Assembly: GCA_030407315.1 (NCBI GenBank)
Contig: JALQPE010000519.1
Span: 1 to 64,000, forward strand
Direction of reading: 5' to 3'
Length of the DNA stretch: 64,000 nt
Source of the DNA: Asparagopsis taxiformis
Taxonomy: Eukaryota; Rhodophyta; Florideophyceae; Bonnemaisoniales; Bonnemaisoniaceae
Below, piece after piece: positions 1-64,000 of the stretch. Within the stretch, counting starts at the first letter, position 1. Each line of letters begins with the position of its first letter. The notes under the pieces are model-generated. The model did no database searches. It worked only from the letters and a program-made list of their open reading frames with translations, and was not told the DNA's origin. The position numbers and the translations under genes were made by a program.

Positions 1-2198
1 ACCAGTATTGCACCTTCCGAAGGCGGGACGTCCGTTCATGATCGATACCGACGCGTCGGCGTATCAGCTGGGAGCTACGTTGCTCCAGCAGCAAAACGAA
101 GATAAGCCCAACGAATGGGTGCCGATTGGGTACTGGTCGAAGACCCTTAACGAAACCGAACGTGGTTACTCGGCGACCGAGCGCGAGTGCTACTCCGTCG
201 TCTGGGCGATAACGTCGCTCCGACCCTACGTAGAGGGTCAGCGGTTCACCGTACGTACGGACCACGAGCCTTACGTTGGCTGATGACGTTGACGGACGCG
301 TCCGGACGACTACTACGATGGAGGCTACGCGTTGCCGAATTCGATTTCGAAGTTACGTACAGGCCTGGGCGCGTGCACCAGGTACCTGACGCTTTAATCA
401 CGTGTGATATCTACGTATGACGACGGTCGACCCGTCGACGATGACGTACCATCGTACGGGGACGCGGTCCTCGTGACGACTCGCAGTCGTCGACAACCCA
501 CACGAAATGGGCAAGGACGAACGACGTCCGTACGTAAAAAGGCAACGAATGCCAGGGGTCACGACGACCCGTCGAACGAGACTCGTGACGAACGGACACC
601 AGCCGCGACGGCTGGCAACGAGGGACTCGAGTTCAACCGCGACGCGTCGCTCGATGACGTTCTCGACGAGGAACCGGATTTCCTCGACGAACAGCGCGCT
701 GCTGAAGACGATTCGGCACGCGTGCCACCAGCTGACGTTCAGCTTCCCATTACGAGGGACGAGCTTATCGAAGCTCAACGCGAGGACACGTTCTGTCAAA
801 CGATACTGACACGACAGTCCGAGACGCAGGACGCTGCATTCTTCGAAGGCCACGATGGCCTACTCCGACGCCGGAACCCTCACGACGAGGAACGTACACA
901 AATCGTTGTGCCTGCTTCGTTGCGGCCGCGGCTGCTGGAGTTAACGCACCACCACGTCCTCGCTGGACACCCCGGACAAACGCGTATGTACTACACCCTA
1001 CGGAGGACGTACTACTGGCCCGCGATGGCCGCCGACATCTACGCAACGGTACGAAACTGCGTTGGATGTGCGAAGAACCGCGTGAAGCTTCGCAAACGGA
1101 CGAACCCGTTACGTTATTTCCGGCTACGGAGCCGTTGCGAGACCTATGTATCGACATACTAGGTCCGCTTACGAAAACCACGCGTGGTAACCGATTTATC
1201 CTCGTGATAACGGACCGCTTCACGAAGCTGACTAGAGTCGTACCTCTACGTAATATCGATTCGCCAACGTGGCGAGTGCGTTCGTCAACGCGTGGGTCTT
1301 CCGTATGGACCCCCACGGACACTCATAAGCGACAACGGAAAGCAGTTCGCTGCTAAGTTCTTCCAGCGCGTTTGCAACGAGATTGGCGTAACGAACGTCT
1401 TTACGTCGACGTACCACCCCCAAACGAACGGGCAGGTGGAGCGCTACAACAGGACGATCCTGGCGATGCTGCGCAATTACGTAAACGAAAACCAGAACGA
1501 CTGGGATCGATACGCATCGGCGTTAACGTTTGCGTACAACACGCATGTGCATTCGAGCACGGGCACGACGCCCTTCGATTTGATTCTCACGAATCCACCG
1601 CCACCGCTGGCGCTACACACGTCGGTAACGAACCGCGAACTACCCGACGGGGGAGGGCGAGCCACTTACGTGCGTGAGCTCGCCACAACGATGGATAACG
1701 CGTATCGAACGCTGAAGGCCGCGCAGGCACGTTATAAACGAAATTTCGACAAACGAGTCCGTGTCTCGAATCGAAACATCCGTGCGGGAGAATACGTATT
1801 CATCGACCCGACGGACGGGACCACGAAGGGCACGAAGCTCGGCAACCACGCGTTGGGACCGTTCCGCGTACTACGTAACGACGTACGAACGTTCGTCATC
1901 CAACGAGGAGACGTAGTTGAACGTGTCAACTCGGACGGCGTTGCGTACGCGCCAACGCCGGCGAACGCGCCCCCGCCGGAGCCATACGATGCCACCGAGG
2001 CAGACCTCGACAAGAACCGCGACGGTCCGCGCGTATGTAGTAGACGACCTACTCAACCACCGCGTGAACGAGGACGGAACGTTAGACTTCCTCGTGAAGT
2101 GGGTCGGGTATCGTACCCCTACGTGGGAGCCCCGCCGGAACGTATCTGAAGAGAGCGTCTCTCGATACTTCGCACGCGTGCGACGAGCAACAACGTGA
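1..2198 (+). pseudogene. Decayed Ty3/gypsy pol (RNase H, integrase, chromodomain)
   Basis: The region reads as the 3' half of a chromovirus pol broken over several frames. Residues of RNase H (TDASAYQLG, ATEREC, RTDH) lie at 8-270. The frame shifts near 270 and continues to a stop at 418. The integrase zinc region (HHHVLAGHPGQ ... CVGCAKN) is at 404-1110. The catalytic core starts in another frame (DILGPL, near 1150) and continues in a third from 1292 (SDNGKQF, QVERYNR). A chromodomain-like tail (FLVKWVGYRTPTWEP) lies in a further frame at about 2030-2198. The domain order matches the intact element at 58.4-62.5 kb. At least four frameshifts make it non-functional. The reverse transcriptase would lie left of the window. 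Codons are strongly enriched in CpG (ACG, CGA), unlike the other gypsy copy, so it is a different family. Confidence 0.9.
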
Positions 2199-3640
2199 AA
2201 GGCCACGACGGCCCCCGAAAACGCACACGAGCGTCGGGTTAAGCGCACGCGTGCGCGACGTTGCACGATGCAACAAACGAAGGCGACGAGCCGCACGAAC
2301 GAGAAGCGAAGGCACAACGAGTGGCCGGGACGTCCACCCTTGCGTTGGGGGGGGCGCGATGCGTGCTAGAGCCGTCGCTCTTTTCGTTTTCGACACCATA
2401 CGTTGGTGGAGGCACGAGCGCCAACGAAAGATTGGACGACGAGTCCACGCGCGGACGATTCACACGATGTGAAGAGCCACGACTGGCTCGACAGTGTTGA
2501 CCGCCCCACGGGCAAAGGTGACGACACCACGGGCCACGGACGGACAACACGTCAGATTTTTCGCGCGAAAAATTATACTTGGGCCAGCGGGCCATGGGCG
2601 CACGGTACGAAACATCGGGCCGATTACAGTGCGCTAATCCGGCCAAATCTCGGGACACGCGTGCCCCGAAAATTTCGTAATTTTGGCACGTCACGTGAGC
2701 CATCGCACGTCCCCGTGGACAGCCGCTGACAACGAGTCGCATCGACCAACGAGGTCAACGCCAAACAGCTCGCGAGCTAACGGCAACGTGACGCCGGAAG
2801 GCGGAGAAACGACGTAGGACGGACGCGTCCCCAACGAAGATGGCAACGGCCTCATTACGAAACTTCCCGCACGAAGCGGAACGAAGCTATACGTTAGCCG
2901 ACGAATTAGACCAACGGGTCTCAGCGCACGAAGCGCGCGAGTGAAGCGTGCGAACGACGAGCCAACGAGGCCGCGACGACGGACGGCGAACCGAATCGCC
3001 ATCGTGAGGCACGACGCCGAACACGGTAGCCACGTACGGCAACCACGGAACGACACAACGGTGTCCTGCCACGCGGGCATAGCGAATGACGCGCGAAAGC
3101 GAAAAGCCCGCCGGCTAGTCGAGACGCACGAGCAAACCCGAAAGGGGTTGACCACGTACGGTCACGAAGGCTAAGACGCGCACGTCCGCATCGCAAAACG
3201 AGAAGCTAACGAGCTTAGACCCCGTTCGAATTCGAAGGCGCGCGCGCACCGGCCACGTCGGCCAGGATACGAGCGCGTACGCGGACGTCGCTAACGATAA
3301 CGACGCACGCCAACGGGCCGAACGTACGAAACGAAATACGAATACGCAACGGCGTACAAGCTGGTAGCCAACGTAAACGGCACAGCTGAAGGCAACGTCT
3401 GCCGACGAACCTGGCTCACGTAACAGCCTCAAACGCCCGCGGGCGTGCGAAACGACTTCGTCAATCGCGTCCCCGTCGGGTTCGCAAGTCGAATAAACTA
3501 AATTACGCAACGGCGTAGAGGGCGAGCATTACGTATGCCCAAGTGCACGTCGCACCACATAACGGATGAGCTAACGAAACGCTCCTCGGACGCCGCGGCG
3601 AACGACGCCACCACGCGAAGCGGACTAGCGCAACGGTTGC
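2199..3640. other. Gene-free CpG-rich DNA after gypsy remnant
   Basis: No convincing gene is seen on either strand. The DNA has the same ACG/CGT-rich composition as the preceding pol remnant, and short open frames occur on both strands only because stop codons are rare in it. It is most likely the 3' untranslated part and LTR of that retroelement, or older copies of it. I could not define LTR ends. Confidence 0.5.
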
Positions 3641-4340
3641 GCCACCGGCTAACGTGAAGCCGCGGGAACGTAAAGCGCGACGGCGCTAACGGTGTTAACG
3701 GCTATACGAAAAGCCAAGCCCGCCGGCAAAGACGTTGTGAACGGAACTGCGACGCACCACGACGCACCGCCGCGTACACGCAACGGCGTGAAACGTCAAG
3801 CCAACTCACGCGCGAGTCGGCCTGACGTTTGGCGAATTTTCCGTCCAGCTCATCGGAGCAAATTAAAATTGGCACCGACGTGCTACGTGCCAAAGAGCTC
3901 GAATGCTCAACGGAATTCGACACCCGACGGGGTTATCCGCACGAGGAACGACGGCGGAAACGAATTCCGAGATAGTTACAAAATGATAACGCCACTGGCC
4001 AACGTGAAGCCGCGGGAACGTGAAGCGCGACGGCGCTAATGACGTCAATGGCTATACGAAAAGCCAAGCCCGCCGGCCACCACGTCGTCAGCGAAACCGC
4101 AACGTACTGCGACGAATTGCTGCGTACACGCCACGGCGTAGAACGTCAAACCGACTCACGTGCGAGTCGGTCTGACGTTCGATGAAGTTTTCACCTAGCT
4201 CATCGGAGCAAATTAAAATTAGCACCGACGTGCTACGCGCTAAAGAGCTCGAATGCTCAACGGAATTCGACACCCGACGGGGTCATTCGAACGAGAAGCG
4301 ACGGCGGAAACGATTTCCGAGTTAGTTACTAAATGATACG
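3641..4340. repeat. Tandem duplication, two 350-bp units
   Basis: The units at 3641-3990 and 3991-4340 are direct repeats at a constant offset of 350 bases. For example, AACGTGAAGCCGCGGGAACG occurs at 3651 and 4001, and GACGGCGGAAACGA at about 3950 and 4300. They differ at scattered positions, so the duplication is not recent. Neither unit holds a convincing coding frame. Confidence 0.9.
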
Positions 4341-5560
4341 CACGCCAACGGGCTAAACGATCGAGGTTAACGTACCACTCGCAGTGAAAAGCCGCCGCTA
4401 CGCGCCGCCGCTTAGCCGAATAGTTACGATTTGTACGAACCTGCCAACGGGCACACGCCGCTGCGAACGCGGAAGACGGGCTACGTAAGCCTTACGACAC
4501 CCGACGGGGTAGACGCCACAACAAAAAAAATTGTGGGGAGGGGCTTAACGCTAACCCCTCCCCCGCTGCAGACGACCTGCCAACACGTATTACGAAGCTC
4601 AACGGAGCCATGCGATTACGCAAAGAAACAAACGAAGGGTTACGAAGCAGCTCGATGCTAAAAGCCTACGAGGCCTACGACTAACCACGGAACGATGCCA
4701 ACGGGCGGGCCGCGATGATTACGAAAGAGCCGGAGCGCACGCGCGCGCTCCGGCGCCGTGGCGATTCGATCAGCCAACCGGGCCGCGTACGTTTAAACGA
4801 GATTTTTCGGGACAACTGCCACGTCCGCAGTTGTACCCGAAAAGGCGCCACGGCCCCGTGTCTCAGGCGCGTCCTGAAGGGCCTCGCGTGGCCGGGACGT
4901 CCACGTGTGGGGGTGGGGCTGTGTAGTATACGTGGCAATTCCGAAATTGCAAATATTTACGTTTTTCCGCGGAATTCGAATCTCGGCGGACACGACCGGC
5001 GACAGCAATGCACGAACATTGCTGGCGCATGCGCGCGCGCAACCGGCACACGTGTGCAACGAACGTACTGGCAACGGCCAACGGACCAACGGGTCCCTAC
5101 GTGTGACCCACAAGGTCCTTTCCCATTCGGGGACGTTACGAACAGTGTTTACACTGTAAAGCGATGCCATCGTGGCCATATAGGTATTGGCATCGTGCCG
5201 GGAGGGAAAGGGGACAATTGATCGAACGAGCAACGGCTCTAGTCTACGACTGACTTCTACGTTTTACGTTTACGTTCTGCCTAACGAGGCTTCGTCTCCG
5301 TCGAGCTGCGTACTCCCTACCCATCGCCGCACGTAAGGCTGATTGCGTGTAGTGCCTCCGGGCTTGGTTGAGAGCGCCTCCGGTGACGTACCACCTCGTT
5401 TGCTAACGTAATCCTCGCGTGGATTGTTGCGTCGTGACGCTCGTGTCTACTCGCTAACCACTCTACCTTCTACCGTTCTAACAATACAGTCAAACACCAG
5501 CGGGTGGACTGCTCGTTTCGTTTCGTAAGGACAGCGTGTCCGTAGCTCGTACCAGCTATC
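4341..5560. other. Gene-free CpG-rich DNA with one G-rich hairpin
   Basis: No gene is recognised. A perfect stem of GGGGAGGGG pairing with CCCCTCCCC, extended by TTA/TAA, lies at 4535-4563. The composition changes from CpG-rich to A/C-rich near 5530, which marks the join to the Copia remnant. This stretch may include an LTR of the gypsy family at the left, but no matching second LTR is present in the window. Confidence 0.45.
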
Positions 5561-5566
5561 TAGAAC

Positions 5567-6655
5567 TAACGTTGTTCCACACAAATCTTCACGAAAGGCC
5601 TCTCCAACCATCTCCAACTCACAGACTTTCAGCGCATCTCAAGCGACAGCTGTACTTTCATGCTAACCTCCCCGCACGACTGCACACAATTTGTACTCCT
5701 CATCATCATAATAGACTACTTTATGGTCGTCTCCAACAACCCCGAGTTACGAGAACACACCAAGCGTCATTTACAGACAAAATACCTCCTGAAAGATCTC
5801 GGACCAGTCTCCCACATTTTAGGTTGGAAAGTGGAACGAACCACACAGGGCATCAAAATATCACAACCAGCGTACACAAGACAATTGCTCTCCAAGTACG
5901 ACCTAACAGACGCCAAGCCAGCCAAATCACCCATCGCATCGGACTTACTTAACACTACGGAAAAATTAACCCAACCGCTCGACATCAAGAAGCACAATTA
6001 TCTGGCTCTCATCGGAAGCCTCAGATACCTGGCCGACTCAACACGTCCTGACATCGCCTTCATAACAGGATACCTTGGCCGCTTCTCTCAAAACCCTAAA
6101 GTGCTTCACTGGCAAGCTGCACTACGCGTTCTTCGCTACCTAAAAACGGACCCAAACCTAGGCATAACATACCACACCACACTCAACACAACACTACAAG
6201 CTTATTCCGATAGCGACTTTGCTGCGTGTACGGAGACAAGACGTTCCACGTCTGGTACAGTCATCCTATACAACAACGCGCCCATAGCGTGGCAGTCAAA
6301 ACGACAGCGCTTTGTCGCTACCAGCACTTGGCATGCTGAATATGTCGCGGCCTTTCACACATCACAACATCTCAACTTCATACGAAACCTACTACAGGAC
6401 CTTGGCCACGGCGAAACCAAACCGACCCCACTCAAAATGGACAATGCCGGTGCAATAACTACGGCCAACACTGAACACCCCACCCCAAAATCTAAACATA
6501 TAGATGTCAAGTACCACTACCTGAAGGAACAAATCCAGCGCCGCCATATCACTCTACACCACACACCAACTGAACATAATGCCGCAGATATCATGACCAA
6601 AACCCTCAAACCGGCACAATACGTGCAGAAAATACCACTTCTCCGTCTCACTTAG
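5567..6655 (+). pseudogene. Copia-type RT/RNase H fragment
   Basis: The frame opens in the last part of a Copia reverse transcriptase and runs to a normal pol end. Family hallmarks are TDFQRISSDSC followed by the active-site strand, then KYLLKDLGPVSHILGWKVER, SLRYLADSTRPDIAF and the RNase H residues (SDSDFAACTETRRSTSG, HAEYVA, MDNAGAI, KHIDVKYHYLKE). The usual YVDD catalytic box is replaced by IIDY, so the second catalytic aspartate is lost. The frame has no N-terminal gag, protease or integrase and joins CpG-rich DNA near 5530, so it is a truncated, inactive 3' end. The terminal TAG lies inside the left arm of an inverted repeat. Confidence 0.9.
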
Positions 6656-6887
6656 CGCACACCGCGCGGCGACTGTCGTATGATCAAAACTAATATTCCG
6701 CGTCGTGCCCAAAGCGCGACTACATGTCGTATGATCATACCTACCATACCACTGTAAGCACCTTAGTAGATACTTAAGCACCGTCGGCCGATCCAACCGA
6801 GAAAGTAAAATAGAGCCATGACTCAGTCGACACAACAACAGGATTGATCATCCGAGAGTCGCCGCGCGACGTGTGCTAAGTGAGGCG
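6644..6887. repeat. 44-bp inverted repeat around a short LTR-like copy
   Basis: The left arm at 6644-6687 and right arm at 6844-6887 are inverted copies matching at about 39 of 44 positions (CTCACTTAGC ... CGCGCGGCGACT ... ATGATCAA). The arms enclose about 156 bp that hold one LTR-like copy. The left arm overlaps the last codons of the Copia pol frame, so part of the pol end has been copied in inverted orientation. Confidence 0.8.
6725..6840 (+). repeat. Short Copia LTR-like copy 1
   Basis: It begins TGTCGTATGATCAT and ends CAACAACA, and is alignable with the copy at 6915-7039. Shared landmarks are the start motif, a TACTTAAGCACCGTC block, an AAAATAG block and the CAACA end. It is followed by GGATTGATC rather than a good primer site. 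A third partial start (TGTCGTATGATC) lies at 6674. Confidence 0.55.
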
Positions 6888-6914
6888 TAGGAGCGGCAGC
6901 TTGGCACTGAATTG

Positions 6915-7039
6915 TGTCGGATGATCATCCCAGCATTACAACACATACAATTACAGTACACTAGCAAGAGTATTTAAACCGTCATAAGGACGACGAACAG
7001 ATAATAAAATAGTGTCAATGCGACGACGAACATTCAACA
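6915..7039 (+). repeat. Short Copia LTR-like copy 2
   Basis: It begins TGTCGGATGATCAT and ends in ATTCAACA directly before a primer-binding-like site. Inside are a TATTTAAA box near 6972 and an AATAAAAT signal near 7004, the order expected for an LTR promoter and polyadenylation signal. At about 125 bp it is short for Copia and more like TRIM-sized LTRs. It lies between a Copia pol end and a Copia gag start, so it could be an LTR shared by two head-to-tail remnants. Confidence 0.6.
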
Positions 7040-7053
7040 GGTTATGAGCCCAG
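7040..7053 (+). promoter_or_regulatory. Half-tRNA-type primer-binding site
   Basis: GGTTATGAGCCCAG follows the LTR-like end CA directly. It resembles the Copia-type primer site complementary to the anticodon region of initiator tRNA-Met (GGTTATGGGCCCAG), with one difference. That form of priming uses a cleaved tRNA half and is known for Copia elements. The recognition is from memory of that site. Confidence 0.65.
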
Positions 7054-7286
7054 ATGTTTCCGATCCACAACACATTCCCACCCTCCCACGCCTCTAAAAC
7101 CATCAACACGCTCCAACACAACATCGCCACAATACCGCCACCACCTATATCTAGTCCACGAACTGAGCGCCGCTTGCGCTACAACCTACTGCGCCAATGT
7201 CAAATCGAACTTGATCACCTTCCCCAGAACCTTCTCGCCCAAGCACTCCTTGAGCTATCACCTAACTCAACCACTCCCCCATCATC

Positions 7287-8300
7287 ATGACGCAACCACC
7301 CTCTCCAACCAATCAACCATTCACCGAACCCTCCATCTCCCCATCCCTTTCCCTCCCTACTCCTACCAATTTAGACATACCACCACTCACCCACAACAAC
7401 CTCTTACAATGGATCCACACTGTGGACAGCTTAGCAATTATCCACAACCTCCTTCCCTACCTTCATGGCCCACAACCAACTTCCCGTGACGATCCAATCG
7501 CTCGCCACGAACACCATCACAAGATCGCACTCACCAGGCTGCTCATACTCCCACACCACTCACAAGACATCCTCAAGACCATTACCCCCACCCTAATCAA
7601 CAGCCCCCAACTATCCTCTATCACTTCCTCAAGGACAAGTTATCAATAATACCTCCTCAAAACTCTGAAGCAAACCTCCGGCGACGTGCAAACGAGATAA
7701 AGCAAACAAATGGAACTTCTATCCAAGACTACATTGATCAACATAATGAACTTCGTGACATCATGTTACAATCCGCATTCCCAAACATTGATGACGAACA
7801 AACAACCATACAATTCTTCCTCAATGGTTTGCATCAGCTCCCCCAATGGTACTCTCTACTAAGAGAACTGGCCAATTTCCACAACTTGCACGACGGAAGG
7901 CGCCAATCTCTGGAACTCGTTTACAACATGCTTGTAGAGAATTACAAAGCTACTCCCACATCACCACACCACATTCCCTCACCGACATACCAATCGATCA
8001 ACCCTCACACACCCCCTCACCCCCTCTGTCCCAACCACCTTATCATCCTAACCCAACCCCTCTCCCACGACACCAGTGGTACCCGCCACTCCGGGCACAA
8101 CACAAACAAAAATACACCTCAACAGGACCAAGAACAACTCTTGCCACACATATCCCAGCCCCGCATGGCTACCACGGCCAATGGTGTACCCTCCACGGCA
8201 CCGTGAACCATTCAACTCTATCCTGCTACACCAGACGAAATCTACATCAGAAAAAAATGCGCGCAAGAACACTACTCGCGCAACTCACAACGCACATGCC
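7287..8300 (+). pseudogene. Copia gag fragment, frameshifted
   Basis: A Pro/Ser/Thr-rich start is followed by a gag-like helical region. Frame one covers 7287-7649. A frameshift near 7615 moves the coding signal to the frame with LYHFLKDKL and then IKQTNGTSIQDYIDQHNEL and QTTIQFFLNGLHQLPQW, which runs to 8206. A nucleocapsid-like knuckle (WCTLHGTVNHSTLSC, a C-H-H-C pattern) is in a further frame near 8187. The arrangement is that of Copia/UBN2-type gag. Several frameshifts make it inactive. Low-complexity A/C-rich composition limits how precisely the start can be placed. Confidence 0.65.
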
Positions 8301-8750
8301 ATAACTTCACTTCCCCAAACCATGGATCACTATACTCCGCACTATATGCACTCACCTATCCACAGCACCGAACCTCACTACGTCACCGCGCTTCACACAC
8401 CGCCGACCATATACCAACTGCCACAGCCCTCCCATAGGCCACCACTACCACAACACAATGACGGCGCCCACATATCGTCCGATTATCAGCATGAACAAAA
8501 TATGACAGACAGTACAATAAATAGATCCTCCACTTCTTCCTACTTCCTGGACTCTGGCGCTATACCGACGAATTTACGTCACCCACAACCGACTATGACC
8601 CCGCTCACCAATCCCTCCATAACGGCGAACGGTGACCGTGCGCTCACAACACATCAAGGACCAGCCACCATCCGTTTTAACAACGACAAAATATTCAACA
8701 TACCTCAAGCAGTATGTCTCCCCAACGCCCCTCATAACCTCCTTCAGTAG
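8301..8750 (+). pseudogene. Copia protease fragment
   Basis: The frame ending at 8750 contains SSYFLDSGAIPTNL, the aspartic-protease active-site pattern of Copia elements (D-S-G-A). It is followed by a beta-rich stretch (GDRALTTHQGPATIRFNNDKIF) typical of the rest of that domain, and ends at a TAG shortly after. Downstream to about 9210 there are only short A/C-rich frames and no recognisable integrase, so the element is cut off here by the LTR that begins at 9211. Confidence 0.7.
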
Positions 8751-9210
8751 GCCAGCTCACATCTAACCACGATGTTGTTTTCAAAAAACAAGCTGCATAC
8801 ATAACGAAGCCACAACCGCCTCCACCCCCAGAGATCACACAAGCCAAATCCAAAAGACGACAAGGACTTTACTTTCTCACTACTACTCGTGGCATCAAGC
8901 GCAAACGCGACCACTCATATACTACCAAAAGACCACCCACAACCCACGTTATCTCATGAGTTGTGCACAATGTCATGGCATTCGCACTTTTCAACCGCCG
9001 GATTCCTCTGGCAAACCCCCTACACAACCACGGAACACACCCCAGAGGCCACACACCACCGTGCCCAAACCATTCCGCGCTGCAACACGCAATACAGCAC
9101 GCACTAAAAACCGCGTTTCCCATATCCCGTCTAGGAATTTTCGTCAACCTCCCGGCAAGCGTCTACCCCCTCCCAAAGAAACATCCTCAACCCCAGTCCA
9201 TCATCTTTTC

Positions 9211-9837
9211 TGTAGGACCAGCCGGGACGGCGGTCACTAGGAGAGTTCTAGAATCGCTAGCCGTGTCAGGGCGAGGTGAACCGAATCGCGTTGGTTGAAC
9301 TTGCGTTTCGCGCGTCGCTCGGTCGCGCAGCCGAACGGGTGGTACAACGGCGGAACGCGTAGGGATCGATCGCAACACGGGATTCGCGGGCCGGCGCAAG
9401 CCGTGATCTCAGGGGGAGAGCACTGAGTAAACTCGAGCACAACGCGGTCCACACAGGGGTCGTAAATCCCTGGCCTAGTGGCGTGCGACGCAACGCGCGC
9501 TATCGCGGTGCGACGCAATTCGACGATCGGTTTATGCGCAGCGCGCACGCGAACGTCGGCGATCGTGAGCAACCCCGCACGCAACGTTTCAACGCAATCG
9601 GTCCTCGCGATTCGCTAAACGCTTAACTCGTAGCCGCGAAGATGCTAGCTGTTTATTGGTAAACAAGGTGCGAAGCTGAACGACCATTAATAGCTAACTA
9701 CTCAGGACAGGTTGTCCTTGCGAGGCCGGCCGGCGGCCGCTCGCTCGCACGCAAAAGGGAAATATTTGGGAAAAAGACTTTCGTCATAAAAAAACCCAAA
9801 AAGGGGAAATAAAGGGAAATTCGTAGAAATCGCTACA
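9211..9837 (+). mobile_element. LTR of an unrelated LTR retrotransposon (TGTAG...CTACA)
   Basis: The segment starts TGTAGGACC and ends AAATCGCTACA, giving a 5-bp terminal inverted repeat. It is GC-rich, differs sharply from the A/C-rich Copia DNA before it, and has an AATAAA signal near 9809 before its end. Two bases after the end comes TGGCGCCGGGCTCG, a plausible tRNA primer site. No second LTR is in the window, so the assignment rests on these terminal features. Confidence 0.55.
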
Positions 9838-9839
9838 CG

Positions 9840-9857
9840 TGGCGCCGGGCTCGCAAT
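9840..9857 (+). promoter_or_regulatory. Putative primer-binding site TGGCGCC...
   Basis: TGGCGCCGGGCTCGCAAT begins two bases after the CTACA end of the LTR. TGG is the complement of the universal CCA tRNA tail, and TGGCGCC is a well-known opening of lysine-type primer sites; the remaining bases are not assigned. Confidence 0.45.
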
Positions 9858-10187
9858 CACACGCGTTCGCGCTGACGCGCCGTGACACGTAATTGTATCG
9901 CCACGCGTACGCTCGCTTACTAACTAACTAAACGCGGATGCATGCGGACTCAACTCGACGCCATCACTCCGACCCGCGTGCGCACTCGCAACATAAATTG
10001 CATCACACTCCCCCGACTAACATCACAGCGTGTCCTCGCGCGTCATCTCTTTCTCCACGTTCCTTGCCGTTTCCTTCCGCCTACTCTTCTCGCCTGCAAC
10101 CTCTTCTCTTTTTCTCCTTCTCTCCTGTCCTTTTCTCTTGTCGCACGCGCTCGCCGTTCTCCTTGTCGATTCGCGCGTTCACACGCT

Positions 10188-10375
10188 ATGGCGCACGATG
10201 GTGATACTCTTCCGAGCTGGCTATGGGCCAGCATTCCTTCCGGCGAAGAAGCTGCGACGCCGCTACGCACACTGTCTGTCACTTCGCGTTTTGCTTCTCC
10301 TGCGCCCGTGAGCCCCGAGAGCCCGTTTTACCTTTCTATGGCTCAAGCGTCATCCGCAAGCGCTCCGGTACCCGC
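10188..10375 (+). pseudogene. Start of a gag-like frame, cut at the CACTA-type terminus
   Basis: An ATG at 10188, downstream of the LTR, primer site and a pyrimidine-rich leader, opens a frame (MAHDGDTLPSWLWASIPSGE ...) of about 63 codons before CACTACTG begins at 10376. Position suggests the first codons of that retroelement's gag. No domain is visible. The expected remainder of gag is not recognisable directly beyond 48018, so this is weak evidence for a simple insertion. Confidence 0.35.
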
Positions 10376-10387
10376 CACTACTGTGTT
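10376..10387 (+). repeat. Left CACTA-type terminal inverted repeat
   Basis: CACTACTGTGTT, inverted partner of 48007-48018. A second CACTACTGTGT occurs at 10503, again followed by an AAA...GGG...GGCAGTAC stretch, so the left end holds two related copies of about 127 bp. Confidence 0.55.
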
Positions 10388-11690
10388 AAAAAGGGGGCCT
10401 CAGACAGTACGGTGAGACAGTGTTTTGTACTGTCTGAGACAGTAAAAATCACTGTGCGGAAAGTACAAATTAATGCCACACTTGGAAACAGTGATTTCCA
10501 CTCACTACTGTGTCTGAAATCGGGCCTGGGGCAGTACTGTACGGCAGTAAAATTTAGTACTGTAAAAATATAAATTAATGCCCTACTTGCCGGCAGTACA
10601 GTGCACTGCCCGGAGGCAGTGGCCATGTGCTGCCGACGGCAGTAGAAAGTACTGCCTGGATGTATGACGTGAGGCAGTGGTGGGAGGCAGTGATAGTTGC
10701 TGGATTTAGATTGTCTTTCTGGCAGTGATTTGTGCTACATTGGCCTGTAAAATAAAGTAGTATATTGTGCTGACTTGGGCAGCACGGGGAGGGAGTAAAA
10801 TATGCTGTCCAGGAATATGGCCCACGGCAGTACTATTTGGTGGCGTGGGATGCACCGTGTGGCAGTAGAAGCTAGTGTTTCCGGCAGCGTGCTGTGCTGG
10901 CTGCGGGCCCGAATGACGGCAGCACATTTTGCTATATTTAGGTAGTGCCCCGATGTACTGTATGATACTGCCTGCAAGTCATGGCAGAGGCAGGGAAATG
11001 TACTGTATTCTATTATTGGACAAAGCAGTAATTTCTGCTGCTGTGTGGTGCTGCTTTTTTTGTACTTACAGGTAGTGACAAGTCTATGTTCTGGCAGTAG
11101 AGTAATGTAGTGGAATATGATGACAGCAGACATGCTTCGAGGCTGTGTATTCTACTGCCTGTGGAAGCGAGTGGGGACAGTAAATTATGATGTCTGACGA
11201 AATGTGTGAAAGCAATGAAATGAGGTGCTGATAGTCTCTGGGAAAAGCTGCCTGATAGTACTGCTTTATGATACGAAAAGTGCTACCGTACCGTGCTACT
11301 TGCCGTGGTGGAAAGTGCTGCCGTGCTCTACTACTTGCGTATGTGTAAATCACTGCCACGCTGTACTGCTCCAGGATATGTGAATTGCTGCCCCACAGCA
11401 CTACAAAATGTAGTAGATTTTGATGTATTATAGAGCTGTCCAGATCAGCGTAAAGTACTGTCTGATAGTGTTGTACTCGACAGGGGCATAGGACAGTACC
11501 AGTTACTGCCTGTGGCAGTGCAGTGTACTACCTGGAAGTGCTACCTGTGGCAGTACATTTCACTACCTGGAACTAGTGCTTGAGACAGTACAATTTACTG
11601 CCGGGAAGTCTATACTGAACCAGTAAATTGTAGTGCCTGGCGGTACTGACTCGGACAGAACGGGAAAGTAGTAGAATATGATGCCTAGGG
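10388..11690. repeat. Left subterminal array of GGCAGTA/TACTGCC repeats
   Basis: Over about 1.3 kb the heptamer GGCAGTA, its variants (GACAGTA, GGCAGTG) and its complement recur every 15-40 bases, often as small inverted pairs such as TACTGTCTGAGACAGTA. No coding frame is believable here. Subterminal repeats of this kind serve as transposase-binding sites in CACTA elements; that role is inferred. Confidence 0.75.
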
Positions 11691-12181
11691 TAATACTTTC
11701 TAGTGCCTACAATTGATGTTCAGGACGATAGAATCAGGTGGAAATGCCATTCCAGCCGCATGTTCAGGCATCTGGCTACGAAATGTCGGGCAGAATGGAG
11801 TATCTCTCTCGGTGGTCTTCATAGAAGTGTATAGGGATAACCAAGTGTGATCTAAAAGGATGTCAGAATTTTTATGTAGCAAGGACAACGATGCCTGAAG
11901 GATTGTTTCAGTTCTATCATTAGACTGGACTACTCATCAAATCGAACTATCGTATCTAAAATCTTACTATCTCTACAACCAGGACTATTGTGCAAGCAAA
12001 TCGAGTTCCTTGCTGTTTCAAAACTACATGTGATGTTCAGACAGGAGGGGAATAAACACCATTACAGATGATTTGCAACAGGTTAGCAATCGGATATAGA
12101 AAAGTATTGTAAAGGATGAGAAGAACATGAGTATGAATGGAATGAACAAACTTACCATCATTGAACTATTTTTGCGTGCAA

Positions 12182-12251
12182 AGGTATTGGTTGTAGGTTG
12201 GAATGACGAAAGCTTGCAAGCTTTCGTCATTCCAACCTATAACCAATACCT
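12182..12251. repeat. 70-bp near-perfect palindrome without spacer
   Basis: The 35-base arms match at 34 of 35 positions, with the centre at AGCTTG/CAAGCT (12216/12217). There is no loop, so the sequence can extrude as a cruciform. It is unrelated to the GGCAGTA and AATAATACC repeats. Confidence 0.95.
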
Positions 12252-12501
12252 ATGCCAGAATCATTTGCAATCAATAGACTAGAATAGGATCAGCGAAGAA
12301 CGATATTTATGGTTAGTGCACTATCTTTCATGGAAAGCATGTGGAAAGAAATGAGAGAGGGGAAAGATACCTACTCGACAACGTACCAGCCTTACCTGTC
12401 ATCTTCATGATAACCGGATGATGAAATGGTCCTATACGTCGCGCATCAACAGCCTTAAATAGACAGCTCATCCACTCATAATGACCTCGTCGTAACCAGA
12501 A

Positions 12502-12556
12502 GGCAGATGATTTGGCAGACGATGATGTGGCAGATGATTTGGCAGCGGATGATCTG
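12502..12556. repeat. Short tandem array of GGCAGATGATnT units
   Basis: Four imperfect units of about 13-15 bases (GGCAGATGATTT, GGCAGACGATGAT, GGCAGATGATTT, GGCAGCGGATGAT) follow one another. GGCAG again echoes the subterminal heptamer. Confidence 0.7.
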
Positions 12557-13088
12557 TCAAATTTTCTGGACGTGATAAATTAGCAGAAATAGAAATCATG
12601 CCCCTACGCAATGTCAAACCAACCTAAAAGTCTTGGTATTGATGTTTAGCTGCATACTGAAGGAGAAACATCGAATAAATGCTGTAAATTAGAGTAGTAG
12701 ACAATCCGAAAGACAATTGCAACCGTGTTCTCATCTATATACAGTTTATTACCATAACAAGATTACTATTGAGGCCTATTATACCATGTACTGAAGCTAA
12801 ATTGTAAATGATTCGTGTATTTCATTCAGAAAAGGAAGCAGGAATCGTTGGAGGCATTAAAGATCGTTGAAGAACCCAACTTGGGAAATCAAGTCACCTG
12901 TTCCTTGAGTTAGGTAGGACACTAGTCAGTGTGAAGTTTTCGATAAGATGTAACGGTAAGAAAATATAGGTACCATAAACTATTACAGTGGCCTGGTTAT
13001 AAAGAGACGGATACCATCTTATTAGTTGCCTACTAGTTGACATTAATCCACAATTTGTGCAAGGTTCTCTCGAATCCAAAGAGAAGAG

Positions 13089-16000
13089 ATGAAACGAACA
13101 GCTGTTCGGAAGAAAGGTACACCTCGAAGAACCCGGAGAAGGTTTGAATCATTGCCAATCCCATACGAAAGTGGGACAAGGCACGAAAATGGGGAAACCC
13201 CGCTAGTTTCGAACGAAACATTCGAGGTTCACGCCGATATACCGGACGAAAACGTCGGAAAAGCATCTGCTGAAGACGAGAATATTTCTAGTGGCAATGG
13301 AGAAGAGCACATTGGATTTTTCGAGGCTGGAAAAGTTACCAGAGAAGAAGAAACGATAGGCTCTGAGGAAAGCTCGGCCGAGAGCTGTGATGACCACGAC
13401 GGAGAAGAGGCAGCGGAAGATGACCGCGGACTTGTGGATAAACTGCTGACCTGGCCAGTATTCTCTGCAATAATATTGCTTAGTGGAACGCTACGGATGA
13501 AACGCAAGGACTATGAAGGTATGCGTGAGATGTCTAATTTCAAGCGGGGCATTTCGGATCAAGCACCTAGCGACTCGTACATGAGGAAAGTCATTTTACC
13601 GTTCATTCTGAAAACATGTTTCCCACAAAGCATGGATACAACGTGTGAAATAGATGTAACAAAAAGCGGCTCTAGGCTTGGAAAGATGTCTCCAGGACTG
13701 TCTAGTAGCCGTAGAGCTCATTGTACTACATCGGTACGAGTCGTGCTACCGAGCACATGGGCGGAAAGGGATATACAGACCGGACCCATTCTGGACTGCA
13801 TAAAGTCTAGTAAAAGGGATAATAGTGATGAAAGAGAAGATGAAGCATATCAAATTGCTTCAGAAAGTATTGAAAACTCTTTCATTGTCAAATGCCGTTC
13901 AGCTGTTCTGAATGACCCATTCCATCGCATTTCGGTAAGTGCATCAGATCATGACGGTCACAAGATGCACAGAAAGGTATACGCCCGACATGGAGACGAG
14001 TTGAGGATCATATGTATGCCGACGACAAATCAAGAGGCCCTGGTGGCTAAGCTGGGAGGAGCCAGAACGAAACAGGGAAAGAACATCGAAACTGGAAAGA
14101 ATTCTAGGAGCAGAAGAAGTTTTACAGCAAGGAGTGACTGGAGAATTGAAGCTATCATCATTGCAAGTTATCTTGCAACCGGAGAAGAACAACAAGAATC
14201 AAATATGGAAGATGTGATAGGCCCGCAAATCGATGCAATGGAAGAAACCGAGAAAAGAAATGCGAGGCGTGTCGTCTCCACCACAACGCTCGACGGAGAA
14301 CATTGCAACAATGATATTCGGGCAGGTGACGCTATCACTCTGTTTCGGCCAAAAAGTAAGTCTGATGGGAGCACATTTGAAGAGTTACTACTCGTGAACA
14401 GACATCTGAAAAAGGGACGCTCTGAACATGCGACTTTTCTCATTTGCTCCACAAGGGGAGCAACTGGGCAGCTACATCGCGAACAAATTCGGGTGAAAGA
14501 CGTCCAGCTCATAGGAGCTCCAGACAAGAGGTCTAGATGGCACCCCGGCTCTAAACGTATGGATGCCTGCAGTGAGGGGAATCTTTCAGATGGCAGGAAA
14601 TATATCGTATACCGATTTCTGCTATATGCTGATGACTTCCAGCCGTTCACAAGCCGGAAAGGAAGTTTTGGTGGCTGCTATATGCTTCCATTAGGCATAC
14701 AGCCAAGCAAGAGAGCAAGCTTCCACGCAGTCCGCGTTCTTGGATTCGTTCCCCCGGGAGTTTCAACAAATGTTGTAATTGAGAGAGTTGTACCCGACAT
14801 TGTGAAGGGAAGTACAGACGGTTTTCCAGCGAAAGATGCAAATGGAGAAGACGTGGTCATATTCCTGGATCCTGTTGGATTTATCGGAGATTACCCAGCT
14901 GTTTCGCATACTCTGGATGTCCGTGGACACACCAGTAATACACCATGCCATAGCTGCATTTTCGAAAAGCAAGATATGAGCAGCAGTGGAGGTTCACGAA
15001 ATGCATACACAGCATTGCTAAACAGTCAGATGAGTACGCATGCCCGAGGAATGCACCGAAACAAGCTTGTGAGGGAAGTCGCATCGCAAGATCAGCTCAA
15101 AGTTCTTGGACTAAGCCTAGATCCGATTGAGAATAAGGCACTCCATAATTTGAGTGAATCCCTTAATCGTGTGCGGAGAGGAGTTCCTACAAACGAAGAA
15201 GGAGTTCCAGTTGTTCCTTGTCAATTCGATCCATATCGCTCTGCTGTAGTTGCCCCAGACCATCTGCTCTCCGGACTGGCTCAAGATGTGATGAATGCGA
15301 CAATCACCGCAGCAACACCTGTACTTCGAAATGTTGCGGAAACAGTTCTACTGAATACCCTCCGAATGTTCTGTTTGAGTAGTCAGAGTCAGGTATTCGG
15401 GCAGAACTACCTATTATCGATGAACATGAGCGATATATTCGCTGTTCTCGTTGTAGCTCCCCAAGCATTTTATTCGGCATTTCGTATCGTCATCGGGAAC
15501 TCTTGGGACGGGTATGAAAAACTTGAACGTATTCTTCGTTTGCTGAAAAAGTTTCAAATGGTTGTTGCCAGCATTCGATTCATCCCAACATGGTGGATAG
15601 ATGGACTTGAGTCAACCAGGAGGTTCGAGGCCGAGAATGGCGGACGTCATGACCACATTCTAGCTCTTGTTTCAGACTATATGAAAGAACTGCATGAGGT
15701 ATGCAAGAAGGATCCTATTGCAATGAAACATCTGGACAAACCGAACTTGCATCGGTTGATAGAATTTTGCGTACATACATTACCAGCTTTTGGAGCTGCA
15801 AAACATGTGGAAGAGCTTTTATTCGAGAGAATGCACCAGCCTCTTAAAAGAGGGGTTCGAAACTCGAACCATAAGAATGAACATCTGTCATCAATGGAGC
15901 TCATCATGGACGATGACTGGCTCGCACGAATAGCCATCACGCTGGGTGCGGTAGGTCACAATACAAAACAATGGATGTCTGACGATTGCAGACGCGTGTA

Positions 16001-16790
16001 TTCTGCACTAGGAAAAGGAATTTCGGAGAGTCCACATGCGACAGAAGAGGCAGCAAAAAGATGCTTCTTAAGTCCTGTATTCCATCTCATATCAGAGAGG
16101 AGCAGTACTATGGTGAGCACCCACTGTCCAATCACGCGGTGGCGAGGGGAATCTGTTGAAGACGCGAAAAATGTTCCGGCAGAAGAAACCGTCATGATGG
16201 CAAGGATACGTAAAGCTTCTGAAACTTTTCTCAGAACCAGACAGGTAAACGGGTCTCAACATGGTGAACGACTATGGTGGCTCACTGCTGCACAAAGAGT
16301 GCGCACTAGTCATGAGGGATCTGAGAGCGAATCGAGGTTAGGGCGTGCTGAACCTGGAAGCATCATTCAAGCAGTGTGCAAAGATGGATGGTATGATGCT
16401 GGTATAGTAGTACCCGCCCATAGCAGGACGAGCATGGAGGAATTCACATGTTCTAGACGTGTCCTTTTCGTCACACTGTCCTTTTTTATTGTGGTAGGGC
16501 AAGGAGAGGAGAAGAAGGCAAAGAAATGGAAGCAGAAAACTCCATATGCTGTCTGCATTCCCTTGACATGCACTGGAGACGGTATGTACCGGAAAGGTGG
16601 GAATGATACTATAGTTCACGTTGAAATGAACGACGGGGTCCGAGAAGTTTTGCACGTACATAACTGCGAGTCAGGAGTTTGTTCATACGATAGACAAAGT
16701 GGCATTGTAGAGCACAATAGTGATATTCTTTCTGGTGGTGAAGTGAGCGTCTTAACTAGAGAAGATGGATACCCACCACGTTCAGCATAG
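13089..16790 (+). CDS. Tnp2/CACTA-like DDE transposase, 1233 aa
   Basis: A single 1,233-codon frame starts at an ATG. The N-terminal 130 residues are basic then acidic. A candidate first catalytic stretch lies at residues 594-623: D594, D601-YP, then LDVRGHT and a C620-HSC623 pair, matching the D...DYPA...GH...CxxC layout of Tnp2-type transposases. A later helical block, KPNLH (884-888) through EELLFERMH (908-916) and K920, matches the conserved end of the family with a candidate catalytic glutamate. The C-terminal 130 residues are unassigned and a short unspliced intron near 16460 cannot be excluded. AATAAA lies at 16932. It would cut and paste the element by binding its ends. It is intact by eye; the subfamily (CACTA, Plavaka or KDZ-like) is not certain. 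Confidence 0.75.
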   Translation: MKRTAVRKKGTPRRTRRRFESLPIPYESGTRHENGETPLVSNETFEVHADIPDENVGKASAEDENISSGNGEEHIGFFEAGKVTREEETIGSEESSAESCDDHDGEEAAEDDRGLVDKLLTWPVFSAIILLSGTLRMKRKDYEGMREMSNFKRGISDQAPSDSYMRKVILPFILKTCFPQSMDTTCEIDVTKSGSRLGKMSPGLSSSRRAHCTTSVRVVLPSTWAERDIQTGPILDCIKSSKRDNSDEREDEAYQIASESIENSFIVKCRSAVLNDPFHRISVSASDHDGHKMHRKVYARHGDELRIICMPTTNQEALVAKLGGARTKQGKNIETGKNSRSRRSFTARSDWRIEAIIIASYLATGEEQQESNMEDVIGPQIDAMEETEKRNARRVVSTTTLDGEHCNNDIRAGDAITLFRPKSKSDGSTFEELLLVNRHLKKGRSEHATFLICSTRGATGQLHREQIRVKDVQLIGAPDKRSRWHPGSKRMDACSEGNLSDGRKYIVYRFLLYADDFQPFTSRKGSFGGCYMLPLGIQPSKRASFHAVRVLGFVPPGVSTNVVIERVVPDIVKGSTDGFPAKDANGEDVVIFLDPVGFIGDYPAVSHTLDVRGHTSNTPCHSCIFEKQDMSSSGGSRNAYTALLNSQMSTHARGMHRNKLVREVASQDQLKVLGLSLDPIENKALHNLSESLNRVRRGVPTNEEGVPVVPCQFDPYRSAVVAPDHLLSGLAQDVMNATITAATPVLRNVAETVLLNTLRMFCLSSQSQVFGQNYLLSMNMSDIFAVLVVAPQAFYSAFRIVIGNSWDGYEKLERILRLLKKFQMVVASIRFIPTWWIDGLESTRRFEAENGGRHDHILALVSDYMKELHEVCKKDPIAMKHLDKPNLHRLIEFCVHTLPAFGAAKHVEELLFERMHQPLKRGVRNSNHKNEHLSSMELIMDDDWLARIAITLGAVGHNTKQWMSDDCRRVYSALGKGISESPHATEEAAKRCFLSPVFHLISERSSTMVSTHCPITRWRGESVEDAKNVPAEETVMMARIRKASETFLRTRQVNGSQHGERLWWLTAAQRVRTSHEGSESESRLGRAEPGSIIQAVCKDGWYDAGIVVPAHSRTSMEEFTCSRRVLFVTLSFFIVVGQGEEKKAKKWKQKTPYAVCIPLTCTGDGMYRKGGNDTIVHVEMNDGVREVLHVHNCESGVCSYDRQSGIVEHNSDILSGGEVSVLTREDGYPPRSA

Positions 16791-17982
16791 AGTGTTCCAG
16801 CACAGTGTTTAACACCAGTAAACTTTCGTAATTCATTTAGCAGCAGTCCTGATCAAGTCTTCCAACAAATGCTATACAAAATTTGTACATGTCGTTTGAA
16901 GAATAGAGTGGGATTTTGTTCCATGCGCAAAAATAAAGTGTGTTTTGCGAAGAGCGTACGCACTTACGTACGTATGACGCCATTGGTACTAGAGATGGAG
17001 CCGCGAGTTGCAGGACTCCTAGTTCCACAAAGTTGAGTTCGCATAATCCAATGGAGAGCCCGCACCTGGCCAATGAAGTGGAAAATAATACTAGGTTTTC
17101 AAGGCACGCAGAAAGTATTTTAACTTCGAAACGTCAGCTAAGAAACGAAATTTTTGGCGGGTGCAGAAGTGTTCCTGTACAGTATGTACCACCGGAACTG
17201 CTCAGATGGGAAAAGATACTGATCTATGTTGGCGTGAGTCTGCCGCAGCCATCGAGCTCCGCCGGCGGGAAGCCTCATCTGGTCGAGGTTTCCATTCCAG
17301 ACCTCCCCAGCAGCGCAGCACAGTCCGCATCGTCCACACGTAACTATCTTTTGACACCCTCCCTCCATCCCTAGCTTACCTTTTCACATAGTTTGGCTAC
17401 CCTGGGGCACCCATCATATGCAATGGTCAAAGCGATGCTGAAAGAGCCGCAAGCCCCTGGCTTAGCCAAGTTATTACTGGCAAAACCTGCATTAAACATG
17501 CGTTCTTATAGGCACTACTATTGTGATTTCGGTACCCGAAGTTCTGGGTCGACTAGCGGAAAGTGGGGAGGATGTTAACCGGTATAGTTTTTTGGCTCCA
17601 GTGACAAGTGGAGTATTGTGACTGATGGCTGTCTGCTGGCCAATGGGGAGCCGGCACCTGGCCAATGAAGTGGAAAATAATACCCGGTATAGTTTTTTGG
17701 CTCCAGTGACAAGTGGAGTACTATGATTCATGGCAATGGGATGGTTTTGGGAACGAAGGAATTGTGTGTGGGAAGTCCTTCGTCGAGGAATGACAGATGG
17801 CCGAATACAATTGGAGCGCGTGGAAGGTGAATCAATAACTGATATTTCACGTTTAGACGTGTAGGGAGATCGTTTCCTGCCAAATACCACCTTGAAAGAG
17901 GAATATCTCTTGATCGTGTAGTCGGAGAGAAAAGGTATCTTTGTCATCCTGAACGGCTTCTCTACGCGTCCAAATCTTTGCA
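16791..17982. other. Spacer with degenerate copies of the palindromic repeat
   Basis: No gene is supported. GCACCTGGCCAATGAAGTGG followed by AAAATAATAC occurs at about 17060 and 17655, the left half of the palindromic unit found intact at 21.9, 25.8 and 45.4 kb. A block of about 42 bases (GGTATAGTTTTTTGGCTCCA...) is directly repeated at 17580-17621 and 17688-17729. AATAAA at 16932 probably ends the transposase transcript. Confidence 0.6.
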
Positions 17983-20900
17983 ATGGCCGGAAGCGACACT
18001 GAGCGCGCTGCGGAACCAAAGGATACCGTCGAAAGCGTTGCAGAGAGACTTGCAACGACGGTAGGCGGTGATAAAACACCCTCCGGAGGTTCTGCTGATG
18101 GAGGGGCTCCGTCTGCAGCGGGAAGGGAGACGGCAGATAGCCAGACACCCATTCAGGGAGCAGACGCTGCCATGATAGAGGCAGCAAAAACCCTTGGTGA
18201 TATATCACCATCTGGGAAAAACACTCTACGCTTTCCATCTACTCCTGGGACGGTGAAATCGAAAAACAGGGAGAGGTCTAACGTCCGTGAAGGCGAGGGG
18301 AGTCCTGCTGGCATGGAAGCATCAGAAGAGTCCGTGATGGGGATTGACATCAACATTGTCGAATGCAGGGCTGAACCTAAAATGATCAATCCGCTAGATG
18401 TTGCCAAACCGGAATCAACTTCTCGTCTTGTGCAGGAGGCCAGAGTGCGCGATCTGGTCAGCAAAATATCTACCGAGGGGTTTCTGGAAACTGGCACCCG
18501 AATGACCATCTGTGAAACAATGGGGTCAGACGGACGGAAGAAACTGCAGTGCATTGATGGAGGTCATCGTATCAGCGCTTTGCAGTCGATTGTGGAAAAC
18601 AAACCGACAGTTGCTGATCGATGGAGACTGAGGAGCATTAGCGTTGACTTCATCCGACCACCTGGAACCCGTGAAATGTTTCATCCTCTTGAAGTGATGC
18701 GAATATCGCAGAAGCTGAACGAAAAGACTCATGACGTGATAGAAGTTTCTATTGCTGACCACGTCTGTACGGTCATGAAGTTCATGATGATGAAGGGCTT
18801 GATGAAGGCGAAGGTAAATGTGTGCACAAAAGTTGTAGTCGAGAACAAGGTCATTCCAGGTTGTCAGGAAGGAATCATGATGAAGTACGTTTCGATTGCG
18901 CAGGGCTTCGGAGACGTAAATAACCCGGCGTTCGAACATTGGTCAGCTATCCCAAGTCGATTTGCAACTGAAACTAGTCCGCCAGACTCGAAGAATATGC
19001 AGGGATGCACTGTGGACGTCCTATTCGCTTCTGCGTTTCGAAAAGCTTCGGTGGACACCAAACTTGTCATTCTAGAGCTCACTGCAATGTGGACGATGTG
19101 GAAACGTAGGAAAGGAGATGGTGGTATAAGTCTAAAGACATGCGCGCAAAAGTGGTGCTACAGCATGTGTGAAATATATGACATACTTGAGAAAGCTGTA
19201 CGGAAAGAAAACTCCTGGCATTCCTCACCTCATCCATGTTTCAGGAAGTTACATGAAGTACCGGAGCCAGGTGGACGAACACGAAAAACCATACGATATC
19301 GCATTTTGACTGTCCTCAAAGATTTCTATCCTTCCGACGCACCAACTGGGAGAGGTATACGTGCAGCATTGACGCGGTCTATGATGAAAGAAATCCGTTA
19401 TGTGGTTTTCAACGGCCCAATTCTATCGGATGACTCTCTCGACCATTCCGTCGCGCCTGAAATAGGTGTGCAGGAAAGGCGGACTAGGCGAAAATCCTTG
19501 GAAGGGAATACTGCACCTCAACCACGACAACAATCCGCATCGTATGGTGATACTTCAAATGCTGCCATTGATCGCTCGGACGTGGTACAGAGTCCAAATG
19601 TACTTACCCAACAGCAGACACAGGGCAGTCTGGAAATATCGGATCGTGTTAACGCTGAGGTCGGTGCTGCAACACAGGTTGGTGAAGAGGCGACAGGGAA
19701 AGCGGCAGATTCCGAAAGCGCAAAGCAGGTTACAACGGACCGCGCAGTGCCTACTGCGCCAACCGAGAACAATTCTTCGAAACCTGGAGATTGTGAAGTT
19801 GGGGATGTGTTGCAGAAGAACGTAGGAACTCAAGAGCTTGAACCAACTGGTGCAAATCGAGGAAGAAATGACCACGGTGATGAAAATGACCTGCAACAAT
19901 CACCTAGCCCAGTGGCAGCCGGAAGTGCCACGCTCAGACCAGAGCAGGGTGGAAAGTCGCCGGCGAATATGTCAGTTGGTCATCCAAGAACTGGTCGAGA
20001 TGGTGAAGGAGGTCCTGAATCTAGGAAGAGCGATGGGTCTGGAACGAAAGATGTCCGCGAAGAATGTCCCGAACATTCTTCTGGAAGGACAACGGAGGAC
20101 CCGATGAAAGGTGTACGAAATCAGGGTGATGGCACTGGAGACGCTATGTTATCTACAGCGGATGTCGGCCTACCTGTTTTACCTGAGCTGGAGGACACGG
20201 AAACACCTGTTACCAGTTCTACGCCTAGGAAGTTGATGAAAGCCAAGCACAGCAGTGGTTTCGTGCCCTTAAAGGCAAAGCCGAGGAATACGGAGACGCC
20301 GCCAATGATTCTACGATCCAAACGGAAATTGGTGGATGTCACCCCTCAAGAGGTTATTGACCTGGTGGGAGAGGATACCAGCAGGCCGCGGCAGAAGAAG
20401 AAGCAAAAGATGCGTGAAGACGCAAATTTGCAATCCGGCAAAGACGCTGCAGTCCACGCGGTTCAAGGAGGTCAGTATTCGGACAGGCAACAAAATGATG
20501 TCCCTGACAAAGATGTGGAGGAAGGTATAGAAGCGAAACTGCCTGTTATCATTCATCCCGACAGTCGAATGAAATACTATGTGAATGGGAAACTGGTCGA
20601 TACGCTTCGAGCCGAGGTCGCTGAAGCAGCAGCGAGTGCCTATTCGGCACAAAATGTTTCCGCTGAGTTTCTCTCGAGGGCTTATTTCCGAGAGAAACGA
20701 AATGAAATAGACTTGGTTGGGTTTACAATTCTGGACGGAATATTCAAGTCTTCTACTACTGCAGATGCGATCCACGAACTGCTTCATTTTTCTGCGTTGT
20801 TTGAGGAACGTCTCGAGGATGCCAAGAAGAACTCTGAATCCGGTGACACCCGCAGAGATCCGGACTGGACACCGTGGTGCATGGCTATGATGGATGGGAA

Positions 20901-21504
20901 AAACTCTGATGAAGAAGGTGAGAAGGGCAGAGGAATCTTTATAACAAAGCGGAAGAGCTTATGTGATGACCTCGAGGATAACAATAATAATCTCTATCGG
21001 AAGAAGATGATTGTTGAGCTCGGTCTAGGTATTTGTGCGGAAGGTTTGGAATTGAGGACTAGTGGGAAGGACCCGATGGCCTTCCCCAGCACTGGAACTA
21101 CTTTAGTGCTGACTGGAGAGCGGACTAAACCTCGTGCTGGACATACAGACTATGAAGTGGGAATCGATGAAGTTAACAGTCCCCCTTCTCCGCCATCCTA
21201 CTTCATGATGTCAAGCGGCGCAGATGGATTCGGCCTCGTGCTTGCACCCTACAGTCATGTCTGTTTATCCCATCCCAACAGAGAGTTATACAGAGTTCCA
21301 ATGAAGAGGTGTGAAGTACCACCATATTCTGTTCTTGTCTGCCGAGGGGATGTTTATCACCACGAGGAAGGATTTGAGAGCAATAAGGGTCTTCAATACA
21401 AGTTCCCGATCCGATCTCACATATTCCTCAAAACTGAGCAGCATCAAAGTGAAGAAGGAGAATATGTCGTTGGACATTGGGAGGGCAATTCGAAATTGAA
21501 GTGA
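17983..21504 (+). CDS. ParB/Srx-like domain fused to 2OG-Fe(II) dioxygenase, 1173 aa
   Basis: An uninterrupted frame begins at an ATG. After about 100 low-complexity residues comes a ParB/sulfiredoxin-like fold with its signature IDGGHRISALQ (D192 to R196). A middle block shared with the next gene ends near residue 400, followed by a long disordered acidic/polar linker to about residue 840. The C-terminal part has HxD at H1054/D1056, the strand PPYSVLVCRGDVYHH (H1126) and R1144 in PIRSH, the H-D-H-R order of 2OG-Fe(II) dioxygenases. ParB-type modules bind DNA or nucleotides; 2OG enzymes of the AlkB and TET/JBP groups oxidise DNA bases. Oxidation of DNA is therefore plausible but unproven, and protein substrates are possible. 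AATAAA lies at 21561. The intact paralogue at 22.5 kb supports a selected function. Confidence 0.7.
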   Translation: MAGSDTERAAEPKDTVESVAERLATTVGGDKTPSGGSADGGAPSAAGRETADSQTPIQGADAAMIEAAKTLGDISPSGKNTLRFPSTPGTVKSKNRERSNVREGEGSPAGMEASEESVMGIDINIVECRAEPKMINPLDVAKPESTSRLVQEARVRDLVSKISTEGFLETGTRMTICETMGSDGRKKLQCIDGGHRISALQSIVENKPTVADRWRLRSISVDFIRPPGTREMFHPLEVMRISQKLNEKTHDVIEVSIADHVCTVMKFMMMKGLMKAKVNVCTKVVVENKVIPGCQEGIMMKYVSIAQGFGDVNNPAFEHWSAIPSRFATETSPPDSKNMQGCTVDVLFASAFRKASVDTKLVILELTAMWTMWKRRKGDGGISLKTCAQKWCYSMCEIYDILEKAVRKENSWHSSPHPCFRKLHEVPEPGGRTRKTIRYRILTVLKDFYPSDAPTGRGIRAALTRSMMKEIRYVVFNGPILSDDSLDHSVAPEIGVQERRTRRKSLEGNTAPQPRQQSASYGDTSNAAIDRSDVVQSPNVLTQQQTQGSLEISDRVNAEVGAATQVGEEATGKAADSESAKQVTTDRAVPTAPTENNSSKPGDCEVGDVLQKNVGTQELEPTGANRGRNDHGDENDLQQSPSPVAAGSATLRPEQGGKSPANMSVGHPRTGRDGEGGPESRKSDGSGTKDVREECPEHSSGRTTEDPMKGVRNQGDGTGDAMLSTADVGLPVLPELEDTETPVTSSTPRKLMKAKHSSGFVPLKAKPRNTETPPMILRSKRKLVDVTPQEVIDLVGEDTSRPRQKKKQKMREDANLQSGKDAAVHAVQGGQYSDRQQNDVPDKDVEEGIEAKLPVIIHPDSRMKYYVNGKLVDTLRAEVAEAAASAYSAQNVSAEFLSRAYFREKRNEIDLVGFTILDGIFKSSTTADAIHELLHFSALFEERLEDAKKNSESGDTRRDPDWTPWCMAMMDGKNSDEEGEKGRGIFITKRKSLCDDLEDNNNNLYRKKMIVELGLGICAEGLELRTSGKDPMAFPSTGTTLVLTGERTKPRAGHTDYEVGIDEVNSPPSPPSYFMMSSGADGFGLVLAPYSHVCLSHPNRELYRVPMKRCEVPPYSVLVCRGDVYHHEEGFESNKGLQYKFPIRSHIFLKTEQHQSEEGEYVVGHWEGNSKLK

Positions 21505-21814
21505 TGAAGGGCATCTGTCCAGCCGTGTTGAAGCCTTAGTTGGGTATGAATCCGTAGAGTAATAAACACAATTCCAATAGAACATGATAAAAGAGATACT
21601 GCATGGATTCTTTATATAGTCAGATCAATTCACAAATGTAACAAACACCACATGCAGAAAGCTATTCTCCACAGAAAGCTCTACCTACAGGAGCTGCAAA
21701 TTCTAAACCTCTTCAGTAGATGCAAGAAACGATAGCAGATAGTAAAACCTGGTATTATATTACATCGTTCACTATCCCCGGTAAAATTTTCAGTTCCTGA
21801 GAACAGGAGTCTGG

Positions 21815-22095
21815 CCGGGTATAAAGTTGGGTGGGTGTAAACCAAGTGCACCATCCCCATTGCCTGGGGGTACTCCGGATAACCTCAACCAATGGCGTTG
21901 GTGCACCTGGCGTTTGGGAGGCCAAAATAATACCCGGTATTATTTTGGGTCGGTATAGACCAAGTGCACCAACCCCATTGGCCGAGGTTGTCCAAACTAC
22001 CACCGGCCAATGGCGTTGGTGCACCTGGCGTTTGGGAGGCCAAAATAATACCGGGTATTATTCCTAGTTTCTCAAGCCAGGTGCAGTGCACTCAT
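21815..22095. repeat. Palindromic repeat locus (two AATAATACC-S-GGTATTATT cores)
   Basis: Cores lie at 21924-21946 and 22044-22062. Around them CCAATGGCGTTGGTGCACC and its inverse (GGTGCACTTGG, CATTGG) form larger nested inverted repeats, so the array is core, shared arm, core. It lies between the two ParB-2OG genes. The locus is non-coding; short open frames through it read repeated peptides only because the DNA repeats. Confidence 0.9.
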
Positions 22096-22528
22096 TGGCC
22101 GAAGCCCACTTATTCGTGGTTCATGTTGAATACAGATGCATTTGGTATGTACGCATCAGCTCCACGAGTTGGTGCAAAATGCTGGGAAGTATGTGACTTC
22201 AGCATTATGTAGTTATTACTTGAGTGGTTTTGGGGTAATCACCATGACCAACTCGTACCTGTTTAGCCACTTTGAGTATGAACTCGTCGTATAGCGATTG
22301 TATTTGGCCGTAGAAATTAACTGAATTTTGAGTATTACTCTTGATCTGAGCAAGTGGTATAGAAATAAACAAAAAATTGAAATCAGAGTTGAAACGGATT
22401 GTTCACGTTTGATCCTTTATCAGACTGCAGTAGCGAAATAAATCTATCTTAATCGTCTCTGTATCGTCGTTATCGGGGTCGTACACTCAATCAAGCTTCT
22501 CTCCATTCCTGCTTTCCCTCATCCTTCA
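22096..22528. other. Spacer and probable promoter of the 954-aa gene
   Basis: AT-rich DNA without a coding frame. The last 60 bases before the ATG are pyrimidine-rich (CTTCTCTCCATTCCTGCTTTCCCTCA pattern), as is common upstream of eukaryotic starts. No defined promoter element is recognised. Confidence 0.4.
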
Positions 22529-25393
22529 ATGGCTCCTCGCACTCGCTCCAAACCCTCTGCCCCCGCCCCTGCTCGCGCTTCGACTCGCGGTCGGGCCTCC
22601 GCTCGCTCTCGCGCCCCTTTTCGCAGCCCTGGTCACGATAACTCTGTCACCGCCGAGGTTCAGTTGTCAGACTGTCCCAAAGCTGACCACAGGCTGTCTC
22701 CCTTGGATTTGCACAGACCTCCCCTATTCTCTCGTCATATTAGGGAAGGGAGAGTGCTTGAGCTGAAGGAGAAGTTCCTGAGGGAAGGATTCACCTCCTC
22801 AATCTCCCGAATCCTTGCCTGCAAAATGCTCCTTCCCAGTGAAGGCAGCACAACCCCCACCCTTCAAACGTTCTACATCGATGGTGGCCATCGCGTTGCG
22901 GCTCTCCAGAAGTGCATTCGTGAAGACCCGGAAGGGCAACATCCGTATGCTGCTTCATTCAGGAACATCGATGTGGCTTTGATCAGGCGCCCAGGGACAG
23001 AAGAAGTTTCCGATGAGTACTTCACACCTTTTGAAGTACTCGGGCTGTCCATTCAAGCAAACACACTCACACATGATGTTGCCCTTGTTTCTTTGGCAGA
23101 CCGAGTGTGTTCTGTGGTCCAACTTCTCACGACCAAGGACATGCTAGGTGAACCGAATCGGAAGTGCATTCAGGTCATCATGGACAGCCAGTTGTCGATA
23201 TCGAAACTGGGCTACCAAGCCATCAACAAGCACGTGACTGCTGCGAAAGGCTTCCGGACTGTGAACAACAAAGCGCTTGAGTTCTGGAGTTCCGTACCGA
23301 GCATGTTCACCAAGGAAATTCTCGCTGCGGAACAGGAAAGGGCCGTTAAAGAAGGCCGTGACATCAACGACGATGTCTTCAAGCAGTCCGTAGACATGTA
23401 TGGCTGCAACATGGATCTCGTTTTCATGGCAGACTTCCGTCGCGGCTCGGAGTATCAGCAAAGGTTCATCTTGCTCATAACAGCTCTCTGGACACGCATG
23501 CGAGATCTGCGTCAGTTGAGTAGGACGACAAGAGGATTTGGTAATCCTTTCGTTCGTGTTTTGATTGAAGTTTTCAAGATGTCCGAGCCGGTTGCTGCTC
23601 ACAAAATGATGGAGCCTCCGCTCGAGCATTTCTACTCCGAGCTCAAGAACACTGGGTCAGGAAAGGAGACTGTTATTGCGAACAGTATCGCGGAGACCCT
23701 CCTGCACTTCAGTACCGACGATAACAGCGGTACGAAGCATGCCCTCGTCTCCGACGAAATGTATGAGCAGCTTCGCTTTTCCACGGGCGTTGTGGACATG
23801 GAAGAAGACCAAAGGGTCATTGTTCATAATGAACAGCCATCTGAAGATGCGCCGAAGCCATCTACGCCCCAATCAGATGAGCCTTCTACCCCTTCTACCC
23901 GTTCTGGTCCTACTCCTCCTGCCCCTTCTACCCCTCCTGCTCCTTCTACCCCTGCTCCTCGTGCTCATTCTACCCCTTCTACTCCTTCTAACCCTTCTAC
24001 CCCTTCTACTCCTGCTCCTACTACCCCTCCTCCTCCTGCCACTTCCGTTCCCGCCCCTTCCACCCCTCCTGCTACCCCTCCTGCTCCTGCCACTTCCGTT
24101 CCTGCAGTTGAGCAGGCTCAAGGAACCCCTGATGCCACTGTGGCAGGTTCTGAGAAGCAATTGGGATCTGTTCTCCTCCGTCTCCCTCTCAATGCACCAC
24201 CGCTTGCGGTGAATGAGCCAGTCGAGACACTTCGCAGGTCGAAACGGCAGAGAACGGAGAGTCTACGGGTTGGCGGCGACAGTCAGGCAGAGTCGGAGGT
24301 AGAAGAAGAGTCCGAAGAGCCCCTTCCGAAGCGCAGAAGACTGGAAGTTAACCGTACGGTTAAACGTTCAACCGAGGAGATTCCATTGTTCAGCGATGAG
24401 CAGGAAAATCCCCTCCCCGACAGGGTAGTCGATGAACGGATTATGGATATTCTCCCGAACACCATACCGTCAGACTCTAGGGTCAAGTACTATATCGACA
24501 GCAAGCTGTACGAAACAATCCGACAGGAGATTTTGAGTGCAGCTGCTGCCGATATGAATTGTATAGCGTGCAGTGGTCCAGCTTGCTGTGCAGAGAAGTT
24601 CTTTGCAACAGCTAGGTCAACTCTCAATCTCTTGGGTGCCCATGTACTCAGTGGTATCTTCCGTTCTTCGACTGTGGGCAACGCAGCACATGAACTGTTC
24701 ACGTTCTATGCCCAGAAGTTCAAACCTGTTCATTCGTCTGCTGAAGACAGTTCCAATGATCCCTGGCATCAGATTCGAAACAAGGGTGAGGTAACAGCAG
24801 AGCAACAGGCCTCTCGTTTGGGAAGGTTCTCTATCTCAAGGAAGAAGATTTGCGACGATCTCGAGCAGATGGATGAACATCAATTCAAGAACAAGATGAT
24901 TCTCGAGGTCGGCAAAGCAATCTGTGCCGAGCTGATGTACTTGGGCCTAGGAATCCATGAGCCTGTGGCCTTTCCTAAAACCGGTTTACGTCTTTTGCTG
25001 ACCTCTGATGGTGCTCCAGATCAAGACTTGCACACAGACCTACCGGTGGTCATCAATGATTCCGATTTCCCACCTGGAAGATCGTACTTTCTGATGGCAA
25101 GCGCGGCTGATGGGTTCTGGCTTCGTGGAGCGTATTTCAGCCACGTCTGTTTGACGTGTGCAGACGCTGAGAAGTACAAGACGCCTGTTATGGACATCTA
25201 CGTGCCACCGTATTCTCTCTTCATCGGTCGTGGTGACTTCTACCATGGAGGCAAAGGATTCAGTAGTTCAGCGGAAAATCGCCTAACATATGGTCTTCCG
25301 GTTCGTTCTCATCTCTACCTTTTAAGTGACGAAGAAGAATTGGCGGATGCTATCGAAACAGTCAACTACTGGGATGCACCTAGTGCGCGATAA
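22529..25393 (+). CDS. ParB/Srx-like domain fused to 2OG-Fe(II) dioxygenase, 954 aa
   Basis: A paralogue of the gene at 17983 in the same orientation, with a shorter linker. After a basic Ser/Arg/Pro start comes YIDGGHRVAALQ (D118 to R122), then a block aligned with the paralogue (NKALEFWSSVPSMF). A Pro/Ser/Thr-rich linker (residues about 455-530, repeats of PSTPS) follows, then a basic stretch (LPKRRRLE) that could be a nuclear signal. The C-terminal domain opens with SDSRVKYYIDSKL and carries H835xD837, YSLFIGRGDFYHGG (H906) and R926 in PVRSH. Conservation of all candidate iron and 2-oxoglutarate ligands in both copies, with free divergence elsewhere, argues that the enzyme fold is real. 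Substrate unknown. Confidence 0.7.
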   Translation: MAPRTRSKPSAPAPARASTRGRASARSRAPFRSPGHDNSVTAEVQLSDCPKADHRLSPLDLHRPPLFSRHIREGRVLELKEKFLREGFTSSISRILACKMLLPSEGSTTPTLQTFYIDGGHRVAALQKCIREDPEGQHPYAASFRNIDVALIRRPGTEEVSDEYFTPFEVLGLSIQANTLTHDVALVSLADRVCSVVQLLTTKDMLGEPNRKCIQVIMDSQLSISKLGYQAINKHVTAAKGFRTVNNKALEFWSSVPSMFTKEILAAEQERAVKEGRDINDDVFKQSVDMYGCNMDLVFMADFRRGSEYQQRFILLITALWTRMRDLRQLSRTTRGFGNPFVRVLIEVFKMSEPVAAHKMMEPPLEHFYSELKNTGSGKETVIANSIAETLLHFSTDDNSGTKHALVSDEMYEQLRFSTGVVDMEEDQRVIVHNEQPSEDAPKPSTPQSDEPSTPSTRSGPTPPAPSTPPAPSTPAPRAHSTPSTPSNPSTPSTPAPTTPPPPATSVPAPSTPPATPPAPATSVPAVEQAQGTPDATVAGSEKQLGSVLLRLPLNAPPLAVNEPVETLRRSKRQRTESLRVGGDSQAESEVEEESEEPLPKRRRLEVNRTVKRSTEEIPLFSDEQENPLPDRVVDERIMDILPNTIPSDSRVKYYIDSKLYETIRQEILSAAAADMNCIACSGPACCAEKFFATARSTLNLLGAHVLSGIFRSSTVGNAAHELFTFYAQKFKPVHSSAEDSSNDPWHQIRNKGEVTAEQQASRLGRFSISRKKICDDLEQMDEHQFKNKMILEVGKAICAELMYLGLGIHEPVAFPKTGLRLLLTSDGAPDQDLHTDLPVVINDSDFPPGRSYFLMASAADGFWLRGAYFSHVCLTCADAEKYKTPVMDIYVPPYSLFIGRGDFYHGGKGFSSSAENRLTYGLPVRSHLYLLSDEEELADAIETVNYWDAPSAR

Positions 25394-26077
25394 TCTGCAA
25401 GAATACTGCTTTGCCTCTCCCTCTACAGGCAGCATCTGCCAATCCTAAGCTAGCTTCGGTAGTATACTTCCTTTACCACAACTAAATCTACTCCTATTCA
25501 TGACTTTGAAAATATTAGCACGGTCAGTCTACTGCACTATTAGAGTTCCTCTACCTCTCACCCCGCATAGCTTCTACACCCTACATCGTACAGACTGATC
25601 TCTTTTCCTTTCCTACATGCATGGCACAGTTTTGCAAGACTGCCACAATTCCACATCACTCCCAAGGTCTTGGATTGTTCTTCTTAGTATACTAACTATA
25701 GTTGAGATGCAAACCTGGCAGCCAATGGCAGAGCTGCACTTGGGCTGGCCACACACAAAATAATACCGGGTATTATTTTGGCATGGCAAAGCCCAGGTGC
25801 AGCACTATCATTGGCTGCCGCTGCGTTCATGACAGCCAATGGCAGAGCTGCACTTGGGCTATGCCATGCCAAAATAATACCGGGTATTATTTTGGCATGG
25901 CAAAGCCCAGGTGCAGCACTATCATTGGGCGTGGGCTGACTGGCACCGCTCAGCAAATGAAAGTCTGTTATTATCGCTCAGGTAGATTGTAGTATTACAA
26001 CGTTGTACGAGTTCAGATGCAAGACTTTTTATTGCTGATGGTACTCTTGATATCTGTAATTGGACGCCTAAACTGTC
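25394..26077. other. Spacer between convergent genes, with palindromic repeats
   Basis: No gene. It separates the convergent 954-aa gene (plus) and the methyltransferase/SET gene (minus) and is dominated by the palindromic locus at 25715-25935. Confidence 0.6.
25715..25935. repeat. Palindromic repeat locus, two cores
   Basis: Cores at 25757-25779 and 25871-25893; the second extends to a 39-base perfect palindrome at 25863-25901 (GCCATGCC arms). Outer arms read GCCAATGGCAGAGCTGCAC on one side and GTGCAGCACTATCATTGG on the other. Organisation matches the 21.9-kb and 45.4-kb loci although flanking bases differ. Confidence 0.95.
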
Positions 26078-29000
26078 CTACTTCTCTGCAGTCCAGTAGC
26101 GCGATCCATAGTCAACGAATATCGCTTCCCCAGCTCGAACATCTACTACAACCTGCGCTAGGATGAGATCAGGTTTTGCTACTGCATACTTGAAGTCGCA
26201 AGTAGGATTGACGTCTTTGTGAACTCGGAACTCTGCATTTTTTCTGCGTTGCACATTTGCAACTCTCTCCATTCCGTCAATGGTCCTACTGTCGTTGAGG
26301 TAGCTGCAGACATTGTATTCCGCTGGTACAAGATATATCTTGTCTACCGGTGCTTCTTCTCCGATGACACTGGTCTCCATCTCCATGTTGAAGTTTTGGA
26401 ATCTTTCACCAGTACAACCGAACCCGTCCGGTCCGTACAAGCGACTGCGTTGCGGTTCATTCTCCCCAATCTTCCCGTATAAAATTGTCCCATTATACCA
26501 TCCAACAACAGAGCCCCTCTCTAAATCTTCTGCGGCAAAAACCCCCAATCCTCCCTCTCAAACTGTCGATGCAGCAACAATAACGTTGTGAAAGGAGGCA
26601 TCTACTGCAAGCATCATCTCAGGGTCAACGGAGAAAACCTTGCCTAAATCTTCTACGCCCCATTCATTCATTGGGACTTCGGCAAGTCTTCGGAGCATGC
26701 TTTGATCCCGCGCAACAGAGGAGACAAATCGCAACATATGCAGTGGTAGTGAAGATACCGACGGGAATCCATCAGGCGCATCACTTCGATGTCGAAGTCT
26801 TTCACTTCCTACATTGCTCCTTATCGAGTAATTCCATTCTTTGTTAGCGAGAATACTCGATATGTCATTTTTGGTTGCCTCCCCAAAAACTCCATCTCGA
26901 CCTTGCCTAACAAAGCAATCCAGCAACAACGGCTGAGCTGATCCATGGCATGTGGCGTCTTTTTCACATCCAATAAACTTGCGATACAGACCATCTCTCA
27001 TTGTCATGCAAGCTATTGCAGTAGAATACGTTCCGGAGAATAGATCTACCACAATGTCTCCTGGCTTTGAAAACCTTGAAATAAGCTCTCCAAGTATGGA
27101 CAGAGGCTTCTGCTCCGCACGTAGCCTTTTGTCTTCGAAGTTCAATGACTCACCAGGTCCGAGCTTTGGGCAGTTGTCGATTGCGTTCACGTACCCTGGA
27201 TGTCGTGAAAGGTCACGGTTATGCAAAGAATAATCAACCATTTCAAACGCGGCAGCTCCCATCCCACGTTTGAAACTGTGCACAACAAACTCGTGAATGT
27301 TGTGTAATGAACACGATTTGTTCATTGGGTTTTGGATGAATACGTAGGGACGACGGCTTAGAATGAGAGGAACATCGTCTGTACGCATGGATTGTTCCCC
27401 GCTTTCTGCATTTTGAAGAGCTTCTCCCCACCCAACCAACTGTTTGATACTGGAAAATATCAGGGCATGTCCTCCAGGGCGCAGCATTCGAGAAATGTCC
27501 TTTCCAGTACGAAACATTTGTGCGCTATTGATGTCATCATAGTCTGAATTGGTCTTGCCTTTCTCCCTCCGCGTGTTGAAGGGTGGATCGGTGAGCACAA
27601 GTTGTGCTTGTCCATCAATAGTATTCCCTGAAAGCATGCCAATGGAATCAGTGTTAACCTGGTGCACTAACCTCGAGGCTGTACAGTTGTAAGCCACGCA
27701 AAATCTCTTCATGACCTTTTTCAATTGCACAATATGATCCGGTACCCCCTCTTCCTCACCCACTGCCTCCGCTGACGGTGTATCCTCCGCAACATCTTGC
27801 ATAACCGTGTCCATTGCGGACGAAGCCCTCCCATCCATGCTGGATGTATACTGGGATCCAGAGTCATTGGTAGGTTTCCTTCCACCTGTACCTAAACGGC
27901 GAGTGCTGTGCTGCATTGATTCATTCGACTCAAGACGATCTCTTTCTCGAGAAAGAGATCTGGATGCTGCGTTGCGCTGTTCAGTCTCGTAGAGAATTTT
28001 CAAGTCGCAGACATCAACTGGCTTCACACGCATTTCACGGTTCCAGTTCTTCCATACCTTGAGTCTTTCGTGATCATCCAATGCGATGGATTGTTCTATT
28101 CTTGCTTCGATGAAGGCGTTCAATCCGAACCGGTCAGGCTGATGGAAAACTTTAGTGCGCAGCCCTTCCATCTGGTTCGTACTTGATCCGAATACATCAA
28201 TGCCTATCATATAGTCATACACAGACACTAGTACGGCTTCTGTCAAAGACCTCAACCTTGCATCAACAGAGATATCCAAAGTGCCTGGATAACCTGCATT
28301 CTCGCGGAGTTTCACTACCGGGGACGGAAGCAGAAGATCTGAGTAGTGGTCAGGATGTGCCCACCCGTCAGTACGATTAGCAAGACAGATGAATTGGAAT
28401 TTCTCAGAGTCGAAAACCATGTATGGGCGACACATCATGTAGGCGCTTTCGAAGCCCAGAATCATCGCTGTTGTATCCCAGGCAGACATGACCCTTTCCA
28501 AAACGGCACCCACAGACTCTCCGTTTGCTCTTGTGCGCTGGAAAGGGGCGAATGTAGAAGTCTCTGTATCCCTCCCAGTTCTACGACGCTTCCTACCCCG
28601 GCGAATGGGTGCATTTCTGCGTCTAGTGAGGGCAATGTGCACAAATGAAATCATAAACATCAGCCTTCCAAATACTTTGTCTTCTTCTGTTAATGTTCTA
28701 CTCTGTGCACTTCTTCCAGAACGAAAATACTCACAGGTGAGGACTTCGCGACACAATGGAGAAGCAATTTCACCACTTGTAGACATCCCAAACAACTGCT
28801 CGCCGACTGATGCTCTTTTCTCGAGAGATGTGGGAAACTCCTTCATCGCAAAATTGTTCTGAACTTCCACCGGCCTTCCCCATACAATACAGAACAACTG
28901 CCACAGACAGCGAACCATTTTGGGATTGGGTTCTTCTATGCGACTGTAGGGGCGAAGCACACGAAGAATTGACAAGCAACTCTCGTACTGTGGCTGCCTC

Positions 29001-29587
29001 AGCACAGTTTCTGCCAAATCTTCGCGCTGAGATCCCACGGCGAGCCATCGCCTAATGGATGGCATATTCACGTCGCGAATTGTAACCATGCTTGAGCTTC
29101 CTTGTTTTTCACCTGCGTTTCGCTCCCAGTACCCATCTCTAAGATCCAAAGTAAGATTCAGGTACTCAATGAAAGTCATCCTCTTCTGCCTGGATGCCAT
29201 ATCGTTCGCGTTTGATGCTTTCACACTATCTAGAAGGAAAGCAGCACTTGTAATCGGAGATATGTCGACTTCTTCTTCAATCATAGGAACAGTGAAATCA
29301 CACGGAAGCTCACCGTTCTCTATGAGCTTGATTACAGCTTTCGAACGATGCGCACCACCCAGCACCTCTACCTCACCGGCAATGATCCGACCGGTAATTG
29401 GGTTGTTGTCATTCTAGCCGTAAACCTGAATGCTCTCGGCAATAACATCGACGTGCCTGTAGTCGATTTCTCGAATCTCGACATATCTTTTGATCTTGAA
29501 TAGGTCGATGTGCAATAGCCCATTGCGCCGCTCACCATGAAGGGGACGCCGAGAGGTGCTCGCTGGATTTCTCTTCTCAGAGGCCAT
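26078..29587 (-). pseudogene. ParB-like / DNA methyltransferase / SET fusion with two nonsense codons
   Basis: Read from an ATG at 29587, the frame would encode 1,169 residues but is broken by TAG at codon 58 (29414-29416) and TGA at codon 1010 (26558-26560). Both stops lie inside conserved sequence. The first is in the ParB-like box, just before VLGGAHRSKAV. The second lies in the linker directly before the SET domain (GGLGVFAAEDLERG). In order: ParB/Srx-like box; helical middle; methyltransferase motif IV DPPFNTRRE (27578-27589), LRPGGHALIF, and motif I-like DLFSGTYSTAIAC with FIGCEKD; then SET with NVCSYLNDSR and VDYGSRYW. Motif order IV then I is that of beta-class N6-adenine/N4-cytosine methyltransferases. 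SET domains methylate protein lysines. Each stop could come from one C-to-T change (CAG, CGA). Readthrough is conceivable. Confidence 0.75.
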
Positions 29588-29829
29588 CGAGAAATAGATT
29601 CTTCACCTCAATCAGTCACCAGCAGAAAACAATCTTCTCTCCTACCTGCCGTTAAAAACCTTCGGCAACAATCTTGATAAACCTTAAATGCACAGTTAAA
29701 GAGTTAACCTGAATATTTTCAGGTATACTTTGGCTAGGTAGGGTACGTAATGAGGAATAATTAGGTTCTTCGGCGGCCTTTCAATACAATTATTTCGCCA
29801 ACGGACATTTCCATTTTTGTTTTGAATTT

Positions 29830-29901
29830 GAAGTCCCCTCGAGAGATTGAGTTTGAAATCTGCCATCGGAGATTTCAAAACCAATCTCTTGAGAGGACTT
29901 C
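29830..29901. repeat. Hairpin with 32-base arms and 8-base loop
   Basis: GAAGTCCCCTCGAGAGATTG...GAAATCT pairs with AGATTTC...CAATCTCTTGAGAGGACTTC across GCCATCGG, with about 28 of 32 positions matching. It resembles a small foldback element or small-RNA precursor; no expression evidence is available. Confidence 0.85.
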
Positions 29902-30149
29902 ATCTTCTGTTCGAACTTGTAGACTCGTTCTTACAACCAGTATATAAATATACACATTGATTTCACTGCATCATTCTCGATCCCTGCGTCTGTTTATACA
30001 TACACGTCTATGTTCCGTTATATTGCCACAGCGAAAAATACACCCAATCTACTGGTAATGGCTTCGAGCAGCTCGGAATAAGATCTTTATTATATGGTGA
30101 TGAATATTCAAGAGAGATGATCATCACGATGTTGGTCTCCCATGTCGCT

Positions 30150-30265
30150 TGGGACAGAACACTGGTTTTTGTCTGTACAGAACGTACTTTCGAAACCAGA
30201 ATCCGAAAAACTTTCGATGTTGATTGACTAGTCATAAGTTGATTGAATTGTCGCCAATGAGATGA
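30150..30265 (-). repeat. Dispersed repeat R, copy 1 (inverse orientation)
   Basis: On the minus strand it reads ...CAATTCAATCAACTT...GTCAATCAACATC...GGATTCTGGTTTCGAAAGT, ACGTTCTGTACAGACAAAAA, CCAGTGTT. The same block occurs at 43.52-43.64 and 49.95-50.05 kb. It lies about 600 bp upstream of the methyltransferase/SET start codon. Confidence 0.8.
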
Positions 30266-30469
30266 AGATATTGACTGACTGGGCGGCATTGCGCTGACAG
30301 TTTCAAGTATAGCACTGCCGTGCTCAATACGATCGCTAGACAGCCTGTCACAGCTCTGTTCATTTCTGCCTTCAAGTCTGGCTGCAACAGCATTAGTAGT
30401 TTCCAATATGATCTTATCATATCAAAATTGGTAGTAGATGAAAATATCAGAAGTTATTTTATAAACAAT

Positions 30470-31265
30470 TATATGTGCACCGTGTTTCTACTCACTGGGA
30501 GATAGCTATGTGAAGGATCGAAGACTGCTGTCTGGTGATCAAATATGCGAAATCTCTTTTGTGGAACTGACTCGCGATCCTGCCAACACTTTGAGGCGTA
30601 TATACAAAGAATTGAATATTGATGACCAGCAGCTTGAGCTTCCGTGTCAACATCGAAGCAGTATAGAACATTTGTGTTGTAGCTTCCACAGTTAACATTT
30701 GTACATTTGTGATATTCAAAGTGATATTGTACTTCGCCTTTCTTACCACAATCATTGCAACGAATCATCGAGCGCTTGTTGTCGTATTCTGGTGGCATCG
30801 GCTCGCTGCGAATGTGCTCGTCAATTTGGTAGAACGATTTCATGTCAAGTAACGAACGCATGCAAAGCGGACATTGGTAACGGTCAGCTGTGTATTCTTC
30901 AAAACAATCCTTGTGCATAGCATGACCGCACCTCATGTAGACCACGGCTTCTGTCGACGTAAAGAGATAAACCCTGCAAACTGGACAATCTGCGTGCAGT
31001 GCTTCCCGCCGACATTGATGGTGAGCCTTGGACTCGATGGAGACACAAGCGTCACATATATCACAATGATAGTTGTCGATGCCAAGCCCCTTACCAAGAC
31101 GGCAGACATTGCAGCGATCGCAGTGATAGATGTTTTTGTTGGGTGTATTCTCGTAAAACTGAAAGTGCGGACATAAGTAGTCTGCAAAGAAGTCTTGCAT
31201 TTGACGCATTTGGGGCCGACGTCCTGCTCGGTGAGGCATATCATGCAAAGGACATTTTCGGTCAC
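30470..31265 (-). pseudogene. CHY/RING (RCHY1/Pirh2-like) E3 ligase fragment
   Basis: The sequence carries, in order, the last Cys pairs of a CHY zinc finger (LCMICLTEQDVGPKCVKCK), a CTCHY finger (YHCDRCNVCRLG ... YHCDICDACVS ... HHQC), a RING-H2 (CPVCRVYLF ... CGHAMHKDCFEEY ... CPLCMRSL) and a zinc-ribbon tail (IRCNDCGKKGEVQYHF ... KCTNVNCGSYNT). This domain set is diagnostic for the RCHY1 family of ubiquitin ligases. The first CHY half is missing, its place taken by duplicated DNA of the neighbouring Cys-rich gene. A one-base frameshift near 31190 separates the CHY part from the rest. It is therefore a 5'-truncated pseudogene, probably a captured host gene. Confidence 0.8.
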
Positions 31266-31340
31266 TCAACCAACCGCTCCGCCTCCATCTGTATTTTCCT
31301 GTAACGTCTCGGGAGCCACGACAACCTCCTTCCTAATGAA
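31266..31340 (+). repeat. Direct repeat of linker DNA, copy 1
   Basis: CAACCAACCGCTCCGCCTCC... through GTCTCGGGAGCCACGACAA repeats at 31569-31640 with few differences. This copy abuts the truncated 5' end of the CHY/RING fragment and so marks the junction of that capture. Confidence 0.85.
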
Positions 31341-31379
31341 TATGGCTGCCGGTGCCATTGCTGTATCTTGAGTTCTAAC

Positions 31380-32050
31380 ACTGCAGGTAAGAAGGCTTTC
31401 TGTGTGGCGGATTGCCGTCAATGTGGCGGTGACGGATGTGAAGGGTTCTCTCCCGGAGATCTCTGCTGCAGTTGCGACGTTCTCGCACAGAACAGACCTT
31501 GCAACCAGTTCCCACCACCATGTGTGCTGATCGAAGAACAGTTGCCTTCGACAACAGCTCCGCCAACTCAACCAACCGCCCCGCCTCCATCTGTAGTTTC
31601 CTGCGACGTCTCGGGAGCCACGACAATCTCCTTCCGAATGAAAGGGCGCTGGTGTCTTTGGATGGTACAAAATCTCACTCTCACTACAGTGATCCGGGTC
31701 CTGAAGTGTCCGGTACCATTGTGTCATACAAGTGGACATCGAAAGAAAACATCGATGGCAAGGTAGTGAAGAGGGTTGATAACAACAAGTCGGGCATGGT
31801 TGAAGCCATGTTTCCGACTGGGAAAACAACATTCACACTTGAAGTTGTCGATTCAACAGGTGGTGGTGCGAAAGATACTGCCGTAGTAGAAGTGAGGGCG
31901 TCTACCGCCAACGGCGCTTATTGTTGCTCGTATGATTTCGGTGACTGTCACAGTATTTTCGATTACGTTTCCATCAGCCAACAGCTCCGTGGTGAGCCTA
32001 AACCACTGTTCGGAGGTAGAACTGATCGTATCGATTTCCAGAGAGCGTAA
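31380..32050 (+). pseudogene. Cys-rich plus PKD-like surface-protein fragment
   Basis: The first part (FCVADCRQCGGDGCEG ... GDLCCSCDV ... RPCN ... PPPCVL) is a small disulfide-rich module. It is followed by a Thr/Pro linker and SGATTISFRM. Around 31640 the reading frame shifts by one base and continues ERALVSLDGTKSHSHYSDPG ... GTIVSYKWTS ... FPTGKTTFTLEVVDSTGGGAKDTAVVEV, a PKD/REJ-type Ig-like repeat (conserved LDG, YKW, FPxG, VxDxxG). Such Cys-rich and PKD combinations occur in secreted or surface proteins of algae. No signal peptide is seen, the frame is broken, and the end near 32050 is not conserved, so this is a captured or relic fragment. Confidence 0.6.
31569..31640 (+). repeat. Direct repeat of linker DNA, copy 2
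   Basis: Partner of 31266-31340, in its probable original context between the Cys-rich module and the PKD-like repeat. Confidence 0.85.
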
Positions 32051-32338
32051 GGCTTTGGTAACTTCAGCTTTGCTCATAATTCGTTTGCTGTCCATTTTGT
32101 TTTCTTCTTCGATGCACCTTCAAACGACACATACCAGTTCAGCGTGGAGCATAATGGTCTCTTCAGACTCGAATTGTCTAATGGTATCGTGGCACAATCG
32201 CTTTTTGTGATCCACTGAAAGTCGCAAATTAAGCTATTGAGTTTCGAAATTGCATCCCCGTTTGATATGTGCCAATGTAACCGCCGACGGATATACTTAT
32301 CACTCACGCATTCCCTCACCACGGCAGAAAATCTGTTT
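32051..32338. other. Short spacer
   Basis: Nothing recognised between the PKD-like fragment and the NB-ARC fragment. Confidence 0.4.
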
Positions 32339-33431
32339 TCAAACGATGCTTTCCAATGCCAGCCCGCCTTCTCGAAATGTTGGTAAGCATTTTGCTGCCT
32401 TCACCTCTGATGGGGAAGTGATCCTGCGAAAATAACGCAAAATCTGCCTGTGGAACCGTACTCTGCTTTCATCACTCGAGTCACTTAATCGATATTCACC
32501 GAATGCCATTCGGCCCAGTCGACGTGCACTGATCTTGACTGTACGATAATCCATATTCCACAGGTCAGCCAACGTGGAAAGAGATACCGGAACACCATGC
32601 GGATGAGTTGCGATTGCACGAAGTTGAGACAAGAACCTGCTGCCTCCACGCGATTGCAAAATACGCATTATTCTTTCGATCGTCTCTTCACCAGATGGTG
32701 AATCTTCTATGGCCCCCGCAAGTGCTTCCCATGTTCCTTGAAACTTGGACAGAAAGCCTGCAATCATCGCTAGAGTCAGAGGGATCCCGTGACAAGCTGC
32801 AACGATAACTGCCTGTTCTCGAACAAATGTTCCCATACTCTCCCGATTTCCGTCTGACTTGGTGGGGCGTAGCCAACTCCGAAAGATAAGGTGGGACTCT
32901 TGGCTATTAGGATCCAGAGGTTGAACAAATAGCTTGGGAACACATGTGACATGAGACAGGGATAGAGAATCACCAGTGGCTTCATCAGCATCTACTGGAG
33001 CCGTATACAACGCGACGCTGGAGCAGCCTAGAGCTCAAATGACTATATCAAAAGCATGCTGAGCGAGCATGCTGTGCGCGGGGGCCTGAGACATCATCAA
33101 TTACAATGAGGGCAGATACATATTGCAACAAGCGAGAAGCTTCCGAAACAACAGACTGAAGGGAGCTGCAACTTCGAACCGAGCTTCGAAAGTCCCCAGC
33201 GATAATCGTTTCTACGCAATGAATAATCTGTTCTGCAAGCTCCTTATCGTTGATATCTGGACCGAGTTGTATCCAAGCCAAACCATCTGCGGAGCTATGA
33301 CAAACCTCGACATCTTGTACCAAAGCAGTCGTCAGGGTGGTTTTCCCGACACCATGCGGCCCTACCAGTGCGACAGTCGTCGTTCGAACTAGTTCATTAA
33401 CAGCAGGCGGAACAGCCACGGCTGCTTTCAT
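32339..33431 (-). pseudogene. NB-ARC/STAND NTPase fragment
   Basis: From the right, the minus strand reads a P-loop (VGPHGVGKTTLTTAL), then ALIVIDDV (Walker B) in a frame ending at 33048. It continues, after an interruption at about 33010-33050 that includes a stop codon, with SHVTCVPKLFVQPLDPNSQ, ACHGIPLTLAMIAGFL (the GLPL-type motif) and a winged-helix-like block to 32339. The motif order is that of NB-ARC ATPase switches, used in plants and algae for signalling or defence. Leucine-rich or other repeats that would normally follow are absent. Pieces of this gene are duplicated in the DNA to its right. It is a truncated pseudogene. Confidence 0.75.
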
Positions 33432-34136
33432 GAGGTCTTCTCGTGCGCATTGATAGAGGTTGTCTCGGCAAGGTGCATATTGTTGCGCAACAAATTTGCG
33501 CGCGCAAAACCTGCCAGTGGAACCGTGTCTGTGGAGGTAGCTCGAGCTGCTTGTCGCCCTCTGATTGATCTCATGCGCTTGGAGTTCTTACTCGAGTACT
33601 TGAACCATTCTTTGCCTCCTCTTGATTTAATGTATAGGTTGAAGCTCTTGTGGATGAAGTAGGTTGCCTCGCGTCAGTAGTCTCCAATGTTGGCAGCGGA
33701 ACTGGGTCAACCAGAGGATGGTACAGCTTCAGTCCAGGGTCAGTAACACCTTTTTTCGCTTCTGCCACGATTGCAGCATTGAGAGAATAGGCTGTTGGAG
33801 ATTTAGACAATGTACTCTGCTCCGTCATTGAAGGGTACTGCTGCCAGCAGGCGGAACAGCCACGGCTGCTTTCATGAGGGCTTCTCGTGCGCATTGATAG
33901 AGGTTGTCTAGGCAAGGTGCATATTGTTGCGCAAAATCTGCCAGTGGAACCGTACTCTTCTTTCATCACTCGAGTCACTTAATCGATATTAACCGAATGC
34001 CATTCGGCACAGTCGACGAGCACTGATCTTGACTGAATCTTCTATGGCCCCCGCAAGTGCTTCCCACGGCTGCTTTCATGCGGGCCTCTCGTGCGCATTG
34101 ATAGCGGTTGTCTCGGCAAGGTGCATATTGTTGGGG
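33405..34136. repeat. Mosaic of duplicated NB-ARC gene pieces
   Basis: The block CGGCTGCTTTCATGAGG...TCTCGTGCGCATTGATAGAGG...GGTGCATATTGTTG occurs three times (about 33420, 33861 and 34070). DNA of the NB-ARC 3' end (32440-32545: CTCGAGTCACTTAATCGATA...) recurs at 33965-34038, and AATCTTCTATGGCCCCCGCA of 32705 recurs at 34036. Fragments are joined out of their original order, which points to repeated template switching or nested duplication. Confidence 0.85.
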
Positions 34137-34904
34137 GAGGGGCGGCAAAGCATCGGATAGGGAGATTCAAGAGTCTGGATCATCCAGGGTGACTGGATCA
34201 TCTACGAGATACTCTTTTCCCCTTTTTGAACCCCTGGCTTCACGTATTCACGCTAGAATGCGTTCCACATCTAAATTTCCTGGACGAGCAAGCACCTCCT
34301 CCTCCACCTGAAAGTGACCATCCAATCAACGATCTTTAACCTGATCGAGCAGAGCAGTCGCAATGTTATTGTGTAGATCAATTGTGCGCTTCTTTTTCGT
34401 CAGTTCCTGATTGCCCTGAACGCATCGGCCTTGTCCAAATCGAACTTTCTCTTTCATATTGGTGTTCGTCCCAAAAAAAGGAAAGAACAATTGTTCCGGT
34501 CGTCTAAAAATTGAAAACAACGCCCAACCTGATGACAGTAACCTGAACCGCCCTCGCGACGAAAGCGGGAAGGGAGATGCACAGATCCAGGTAGTACAAA
34601 ATGTCCTGGAGGAGATGGCAACCATGTCTTCATCACACACATGGTGCTGGACACAGAGGATTTGGGAGACAGAAGGGAGAGGGAACGATTTGAAGGCCTT
34701 GGAGGGTCATGGATGCACGGCTTACAGAACATACTATCTGGCAGTGAAATGGCCGGCGTGCTTCCAGTAGAAAGCCGCCGGCCGCGGGTACAAATTTTAT
34801 CAGATGTCACAATTCAAAATTATGACTCAAAATTTTGTACCGACCAGTTGTGCTTCAAATTGAAGCACATCGCTCCGTGAAATGTTGTACCTCACACGCC
34901 GTAC
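34137..34904. other. Spacer with small palindromes
   Basis: No gene is supported. GTACAAATTTT at about 34789 pairs with AAAATTTTGTAC near 34830, and GTGCTTCAAATTGAAGCAC at 34849-34867 is a 19-base palindrome. Confidence 0.5.
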
Positions 34905-35325
34905 CTCCCGCGAATAAGTGGCTGTCTTTGTGTTGCACTCTTCGAGCGTCATGTGCACAATGATTGTGCACATGTGTGCACCTGAGACGCTATGTGTGTA
35001 TCTGAGACGCCATGGCGTGGATGTCCGCCAACAAGTGGCTGTGTGTTTGTTGCATTCTTTGAGCGTAATTTGCACTATGATTGTGCACATGTGTGTACCT
35101 GAGACGCCATGGCGTGGATGTCCGCCAATAAGTGGCTGTGTTTTTGTTGTATTTGAGCGTAATGTGCACAATGATTGTGCATGATTTTGCACATGTGTGT
35201 ACCTGAGACGCCATGGCGTGGATGTCCCGCCAGTAAGTGGCTGTGTTTTTGTTGCATTATTTGAGCGTAATGTGCAAAACGATTGTGCACATGTGTATAC
35301 CTGAGATGCCATGGCGTGGATGTCT
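34905..35325. repeat. Minisatellite, four units of ~100-115 bp
   Basis: The unit contains CCGCCAATAAGTGGCTGTG, GTTGCATT...GAGCGTAATGTGCA, CAATGATTGTGCACATGTGT and ACCTGAGACGCCATGGCG. The AAGTGGCTG landmark recurs at about 34915, 35032, 35130 and 35234. Units differ by small insertions. Open frames through it are artefacts of the repeat. Confidence 0.95.
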
Positions 35326-35419
35326 CTTCCGGCGCCTCCGTGAGCTCACGAAAGACAGGCTGACAATGAGTGTTGCAAAGTAACTTTGCAAAACTTTGGA
35401 AAACTCTTTTACGGTGAGA

Positions 35420-36441
35420 CTAACGGAGGCGCTGGGAATGTAGTTTCAAGTCCTGAAAAATACTTTTTGGTAAGCGCATTTCGGGGAGAGAGGGGAATGT
35501 GGCAATCACCGAGCTGGGATCGACGAAGTCACACCAGGGAGTAGGTGTATTCAATACAAAGCAAGGCTTGTAGCGGCTTTCGAATGCATCTCCTTCCTTC
35601 TGAAACCAGTGTATGCGCAGCTTTGTGACGCCCGCCCCTCTCTTCCTTACGCTCTGTACCTTTCCGACCCAGAATGGCTCTTCAGGAGTACACTCATTAC
35701 CACGGATGACCACAAACCCATTTTTTTCGGGTAACGGGAGAGAGGGGCGCATGGTGGTGTCCGTGGAGTTGTCTTGGTCCTCGTCGTGCGCGCGCGCATC
35801 CATTTTCTGATGTCCTTGATCTGCCATTTCCTGATTTACACCTGAAGCCACGTCCCGACGTCCAATTCCGTCACTTTTTGTACCCTTGTCCCCCTCCCAT
35901 CTGCACCGCTTTGCCCGGTTTCCTGCAATTCCGCGAGTCCGCCAGTATCCGTTCCATCTAAATTTTCCACTCTGTGAGCTCCTCGGCGCGTAGAATCACC
36001 GTCCAAAATCTTCACGATTCCCTTGACCACCAGCATCTGATAAGCCCGCTTTAGAATTTTTTTGTTAGACCACTGCATCTCCCTGGAGAACCCGAATGAC
36101 TTGGTTAGAAACTCATAGCACACGACCCTTCCATTATACGTATACATCTCGGACACACAGTCATAGAGCGAACGCAAATACTTGTTGCGAACAGCAGTAG
36201 TGCTCACTGACATTGCTTTCGTATCTTCGGACAGCTTGTCCCCATCGACAACAGCAAAACATGCCCGATTATCACAGCATTTAAAGGAACCCAGTTTTCC
36301 AGCCGCATTCAACTCAGCGATCTTCGCTGCTCTAGCGCTGTAGCGCTGAGTACGAGACGAGGCTGGCCGGGATGGTGACGGAGACGGTGGTTGGTGGTGC
36401 GTTGCATGCTGTAAATTGCGCTTCTTGAAGGGCGCGTCCAT
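35420..36441 (-). pseudogene. Deletion derivative of the DUF7869-like gene
   Basis: The minus strand from an ATG at 36441 encodes an N-terminal part (FKCCDNRACFAV ... VRNKYLRSLYD ... YNGRVVCYEFLTKSFGFSREM) matching residues of the gene at 40995 (TCCEKRCFWK ... RRKYLLSML ... FSGRPVCYRFLEYSFKFSRHL). It stops at 35836. A second frame at 35420-35851 (FVVIRGNECTPEEPFWVGKV ... SRYKPCFVLNTPTPW) matches the C-terminus of the same gene. The central catalytic-like domain of about 400 residues is missing. The copy is therefore an internally deleted, probably non-functional relative lying in opposite orientation. Confidence 0.8.
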
Positions 36442-37766
36442 GGTTGATAGGATAGTGAAGTGAAACAGAATCCAAGTATGAACGCAGAACACTATATTTA
36501 TAGACTTCGGAACGAACTTCTGATCAAGTTCGGTTGCCATGTGGCTGCCGACTGTGCAGCGCTTTGCTGATGACTGATCAGTCGAATGGCATACATTTGA
36601 ATAGTTCTGACAAAATGTCTTTTCGACACCACATCTGAGCAGTTCCACGACAGGTCGTGAACTGAACAGTTCCAACGAGCTGGAACATAATGTTCCAAGT
36701 GGTAACACTGTTCTATATCAGGAAAGTCTATATGGGTGTGAGTAGGAAATGCCGCAAACAATGTTGATTATCCTGTTCGGTGAACTGCATTCAACCTTTC
36801 ATCTTCAAAGTGTTCGTGACATCAATAGACAAATTAGGAAGTAATCTATGTAGTTCAAGCCTTCAATATGGCTCTGAAGTTCAAGTAGCCAGTTTCGAAA
36901 TGAGGTATCGCATCTGGTGGCACAACTTGGATAAGTTGAGTGCCTTCGAATAGACTGTGGACAGATATGATGCTGAACGAACTGATATTTTGGTTCGCAC
37001 CAAAAGTCATGGTGAGGGTAGCGGTAAAGGCAGCAGTTGTTGATAGTTGAAGGTATACTTTGGAACGATCAGAAACAAAATTTTTTCGAATGCGAACCAT
37101 AGCTATGAATCGTGCACTCACTGAAAGACCTATCCCGCAATATGGATACTACGTACATTGCTTCCACAAGCTGTAACACAGAAAAACCCTGGAAATGGTA
37201 CGCAAACGTGTCAAGAAATCATTTGGCATACAGCAACTTGGCTGTGATGATCTTGGACATCAATCAGAACAGGAAAACGTACGAAATCGGCTCAAGAACC
37301 AAAATACGAAATAAAATCCCGTCATATGATTTGTAATTGGATGGAACTGGCCCAACTGCATAACGAAATAGTAATTTCCCATTACTGATAACAAATTTAG
37401 GGCCGTCCCGGCATAACAACTAGAAACCTATGTGAGCTGCAGCGCCCCCTGCACATCAGATCTAAGAGTGACTTGGCGCCGACGATCGTAGCACGTGACA
37501 AAGACTGATTTGGCCTCATGAGCTTCCATCAGTTATACACTGTGGGTTCTATTGTATGTCCAGGGGTTCTTTTTTCACTTTCGTTCATTGCCTGGAGTGA
37601 CTGGAAAGCTCCCGTCTTCTGCTGCTAGAACATTCTTTCGTTCTGGACCTCTCCGGCCTTTCTTTCTCCGCTCTAAGGGTAGGCTGAACTGGATTCGTAC
37701 CGGATATCAGGACCCCCATTTATTTCCATTTCCTCTTGACATCTGCAGGCATTCTGTACCTAAACA
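36442..37766. other. Spacer between divergent genes
   Basis: About 1.3 kb between the minus-strand relic and the plus-strand 986-aa gene, with no convincing frame. It must hold the promoter of the 986-aa gene. No repeats of the GGCAGTA or AATAATACC type are present. Confidence 0.5.
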
Positions 37767-40727
37767 ATGAAGAAGCCAAGCACAAGACCTGGAGCGAAAA
37801 CTTCCGGGCATGGAAAGGAACTTCGTTCCGGAAGATTTCAAGACTCAGTTGAAGTTCTATTCGGGGATGTCATGGAAGGATCAATGAATACCCGTGTCGA
37901 CCCCCGCGGGTGTATACCGCTTACTGCTGTTCGGAATATCGTGCGGTCTGGTGTGGAACGAATGAAACTGATATTCACTGGATCGATGAAATATGATTCG
38001 GCGTGTGATGGAACAGATGGTGTAGATGGCTTTGTAGCCGGTTCCGACAATGCCATCGTTGTCGAGCTGACAGGGTCGTTGAAAAGACACGTGCTGGATT
38101 TCTTCAAATCCCAAACTGGCTCGGATGGAGAGCTCCTTAGCGAATCGAAAGCGAAAGAGAAAGTAGAAAGCCGCTCTGTCTGGTACGGTGTCGTCGACGG
38201 GATGCACAGACTTACGGCAATACAAGAGCTGATGCAAGAAATACCAGAAAGGTGGGACTCGTTCTTATGGCCAGTCACAATTCTTGATGGGGGGCAGTCT
38301 ATTCATGTACTGAAGCAGCTCGGGAGACACCAGAATCGAAAGCATAACTCGAACTTTTACATCGAAACCACTTTCTATGATATGCTTCATGGCATGAAGG
38401 AGGAGGCTGAGAGATTACAGAGCATGTCATCCCGGAAACCCTCGGCCAAGCAAGTAGCAGCAGCATACGACGGCTCCACACACTTGAAGGACAATACCAT
38501 CAGACAAACTGCTGCCACTGCTCTTCGACTACCCGACAGGGTGGTGGATGAGATCGGTTTGATAATGAATTCAGAGTTCCCTGATCTTGTAGGATCCATT
38601 TCTGGTACCAAAGACGTTCGTCGAGGAGGTGATTCAAAGATATCTACAGTGGAAACCAGAGTATATCGGAACTTTATTAACATTACTTCCCTGAAGTCGG
38701 CGACGAAGTTTATGAACGCTTCTGGACCAGATGCTGAGGAAATTCAAGTTTGCACATTGTATAGAATGCGAGATCTTTCCAAATTGAACAAGTTTAAACC
38801 GATTTCATACAAGATAACAGTACAGCAGTTCGAACTCACGTGTGCAGCAATGAAAGAGGCTCGCAAATTTGAAAGTCTACATGAAGATAGTACATGGCCT
38901 CCTGAAATGGAGGCAACGAAAAAAAACTTGCTTCGCACTACAAAGTTTGATGCCGAAGTCACAGAAAACCTCGGCAATGACCATGACGTTCTGAATTCAC
39001 TCCTGAACCAGTACAGGAAAGTTTGTCCACAGATAGCCCCCTTGAAAGAGAAGAAATACGCCGAAAGTCGAAACAAAGAACCGGACCAGGATTCTAAAGA
39101 GAAGGAGACCGATTTTCGGCAAGATGAAAGGACATCCGGAGATCCCGACCCTAATTCCCGCGTGGGAGACGATGTTGACCTGATCCACGGTCCACCCCCG
39201 TGCGAAGTGCAGGAATTAAATAAGCAGGAAAATGTTGGAGAAGAGCCTAAGTTCGGTCAGGTTACTACTGACTCTGTCCAAGACGCAGTCGGAATGGGTA
39301 CTGAAGCAAAAAAAAGTTCGAAAAATGGGTCAGCACCGAAAACACTGGAGAAAGTTGCAGAAACTCAAAGTGTCAACTCTGAGAGACTGAACCTACGCGC
39401 AAAGCGAAACTCCCTTGGGGCTGGCAAACATGACAACATTGAATACGTATCCGAAATGAAGATAACCTGCCACCAGATGAAATGGCAAGAGTTCGATAAG
39501 GAGTTCTGGACAGATGAAAAACCACTTCTAGATATGATGCTAACTGATCCTCCGTACGGTACACCTAGATCCAGATCGCTTCGTAATTCACCTTACGATA
39601 ACTTTATTTCCGACAAAGATATCAAGGATCTATGCCAGTTTTCAAGAAGGGTTTTGAAGCCTGGGGGCTGGTTCTTCTGTTTCGTTTCTGTTCGGAACTT
39701 TCCCCTCCTCACTGATGAGCTCCGAAATGCAGGCTTTGAATGTCCGGACTACCCTTTTGTTATTATGAAGGATACGAGTACTATTCAGCACCACCGAGGC
39801 GATACGTTTCCACAGAATGCTTGTGAATTTGCCGCTTTCGCAAGAGCTCCGGGAATCCGAACAGATGGGTTCAAACCTGACCTTCGTAGCCCGTACCACT
39901 TCATCTCAACTGACACGAAACGAAAGTTCGCTGCAATTGCTGGAGTTCCTGTTCCGAAGGACAAGCTCCTCACTCCAGGAACAAAGTCACCAGTTCTGAC
40001 AGAAGAAAAGAATATCAGTTTGCTTTCGGAAGTAATCAATACGTTCTGTCCGGAACGTGGTTCTGTCATCGATGCTTACGGGGGTACATTAACAACCGCC
40101 ATTGCAGCCATGAGAACTGCTCGTTCGTGCGTGATAATTGAGGCCAGTGCCAACACTTTTCGTTTAGCGTACGAGAGACTCCGTTCTGTAGCTGAAATAT
40201 TATACAACCAAGAAATCAAGCCTATTCAAAGGTCTAAGAGGCGGAAAACAGGAGAATGCGTGGAGGACACTATACGCTCTTCCCAGGAATCTGTTCCCAA
40301 CCAGGAATTGGGTTCTGGTCTCGACAAAGAAGGATTTCAGGAACGGAAGGACGACAGAAATTGCCAAGCGGAAAGTGAGCATGATGATTGGCCAGATCAC
40401 ATATTCCGAGGCGGGGATATTGTCAATTTGTGCTTATCTGGGAAAACAGTGGGAGAAGCAACTTTGCTTCGTCCATTGTCTACTGGTGATCGATTTCAAA
40501 CTACTATTCACAATATCCCCCTTTCTAGATTCGAAAAGAAGGGAGAGAAACTCGTTTCGTGCTACAAATTCGAACTGAGAGAGGGTTCCGGAGACCGAAC
40601 CTATCCTTACTGTTACGGTGGTGTGGAGCCCCCTCCGGAAACGTTGAAGGGACTGCTTGGAATATTCGCTTGGGATATTTTCAGCATGGAACCGAAACGC
40701 AGTCAAAGTTTTCCCGAGTCGAAATAG
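37767..40727 (+). CDS. ParB/Srx-like domain fused to DNA methyltransferase, 986 aa
   Basis: An intact frame from an ATG. The ParB/Srx-like box is VVDGMHRLTAIQ (D144 to R148). A helical middle and a charged linker (about 400-540) lead to a methyltransferase with motif IV LTDPPYG (D594-Y597), LKPGGWFFCFVS, and motif I-like VIDAYGGTLTTAIA (D769). The IV-before-I order defines the beta class of amino-methyltransferases, which make N6-methyladenine or N4-methylcytosine in DNA. ParB-methyltransferase fusions are otherwise typical of bacteria and phages. The C-terminal 110 residues (from about WPDHIFRGGDIV) form a separate unrecognised domain, not the SET domain of the 26-kb relative. All catalytic residues I can judge are present, so this is the best candidate for an active methyltransferase in the window. 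Confidence 0.75.
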   Translation: MKKPSTRPGAKTSGHGKELRSGRFQDSVEVLFGDVMEGSMNTRVDPRGCIPLTAVRNIVRSGVERMKLIFTGSMKYDSACDGTDGVDGFVAGSDNAIVVELTGSLKRHVLDFFKSQTGSDGELLSESKAKEKVESRSVWYGVVDGMHRLTAIQELMQEIPERWDSFLWPVTILDGGQSIHVLKQLGRHQNRKHNSNFYIETTFYDMLHGMKEEAERLQSMSSRKPSAKQVAAAYDGSTHLKDNTIRQTAATALRLPDRVVDEIGLIMNSEFPDLVGSISGTKDVRRGGDSKISTVETRVYRNFINITSLKSATKFMNASGPDAEEIQVCTLYRMRDLSKLNKFKPISYKITVQQFELTCAAMKEARKFESLHEDSTWPPEMEATKKNLLRTTKFDAEVTENLGNDHDVLNSLLNQYRKVCPQIAPLKEKKYAESRNKEPDQDSKEKETDFRQDERTSGDPDPNSRVGDDVDLIHGPPPCEVQELNKQENVGEEPKFGQVTTDSVQDAVGMGTEAKKSSKNGSAPKTLEKVAETQSVNSERLNLRAKRNSLGAGKHDNIEYVSEMKITCHQMKWQEFDKEFWTDEKPLLDMMLTDPPYGTPRSRSLRNSPYDNFISDKDIKDLCQFSRRVLKPGGWFFCFVSVRNFPLLTDELRNAGFECPDYPFVIMKDTSTIQHHRGDTFPQNACEFAAFARAPGIRTDGFKPDLRSPYHFISTDTKRKFAAIAGVPVPKDKLLTPGTKSPVLTEEKNISLLSEVINTFCPERGSVIDAYGGTLTTAIAAMRTARSCVIIEASANTFRLAYERLRSVAEILYNQEIKPIQRSKRRKTGECVEDTIRSSQESVPNQELGSGLDKEGFQERKDDRNCQAESEHDDWPDHIFRGGDIVNLCLSGKTVGEATLLRPLSTGDRFQTTIHNIPLSRFEKKGEKLVSCYKFELREGSGDRTYPYCYGGVEPPPETLKGLLGIFAWDIFSMEPKRSQSFPESK

Positions 40728-40994
40728 TATTCCATCGATATCCAGACACTTTGTCAATGACAAATCATTTTTCATGATCCATTGGTGCTAGTTAATCCGG
40801 ATTAGAGGAACCAGATTTCATTATTTGGTTCCGGCGGCGGATACTGACCGTCGCTGCCCGTTAGTATCATGAGAAATCGAGCTGAAGTCCACTGAGTCAT
40901 TTTGCAGAAATCCATTTGTTTCCATTTCTATTACCTCAAGCTTCCATCAAAGCCACTCCGCAGTCACCGAAACAAATCTGATCGTTTCCCCACC

Positions 40995-43495
40995 ATGAAT
41001 CACTTTCGGCCGCAACTTCAATTCCGTTCCCAATTGCAGTCGAGTGAAGAGCAGTCGAGTGAAGAACATATGTTGCGCTCGTTATCTTCTCGTCACGTGA
41101 GCGATACATCTCCATGTGGTACTCCTTTCATCGAGTATCAAAGCACAGGAAGCACCTCATGGTACAACGCTGTTCTCTCGAGACCTGGTTCTTGTCCCGG
41201 CAACGGCACGCAGAATAACACTGCACACAGTCACTCCGAGGAGAGTTCCGATTTTGGTAACGAAACAAATAACATTTCAACCTCGCCCATCTCCAAGCCT
41301 GTAACAAAACTGAAGAGGCCATTTTCTAGACTTCGAAATGGAGAATGCGCTACTTCTGATCACATAGCAGCTGTTCCGTCTCAATCTACGATGAGTACAA
41401 TGCGGCAGAAGAGAAAAAAATTCATCAACTCTCTCTCAGCTATGGACATTCGCAAAAAAACGTGTTGTGAGAAGAGGTGCTTCTGGAAAACCGATATCGT
41501 ATTCTTGCGCCACGAAGCAGGAAGAGTCCTTCTATGGAACAGGGAAGAACGGCGGAAATATTTACTGAGCATGCTACAGGCCAACAAGAAAGTGTACTAT
41601 TTCTCAGGAAGGCCTGTTTGTTATCGCTTCCTCGAGTATTCCTTCAAGTTTTCGCGACATCTCCAGAGCTCAGTTAAAAAATCTGCTGAAGAAGGAACCT
41701 CAGTCTTGTTCAAAGGTGCGAGAAGAGATGCTGCTTCACCACAGAGGGATGCAATCATCTGTTTCCTCGACGTTTAGCATCTTCTACTGCCGATGATATG
41801 CCAGACAGAGCAGAGAAACACCTACCTCTCTTTCAGAAGAGACCTGTATACGAAATGTTTTGTGATCAGTACGACGTTCTTTATCCCGGAAAGGCATTTC
41901 CCACTTTGAGTTACTTTTACACAACTTGGAAAAAGTACTGCAGTCATATCAAGGTCAGGAGAATCCACAGATTTATGAAATGTTCAGAGTGTGAATACCT
42001 ACGGGATCATCTGGAAAGGATCGGAACTGATTCTTCTCGCACTGCACCACTTCTTGAGCGCCGTAAACTGCATATTGAAATGGTATCACGGGAGCGAAGG
42101 GAGTACCAGAAGAAGTGTGAGCAGGCGGCGCTATTTCCATCAAGATTCACATCATTGATTGTCGACGGGGCTGACCAGTCCAGCTACGGCCTACCTCATT
42201 TCATTGTCAATACGAAAGCAACCGTGGGCCATAGCTTGAAAGTGAAATTAATAGGCGTTCTCGAGCATGGAGTTCAGAAGCACCTTTCGCTCTACACGAT
42301 GACTGCTGAGTTCGAATCCGGCGCTAACCACATAATTGAGGCGCTACACAGGACTCTTACAAGGAAAGCTATGGGATCAAAACTGCAAGGGACACTATTC
42401 GTGCAAGTTGATAATTGCACAAGAGAGAACAAGAATAGGTTTCTGTTCTGCTATCTGGAGTGCCTTGTCGCATGGGGTGTTTTCCTTGAAGTTCAAGTTT
42501 CGTTCCTACCAATTGGGCACACTCATGCTGATATTGACCAAGCGTTCAGTTGCACCTCGCGGAGGTTGCATTGCTATAATGCAGCTACCATGGACGATCT
42601 AATTGGGGAGCTACGGCTTTCTTACACACCGGAGCCATCTGTTTGTCGTATGAATCACGTCGCAAATTTCTCTGGCCTTTGCACGAACGAAAATTCGATT
42701 GGAAAGGTGCATGCATTTTCAAAGTACAGGTACTTCAAGTTTTTCCGCTCTGAAAGTTCGGATCGTCGTACTGGCTGGTACAACACGGCATGCAACGTCA
42801 AGCTCTCCTGCGACGATGAATGGGAGCCCCTCCCAACAATCACACTGGGTCTAAAGGGCTTCACATTGGTACCACCGGATCTCAAAGTAGTTCCTCCCAC
42901 AGTGTTGAAAAGTCCGCCGGATCGAGACGAAGTCATGTTAAGACTTCGAGCAGAGGAAACCAGAGTTAATAGTACGTCAAAGATGATGCAATTGCATGCA
43001 TTGATTGAACAGGTATATTCGAATAGGGATGACCCTTTTCACTGGAACCTACATGAGTGCTTCGAGCTGAACGGAGTGTACCGCAATCAAGTTTCGAATA
43101 GATTGGTTCTACATGAGGAGAACGAAATTTCGAACGCATGTTCGGCTCCGTTGACTGACCTCCCTTATTCTGTAAATCGCTTTGTATCCGTAAACGGAGA
43201 AGGTTGTACAACCGATATGCCGTTTTGGTTGGGGCAGATAAAAGCTTGTGAGGAAAACGGTGAAGGGGTTATCAAAAGATTATCAGTTCGGTGGTACGAG
43301 GTCTACGATAAGGGGAATGTATGGACCGGGAAGTATCGCCCTGCAGTGATACGAAAGCGTAATAGGGCGGTACCATGGGAGAGTACTATTTCAGTCGACA
43401 CCGTCATTGCTGAATTCGCGTCACTCACGAACAAAAGAATTAGAGTAGGAGTAGAAAAAGAAATCCGAGCTGGGCTAGCATCAATGCTGAGGTAA
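40995..43495 (+). CDS. DUF7869-like DDE/RNase H-fold protein, frame break near 41.7 kb
   Basis: The N-terminal part (40995-41777) has a Ser-rich start and a Cys-containing block (TCCEKRCFWK, FSGRPVCYRFLEYSFKFS). The C-terminal part (41798-43495, 565 codons) holds LIVDGADQSSYGLPH, QVDNCTRENKNRFLF and FLPIGHTHADIDQAF, a D...DN...GHTHxD pattern that I recognise as the DUF7869 family, common in mobile elements and compatible with an RNase H-like nuclease fold. The tail (FVSVNGEGCTTDMPFWLGQIKA ... KYRPAVI) is a small beta domain. The two parts are in different frames, joined between about 41690 and 41797; a one-base frameshift or very short intron would explain it. Function unknown; a second transposase-like nuclease is one possibility. 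Confidence 0.65.
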
Positions 43496-43514
43496 CCACT
43501 AAGACAAAATTAAA

Positions 43515-43645
43515 TTCAATCAACTTGACATAGCTTCAATCAATATGACACTTGTCATATTCCCTATTCAATCATTATGAAAAAAACCGATTCTGATTTC
43601 GAAAGTACGTTCTGTACAGACAAAAACCAGTGTTACAGGTGTTAG
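43515..43645 (+). repeat. Dispersed repeat R, copy 2
   Basis: ATTCAATCAACTT...CCGATTCTGATTTCGAAAGT, ACGTTCTGTACAGACAAAAA, CCAGTGTT, matching copies near 30.2 kb (inverse) and 50.0 kb. It ends about 155 bp before the ATG of the 462-aa gene. Confidence 0.8.
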
Positions 43646-43799
43646 TAATTTATAACCGTTACGAGTTATGCAAGTATAAAACTAGTAACCTACCAATTTT
43701 CTCTCTATCATTCCACACGGATACAAGCTGTACAGTTTCGTCATCTTTCCTGTTTCCTCAGTCGATACCTCTTCCATTCTTTTCCTGGGAATACCCATC

Positions 43800-45188
43800 A
43801 TGCAAGACCCAACAGACTTTGTCTCCGAAGGATCAGTCATTGAAGTAGAATGGAGTTTACGAACGAGAGGAAGGAAACAGAAAAAGGTTTGGTGGGGCGC
43901 CAAAGTTTTGAGTACTGCCAAGCCGGACGCGTCCGGAGAACATCGTTTGACTGGAAACTTGTTTGTTACGCTGCAATATCAATCTGAACACGGTTTCGAC
44001 CAGTCAGTCTCTACAGCAAAATTATTCAAGAACAATTCGCTGCTGGACATTGACTCTGGAAACATGCTACGTTGGAGGTTTGGAGAGCAACTAGCACTAG
44101 AGCAGACGATCTCGTCTGCGGGTGAAGACAGTTTCCATAAAAAAGACTGCAAACAAAACTTGTTGAGTCGATCCAAGTCCGAGCCGCGCTTAGTTTGCGA
44201 TGAGAGTCCTCCTGGTCCTAACATCAATGAGGACATATCCAAGCTGTTTCAAAAGGTATCCTACCTCGAAAGGCAGATTCTCAACTGTCGCGGTTCATCA
44301 AGCGCTACTGGACCCATCTTCGGAAACATTGTGTGCGACTACCTGTTCCAGAGAGTTGGCTTAAAACTGGACAAACCCCTGTCCTCCAAAATCACGAAGT
44401 CTGAAACAGGCCGGGAAGTGAGCTCCTTGGTGCAAGACTATGTGACGGCAAGAGCAGATTGCTCGCTTGAACAGTTTTTACAACTTTCCAGGCTATGCGA
44501 AGAGAAGAACAACCCAAACACAATTTTCCTGCCGAGCGTCGAGGCGGTTCGAATTTCAACTGGGAGAGATAAAGAGCTATCGATCCACTTTGGAACATAC
44601 TATGACCTCTGCAATACTTTAGCTCCTTCCATGTCTACATGCACGAACTCTACTATCCTCAAGTGGAAGAAAACACGACACGATTCTGGGTCTTCTGTCA
44701 TTAGAGTTTTGGGAACTCTAGCAGACAGTGCTTCAGAAGATTTTATTCCATCTACAAAGGCTGTTCTTGTTGGTTCCTCTTTATACAGGAGATCTGAAAA
44801 CATGAGTAGTACTGTCGTTCTTACTCGAGAATCTGATGAATACGACTATGTCAATTGCAGCTATTCGTATCCTTTGGAAGCTCGCTTCCTCTCAAGTCGA
44901 GAAATGCAGGAGAACTTTGAGCTGCCGGACAGCAAAAATTTCAAACTGGCCAACTCGTTCTCACTTACCTGGAAACCTGTTCAAGGCCCTCGTCCATATG
45001 GAACTTTCGAGCGCGTTCTCAAGAATGTTGTGTTGGGAACTGCATACTTGAACCTCCCAGCATGCATTTTCAGTGGACACACCATCTGCAGCGAGCTAGA
45101 CACAATTGGACATGACGTTATTGTTGGACAGAATAGTTCCCCTGTCGATGCACCTCATCCTACCGTACACGATGTCGCCTCCGAGTAA
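43800..45188 (+). CDS. Uncharacterised 462-aa element protein
   Basis: The intact frame from an ATG is clearly homologous over its full length to the 461-aa gene at 50470-51855. Shared blocks are VIEVEWSLRxxGRKxKxVWW, HGFDxSxS, DKPLSxxxTKSE, ADCSLxQF, GSSxIxxLGxL, LVGSSxY and CIFSGxTICxELxxIG. The N-terminal 60 residues, with WWxAxV and alternating strands, look like a Tudor/Agenet-type barrel, which would fit chromatin binding; this is inference. No catalytic motif is seen. It converges with the 507-aa gene, an arrangement repeated at 50.1-51.9 kb. A copy of repeat R precedes it. Confidence 0.7.
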   Translation: MQDPTDFVSEGSVIEVEWSLRTRGRKQKKVWWGAKVLSTAKPDASGEHRLTGNLFVTLQYQSEHGFDQSVSTAKLFKNNSLLDIDSGNMLRWRFGEQLALEQTISSAGEDSFHKKDCKQNLLSRSKSEPRLVCDESPPGPNINEDISKLFQKVSYLERQILNCRGSSSATGPIFGNIVCDYLFQRVGLKLDKPLSSKITKSETGREVSSLVQDYVTARADCSLEQFLQLSRLCEEKNNPNTIFLPSVEAVRISTGRDKELSIHFGTYYDLCNTLAPSMSTCTNSTILKWKKTRHDSGSSVIRVLGTLADSASEDFIPSTKAVLVGSSLYRRSENMSSTVVLTRESDEYDYVNCSYSYPLEARFLSSREMQENFELPDSKNFKLANSFSLTWKPVQGPRPYGTFERVLKNVVLGTAYLNLPACIFSGHTICSELDTIGHDVIVGQNSSPVDAPHPTVHDVASE

Positions 45189-45795
45189 AACGTTTTCTAT
45201 CTTTTCTAGATGGGTCTACAAGACTGTTCAGAATTAGCCAACCTCGATTAAGTCGATGGTATCCATCGATACATGCTCCGTATCTTTCTCGCCTGTTCCT
45301 TCGTCCAGGGACTGTCTGCATTCTGTAACAATGATTGCCCTCCACTTGGCAAAATATCCCTGAAAATAATACCGGGTATTATTCTTAGGTTTCGTCCAGG
45401 GATCGCCTGTAGTCGGTACGAATGATTGCCCTCCACTTGGCAAAATATTCCTCAAAATAATACCCGGTATTATTTTCCGCACTACTCTGCCAGGTGGAGC
45501 TACGGCATTGGATGGGACTGCACAGGCCCCGAAGCTACTAGAGGCGTGCTCAATGACAGGGTAAAACTCTTAACCGTAGTAGACATGATGCTTTCTAGTC
45601 GCAGAGTGAGCTGAAAAATAAGAACGATAGCTATTGTTTCCAGTACACCATGTAGTACGTAGCATGCTAGGGTGCACCTTTTCCACTCATATCCTAGACA
45701 GTTTCATATCTAAAGGTTTCTATTTCTCCTCAGTCTGCCTCGTCGTAATTATTTTACTTCAAAGGTTATGAAACTTTACTTATCCGCTTCCATTA
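45189..45795. other. Spacer between convergent genes with palindromic repeats
   Basis: Non-coding DNA between the convergent 462-aa and 507-aa genes; its middle is the palindromic locus at 45325-45515. Confidence 0.6.
45325..45515. repeat. Palindromic repeat locus, two cores
   Basis: Cores at 45365-45383 and 45454-45476. Arms read ATGATTGCCCTCCACTTGGC twice on the left and GCCAGGTGGAGCTACGGCAT on the right. The arm sequence differs from the other loci but keeps the CCAATG...TSCACYTGG pattern, which suggests that this pattern and the core are what is maintained. Confidence 0.9.
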
Positions 45796-47319
45796 TCAAT
45801 CTTCCTCATCAAGGAAAACTTCAACGTAGCTTTCACTCCCATCTTCTTCATTTCCATGTCCGCTATCCTCCTCAAACGCGGTACTACGCTGTTCCAAGTG
45901 TTGTTCATCGAATTTTTCGTTAGTAATTGTCAGTACATCTTCGCAGAGATGCCTCTTACAGATTCGGTCACTCGGCAACATCGCCTTTCCTAATTGTTTG
46001 AGCTCGTCTTGTACACTTTCTTCGAAGGTCTGACCTGATCGTACCTTGAAAATTCCTAGAATCCCGGAAGCGATTGCATAGACAAATCTGAGTGAATTGC
46101 AGGAACGTCGCAGGAAAACCATTCTACTCGTGCATTGAAGGAAAGCAATTGTAGTGTTCAGGGCTACCTCCAGGATATTGATTCTCCTTCGAATCATCCT
46201 TTTGGCCACACATCCCGATATCTCGACTTCGTACTGAATGATGACAACCATCTCTTTCCGCTCAGCGATGAATTGTATCAAGATCTCGGAATTCTTGTCA
46301 TCCACAACTTTCCGTTCCTCAGGCCTTAGATTTCCGTTGGTCACACGGGTATCGGGGATAACATCCATATCTCGAATGAGATCGTGAGTTGGAAACTCGA
46401 AAGTGATAGATGCGTCCGTTTCCAACACTAGAGCGAACCCCAGTTCGACAAGGAATCGATGGCGCACCTGCTCTCTAGACTTGTTCAGGAAACCGAGCAC
46501 CTTTGTCAGCGCAACTTTCGTAACAGCCAAAGATATTTCACGCTTGCTCAACTGTCCACCATTTCCATCTGTTTTCCTCCGCTTCCTAGCCCCTCCGTCA
46601 ATGCTTCCTGCAGGCTGGTTTCGGCCATCGCCAGTGGCACCATAAACAACTTCTTCGATTATTTTGTCCGGAATGTACTTGTTCTCCTTCCAGACGTTGA
46701 ACGCATTCGAATCGCGTCCAGAGCTCGAGCCTTCCACTGTACGGCATGTACCCGACTTTTCCTTCTGAATGTTCCGCAGGAGAGACATCACCACTTGGAA
46801 TCGAAGCTCGATGTTGTTCTTCCCGCTGTTGGATTGGAACACATCCCTCTTGTCATTGCTCTGCTTCGCAAACATCATTGCAGAGAGCAACCTGCAACCA
46901 CGGAGGTCGTAGATTCCTTGGTTGGTGTAAATTGTCGCCCCAGCATCAATCTTGTCGACCAGCAAAGGTACAACAGTTCCAAATACTGCACACAGAAAAT
47001 TGTAAGAAAACGATAGTTCTGCTGACTGCGAGATGCGCAAACAGTCCCTGTCCTTGTCAGTCATCCCCTTCTTCGAATTGCCCTGACTCTGCTGTAATAA
47101 ACCATCACAGATGTCTTTCACACCCTGTAATTCCGTTACTATAAACTCGACGCGACTCATCAGCTTTTCGATTTGCTGGCGTTGGGACGTTCGATCATCG
47201 TCGATTTCATCCATCCTCTCCCCAATACGACGAACTTCCCCAGTCACTGTCCTGAATCCCTCTCGAATAATCCCTGCTAAGCAGTAATTTGGATTTTCCT
47301 CACGACGCTGAGATTCCAT
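45796..47319 (-). CDS. Uncharacterised 507-aa coiled-coil element protein
   Basis: An intact minus-strand frame from an ATG. Residues about 20-75 form a heptad-rich coiled coil (GEVRRIGERMDEIDDDRTSQ ...). A globular alpha-rich part follows, a basic patch (GGARKRRKTDG) near 240 could direct nuclear import, and the tail is highly acidic (EEDGSESYVEVFLDEED). No known domain is recognised. Its C-terminus has a homologous relic at 50098-50214 (MEEDGGDAEYVKVFVDDEI), again convergent with a 461-aa relative, so the pair is part of a recurring module. A structural or DNA-binding helper of the element is a guess. Confidence 0.65.
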   Translation of the reverse strand: MESQRREENPNYCLAGIIREGFRTVTGEVRRIGERMDEIDDDRTSQRQQIEKLMSRVEFIVTELQGVKDICDGLLQQSQGNSKKGMTDKDRDCLRISQSAELSFSYNFLCAVFGTVVPLLVDKIDAGATIYTNQGIYDLRGCRLLSAMMFAKQSNDKRDVFQSNSGKNNIELRFQVVMSLLRNIQKEKSGTCRTVEGSSSGRDSNAFNVWKENKYIPDKIIEEVVYGATGDGRNQPAGSIDGGARKRRKTDGNGGQLSKREISLAVTKVALTKVLGFLNKSREQVRHRFLVELGFALVLETDASITFEFPTHDLIRDMDVIPDTRVTNGNLRPEERKVVDDKNSEILIQFIAERKEMVVIIQYEVEISGCVAKRMIRRRINILEVALNTTIAFLQCTSRMVFLRRSCNSLRFVYAIASGILGIFKVRSGQTFEESVQDELKQLGKAMLPSDRICKRHLCEDVLTITNEKFDEQHLEQRSTAFEEDSGHGNEEDGSESYVEVFLDEED

Positions 47320-47640
47320 CTTCCGTCAAACTTCGCCTTCGCCTCTCGTTCCAATCGCAGAGTGTCACTCCAAACGCTTTTCCTGCAACGAGAATGCTAG
47401 CAATAGTAACAAATAATGCCAACTACTCTACTCATATCCTCGGAAAACGACCGATTTTCTCCTACCTTTTTTGTAACGGTCATTTCCATGTGACCATGCA
47501 TCCTCTACACTTCTCACTACTAGTAGCTTCAGAATAGTTTCCTCTCTTCTCTACTTGAACTCACATGCGAACACATTGTACAACCCTATCCTGGACAACT
47601 ATTGCAACATTGAATCTCAGAAAATACCAATCACCAATTA
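47320..47640. other. Promoter-side spacer of the 507-aa gene
   Basis: Nothing recognised; it separates the 507-aa start codon from the right subterminal array. Confidence 0.4.
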
Positions 47641-48006
47641 CTATCAAGGCAGTACTTGCAGGCAGTACAATTCACTGCCGGAGCCAGTATATTTTACTGC
47701 CTGATTCTAATGCCAGGTCATTTGCCAGGGCAGTACTGTACGGCAGTACATTCCATTGCAAAAATCATCAAAAATCACTGCATTGCACTACTGCCCTGTG
47801 GTACCAGCAAAAATTACTAGAATTTGCTATCGTACAGTACTGAATTCTGCTACATACCGTACTGCCAGGAAATTTTGTATTTTACTGCCTGCGGCACTAG
47901 AACTGAAAAAATTTAAATTAGTAATTTTACTGCCTCAGGCACTACATTGCTCAGGCAGTGATTTTTACTGCCTCAGGCAGTAAATTTACTACATTTTTTG
48001 ATCTCA
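47641..48006. repeat. Right subterminal array of GGCAGTA/TACTGCC repeats
   Basis: About 350 bp with the same heptamer as 10388-11690 in both orientations. The piece at 47956-47982 (CAGTGATTTTTACTG, CCTCAGGCAGTA) is the inverse of 10428-10454 with two differences. It is shorter than the left array, as is usual for asymmetric CACTA ends. Confidence 0.75.
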
Positions 48007-48018
48007 AACTCAGTAGTG
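48007..48018 (-). repeat. Right CACTA-type terminal inverted repeat
   Basis: AACTCAGTAGTG; on the minus strand CACTACTGAGTT. Partner of 10376-10387. Confidence 0.5.
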
Positions 48019-49539
48019 AGGTTTTGTTGAGCCGCTTAATGAATTTCTCAAAATGGAGGAATATCGTCGTGAGATACTTCTTGACGAGCATTGACTCATC
48101 GTTCACTGTGAATGACTATGACAGTGTAACTCGTGCACTAGGCAGATTTCGGGAAGCGGTGGATGTCACTGGACGGGAAACAATGTCCGACGCAGTGATG
48201 CACACAGTGAGCTTGGCTCTGTCGTTATGCAATCGTCTAGAGCCCTTGGAGGCGTCCGGTGTTGTTCAGACGCAACAAGTGAGATGATCACATGAGTTGC
48301 ATCAGATTTTTATTCAATACAGAGATGTCCATGATGTATATTTCGCTCCCTCGTGTGGCAGCTGTACATGGTATGTTGGATGCTATTCGTTTCCCTCTTA
48401 CCTGTCGACACATTGTATACCAGTGAGCGAAGTTCGCTCACTGCTACGCTCAACATGGTCCCCTCGTAGGCAATGGAACGACAGTCATACCACTGGACAC
48501 CATTCTCATACTGGAAGAAGCTCAATATCCCAATGTCGCATCCCGCCACGAATCACCCGCTGCTCCCAATGCTGCAATGCTTCGCACTCGTCCACCCTTC
48601 ATCCAACTACTCTCCAGTAATATCCGTTTCGTATGTATACCACAAGCAAAACCACCACCGTGGAATGGGAGAGGCGAATCTGCTGCGATGCTCGGTGCAA
48701 TTTGCAGGCAATGCCTGGCTGCAAGTGTACAACGAAGACGATGCTATACGCAGAAAGCTATCCAAGGTGGTGGTTGCAAGGGAGGGTGTTGATTCCTCAC
48801 AATGTCGTAAGCACTTGACTGAGATGGTAGCCAAACGTTCTACACATTCCGATGATCTAACGGGTACAATTGGTGCTGAATTGTCGGCGGGAGGTGGCAG
48901 CATGGATGGGCAATCAACAGATGTGATTGTTGAATTCATGCGATTGTCCTCTCTACATTCGACCAGAGAATCCGATGTTCAATATGCTGCTCCGAGCAGC
49001 AAGTACATACTCGTCTCAACAAATGTTCCCGAAACCAACCCAACCATTTGATGGACAACTGATGGTTGACTAGTGACACTGGTCATCTTGTCTCACTGTG
49101 CGTCCAGTTGCACCGCAGACATGAATAATTTGCATCCCAATTAGCTTCCGCTCTGCGTCAGGTAATTACCGCCTCATCAGGCAGAGAGCTTTCTGCAAGA
49201 AAAGGCGCAATGCGCTTACAAGTTGAACTATTCATCCTTGGCGTAAAGATAAATATCGAATCTGCTTTATCAACCTACTATGAAAATGAAGTGTTAAGGT
49301 TTGTTGTCGAAGCTGCCGACCAGTTGAATGCATCCACCTTGGCAGGTAATGATTTACGACAAGCACGTGGATCTCCAGATGATGCAAAATCATCTGCGCA
49401 TGAAAGTGGAAAGGTGTTCTATGAAAAAGCCGTATCTTCTGCAACTACTCTGGCAGAAGCACTCGGAATAACAGCCTTTTTACCACATGCTGCCCAACTC
49501 ATCGTGTCTTCCCATGTGGGGTGCAAGATGAAAAGGTGA
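48019..49539 (+). other. Unclassified coding-like fragments
   Basis: Three protein-like stretches lie on the plus strand in different frames. They are 48020-48090 (EPLNEFLKMEEYRREILLDE), 48085-48285 (DSVTRALGRFREAVDVTGRE ... SLCNRLEPLEASG), and about 48660-49051 plus 49210-49539 (YYENEVLRFVVEAADQLNAS ...). Amino-acid usage looks coding, but I recognise no family and cannot join them. They may be exons of an unknown gene or a decayed element gene just outside the proposed right terminus. Confidence 0.25.
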
Positions 49540-50097
49540 TTAAGTGAGTGGCTCGACTGAATCAATGGAGTGGCTCGGAGTGGGTGGGTAGGTGCTGAGT
49601 AATGGTGAGAGTCTGGGCTGATAATAAGATGGATTACAGACGGGTGTGCTGCGTATAAATGTTAAGTCTACGTAGCATGGTTGTACAGTCAATAGAAACA
49701 CGGTGCAAAAATATTTTCTTTAAAAAATTATGTAAACTGCGGGCTTAGATATGATCAGATTTTATCGGGAACTACCAATGAGGCTGCCTCTGCGCTTGAT
49801 GGCAGAATCACATAGAGTGGCAACAGGCTGTCCGCACAACAGACCAAAAAGGTAGCGACAGACTGTCAGACACTGTATTTGAACAGTGCTACGGGCTGAA
49901 AAATACGTGGAATTTCAGTGCTATTCCAGTCAGTCATTATTTTCTCCTCATTGGCTACAATTCAATCAACATTTTCTGGGTCAATCAACATCTCAAAATT
50001 TTCCGATTCTGGTTTGAAAAGTACGTTCTGTTCATATCGAATTCAGTGTTAGGTTTTGACTATATCGCGTGATAGATATGAAGAACTGAATGTAGAC
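49540..50097. other. Spacer with dispersed repeat R, copy 3
   Basis: No gene. At about 49945-50055 it has CTCATTGGCTACAATTCAAT...CCGATTCTGGTTTGAAAAGT, ACGTTCTGTTC, the third copy of the repeat seen at 30.2 and 43.5 kb; here it precedes the relic of a 507-like gene. Confidence 0.7.
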
Positions 50098-50214
50098 GAT
50101 GGGGGGGGGGAATCAGTGCTGGAGGAGAGCTTCAGGTCTATGGAAGAGGACGGAGGAGATGCAGAATATGTGAAGGTATTCGTCGATGATGAAATCGAGA
50201 ATGAAGGGGAGTAG
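50098..50214 (+). pseudogene. C-terminal relic of a 507-aa-like gene
   Basis: The frame ending at TAG 50212-50214 reads SVLEESFRSMEEDGGDAEY then VKVFVDDEIENEGE, alignable with the acidic C-terminus of the 507-aa protein (FEEDSGHGNEEDGSESYVEVFLDEED). It begins right after an 11-base run of G. The rest of the gene is not visible upstream. It is tail-to-tail with the 461-aa gene, as in the intact pair at 43.8-47.3 kb. Confidence 0.6.
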
Positions 50215-50469
50215 TATCGGATGAAACCAGTTTCGGTGTAGTAGAGGAAGAATGAAGAAATAAAATTTCTGTTGAGTTGAATTTTGTAATAGATGGAAGT
50301 AGATAGATGCGAGACATCAGGAAGCCAGTCAGACGATAGTGTCAAGTCGAAGGAAAAGCGCAGAGAAAGGTAGTGGAATAGTCGAAGTAGGAAGGGGCGA
50401 GGGTATCCGTCTTTACTAGAAATTGATGGCCACAGGAGCTCTAGAATGGAATACCCAGGAACAGGATAA
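50215..50469. other. Spacer of the second convergent pair
   Basis: Nothing recognised; short non-coding gap between the relic and the 461-aa gene. No AATAATACC palindrome is present, unlike the equivalent spacer at 45.4 kb. Confidence 0.4.
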
Positions 50470-51855
50470 CTACGGATAGGTGTGCTTTATCATTTTTGCT
50501 CCGGACTGCAGGTGGCAGGTGGAGGAGAGGGTGGGTGGGTGGGTAGTGTCTGAATCCGCATTGAAGCCAAGACGAGAGATAGCCTCATAGCCAATGTCTT
50601 CAAGCTCCTGGCATATAGTAGTACCACTGAAAATACAGCAAGGTAAGCGTAGATGTAGTGTACCAAACGTCTCTGCGGTTGATAGAGGCTGGAAAGTGCT
50701 GTAACAAGCTCGGCGCTGAATACGTCTCCACAGTAACGAAAACGTTGCTCCATAGGTAACAGTAGCCTTATCACGTAGGTGGAAAGAGTCCACGATGCTA
50801 GACTGTGATAGTTGGCTAAGACATAGGGGATGTAAAAATGTGTTGTTGACGTGGTCAAACTCGTAAGAGTCTCTGCAAAGAACTGTCATACGTTGGTGTG
50901 GGCTGGACAGGACGTAAGCAGATGAGCCGACGAGAAATGCGGAAGAAGGAGCATCATGAGAGCAATCAACGTCGACTAGATTTCCTAAAATTGGGACAAT
51001 CGATGAGCTGCCTCCATCGCGTTCCGCCCTGCTCTTCACCAATATTTTCTGGAACCCGTGTTGCGAGGTACCTATGGAGTCACATAGTGCCTGAAAGGTG
51101 GGGAAAATGATGGAAAGATCCGACTCATTTCCAGAGGGAAAGGTGATGTCCTCAAAGGACGGCTGGAAGAGAACGTCACGATTCTCTTTCGCCTTGCATT
51201 GAATGGCAATAGTGCGGAATTGAGCAAGGGAGCAGTCAGCCTGTACTCTGATTTCTTCTTGCGATGTTTGTCGCATTCCCCTGGAGTGCTCGGATTTTGT
51301 CATCCGGAGGGAGAGGGGCTTGTCCGTGTACACACCAAGCTTCTGAAACAGAATGCTACATACAGTCAGAGCAGAGGAGGTCATGGAGCTGTTGGAATCG
51401 AATGGAGGGGGAAGAGGATGTTTGGCAGCTGACTCCAGCTTTTCCAATCTTGCCAGCATTTCTGCTATGGTCTTCTTCATTTGATCCGCAGTGCAATCTT
51501 GAAGGATGCCGCGGTGGCGGTGGCGAGTGTGGTCAATGCCGTAGTCCGGGTCTCTCTCTGCTGGGGATGCAGGTGAGTCCATACTGCGAAGCTCACCACT
51601 TCGCCACAGGAGAACCCTTCCGGAATCCTTGTCGACGAGCTCGTTACGATCTGAAATCTTGACTTGAGAAAGGGTAGAGTCGAAACCATATTCAGCTTTG
51701 TATTCGAGCAATGCATGGAGGAATGGGTCTGTTTCAGTCTTGACCTGAGTAATTTCCTTGACGATTGCAGACCACCACACAATTTTTCGTTTCCTCCCAA
51801 ACGGCCGAAGTTCCCATTGAACTTCTATAACGTCGTTTGGAGCGAGAGGAAGCAT
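50470..51855 (-). CDS. Uncharacterised 461-aa element protein
   Basis: An intact minus-strand frame from an ATG, homologous to the 462-aa protein at 43800 along its length. It keeps VIEVQWELRPFGRKRKIVWW at the start, DKPLSLRMTKSE and ADCSLAQF in the middle, and CIFSGTTICQELEDIGY near the end. Identity is moderate, so the two copies diverged well before the present arrangement. Preservation of a full frame here, while the neighbouring 507-like and methyltransferase genes are broken, suggests recent activity or selection on this gene. Function unknown. Confidence 0.7.
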   Translation of the reverse strand: MLPLAPNDVIEVQWELRPFGRKRKIVWWSAIVKEITQVKTETDPFLHALLEYKAEYGFDSTLSQVKISDRNELVDKDSGRVLLWRSGELRSMDSPASPAERDPDYGIDHTRHRHRGILQDCTADQMKKTIAEMLARLEKLESAAKHPLPPPFDSNSSMTSSALTVCSILFQKLGVYTDKPLSLRMTKSEHSRGMRQTSQEEIRVQADCSLAQFRTIAIQCKAKENRDVLFQPSFEDITFPSGNESDLSIIFPTFQALCDSIGTSQHGFQKILVKSRAERDGGSSSIVPILGNLVDVDCSHDAPSSAFLVGSSAYVLSSPHQRMTVLCRDSYEFDHVNNTFLHPLCLSQLSQSSIVDSFHLRDKATVTYGATFSLLWRRIQRRACYSTFQPLSTAETFGTLHLRLPCCIFSGTTICQELEDIGYEAISRLGFNADSDTTHPPTLSSTCHLQSGAKMIKHTYP

Positions 51856-52359
51856 GTTGGGATAGCTATGGGATAGAATTGTTGTATTAGTGAAAGCCTA
51901 ACCGTTACCTTCTGCTAAAGAGTAGTATATACTAGGAGGATTGGAAAGGTGGAGAAGAGATGTTTAGGTGGTGTAGAAATAGAATGGACAATTGACAAAA
52001 TTGACACGTCAGTGTGGATGATGTCTGCCATGAACTGATTGCAGCATAAAATTTGATGTGAATAATCGTTCTAGAAGTGAATGTCGGATGCATACGATTG
52101 GACTACAAAGATACGCTTAGAGATGTTACGCGGCCCAATAAATTGCATGGAAAAATATTTTGAGTATTACTTTAGTATTACATTGATTATTGAGCTAACA
52201 GTCGATGTAGTTATCTTGTAAAGGTTCGGACAGGGGTGGAAAGGAAACAGCCACCGAAGTGCTACCACTCGCTGACACTTTGTTTTAAACAACCAACTTC
52301 TGATTTGCGCCACCCTGGTCAAGCAGCAACCAACTATCCCTTTCTTAAAAACTCTACCT
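51856..52359. other. Spacer between divergent genes
   Basis: About 500 bp, AT-rich, between the divergent 461-aa gene and the ParB-methyltransferase gene. It probably carries both promoters. No defined signal is recognised. Confidence 0.4.
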
Positions 52360-55180
52360 TTGTTCGCCATGGAAGGAACGTTCCACAATCACGGTGAAAA
52401 GCACGACGGATGGGTGTTCATCGACCCCAATCAAGTCAGCAAATTCGTATCGATTCGCGATGTTGATGCAAGTCATGTGGAAGCGCTCATGGAGAGCATT
52501 CGCAACAGCGGTTATGACACAGCTCATCCCGTGACTGGCAGGTTTCGAGAAGGCGTTCTGGAGATATTGGATGGAGCGCACCGCTGCATGGCAATTGTAC
52601 GTGGAATGGAAAAGGGCGTCTTTCCTCCTGGCGTTACGATTCCTATGCGAGAAGAGTCTATCGTGGCGGACACCAACAGCAGTACTGCTATTGTGCTGGA
52701 CCGTGTGAGAGCGACGACATCCAACGACATTGCAGGCCTGCAAAGGCGCATGATGTTTGTTGAGTATCTAATGATCGCCGTTGATCTCAGAGACGAGTAC
52801 TGGGTCCAAAACGGAAAGGACAAGTACCAAGTACGCTCACATTTCGTCTGTGAGGATGGCTGATGTGTTGGGCTGGATCAAATCCTGCGATCCAAGCGGC
52901 CAAATTGCTTCAAGCCTGAGTGGTAAACCGCAGTACAGCTCATGCATGTCTATCCTGGCTGTGCTTCGGCCGTATCACCGAGCAGAAGATTCGAGTTCGA
53001 TTGATTTGCGTCTGTGGCAAATGTTTTGTCATGCATGGGGACTCAATGCAGATATGGGTGATTCTCCGAGGATGGTTGAGTTTCCGAAACAGGTGGGGGT
53101 GACTAGTTCTCGCGCCGTCGAAATGTTTGGCAAGACACCCCGCGGAGAATTGTCCTCTCCACTGAACCGCGAACTGCTTTCGAGCAGGTACTTTCTGGAC
53201 GGCGCTACATCCGACATGCAAGATTCTTTGCAGGCTAGCCAGAAGCGGTTCAGGAGGCTGATGGTTATGATGTGCCAGTGTATCTTGGCTATTCGCAGTA
53301 AGGAGATGGGCAGTGTGCCATCTAGGCGGGCCAGAGCCACATCCGGGGCCATTGGTGGTGGTGGAATGGTTGGAATTGCAACATCCAGTGCGCAAGCCAA
53401 CCAGCTTGGATTTGTTGTCGACCGTGTGTTAGCTGCGTGGGATACCGGGGCAAGAGTGTTGGGGTATGAGGATGTTGAATCGATGTGCTGGCCGTTCATG
53501 GTATTCGATCCTGCGGGCCTTTGCTTCAGGTCACTCCCGAATCGGTCTGATGGCTGCGCGGTCGAGGAGCATCGGAAAAACCTGACCATTGTCCCGAAAA
53601 CTGTAGACAGTGAAAACGGGTTCTGTGCCGACCTTCCAGTGGCTGTAGATGCAAGGCTGCGATCATTGACAAGCGCCTTCCTGCTGTCGATACGCCAATG
53701 TGTCACTGAGGTGAATGTGTTCGCCGAGCGTGGTCAGCTGATGCAGAGACTTCGAGCCTTGCTTTTCGACACTCCTGACAAGTTCGGCTTGAATTCGTTC
53801 ATTCGAGCCAAGTTGAACACGTCTCATGGCCTGGATGGTCAGAGGAGGCTGAAGGCTTGGTTATTGCGAACCCGAGAGCAACGAAAGCTTCCTCTGACCA
53901 TGGATGAGTTGCACAGTCTTGAGGATACGCCCGAGCCTGGCATCCTTGAAGGTGCACCTGTGCAGATGGAAATATCCGCAGCAGTGCCAAACAATGGCAG
54001 CGAGGATATAGAACAGGATAGTCTGGAGCCACAGAGGAAGAAGGCTAGGCTGGAGCGCGGTGGTGGAGAGGACGATAATGCGGCGGTTGCTAGCGAAACA
54101 GCAACAGGAGAAGGTGCGGCCGAGGATGACGCTATGGAGGTTGACACTGTATCGCCTACAGAAGCACCGCTCGTTGAAGTCGGACAGGAAACCAAGCCAG
54201 AATATGTCACCAAGCTGGAAGCTGTGATGGGGCGTTACATTCACACTGTGAATTGTGACGCCACTGATGTAGCCAAAGAGGTGGAGGACAAAATTAGTTT
54301 CCTGGAAGATGGCGTGTTGGAGGACAGTGTTCAGCTTGTGCTCACTGATCCTCCATTCAACACGAGGCGGGAAGGCGGCAGAGAAAACTCGGAGTACGAT
54401 ATTCTGGAGCCGGAAGAGTTGGCGAGTGTTGCGTGTGAAATAGTTCGAGTTCTTCGGCCTGGCGGTCATGCTCTAATCTATTCCAGCGTGCGCCAACTCG
54501 TGGCATGGATGGATGCAATCAGAAATGCCGAGCCTGGCAAGATGATTGTGGACAGTGTTCCAGTCGTGCTATCTCGCCGACCACACAGCTTTACGTCCAA
54601 TCCATCGACGAAAACGTGCACACTGCATAATATGCACGATTTCGTTATCCATGCGTATAAGCGGGGGAAGGGTATGGCTGCATACGATATGGTGGATTAC
54701 AGGTTGCACAATCCGGACATATCGAGGCACCCTGGGTTCACCAACGCGATTGACAACGTTCCGAGGTTGTCGGCTGGTGAAGCTCAATACGATGGGCAGA
54801 ACAACCGACTGCGCCATGAGCAGAAGGCGTTGACCACTCTTCGTGAGCTTCTGGAACGATTTTCGAAGCAGAACGATATCGTGATGGATTTCTTCTCGGG
54901 AACATACAGCACAGCCATAGCGTGTATGGCGTTGAGGGATGGTACGTATCGTCGGTTCATTGGGTGTGAGAAGGAAAAAGGTGCCACGATGCATCGCAGG
55001 AGTGGATACTGCATGCTTTCGTCAGTGAGGTGAAAGCCGGCGATATGGGGGATCTTGCAGCGTGAGGTGGAGAGTATTCTTGGGGACGAGTCGGTACCGG
55101 TTGTCATACCACGGAGTGGTCTGCCCTGGTGGGGTCGTGTCGACATCCTATTGGACGACCCCGGTTCGGGAATAACCAAT
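52360..55180 (+). pseudogene. ParB-like / DNA methyltransferase gene, frameshifted
   Basis: The ATG at 52360 opens a frame with HVEALMESIRNSGYDTAHPV and LEILDGAHRCMAIV (ParB/Srx-like box) that ends at 52863. The coding signal moves to another frame at 52822-52834, where AAGTACC is tandemly duplicated (AAGTACCAAGTAC); the extra seven bases account for the shift. The second frame runs to 55033 with motif IV LTDPPFNTRRE (54347), LRPGGHALIY and motif I-like DFFSGTYSTAIAC. Close to the end, near 54978, the homology moves frame again (CHDASQEWILHAFVSEVKAG). It is closest to the gene at 26078-29587, but no SET domain is seen and the gene is probably cut by the gypsy element that follows. Not functional as it stands unless the shifts are sequencing errors. 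Confidence 0.75.
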
Positions 55181-55419
55181 GGAAACAGCCTCGCTGTACC
55201 TCAGACCAGTGAGGGAGAGGGACCCATTGGGACAACTAAAGACCCCACAAGGGGCAAATTTTAACTAAGCTGACTCAGCTAACTTTACACTGTAACACTA
55301 ACAGTCGGTGATCTCGCGGGCTCCCGCAGTCGCCATAATCAGGGATCTGATTGGTGCACATAAGGATATTTATTCCTAACTGTCTACCTACCCTAACTGT
55401 TTACAGTAACTTAGTTTAG

Positions 55420-55427
55420 TATAAAAT
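55420..55427 (+). promoter_or_regulatory. TATA box of the gypsy 5' LTR/leader
   Basis: TATAAAAT lies about 450 bp before the gag start, in DNA with no other role, and fits an LTR U3 promoter. The LTR ends themselves are not defined. Confidence 0.5.
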
Positions 55428-55873
55428 GCCTCTGGATTAGCCAGAGTGCTTAACCTTTAGAGGTAACGTAAACTCACGTGGAATTTACGACTCCACTGAA
55501 CAGTGTTTGCATCGCTCTTTTCTATCCTTCTAGGACGAATTAGCTTTAGCTATACAGCTCGACGGGTTACGTCTTTCGCTCCATCAATACGCACTTCGTG
55601 CGTGAGCACCCCGCCAACCTTCACCCGGTATTACCGGCAGACCTTTCGGGTATACTCGCTATTGGCGGTTGACGCAAGATTCGCTTGCTCTACCACACTA
55701 CCGAGGCTCGGGACACCTGTAGGGTGGTTTTGCCGCTTTGCGGATTTTCTACCTACTACATTGGTCTCTCGACCTAGAATCTTACCGTCATCTCAGCCGA
55801 CCGGCGACACACCGAAACCACTCAAGAAGAGTAAACTCGTCGTTAGACGTGAGCTCATTGAACAAGAGTAGAA

Positions 55874-57811
55874 GTGATGCCATCGGAAAAGTCTCCGGAA
55901 CATTCTGACTCCGAGTCAGACCCCATCGGGGGAGTTTCAACCCAAGAATTCGTCACTGAGGAAGGAGTCTACCGACTTATGCATGAACATGCAGACAAGA
56001 TTCTCAATGATAAATTGAAAGAGATGCGTGATGAGATCAGCCAAGCTGTGGAGGACACCCTCGATGACCGACACGGCGATCTCGTCTCAACTCTCATGGA
56101 TAACACGATTGATTTGCTTGCACCCAAGCTGAAAGCCATTTGCCACGAAGTGGTAGATGAGAAAGAAGTAGAAGTCTTCTCGGGAACGTGGAAGTCCATC
56201 CGTGTGGATTTTCTACAACGGGTTATCCGGCTTGAAAAGAAGGTCACTGACCTACAAAGGAGAAGCTACGCTAGCTCTTCTTCCGGCGATCATCAGCACC
56301 AAGGGCTTTGGAACCAACAAGACGGCACTGCCGAGAACAGCGTAGCTGTGGAAGCCGAGAAGCTCGACAAGGTCGTGGACGTCACCAGACGTTTATCAGA
56401 TCGAGTGGACTTACTCAGCGAGTCTCTCGCCCGTCCGGTACCAAGTCGAAATCCCAACATGGGTGACCCAGTCTTTGGGTTTGGTGATACACCTTCGAAT
56501 CCATTCGAAACAGAAGAAGGACCCTTGGAACCAGGCTTAACTCCTTTAAGAGCCCGCGAACCCGCGTTCGATCGTGTAGTATCCTACCGGTATTACCGGT
56601 TACAAGACAAGTCGTCATCGACAGAAGCTCCGAACGGAAAGAGTAGAAGTCTCTACAAGATAACGGAAAAGATTCGGAACTTCAATGCGTCCTTGACGCC
56701 GTTCGATGGAACGCAACCCATCGATATACTTCGATTCCTCGCCGAGTACCAAGATGCTTGTGACTCCTGCGGAGTATCAGAAGGAATAGCAACAAAGTTG
56801 CTACGTTATTTCCTTGAAGGAGATGCGCAACGATTCATCGCGTCCGAATCTCGGAAAAGGAAGTTGCTAAATCAACTGCACCAGCAGATAACGTGGCCAC
56901 AGGCCGTCCATGCTTTACTTTCTCGTTATGCAACGGATACAGTTTTGGCTGACGCCTACGACGCGGTCACGCGTATTAAACAAGAACCTCACGAAGATGA
57001 GGCAGAATACGCCGACAGACTGCAAGAGGCCGCACTGTTGTGTGCTAATGTTTTCTCTGAAAGAGACTTGGTAAACTACTACCTCAAAGGGCTACGCCCG
57101 GGGGTAAAAGACACCGTGAAGGTCACCGTTGGCCGAGACGGCGAAGATTTCCTTGCTGTGCGCAATCTGGCAAAAGGACTCGGGGATTCCCTAAGAGCCA
57201 CCACAGCCGACACGGCTAAGCCCAAGATGTACCCTAGTAGGGAACTCGCCGAACGGAGACGCAAAGCGTTACTAGCCACCATGGCTAGGGAAGACCTCGG
57301 AACGAGGAGAGAAGCAACTACGTCGCAGACGTTACAACCACTGACTGTGGGCCCGAACGCGGAGGCACCGCCGATGGAAGTACCACCCCTCACCGAGGAT
57401 CATGTGAATCTTGCCGAGTCCATGATCCCGAAGGGTGCGGTCAATTGGCGTTGCTCCGGATGCCGGCAACCCGGTCACGTGCTGTACACATGCCCGTACC
57501 TCTCCCGTTCCGTAGGAATGTATTTCGCTTTCGCGAACTACGCATACCAGCAAGAACCGGAACAAGTCATGCGCCGACAGCAACGGCAATTTGACAAGTT
57601 CAAGAAGAAGCAGGTCCCTGCAAAGACGATTATCCAACGGCAGAAACCGTTTCCACGCATGGTCGCGTTTGCCGAGGACGACCCCGTCGCTGACCAAGCC
57701 AATCCGGTTTCCGGACTTCAACGGAGTATAGGTTCGTCTCTCTCGGCAGAAACCGCAGTTGATGCCCTGGCATCTTCAGATGAATCATCCGACACTTCGT
57801 CGGAAAACTAA
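55874..57811 (+). CDS. gag: Gypsy gag polyprotein, 645 aa
   Basis: Two adjacent ATGs open the frame. The N-terminal third is helical with heptads (DKLKEMRDEISQAVEDTLDD), the middle has the capsid-type block FLAEYQDACDSCGVSEG ... YFLEGDAQRFI ... SRYATDTVLADAYDAVTRI ... YYLKGLRPGVKD, and near residue 520 is one CCHC knuckle, CSGCRQPGHVLYTC. The product would form the cytoplasmic particle that packages element RNA. It ends at TAA 57809-57811. The pol frame is open from 57784, so gag and pol overlap by about 28 bases in the -1 relation, which fits -1 frameshifting; no clear slippery heptamer is seen. Confidence 0.85.
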   Translation: MMPSEKSPEHSDSESDPIGGVSTQEFVTEEGVYRLMHEHADKILNDKLKEMRDEISQAVEDTLDDRHGDLVSTLMDNTIDLLAPKLKAICHEVVDEKEVEVFSGTWKSIRVDFLQRVIRLEKKVTDLQRRSYASSSSGDHQHQGLWNQQDGTAENSVAVEAEKLDKVVDVTRRLSDRVDLLSESLARPVPSRNPNMGDPVFGFGDTPSNPFETEEGPLEPGLTPLRAREPAFDRVVSYRYYRLQDKSSSTEAPNGKSRSLYKITEKIRNFNASLTPFDGTQPIDILRFLAEYQDACDSCGVSEGIATKLLRYFLEGDAQRFIASESRKRKLLNQLHQQITWPQAVHALLSRYATDTVLADAYDAVTRIKQEPHEDEAEYADRLQEAALLCANVFSERDLVNYYLKGLRPGVKDTVKVTVGRDGEDFLAVRNLAKGLGDSLRATTADTAKPKMYPSRELAERRRKALLATMAREDLGTRREATTSQTLQPLTVGPNAEAPPMEVPPLTEDHVNLAESMIPKGAVNWRCSGCRQPGHVLYTCPYLSRSVGMYFAFANYAYQQEPEQVMRRQQRQFDKFKKKQVPAKTIIQRQKPFPRMVAFAEDDPVADQANPVSGLQRSIGSSLSAETAVDALASSDESSDTSSEN

Positions 57812-58383
57812 CCGGGGGGAGTGAGGTGTCGCGCTCCCGCCAGGAGGTGGAACAGCTTAGCTGTAAGGTGGACATCTCACCATCCACACCTCCACAGGGT
57901 GGAACGGAGATACCAACGCGGTTGAACCGTCCTACCCAGACACCAACCGGGGATATCCCTTATCCCCTCCCCTCTCAGCCAAAGGCTGCATGTCTTTTGA
58001 AGGCAGCCCACTACGTGGTTTTAGGTTCCATCGGAATATCCGAGACACTTCTAACGCCTATGCGTATGGTCATGGACACAGGTTCAGGCCCTTCTGTAGT
58101 CTAAGAATCAACCTTACCCAAAGGATGGAAGACCTATGCCGCGCAAACCGGGAACATTCCTCAACTGGCAGACGCCAATGGTAATCCTCTCAGGATAACA
58201 GGAAGAATCAAGCTGCTAATACAGCTAGGACGTAAGGTTCTGGACGCAGAATTCTTTGTAGCACCTAAGCTGGCAGTACCAGTTATCCTGGGAACAAGTA
58301 TCATGAACTCACATGTAGATGCAATTCGATGCCGCGCTTAGCGCATTGATGTACACGATGGTGGATCGATCGCCATCCTGCTG
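57784..58383 (+). pseudogene. Gypsy pol: protease part with two stop codons
   Basis: In the frame of the downstream pol, MRMVMDTGSGPSVV carries the aspartic-protease site DTGSG at about 58070. TAA follows at 58102-58104, and after the rest of the protease fold (LAVPVILGTSIMNS) comes TAG at 58339-58341. Both stops lie upstream of the intact reverse transcriptase frame. Without readthrough, pol beyond the protease would not be made, so this copy is probably inactive despite its intact downstream domains. Confidence 0.8.
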
Positions 58384-61300
58384 ATGCAAAACGTGAGTAA
58401 ATTGAACAACTCTTCTTCTTGCTATGTACATGAACCAAACCCTTCGCAGGGTACTGATCTGGACCACCAGTCAAACCGGATCCGGCTAGCAAGAGAAATC
58501 ACAATTCCCCCCATGAGTCAATTAACCGCATCGGTTGTCTGTGCTGGGGGCGGACTAAGCCTCCTTGAGGCGAAGAAAAAACTATTCCACCGACAGCGGA
58601 TCTCAATGCCGAACGGCATTGCTGAAATCATTCCTCGTACAGTCTTCACTGTCATTCTCACCAATTTTGGTTCGACCGAAAGATACCTCCCGAAGGGGAC
58701 GGTTGTCGGTATTGCCCGTCGAGCACCCGGCCCAGCCGATCAAAAGCTCCCTAGTGAGTTATCCTCTTCCGGCTCAAACCGTATCATCAGTCTAACCAAC
58801 CCGATGACGGGAACCAAGGAGAAAGAGAATCCGCAATGGCGGGAGGATGTATCCTTGGAGCACCTTCAACAACCACAGTTGAAGGAGAAAATTATAGCGA
58901 TGCTATCGCAACATGAGTCCATGTGGGACGGGTCTCTTGGAGACATTAAAGCAACCGAGCATCGGATTGATATAATCGAAGGAAGTCGACCACGTCGACA
59001 GCAACCATACCGAATGGGACCCTTGAGAAGGGAGCTAGCAAGTAAGGAGATCATCTCCATGCTAGAAAAAGGAGTCATCGAACCCTCGAACTCCGAATGG
59101 GCTAGCCCAGTGGTCCTGGTACCCAAGAAGGATGGTAAATTACGCTTCTGCGTTGACTACCGACGTCTCAACGACATCACCATCTCGGATGCTTATCCGT
59201 TACCCCGTATGGACGATTGCATAGACTCCTTAGGAGATGCACGCGTGTTCACCACGCTTGATTGCAACTCAGGCTATTGGCAAATACCCGTTGCCTCCGA
59301 GGATCGGGATAAGACGGCTTTCACGTCACATCTTGGGACGTATCGGTTTAAACGACTGCCCTTCGGGCTGAAGAATGCACCAGCCACGTTCCAACGTGCG
59401 ATTGACATTATCCTAAGCAGCGTACGCTGGCAAACATGTCTTATCTATCTCGACGACGTCATCGTCTTCTCACGTAGTGAGGAAGACCACCTCCACCAAG
59501 TGGACCAGGTACTCACACTGTTGAGGACGGCAGGGGTAACCCTCAAGCTGGCCAAGTGCCACTTCTTCGAAGCAAAGGTAGACTACCTCGGACATGTTGT
59601 TATGCCAGGTAAGCTGGCGGTCGCCCAAACTGCGACGGATGCTATCGCGAAAGCAACTTTTCCAACCACCCCCACGCAAATGCGTTCCTTCCTGGGGAGC
59701 TGCGGTGTCTTCCGCCGTTTCGTCAAAGGGTATGCGGATATCTCCCACCCCCTCAACGCGATGTTGACCAAAGACAAACTACCGAGCTTCGGTTCAAGTC
59801 CTCCAACGGCGGAACAACGCCACGCGTTCGATAAACTTAAAGAATCTCTGGTGCAACCACCGATACTGGCTTTGCCCAGGGTGGGTAAACCCTACATCGT
59901 AGATACAGACGCCTCTGCGTATCAGATAGGGTGTGCGCTGTTGCAACAGCAGGATGACGACGACTATCGTCCTGTAGGATATTGGTCGCGGACCTTGACC
60001 AAACCTGAACGGGGATATTCTCCGACGGAGCGCGAGTGTCTCGCCGTAGTATGGGCAGTCACTACCCTTAGGCCGTACCTTGAACAAACGAAGTTCGTGG
60101 TGAGGTCCGATCATAACGCGTTGCGTTGGTTGATGAATATCACTGACCCGTCAGGGCGCCTGTGTCGTTGGCGACTCCGTCTGTCGGAGTTTGACTACAC
60201 CATAGTCTATCGTCCTGGCAGGGTTCATCAGGTACCAGACGCGTTATCGCGTGTCGAAACGGAAGGGGCAGACCCCCATCCAGTGGATGACGAAATACCC
60301 ACGCTCTTCGCGTATGACCTTCACCAGGAAATACCTGTTACCGAAGAGATGAACCCGTGGTTCTTTGATGTACTCATCGCGCGAACTTCCGCTGACACCC
60401 CCCTGATGGAGGAAAACCAAGCTGTCATGACGACACATCCTCAGACAGAAGGTTCCGAACCAATCACACTCAACGAGTGGATCGAGGAGCAACGCTCTGA
60501 TGACTTTTGTCAACAAGTATTGACAAGTCAGAAGTCTGACACTGTCTTCTTCGAAGATGACAAAGGTGTCTTGCGACGTAAATCCACCCTTGACAATTCC
60601 CACCAAGTGGTTGTACCAAGAACACTCAGGCCCCGCCTGTTGAAGATGTGTCATCACGATGTACTCGCGGGTCACCCCGGACAAAACCGTATGTATGAGA
60701 CCATGCGTCTCTCGTACTACTGGCCGGCCATGGCCGCGGATATCACCGCTACGGTTGAACGTTGTCAGGCTTGCGCCAGGAACCGACTCAAGTTGCGTAG
60801 ACACGCTAATACCTTGAAACTATTCCCAGCTTCAGCACCGCTGGAAGAAGTCTCTATAGACTTACTAGGCCCTCTGCCTAAAACAAAGAAGGGTAACCTT
60901 CACCTCTTAGTAATTACCTGTCGCTTCACGAAGCTTACACAGGTTGTACCATTACGCAGTATCACTGCTTACCATGTGGCTGTCGCCTTCTGCACCCACT
61001 GGATTTTCAAGTACGGTCCCCCTAGGACGTTGCTCTCCGATAACGGACCTCAGTTTGCTTCCAAACTTTTCCAGGCTGTTTGCCTGCAACTTGGAACAAA
61101 GAACTTGTTCACAACGACCTACCACCCACAGACCAACGGTCAGGTGGAACGGTATAACCGTACGTTGTTGAACATGTTACGCAACTACGTAAACGAAAAC
61201 CAGAATGACTGGGACGTGTACGCACCAGCGTTGACGTACGCGTACAATACGCACGTGCATCGCACGACAGGGACGACACCCTTTGACCTTATCCTAAGTA

Positions 61301-62517
61301 GACCACCACCCCCTTATTCCCTTCATCACTCGACAAGAACACGGCAAAAACCGGACGCTTTCTTGAAACAGGACTTCCTGCAACGGATTGCTCAAGCAAT
61401 TGAGAAGGCCGGTCAAAGGCTACACGCCACGCAAGCGCGTTATAAGCGAGACTTTGACCGGGGAGTCCGGAAGACCAAACGACTCCTCCAGGAGGGCGAC
61501 TACGTCTACCTTGACAACCCCGAGGTACGGGAACGAAACAAGTTAACGCCACTAGCGCAAGGACCTTTCAAGGTCGTGAAAGCCGGTAGGCGAACCGTTC
61601 ACATAGAACGGGATGGACTTGTCGAACAAGTTAGCCACGACCGCGTGACGTATGCGCCACAACCTGAACAGGAAACACCGCACTCACGGTTAACTTCTAA
61701 CGGAGCATCCGCACCTGCGGTGGGAACCGACGACCAAACCGCCAACACGGTGCCGAGTATGGCGGAAGAGTGCCTACATCGTGATGCATCAAGCCCGAAG
61801 CGCGTACCTCTTCCAACCGAACAACCCCCAGGTCACCCTGTAACCAAGCCTTTGTCATCCTGCTCCGCGGTTGAGGGTGAACCTTTAACCGACATACCGA
61901 GTATCGGTCCGAGACGAACCGTCTTTAAGGAGGGGGCCCAGGCCGATATTCATCGTCAGGATAATGCTGCTTCACAGCCGATCTCCACTCAACTTGACCT
62001 CCCCGAGGATGAAACTCTTGACAAAATGCAGGAACCTGCTTCCCAAGACGCCAACAAGACGTTCTCCCGGCTGCGCCGATCAACCCAGAAGGAACCAACC
62101 GGAACAAGCCCGAAGAAGAATAGTCGCCCTCATCGACAAGCAAGAAGTCGGCAGCACGGCATGGAAATATCCCAAGAAGCCACTTCGGCTGAGCCGCTTA
62201 ACCCTACGGGTGACACGGCTAACACCGGAAGAAGACGACGCTCGTCGAGTCAAGATGTTCCAACCGAACAGGGAGCTATCTCCCAGAACCTGGAACCACC
62301 TGAAGAACAGGAATTCGCCATAGACGACTTGATCGACCATGTCGTCGACGACGATAATGAGGAGTGGTTCCTCGTAAGGTGGTACGGATACCGTGACCCC
62401 ACGTGGACGCAACGGCACAACGTGCCTGACGAACAAATCTCCCGATACTTCCGTAAGCGGAACCGCCAAGCGGCTAAGAAAACGTCTAAAAGACGAACGG
62501 CTAAGAAGCGCCGATAG
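58384..62517 (+). CDS. pol: Gypsy pol: RT, RNase H, integrase, chromodomain, 1377 aa
   Basis: One long frame in the protease frame; the first ATG shown is probably internal to a longer polyprotein. It has RT with LRFCVDYRRLN, TTLDCNSGYWQI and YLDD (residues 355-358), and RNase H with VDTDASAYQIG, TERECLAVVWA and RSDHNALRWL. The integrase zinc finger follows with HHDVLAGHPGQNRM ... CQACARN, then a core with IDLLGPL, LLSDNGPQF and QVERYNR. A Pro/Ser/Thr-rich spacer leads to a chromodomain at about 1309-1357 (EEWFLVRWYGYRDPTWTQ). The chromodomain marks a chromovirus and would steer integration to particular chromatin. Sequence similarity to the pol remnant at 1-2198 is clear, but codon usage differs. 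Confidence 0.9.
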   Translation: MQNVSKLNNSSSCYVHEPNPSQGTDLDHQSNRIRLAREITIPPMSQLTASVVCAGGGLSLLEAKKKLFHRQRISMPNGIAEIIPRTVFTVILTNFGSTERYLPKGTVVGIARRAPGPADQKLPSELSSSGSNRIISLTNPMTGTKEKENPQWREDVSLEHLQQPQLKEKIIAMLSQHESMWDGSLGDIKATEHRIDIIEGSRPRRQQPYRMGPLRRELASKEIISMLEKGVIEPSNSEWASPVVLVPKKDGKLRFCVDYRRLNDITISDAYPLPRMDDCIDSLGDARVFTTLDCNSGYWQIPVASEDRDKTAFTSHLGTYRFKRLPFGLKNAPATFQRAIDIILSSVRWQTCLIYLDDVIVFSRSEEDHLHQVDQVLTLLRTAGVTLKLAKCHFFEAKVDYLGHVVMPGKLAVAQTATDAIAKATFPTTPTQMRSFLGSCGVFRRFVKGYADISHPLNAMLTKDKLPSFGSSPPTAEQRHAFDKLKESLVQPPILALPRVGKPYIVDTDASAYQIGCALLQQQDDDDYRPVGYWSRTLTKPERGYSPTERECLAVVWAVTTLRPYLEQTKFVVRSDHNALRWLMNITDPSGRLCRWRLRLSEFDYTIVYRPGRVHQVPDALSRVETEGADPHPVDDEIPTLFAYDLHQEIPVTEEMNPWFFDVLIARTSADTPLMEENQAVMTTHPQTEGSEPITLNEWIEEQRSDDFCQQVLTSQKSDTVFFEDDKGVLRRKSTLDNSHQVVVPRTLRPRLLKMCHHDVLAGHPGQNRMYETMRLSYYWPAMAADITATVERCQACARNRLKLRRHANTLKLFPASAPLEEVSIDLLGPLPKTKKGNLHLLVITCRFTKLTQVVPLRSITAYHVAVAFCTHWIFKYGPPRTLLSDNGPQFASKLFQAVCLQLGTKNLFTTTYHPQTNGQVERYNRTLLNMLRNYVNENQNDWDVYAPALTYAYNTHVHRTTGTTPFDLILSRPPPPYSLHHSTRTRQKPDAFLKQDFLQRIAQAIEKAGQRLHATQARYKRDFDRGVRKTKRLLQEGDYVYLDNPEVRERNKLTPLAQGPFKVVKAGRRTVHIERDGLVEQVSHDRVTYAPQPEQETPHSRLTSNGASAPAVGTDDQTANTVPSMAEECLHRDASSPKRVPLPTEQPPGHPVTKPLSSCSAVEGEPLTDIPSIGPRRTVFKEGAQADIHRQDNAASQPISTQLDLPEDETLDKMQEPASQDANKTFSRLRRSTQKEPTGTSPKKNSRPHRQARSRQHGMEISQEATSAEPLNPTGDTANTGRRRRSSSQDVPTEQGAISQNLEPPEEQEFAIDDLIDHVVDDDNEEWFLVRWYGYRDPTWTQRHNVPDEQISRYFRKRNRQAAKKTSKRRTAKKRR

Positions 62518-62848
62518 TGAAAATATAGGGTTGCCCCACAGCTAGGCTGATTGTACGCAGAAGCGTCAAGTAGAACGGCTAGTGGTTGCAGCGTCACTGC
62601 GGGGGAGCACGAAGAGGAGGTGGTAAGGTACCACGAGAAGCTCCCGGTGGGTTGGCCAAACACCAAACACCGGACTCGGTAGAAGTATGAAGCCAACTGG
62701 CCAAAGAAAAATTCCACAAAAACAAAAACATTCCAACCTGTTAATGGTAAACATGATCAAGCCGCACACGGCGCATGGATGAACGATCTAACCTGAAGAC
62801 AAGACGCAAATGCGTATAAGAAGATAACCCGGTTAGGGAAGGAAGACG
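62518..62848. other. Non-coding gap after pol
   Basis: No gene. GAAGAGGAGGTGG near 62610 is purine-rich and could be a polypurine tract, but no LTR follows at once. Confidence 0.35.
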
Positions 62849-64000
62849 TTAACGACGGAAGTTGTCGGAAGGACGAGGACGCTGATGCGAAGGATAGGAT
62901 GGGGATGGCCTCAAGGACCGGTTGGTCGGATGCTGAGCCGTGGACCGGCGAGTGTCACGAGGACGCACACGGCCAGAATCCCTATGGGAAGTAGGCAACC
63001 GAGCCGGAGGGCGATGTCGAGACGCAGCTGGAGCTGAGGGAACCGGTGCCATCGGAGATGGAATATCCACATCGTCGGACACCGAAGGTGAATCCGCCCT
63101 GGGCGGGTCAGGCGTATCAACAAGCTGTAGCAGCGGCGTATCAACATCAACTGGCATGGAGCGCCTAGCGCGAACATTTCGACCATCATCTCGACCAGAG
63201 GGTGACCTATCCCGGCGACATCCGGAAGTCCCTCCTTGAGGTTGAAGACTGGCTGGGGTTCCCAGAGCGCTAGGTGTATCCCTTCCTCGCTCATGCGGTA
63301 TACGACGCCGCGCCAAGCGCAACTCCTCTTCCAATTCCTGGACTCGTGTCTGCAGTTCGTCAAACACCTTCTGCCTCGCAGCTGCATCTTGCTCCCATCG
63401 AGAGTTCTTCTCTTCCGCTAAGCGGCGACCCGCACGTTCTGCACGATAGCGCGTTTCGGCAGCATCTCGTCGCTCGCGACTAGCCTTGTACCGGGTACCC
63501 AACGTGATACACGTCATTGCCAAGGTATTCAACGCTCCACGAACGGGGTAACCGCTAACCCGCGGAGGAAATACCGACGAAAGTTGGCCATCACCAAGAG
63601 TCTCCGCCAATTCGCGCACCTTCGTAACCGAGAACAGCTCCACTGAAGTTAAAAGGGACCCAAGTACATCCGCAGGAGCGGTAGAACGACCAGCCTGGCC
63701 GTCACGATCCACTGACTGACCCGATCGAAGATCGGGCGACAGAAACGGAGCTTCCGAAGGAGACGACGAGCCCTGACGGGTAGGGTGTGCCAAGCCCCGC
63801 GGGACTGGCGGATGAACACTTGATTGTGGAACCCCAGGTTCGTAAAGAGCGGGCACGACTGGCACCGTCGGGTGAGGCGAGAAGCCGGGATCAGCGTGTC
63901 GATATCCCGCCGGAGTAGAACGCCCAGGGCGTGGTACATGCATCTCCCGTTCGGGCTTGTATAAGTAATCCTCCAAATCTCCGTCGGAGTAACTTGCAGG
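62849..64000 (-). CDS. Partial coiled-coil ORF, opposite strand to the gypsy element
   Basis: An open frame enters from the right edge of the window (no start within it; the first in-frame candidate near 63976 is TTG) and ends at 62849, at least 383 codons. The first third is Pro/Ser-rich. A helical part follows (SVTKVRELAETLGDGQLSSV ... ), then a strong coiled coil (ERAGRRLAEEKNSRWEQDAA ... ELQTRVQELEEELRLARRR), then a basic Ser/Arg/Pro tail. No domain is recognised. It could be an antisense gene of the gypsy family between pol and 3' LTR, the gag-like gene of another element in opposite orientation, or a host gene end. Confidence 0.45.
   Translation of the reverse strand, partial: PASYSDGDLEDYLYKPEREMHVPRPGRSTPAGYRHADPGFSPHPTVPVVPALYEPGVPQSSVHPPVPRGLAHPTRQGSSSPSEAPFLSPDLRSGQSVDRDGQAGRSTAPADVLGSLLTSVELFSVTKVRELAETLGDGQLSSVFPPRVSGYPVRGALNTLAMTCITLGTRYKASRERRDAAETRYRAERAGRRLAEEKNSRWEQDAAARQKVFDELQTRVQELEEELRLARRRIPHERGRDTPSALGTPASLQPQGGTSGCRRDRSPSGRDDGRNVRARRSMPVDVDTPLLQLVDTPDPPRADSPSVSDDVDIPSPMAPVPSAPAASRHRPPARLPTSHRDSGRVRPRDTRRSTAQHPTNRSLRPSPSYPSHQRPRPSDNFRR

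Follow-up and report, generated by a model that had tools for sequence, protein, structure and literature searches.

We identified three separate transposons (elements A, B and C) that together encode five proteins with a ParB-like box in a 64,000-nucleotide stretch of the genome of the red alga Asparagopsis taxiformis (the whole stretch analysed, hereafter the window). Transposons that carry a single demethylase-like gene, or a single SET gene, are already known. Element A represents a different arrangement, in which one element encodes a DNA methyltransferase-SET fusion and two oxygenase-like proteins, each with a ParB-type module, and carries its own palindrome arrays. Literature searches returned nothing like this combination within one element, in the portions of the sources that they covered. 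These features suggest that the elements may edit chemical marks on their own DNA. The reading we tentatively favour is a self-directed epigenetic kit in which ParB-type modules would load modifying enzymes onto the DNA of their own element at palindrome arrays.

Three transposons encode the five boxed proteins

Element A is a CACTA-like DNA transposon with subterminal ACTGCCTG repeats and terminal inverted repeats that start with CACTA and finish with TAGTG. A break in similarity sets the left end in two copies (L029, L030) and likewise the right end (L031, L033). A 2-bp AC, a candidate target-site duplication, stands on both sides of the C2634 copy; the window copy is without a matching duplication. 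The cargo includes both ParB-2OG proteins (O1 and O2) and a ParB-methyltransferase-SET protein (M1).

10503-48018: element A, CACTA-like DNA transposon, ~24 kb without nested B, ends CACTACTG...CAGTAGTG
13089-16790, plus strand: predicted CACTA/EnSpm-type transposase, 1233 aa
17048-17734: degenerate palindrome units (2 mismatches), between the transposase and O1
17983-21504, plus strand: O1, ParB-like module and predicted 2OG-Fe(II) oxygenase, with box and HxD..H..R
18556-18570: O1 box, DGGHR
21922-22062: palindromes AATAATACCSGGTATTATT, two copies, between O1 and O2
22529-25393, plus strand: O2, O1 paralogue
22880-22894: O2 box, DGGHR
25719-25934: palindrome array, 2 units of ~114 bp, between convergent O2 and M1
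26078-29587, minus strand: M1, ParB-like module, beta-class DNA methyltransferase (DPPF) and SET, broken window copy
29345-29359, minus strand: M1 box, GGAHR
43800-45188, plus strand: G1, partner gene of A, divergent from M1
45300-45476: palindrome array, 2 units of ~91 bp, between convergent G1 and Q
45796-47319, minus strand: Q, uncharacterised gene of A (ORF)

The predicted transposase of A had no match in a Pfam profile search. By eye it contains GDYPA...GHTSNTPCHSC, in which CHSC is C(2)C-like; this would fit the C(2)C motif described for the EnSpm group in PMC12730594. Q is 98.8% identical in L031 and L033, the two fetched A copies that extend that far to the right.

Element B is a DNA transposon nested in A.

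30158-43634: element B, 46-bp terminal inverted repeats beginning AACACTGGTTTTTGTCTGTAC, 4-bp duplication ACAG
34849-35391: B palindrome array, CATGTGCACAATGATTGTGCACATG with variants
37767-40727, plus strand: M2, ParB-like module and beta-class DNA methyltransferase (DPPY)
38196-38210: M2 box, DGMHR
41690-43495, plus strand: DUF7869 protein (Pfam accession PF25273, E 8e-48)

The DUF7869 protein likely serves as the transposase of B. No 2OG gene was found in B, and a tblastx comparison of B with A yielded no match at E 1e-8. B is missing from all six fetched A copies that extend across the junction 30157|43635 (C2830, C2761, C2634, C2576, C2263 and C381), and M2 thus belongs to a separate nested transposon. 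We therefore rejected a single 37-kb system, and with it the earlier note's claim that the five proteins form one system of one mobile element.

Element C is a partial, diverged relative of A, collinear with it by tblastx.

50051-55101: element C, partial
50470-51855, minus strand: G2, G1 homologue
52360-55101, plus strand: M3, ParB-like module and DNA methyltransferase, frame-broken, SET part absent from the window
52570-52584: M3 box, DGAHR

The left limit of C (~50051) is the end of a B-like terminal repeat, and the element is truncated near an LTR retrotransposon, with similarity to a fuller copy (L037) stopping at 55101. The fuller copy encodes a methyltransferase-SET protein and two ParB-2OG genes. 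G1 and G2 share 34% identity over 452 columns, and the divergent G-M arrangement is common to G1/M1 and G2/M3. Rfam and tRNA searches of the DNA returned nothing informative.

Predicted activities of the methyltransferases and oxygenases

Three of the boxes are attached to methyltransferases, as had been claimed: the Pfam N6_N4_Mtase domain is present in all three proteins (E 5.2e-13, 4.2e-11 and 4.9e-16), to which the M1/M3 family adds SET. P0013, a database protein near-identical to M1, contains both PF01555 and PF00856. Its SET domain scores 25.3 bits against a curated cut-off of 22.4, and four of four family members match SET at E <=1. P0014, a close database relative of M3, has SET. The window copies are damaged, M1 by two in-frame stops and M3 by frame changes and 3' truncation. 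M2 resembles M1 in the methyltransferase domain alone (27% identity).

DPP[YF] precedes motif I and reads DPPF in 4/4 M1-family proteins and DPPY in M2, by which the methyltransferases look to be of the N6-adenine type. A genome search for C5-cytosine methyltransferases (Pfam accession PF00145) gave 0 matches and detected 10 of 14 controls; because it read unspliced six-frame translations, it could have missed a gene with many interruptions. Together with the DPPF/DPPY motifs, this result makes a 5mC writer paired with a TET eraser unlikely in these elements. The two enzyme types are at most candidates for the opposing roles that the earlier note gave them.

O1 and O2 share 37% identity in the oxygenase part and 32% in the ParB part. 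The HxD...H...R motif (facial triad and 2OG arginine) is invariant in all four O family members, and from this motif we predict that O1 and O2 are 2OG-Fe(II) oxygenases. Neither protein has a Pfam match at E 1, Tet_JBP included, or a match in a PDB sequence search at E 0.001, and a profile search with the oxygenase part found none at E 10. The earlier assignment of two boxes to 2OG oxygenases is a prediction from the motif, with no Pfam or PDB counterpart. Among 8000 candidates no homologue of O2 reached E 0.001, in a search that the low-complexity linker perhaps swamped, and the AlphaFold model of O2, built from two sequences, has a pLDDT of 32, too low for reading the fold. A genome search with Tet_JBP (Pfam accession PF12851) gave 0 matches, but its control was likewise silent.

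It is possible that the enzymes do not oppose each other. The methyltransferase would write 6mA and SET a histone mark, while the 2OG enzymes would act elsewhere (on histone methyl-lysine, some other protein or a base that carries no modification); such a division is compatible with either targeting model considered below. The DPPF/DPPY motifs, the PF00145 result, the missing Tet_JBP match (subject to its silent control) and an oxygenase part that matched no known family in the Pfam and PDB searches all point this way. However, 2OG enzymes that act on N6-methyladenine exist, and a 6mA writer/eraser pair is therefore possible.

The boxes are distant members of the ParB superfamily

All five reported DGxHR boxes are present, with the qualification that the window copy of M1 reads GGAHR. 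P0013 has DGAHR at this position and matches 40/40 scored genomic copies at ~100%, among the matches listed. Exact DG.HR occurs 4 times in 19857 residues (window stop-to-stop frames of >=150 aa), each time within a boxed protein.

We compared profiles of the uncut N-terminal halves of O, M1, M2 and a phage ParB_N-N6_N4_Mtase fusion (L034) in six pairs, each with 60 column-shuffled decoys. The boxes are in register in 6/6 pairs, and each pair outscores all of its own decoys, the weakest (O-M1, 23.3) barely exceeding the decoy maximum of 21.8. By these alignments the boxes are related, distantly, to the ParB superfamily, contrary to one of the refuting outcomes that the earlier note named, unrelated boxes. 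A recent common ancestor of all five boxes was rejected, because the M1-phage and M2-phage scores both exceed that of O-M1. Because the boxes form three divergent subfamilies, the idea of one shared module is true at the superfamily level only.

The curated ParB_N model (Pfam accession PF02195) is not reached by any algal box or database homologue; the phage anchor exceeds its cut-off. The region behind ParB_N is reached only by a weak O-phage alignment, and the HTH_ParB match of the phage protein itself has E 0.19. A structure model of M2 has helices behind the ParB_N domain. Its listed structure matches cover the methyltransferase domain alone, and the missing ParB-fold match among them does not imply absence. 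An N4-cytosine enzyme is among the structures listed for this model. PDB searches with the O ParB part and the M2 box, and an NCBIfam search with the boxes, returned nothing informative. Scans of viral contigs with the O and M2 families gave no relatives, and the M1 family matched 3 loci, with the ParB fusion in L034.

Each element family has its own palindromes

Intergenic palindromes specific to each element family occur at 2333 (A), 3237 (C) and 40 (B) genome sites, compared with 0 for reversed controls. The A and C palindromes have the core TACCSGGTA in common. Contig C19 (C19:27340-30179) contains a run of 25 sites of the O1/O2-spacer type at ~118-bp spacing. Of the 40 sites of the inner 21 bp of the B palindrome, 28 have a listed B-type M2 on their contig, and in 28/28 the palindrome lies 2.6-2.9 kb upstream of M2. 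The arrays resemble bacterial ParB sites and may be parS-like.

In the self-directed kit that we tentatively favour, A and C, read as large CACTA-type transposons, would each deploy a pair of ParB-2OG oxygenases, a single ParB-DNA-methyltransferase-SET protein and the partner G. The ParB-type N-terminal module (the DGxHR nucleotide-binding box with the region that follows it) would recognise the element's own arrays, like ParB at parS, and the fused enzyme would be loaded from the array onto the adjoining DNA of the element, possibly in the form of an NTP-dependent clamp. The methyltransferase would mark element DNA, most likely with N6-methyladenine, the SET domain would mark local histones, and the 2OG enzymes would remove or oxidise a methyl mark on element DNA or chromatin. 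The net outcome would be control over the element's own silencing or transposition. Element B may be a simpler, separate version with a methyltransferase and an array and without an oxygenase.

Possibly, if somewhat doubtfully, the ParB-like part is instead an NTP-dependent switch or dimerisation domain of an anti-silencing or regulatory kit, and the palindromes are bound by the transposase, G or Q, or are terminators or insulators. In its favour, arrays are found where genes converge (O2/M1, G1/Q and, in element C, M3/CO1), and their units are long imperfect inverted repeats. CACTA transposase-side proteins bind subterminal repeats. The profile comparison did not establish an HTH part in the modules, and, according to the ParB survey (PMC12704722), ATP or GTP can be bound by ParB folds outside ParABS, some of which have no HTH. 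Against this alternative, a ParB-type enzyme is paired with the family's own palindromes in three families, and the B palindrome keeps a near-constant distance from M2.

A more specific form of the favoured reading seems unlikely: ParB-parS would have turned epigenetic editor, the arrays loading NTP-gated ParB clamps that travel along the element with either a writer (6mA methyltransferase-SET) or an eraser (2OG). The element would thereby set its own chromatin state in a genome without detected 5mC machinery, and the diverging A and C palindromes would insulate the families. We consider it distinctly improbable that the kit is addiction-like, the methyltransferase-SET silencing competitors (other transposons or host loci) while the oxygenases shield their own element. 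The insertion of B into A and the differences in arrays between families are consistent with such competition, but the location of the arrays within the elements argues for cis action.

The gene set is conserved and O2 is under purifying selection

Among the matches listed, an O1 or O2 copy is close by for 27/40 scored M1 copies, and the methyltransferase-SET and O gene set is also present at three C loci. Predicted writers and erasers therefore occur together elsewhere, contrary to the other refuting outcome that the earlier note named. Listed M1-O2 pairs on one contig are within 6 kb (16/16), and listed M1-O1 pairs within 7.5 kb (16/16). Both A and C retain methyltransferase-SET, two O genes and G, with A-C identities of 40-46% in the oxygenase part, 27-35% in the O-gene ParB part and 43% between M1 and M3.

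Copies were scored from the 40-50 best matches per gene, which favours intact ones: M1 is intact in 40/40, and O2 (46/48) and CO1 (50/50) have no stop in the match. O1 is present in all 10 fetched A copies, which were chosen by O1 similarity, so its low diversity is biased. O2 is under purifying selection in both parts, with synonymous/nonsynonymous substitutions of 22/7 (ParB) and 12/3 (oxygenase), neither reached in 500 neutral placements.

That these are functionless accessory genes, with boxes that are chance or decayed relics, is very improbable: the broken window copies of M1 and M3, a box-less family shown by L033 and the lack of a selection signal for M1 and O1 in the synonymous/nonsynonymous count would fit, but the identical gene set in two diverged families, the intact M1 frames in the best-matching copies and the strong synonymous excess in O2 largely refute it.

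Relation to known systems

If the modules bind the arrays, as the favoured self-directed kit supposes, a eukaryote would be using ParB-type targeting to modify DNA and chromatin, and the elements would offer a naturally occurring model of epigenetic editing confined to a locus. They also make it testable whether methylation in a red alga is largely the work of its parasites. ParABS combines a ParB-superfamily module with palindromic parS, sometimes in tandem sopC-type arrays, on the same DNA. The algal elements appear alike in their ParB-superfamily module and palindromic candidate sites on the same DNA, and differ in that enzymes are fused in place of partition functions.

Fungal TET/JBP-encoding DNA transposons, EnSpm/CACTA included, likewise carry a 2OG dioxygenase gene, with a proposed escape from methylation-based silencing (Kojima 2025, PMC12730594). 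The main text of that paper does not contain 'ParB' or 'adenine', and its passages concerned with this subject mention no DNA-methyltransferase cargo. Unlike the fungal elements, O1 and O2 have no Tet_JBP match, and the algal host has no C5-methyltransferase match in the six-frame search. The same paper cites SET genes in Phytophthora HarbingerS/MuDR elements and VANDAL plant proteins with sequence-specific anti-silencing of their own transposon. These share a transposon-borne SET methyltransferase or regulator of own silencing with the algal elements; the passage concerned does not mention a ParB module or a paired DNA methyltransferase and oxygenase.

Phage ParB_N-N6_N4_Mtase fusions (PMC12704722; L034) have the same order, a ParB-type N-terminal module and then a beta-class amino-methyltransferase, and differ in being prokaryotic and in lacking SET and an oxygenase partner as described there. 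The words 'oxygenase', 'dioxygenase', 'transpos' and 'alga' are absent from the main text of that survey. Bdelloid rotifer N4CMT is, as reported in PMC8885841, also a bacterial-type amino-methyltransferase in a eukaryote and is tied to histone methylation on transposons. N4CMT is a host gene that helps to silence transposons (SPPY, 4mC), whereas the algal proteins are transposon-borne (DPPF/DPPY) and, unlike N4CMT as described there, the M1/M3 family has SET in the same protein.

Distribution over three transposons

We searched a eukaryotic genome of 141 Mb in 3156 contigs, of which the window is one stretch. Phycobilisome matches number 13, with 11 on a single plastid-like contig, and indicate a red alga. 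Ten copies of transposon A, picked by similarity to O1 (a ParB-like module joined to a predicted 2OG-Fe(II) oxygenase), were each fetched partially and compared. All six copies that reach position 30157 (contigs C2830, C2761, C2634, C2576, C2263 and C381) jump from there to 43635 and lack 30158-43634. This interval is thus a separate transposon, B, nested inside A. Among the remaining four copies, similarity is lost earlier in C2885 (about 28.0 kb) and C2940 (about 27.3 kb), and those in C1931 and C217 run to contig ends before 30157. The window contains the following elements:

10503-48018: element A, with termini CACTACTG...CAGTAGTG and subterminal ACTGCCTG repeats
30158-43634: element B, nested in A, with terminal inverted repeats of 46 bp and a duplication of 4 bp (ACAG)
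about 50050: end of a B-like element, right of A and left of C
right of about 50050, to 55101: element C; similarity to its fuller copy L037 stops at 55101

C is collinear with A by tblastx, and its similarity limit at 55101 lies near an LTR retrotransposon. The earlier note had proposed a single five-protein system across 37 kb; this does not hold, as the proteins are spread over A, B and C and all six informative A copies lack B.

LTR retrotransposon coding regions flank the DNA transposons (404-2149, 5570-6655 and 58342-62517), with gypsy and copia types assigned from ORF reading. Inside B, on the minus strand, 30469-31332 and 32339-33034 contain fragments of RING/zinc-ribbon and NB-ARC genes, possibly captured from the host.

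Co-occurrence of methyltransferases and oxygenases

M1, M2 and M3 are ParB-like fusions to predicted DNA methyltransferases, carried by A, B and C, respectively. The two fusion types co-occur elsewhere in the genome. M1 is intact in all 40 genomic copies scored; of these, at least 27 have a listed copy of O1 or O2 (the second oxygenase fusion of A) nearby, and the other 13 have neither among the copies listed. Where listed copies share a contig, M1 and O2 are never more than 6 kb apart (16 pairs), and M1 and O1 never more than 7.5 kb (16 pairs).

C provides three further loci. L037 (contig C2268) has the end of M3-SET and, after it, two O-like genes; their identity to O1/O2 is 40-46% over the oxygenase part and 27-35% over the ParB part. 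By-eye comparison of contigs for the best-scored copies of M3 (40) and CO1, an O-like gene of C (50), identified at least four contigs in common among copies listed. The pair is convergent and 2.8-3.4 kb apart in C2268, C2046 and C2567; the copies listed on C1830 are 53 kb apart. Comparison of B with A by tblastx revealed no O-like gene in B.

We also identified a second B-type M2 family (18 genomic loci, 61-63% identity, matching without stops). A further methyltransferase family occurs right of the A copy in C2761 (L033:5035-8082, minus strand); it shares 32% identity with M1 in the C-terminal half, has an N-terminal part without DGxHR and is adjoined by an ORF of 451 codons.

The closest published work comprises fungal TET/JBP transposons (PMC12730594) and a ParB-fold survey (PMC12704722). 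The main text of the former does not mention ParB, and that of the latter mentions neither oxygenase nor transposon. We found no description of a ParB-oxygenase fusion, or of a transposon with this gene set, among the open literature listed, with most subscription papers outside this scope.

Relatedness of the DGxHR boxes

Profiles of uncut N-terminal halves were compared for O (4 sequences), M1 (3), M2 (12) and the phage ParB_N-methyltransferase fusion L034, which matches ParB_N at 31.8 bits, above the Pfam cut-off of 26.3. DGxHR is in register in all six profile pairs. Each score (range 23.3-45.3) exceeds every decoy of its own pair (maxima 20.1-26.5), and none of 60 column shuffles reaches the observed score in any pair. 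At the level of sequence profiles, this places the algal boxes in the ParB superfamily, as three lineages. M1-phage and M2-phage are strong, O-M2 is intermediate and O-M1 is weak (23.3 versus a decoy maximum of 21.8). The boxes claimed to form one common module are thus related at the superfamily level, but as three lineages. The curated Pfam ParB_N model matched none of the algal boxes. The HTH region behind ParB_N is reached solely by the O-phage alignment, a weak one, and the HTH match in L034 itself has an E value of 0.19.

Substitution patterns

Distinct differences from the window copy were counted at nine loci with O2, with 500 neutral placements as the null. The O2 ParB part (22 synonymous, 7 nonsynonymous) and oxygenase part (12 and 3) were each equalled by 0/500 placements. 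The A transposase is borderline (12 and 16; 28/500). No selection signal was detected for O1 (2 and 2; 192/500) or M1 (7 and 24, plus 6 involving stops; 329/500).

Predicted mark

The C5-cytosine methyltransferase model PF00145 had no match in the 141-Mb genome (six frames, no splicing; control 10/14). This absence favours an amino-methyl mark, 6mA for example, as the predicted product, and speaks against a TET-type role for the oxygenases. In the Tet_JBP genome search the control was silent as well, making it uninformative on TET.

Palindromes

The window contains 22 palindromes with perfect arms of at least 8, simple sequence excluded, versus 1-3 in five first-order random sequences. The A palindrome AATAATACCSGGTATTATT has six exact sites in the window, every one intergenic and inside A, and 2333 sites in the genome versus 0 for the reversed control, counted irrespective of element. 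The inner 17 bp of the C palindrome TTTTTTACCSGGTAAAAAA occur at 3237 genome sites (0 reversed; likewise irrespective of element). C also has a 39-bp palindrome; its palindromes occupy intergenic places equivalent to those of A, and the core TACCSGGTA is common to A and C palindromes.

The inner 21 bp of the B palindrome CATGTGCACAATGATTGTGCACATG occur at 40 genome sites (0 reversed). For 28 of them a B-type M2 copy is listed on the contig, and each of the 28 sits 2.6-2.9 kb upstream of that gene; the contigs of the remaining 12 have no listed M2. Among copies listed, 26/28 B-type M2 genes have a site on their own contig. The simplest joint reading is that ParB-type modules would use the parS-like arrays to load the modifying enzymes onto the DNA of their own element, with binding, nucleotide dependence and substrates presumed.

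A perfect 46-bp palindrome (12194-12239) lies inside the left end of A, ahead of the transposase gene. Among the first places listed for the A palindrome, contig C19 contains 25 consecutive tandem units of ~118 bp (27340-30179), a satellite-type array expansion.
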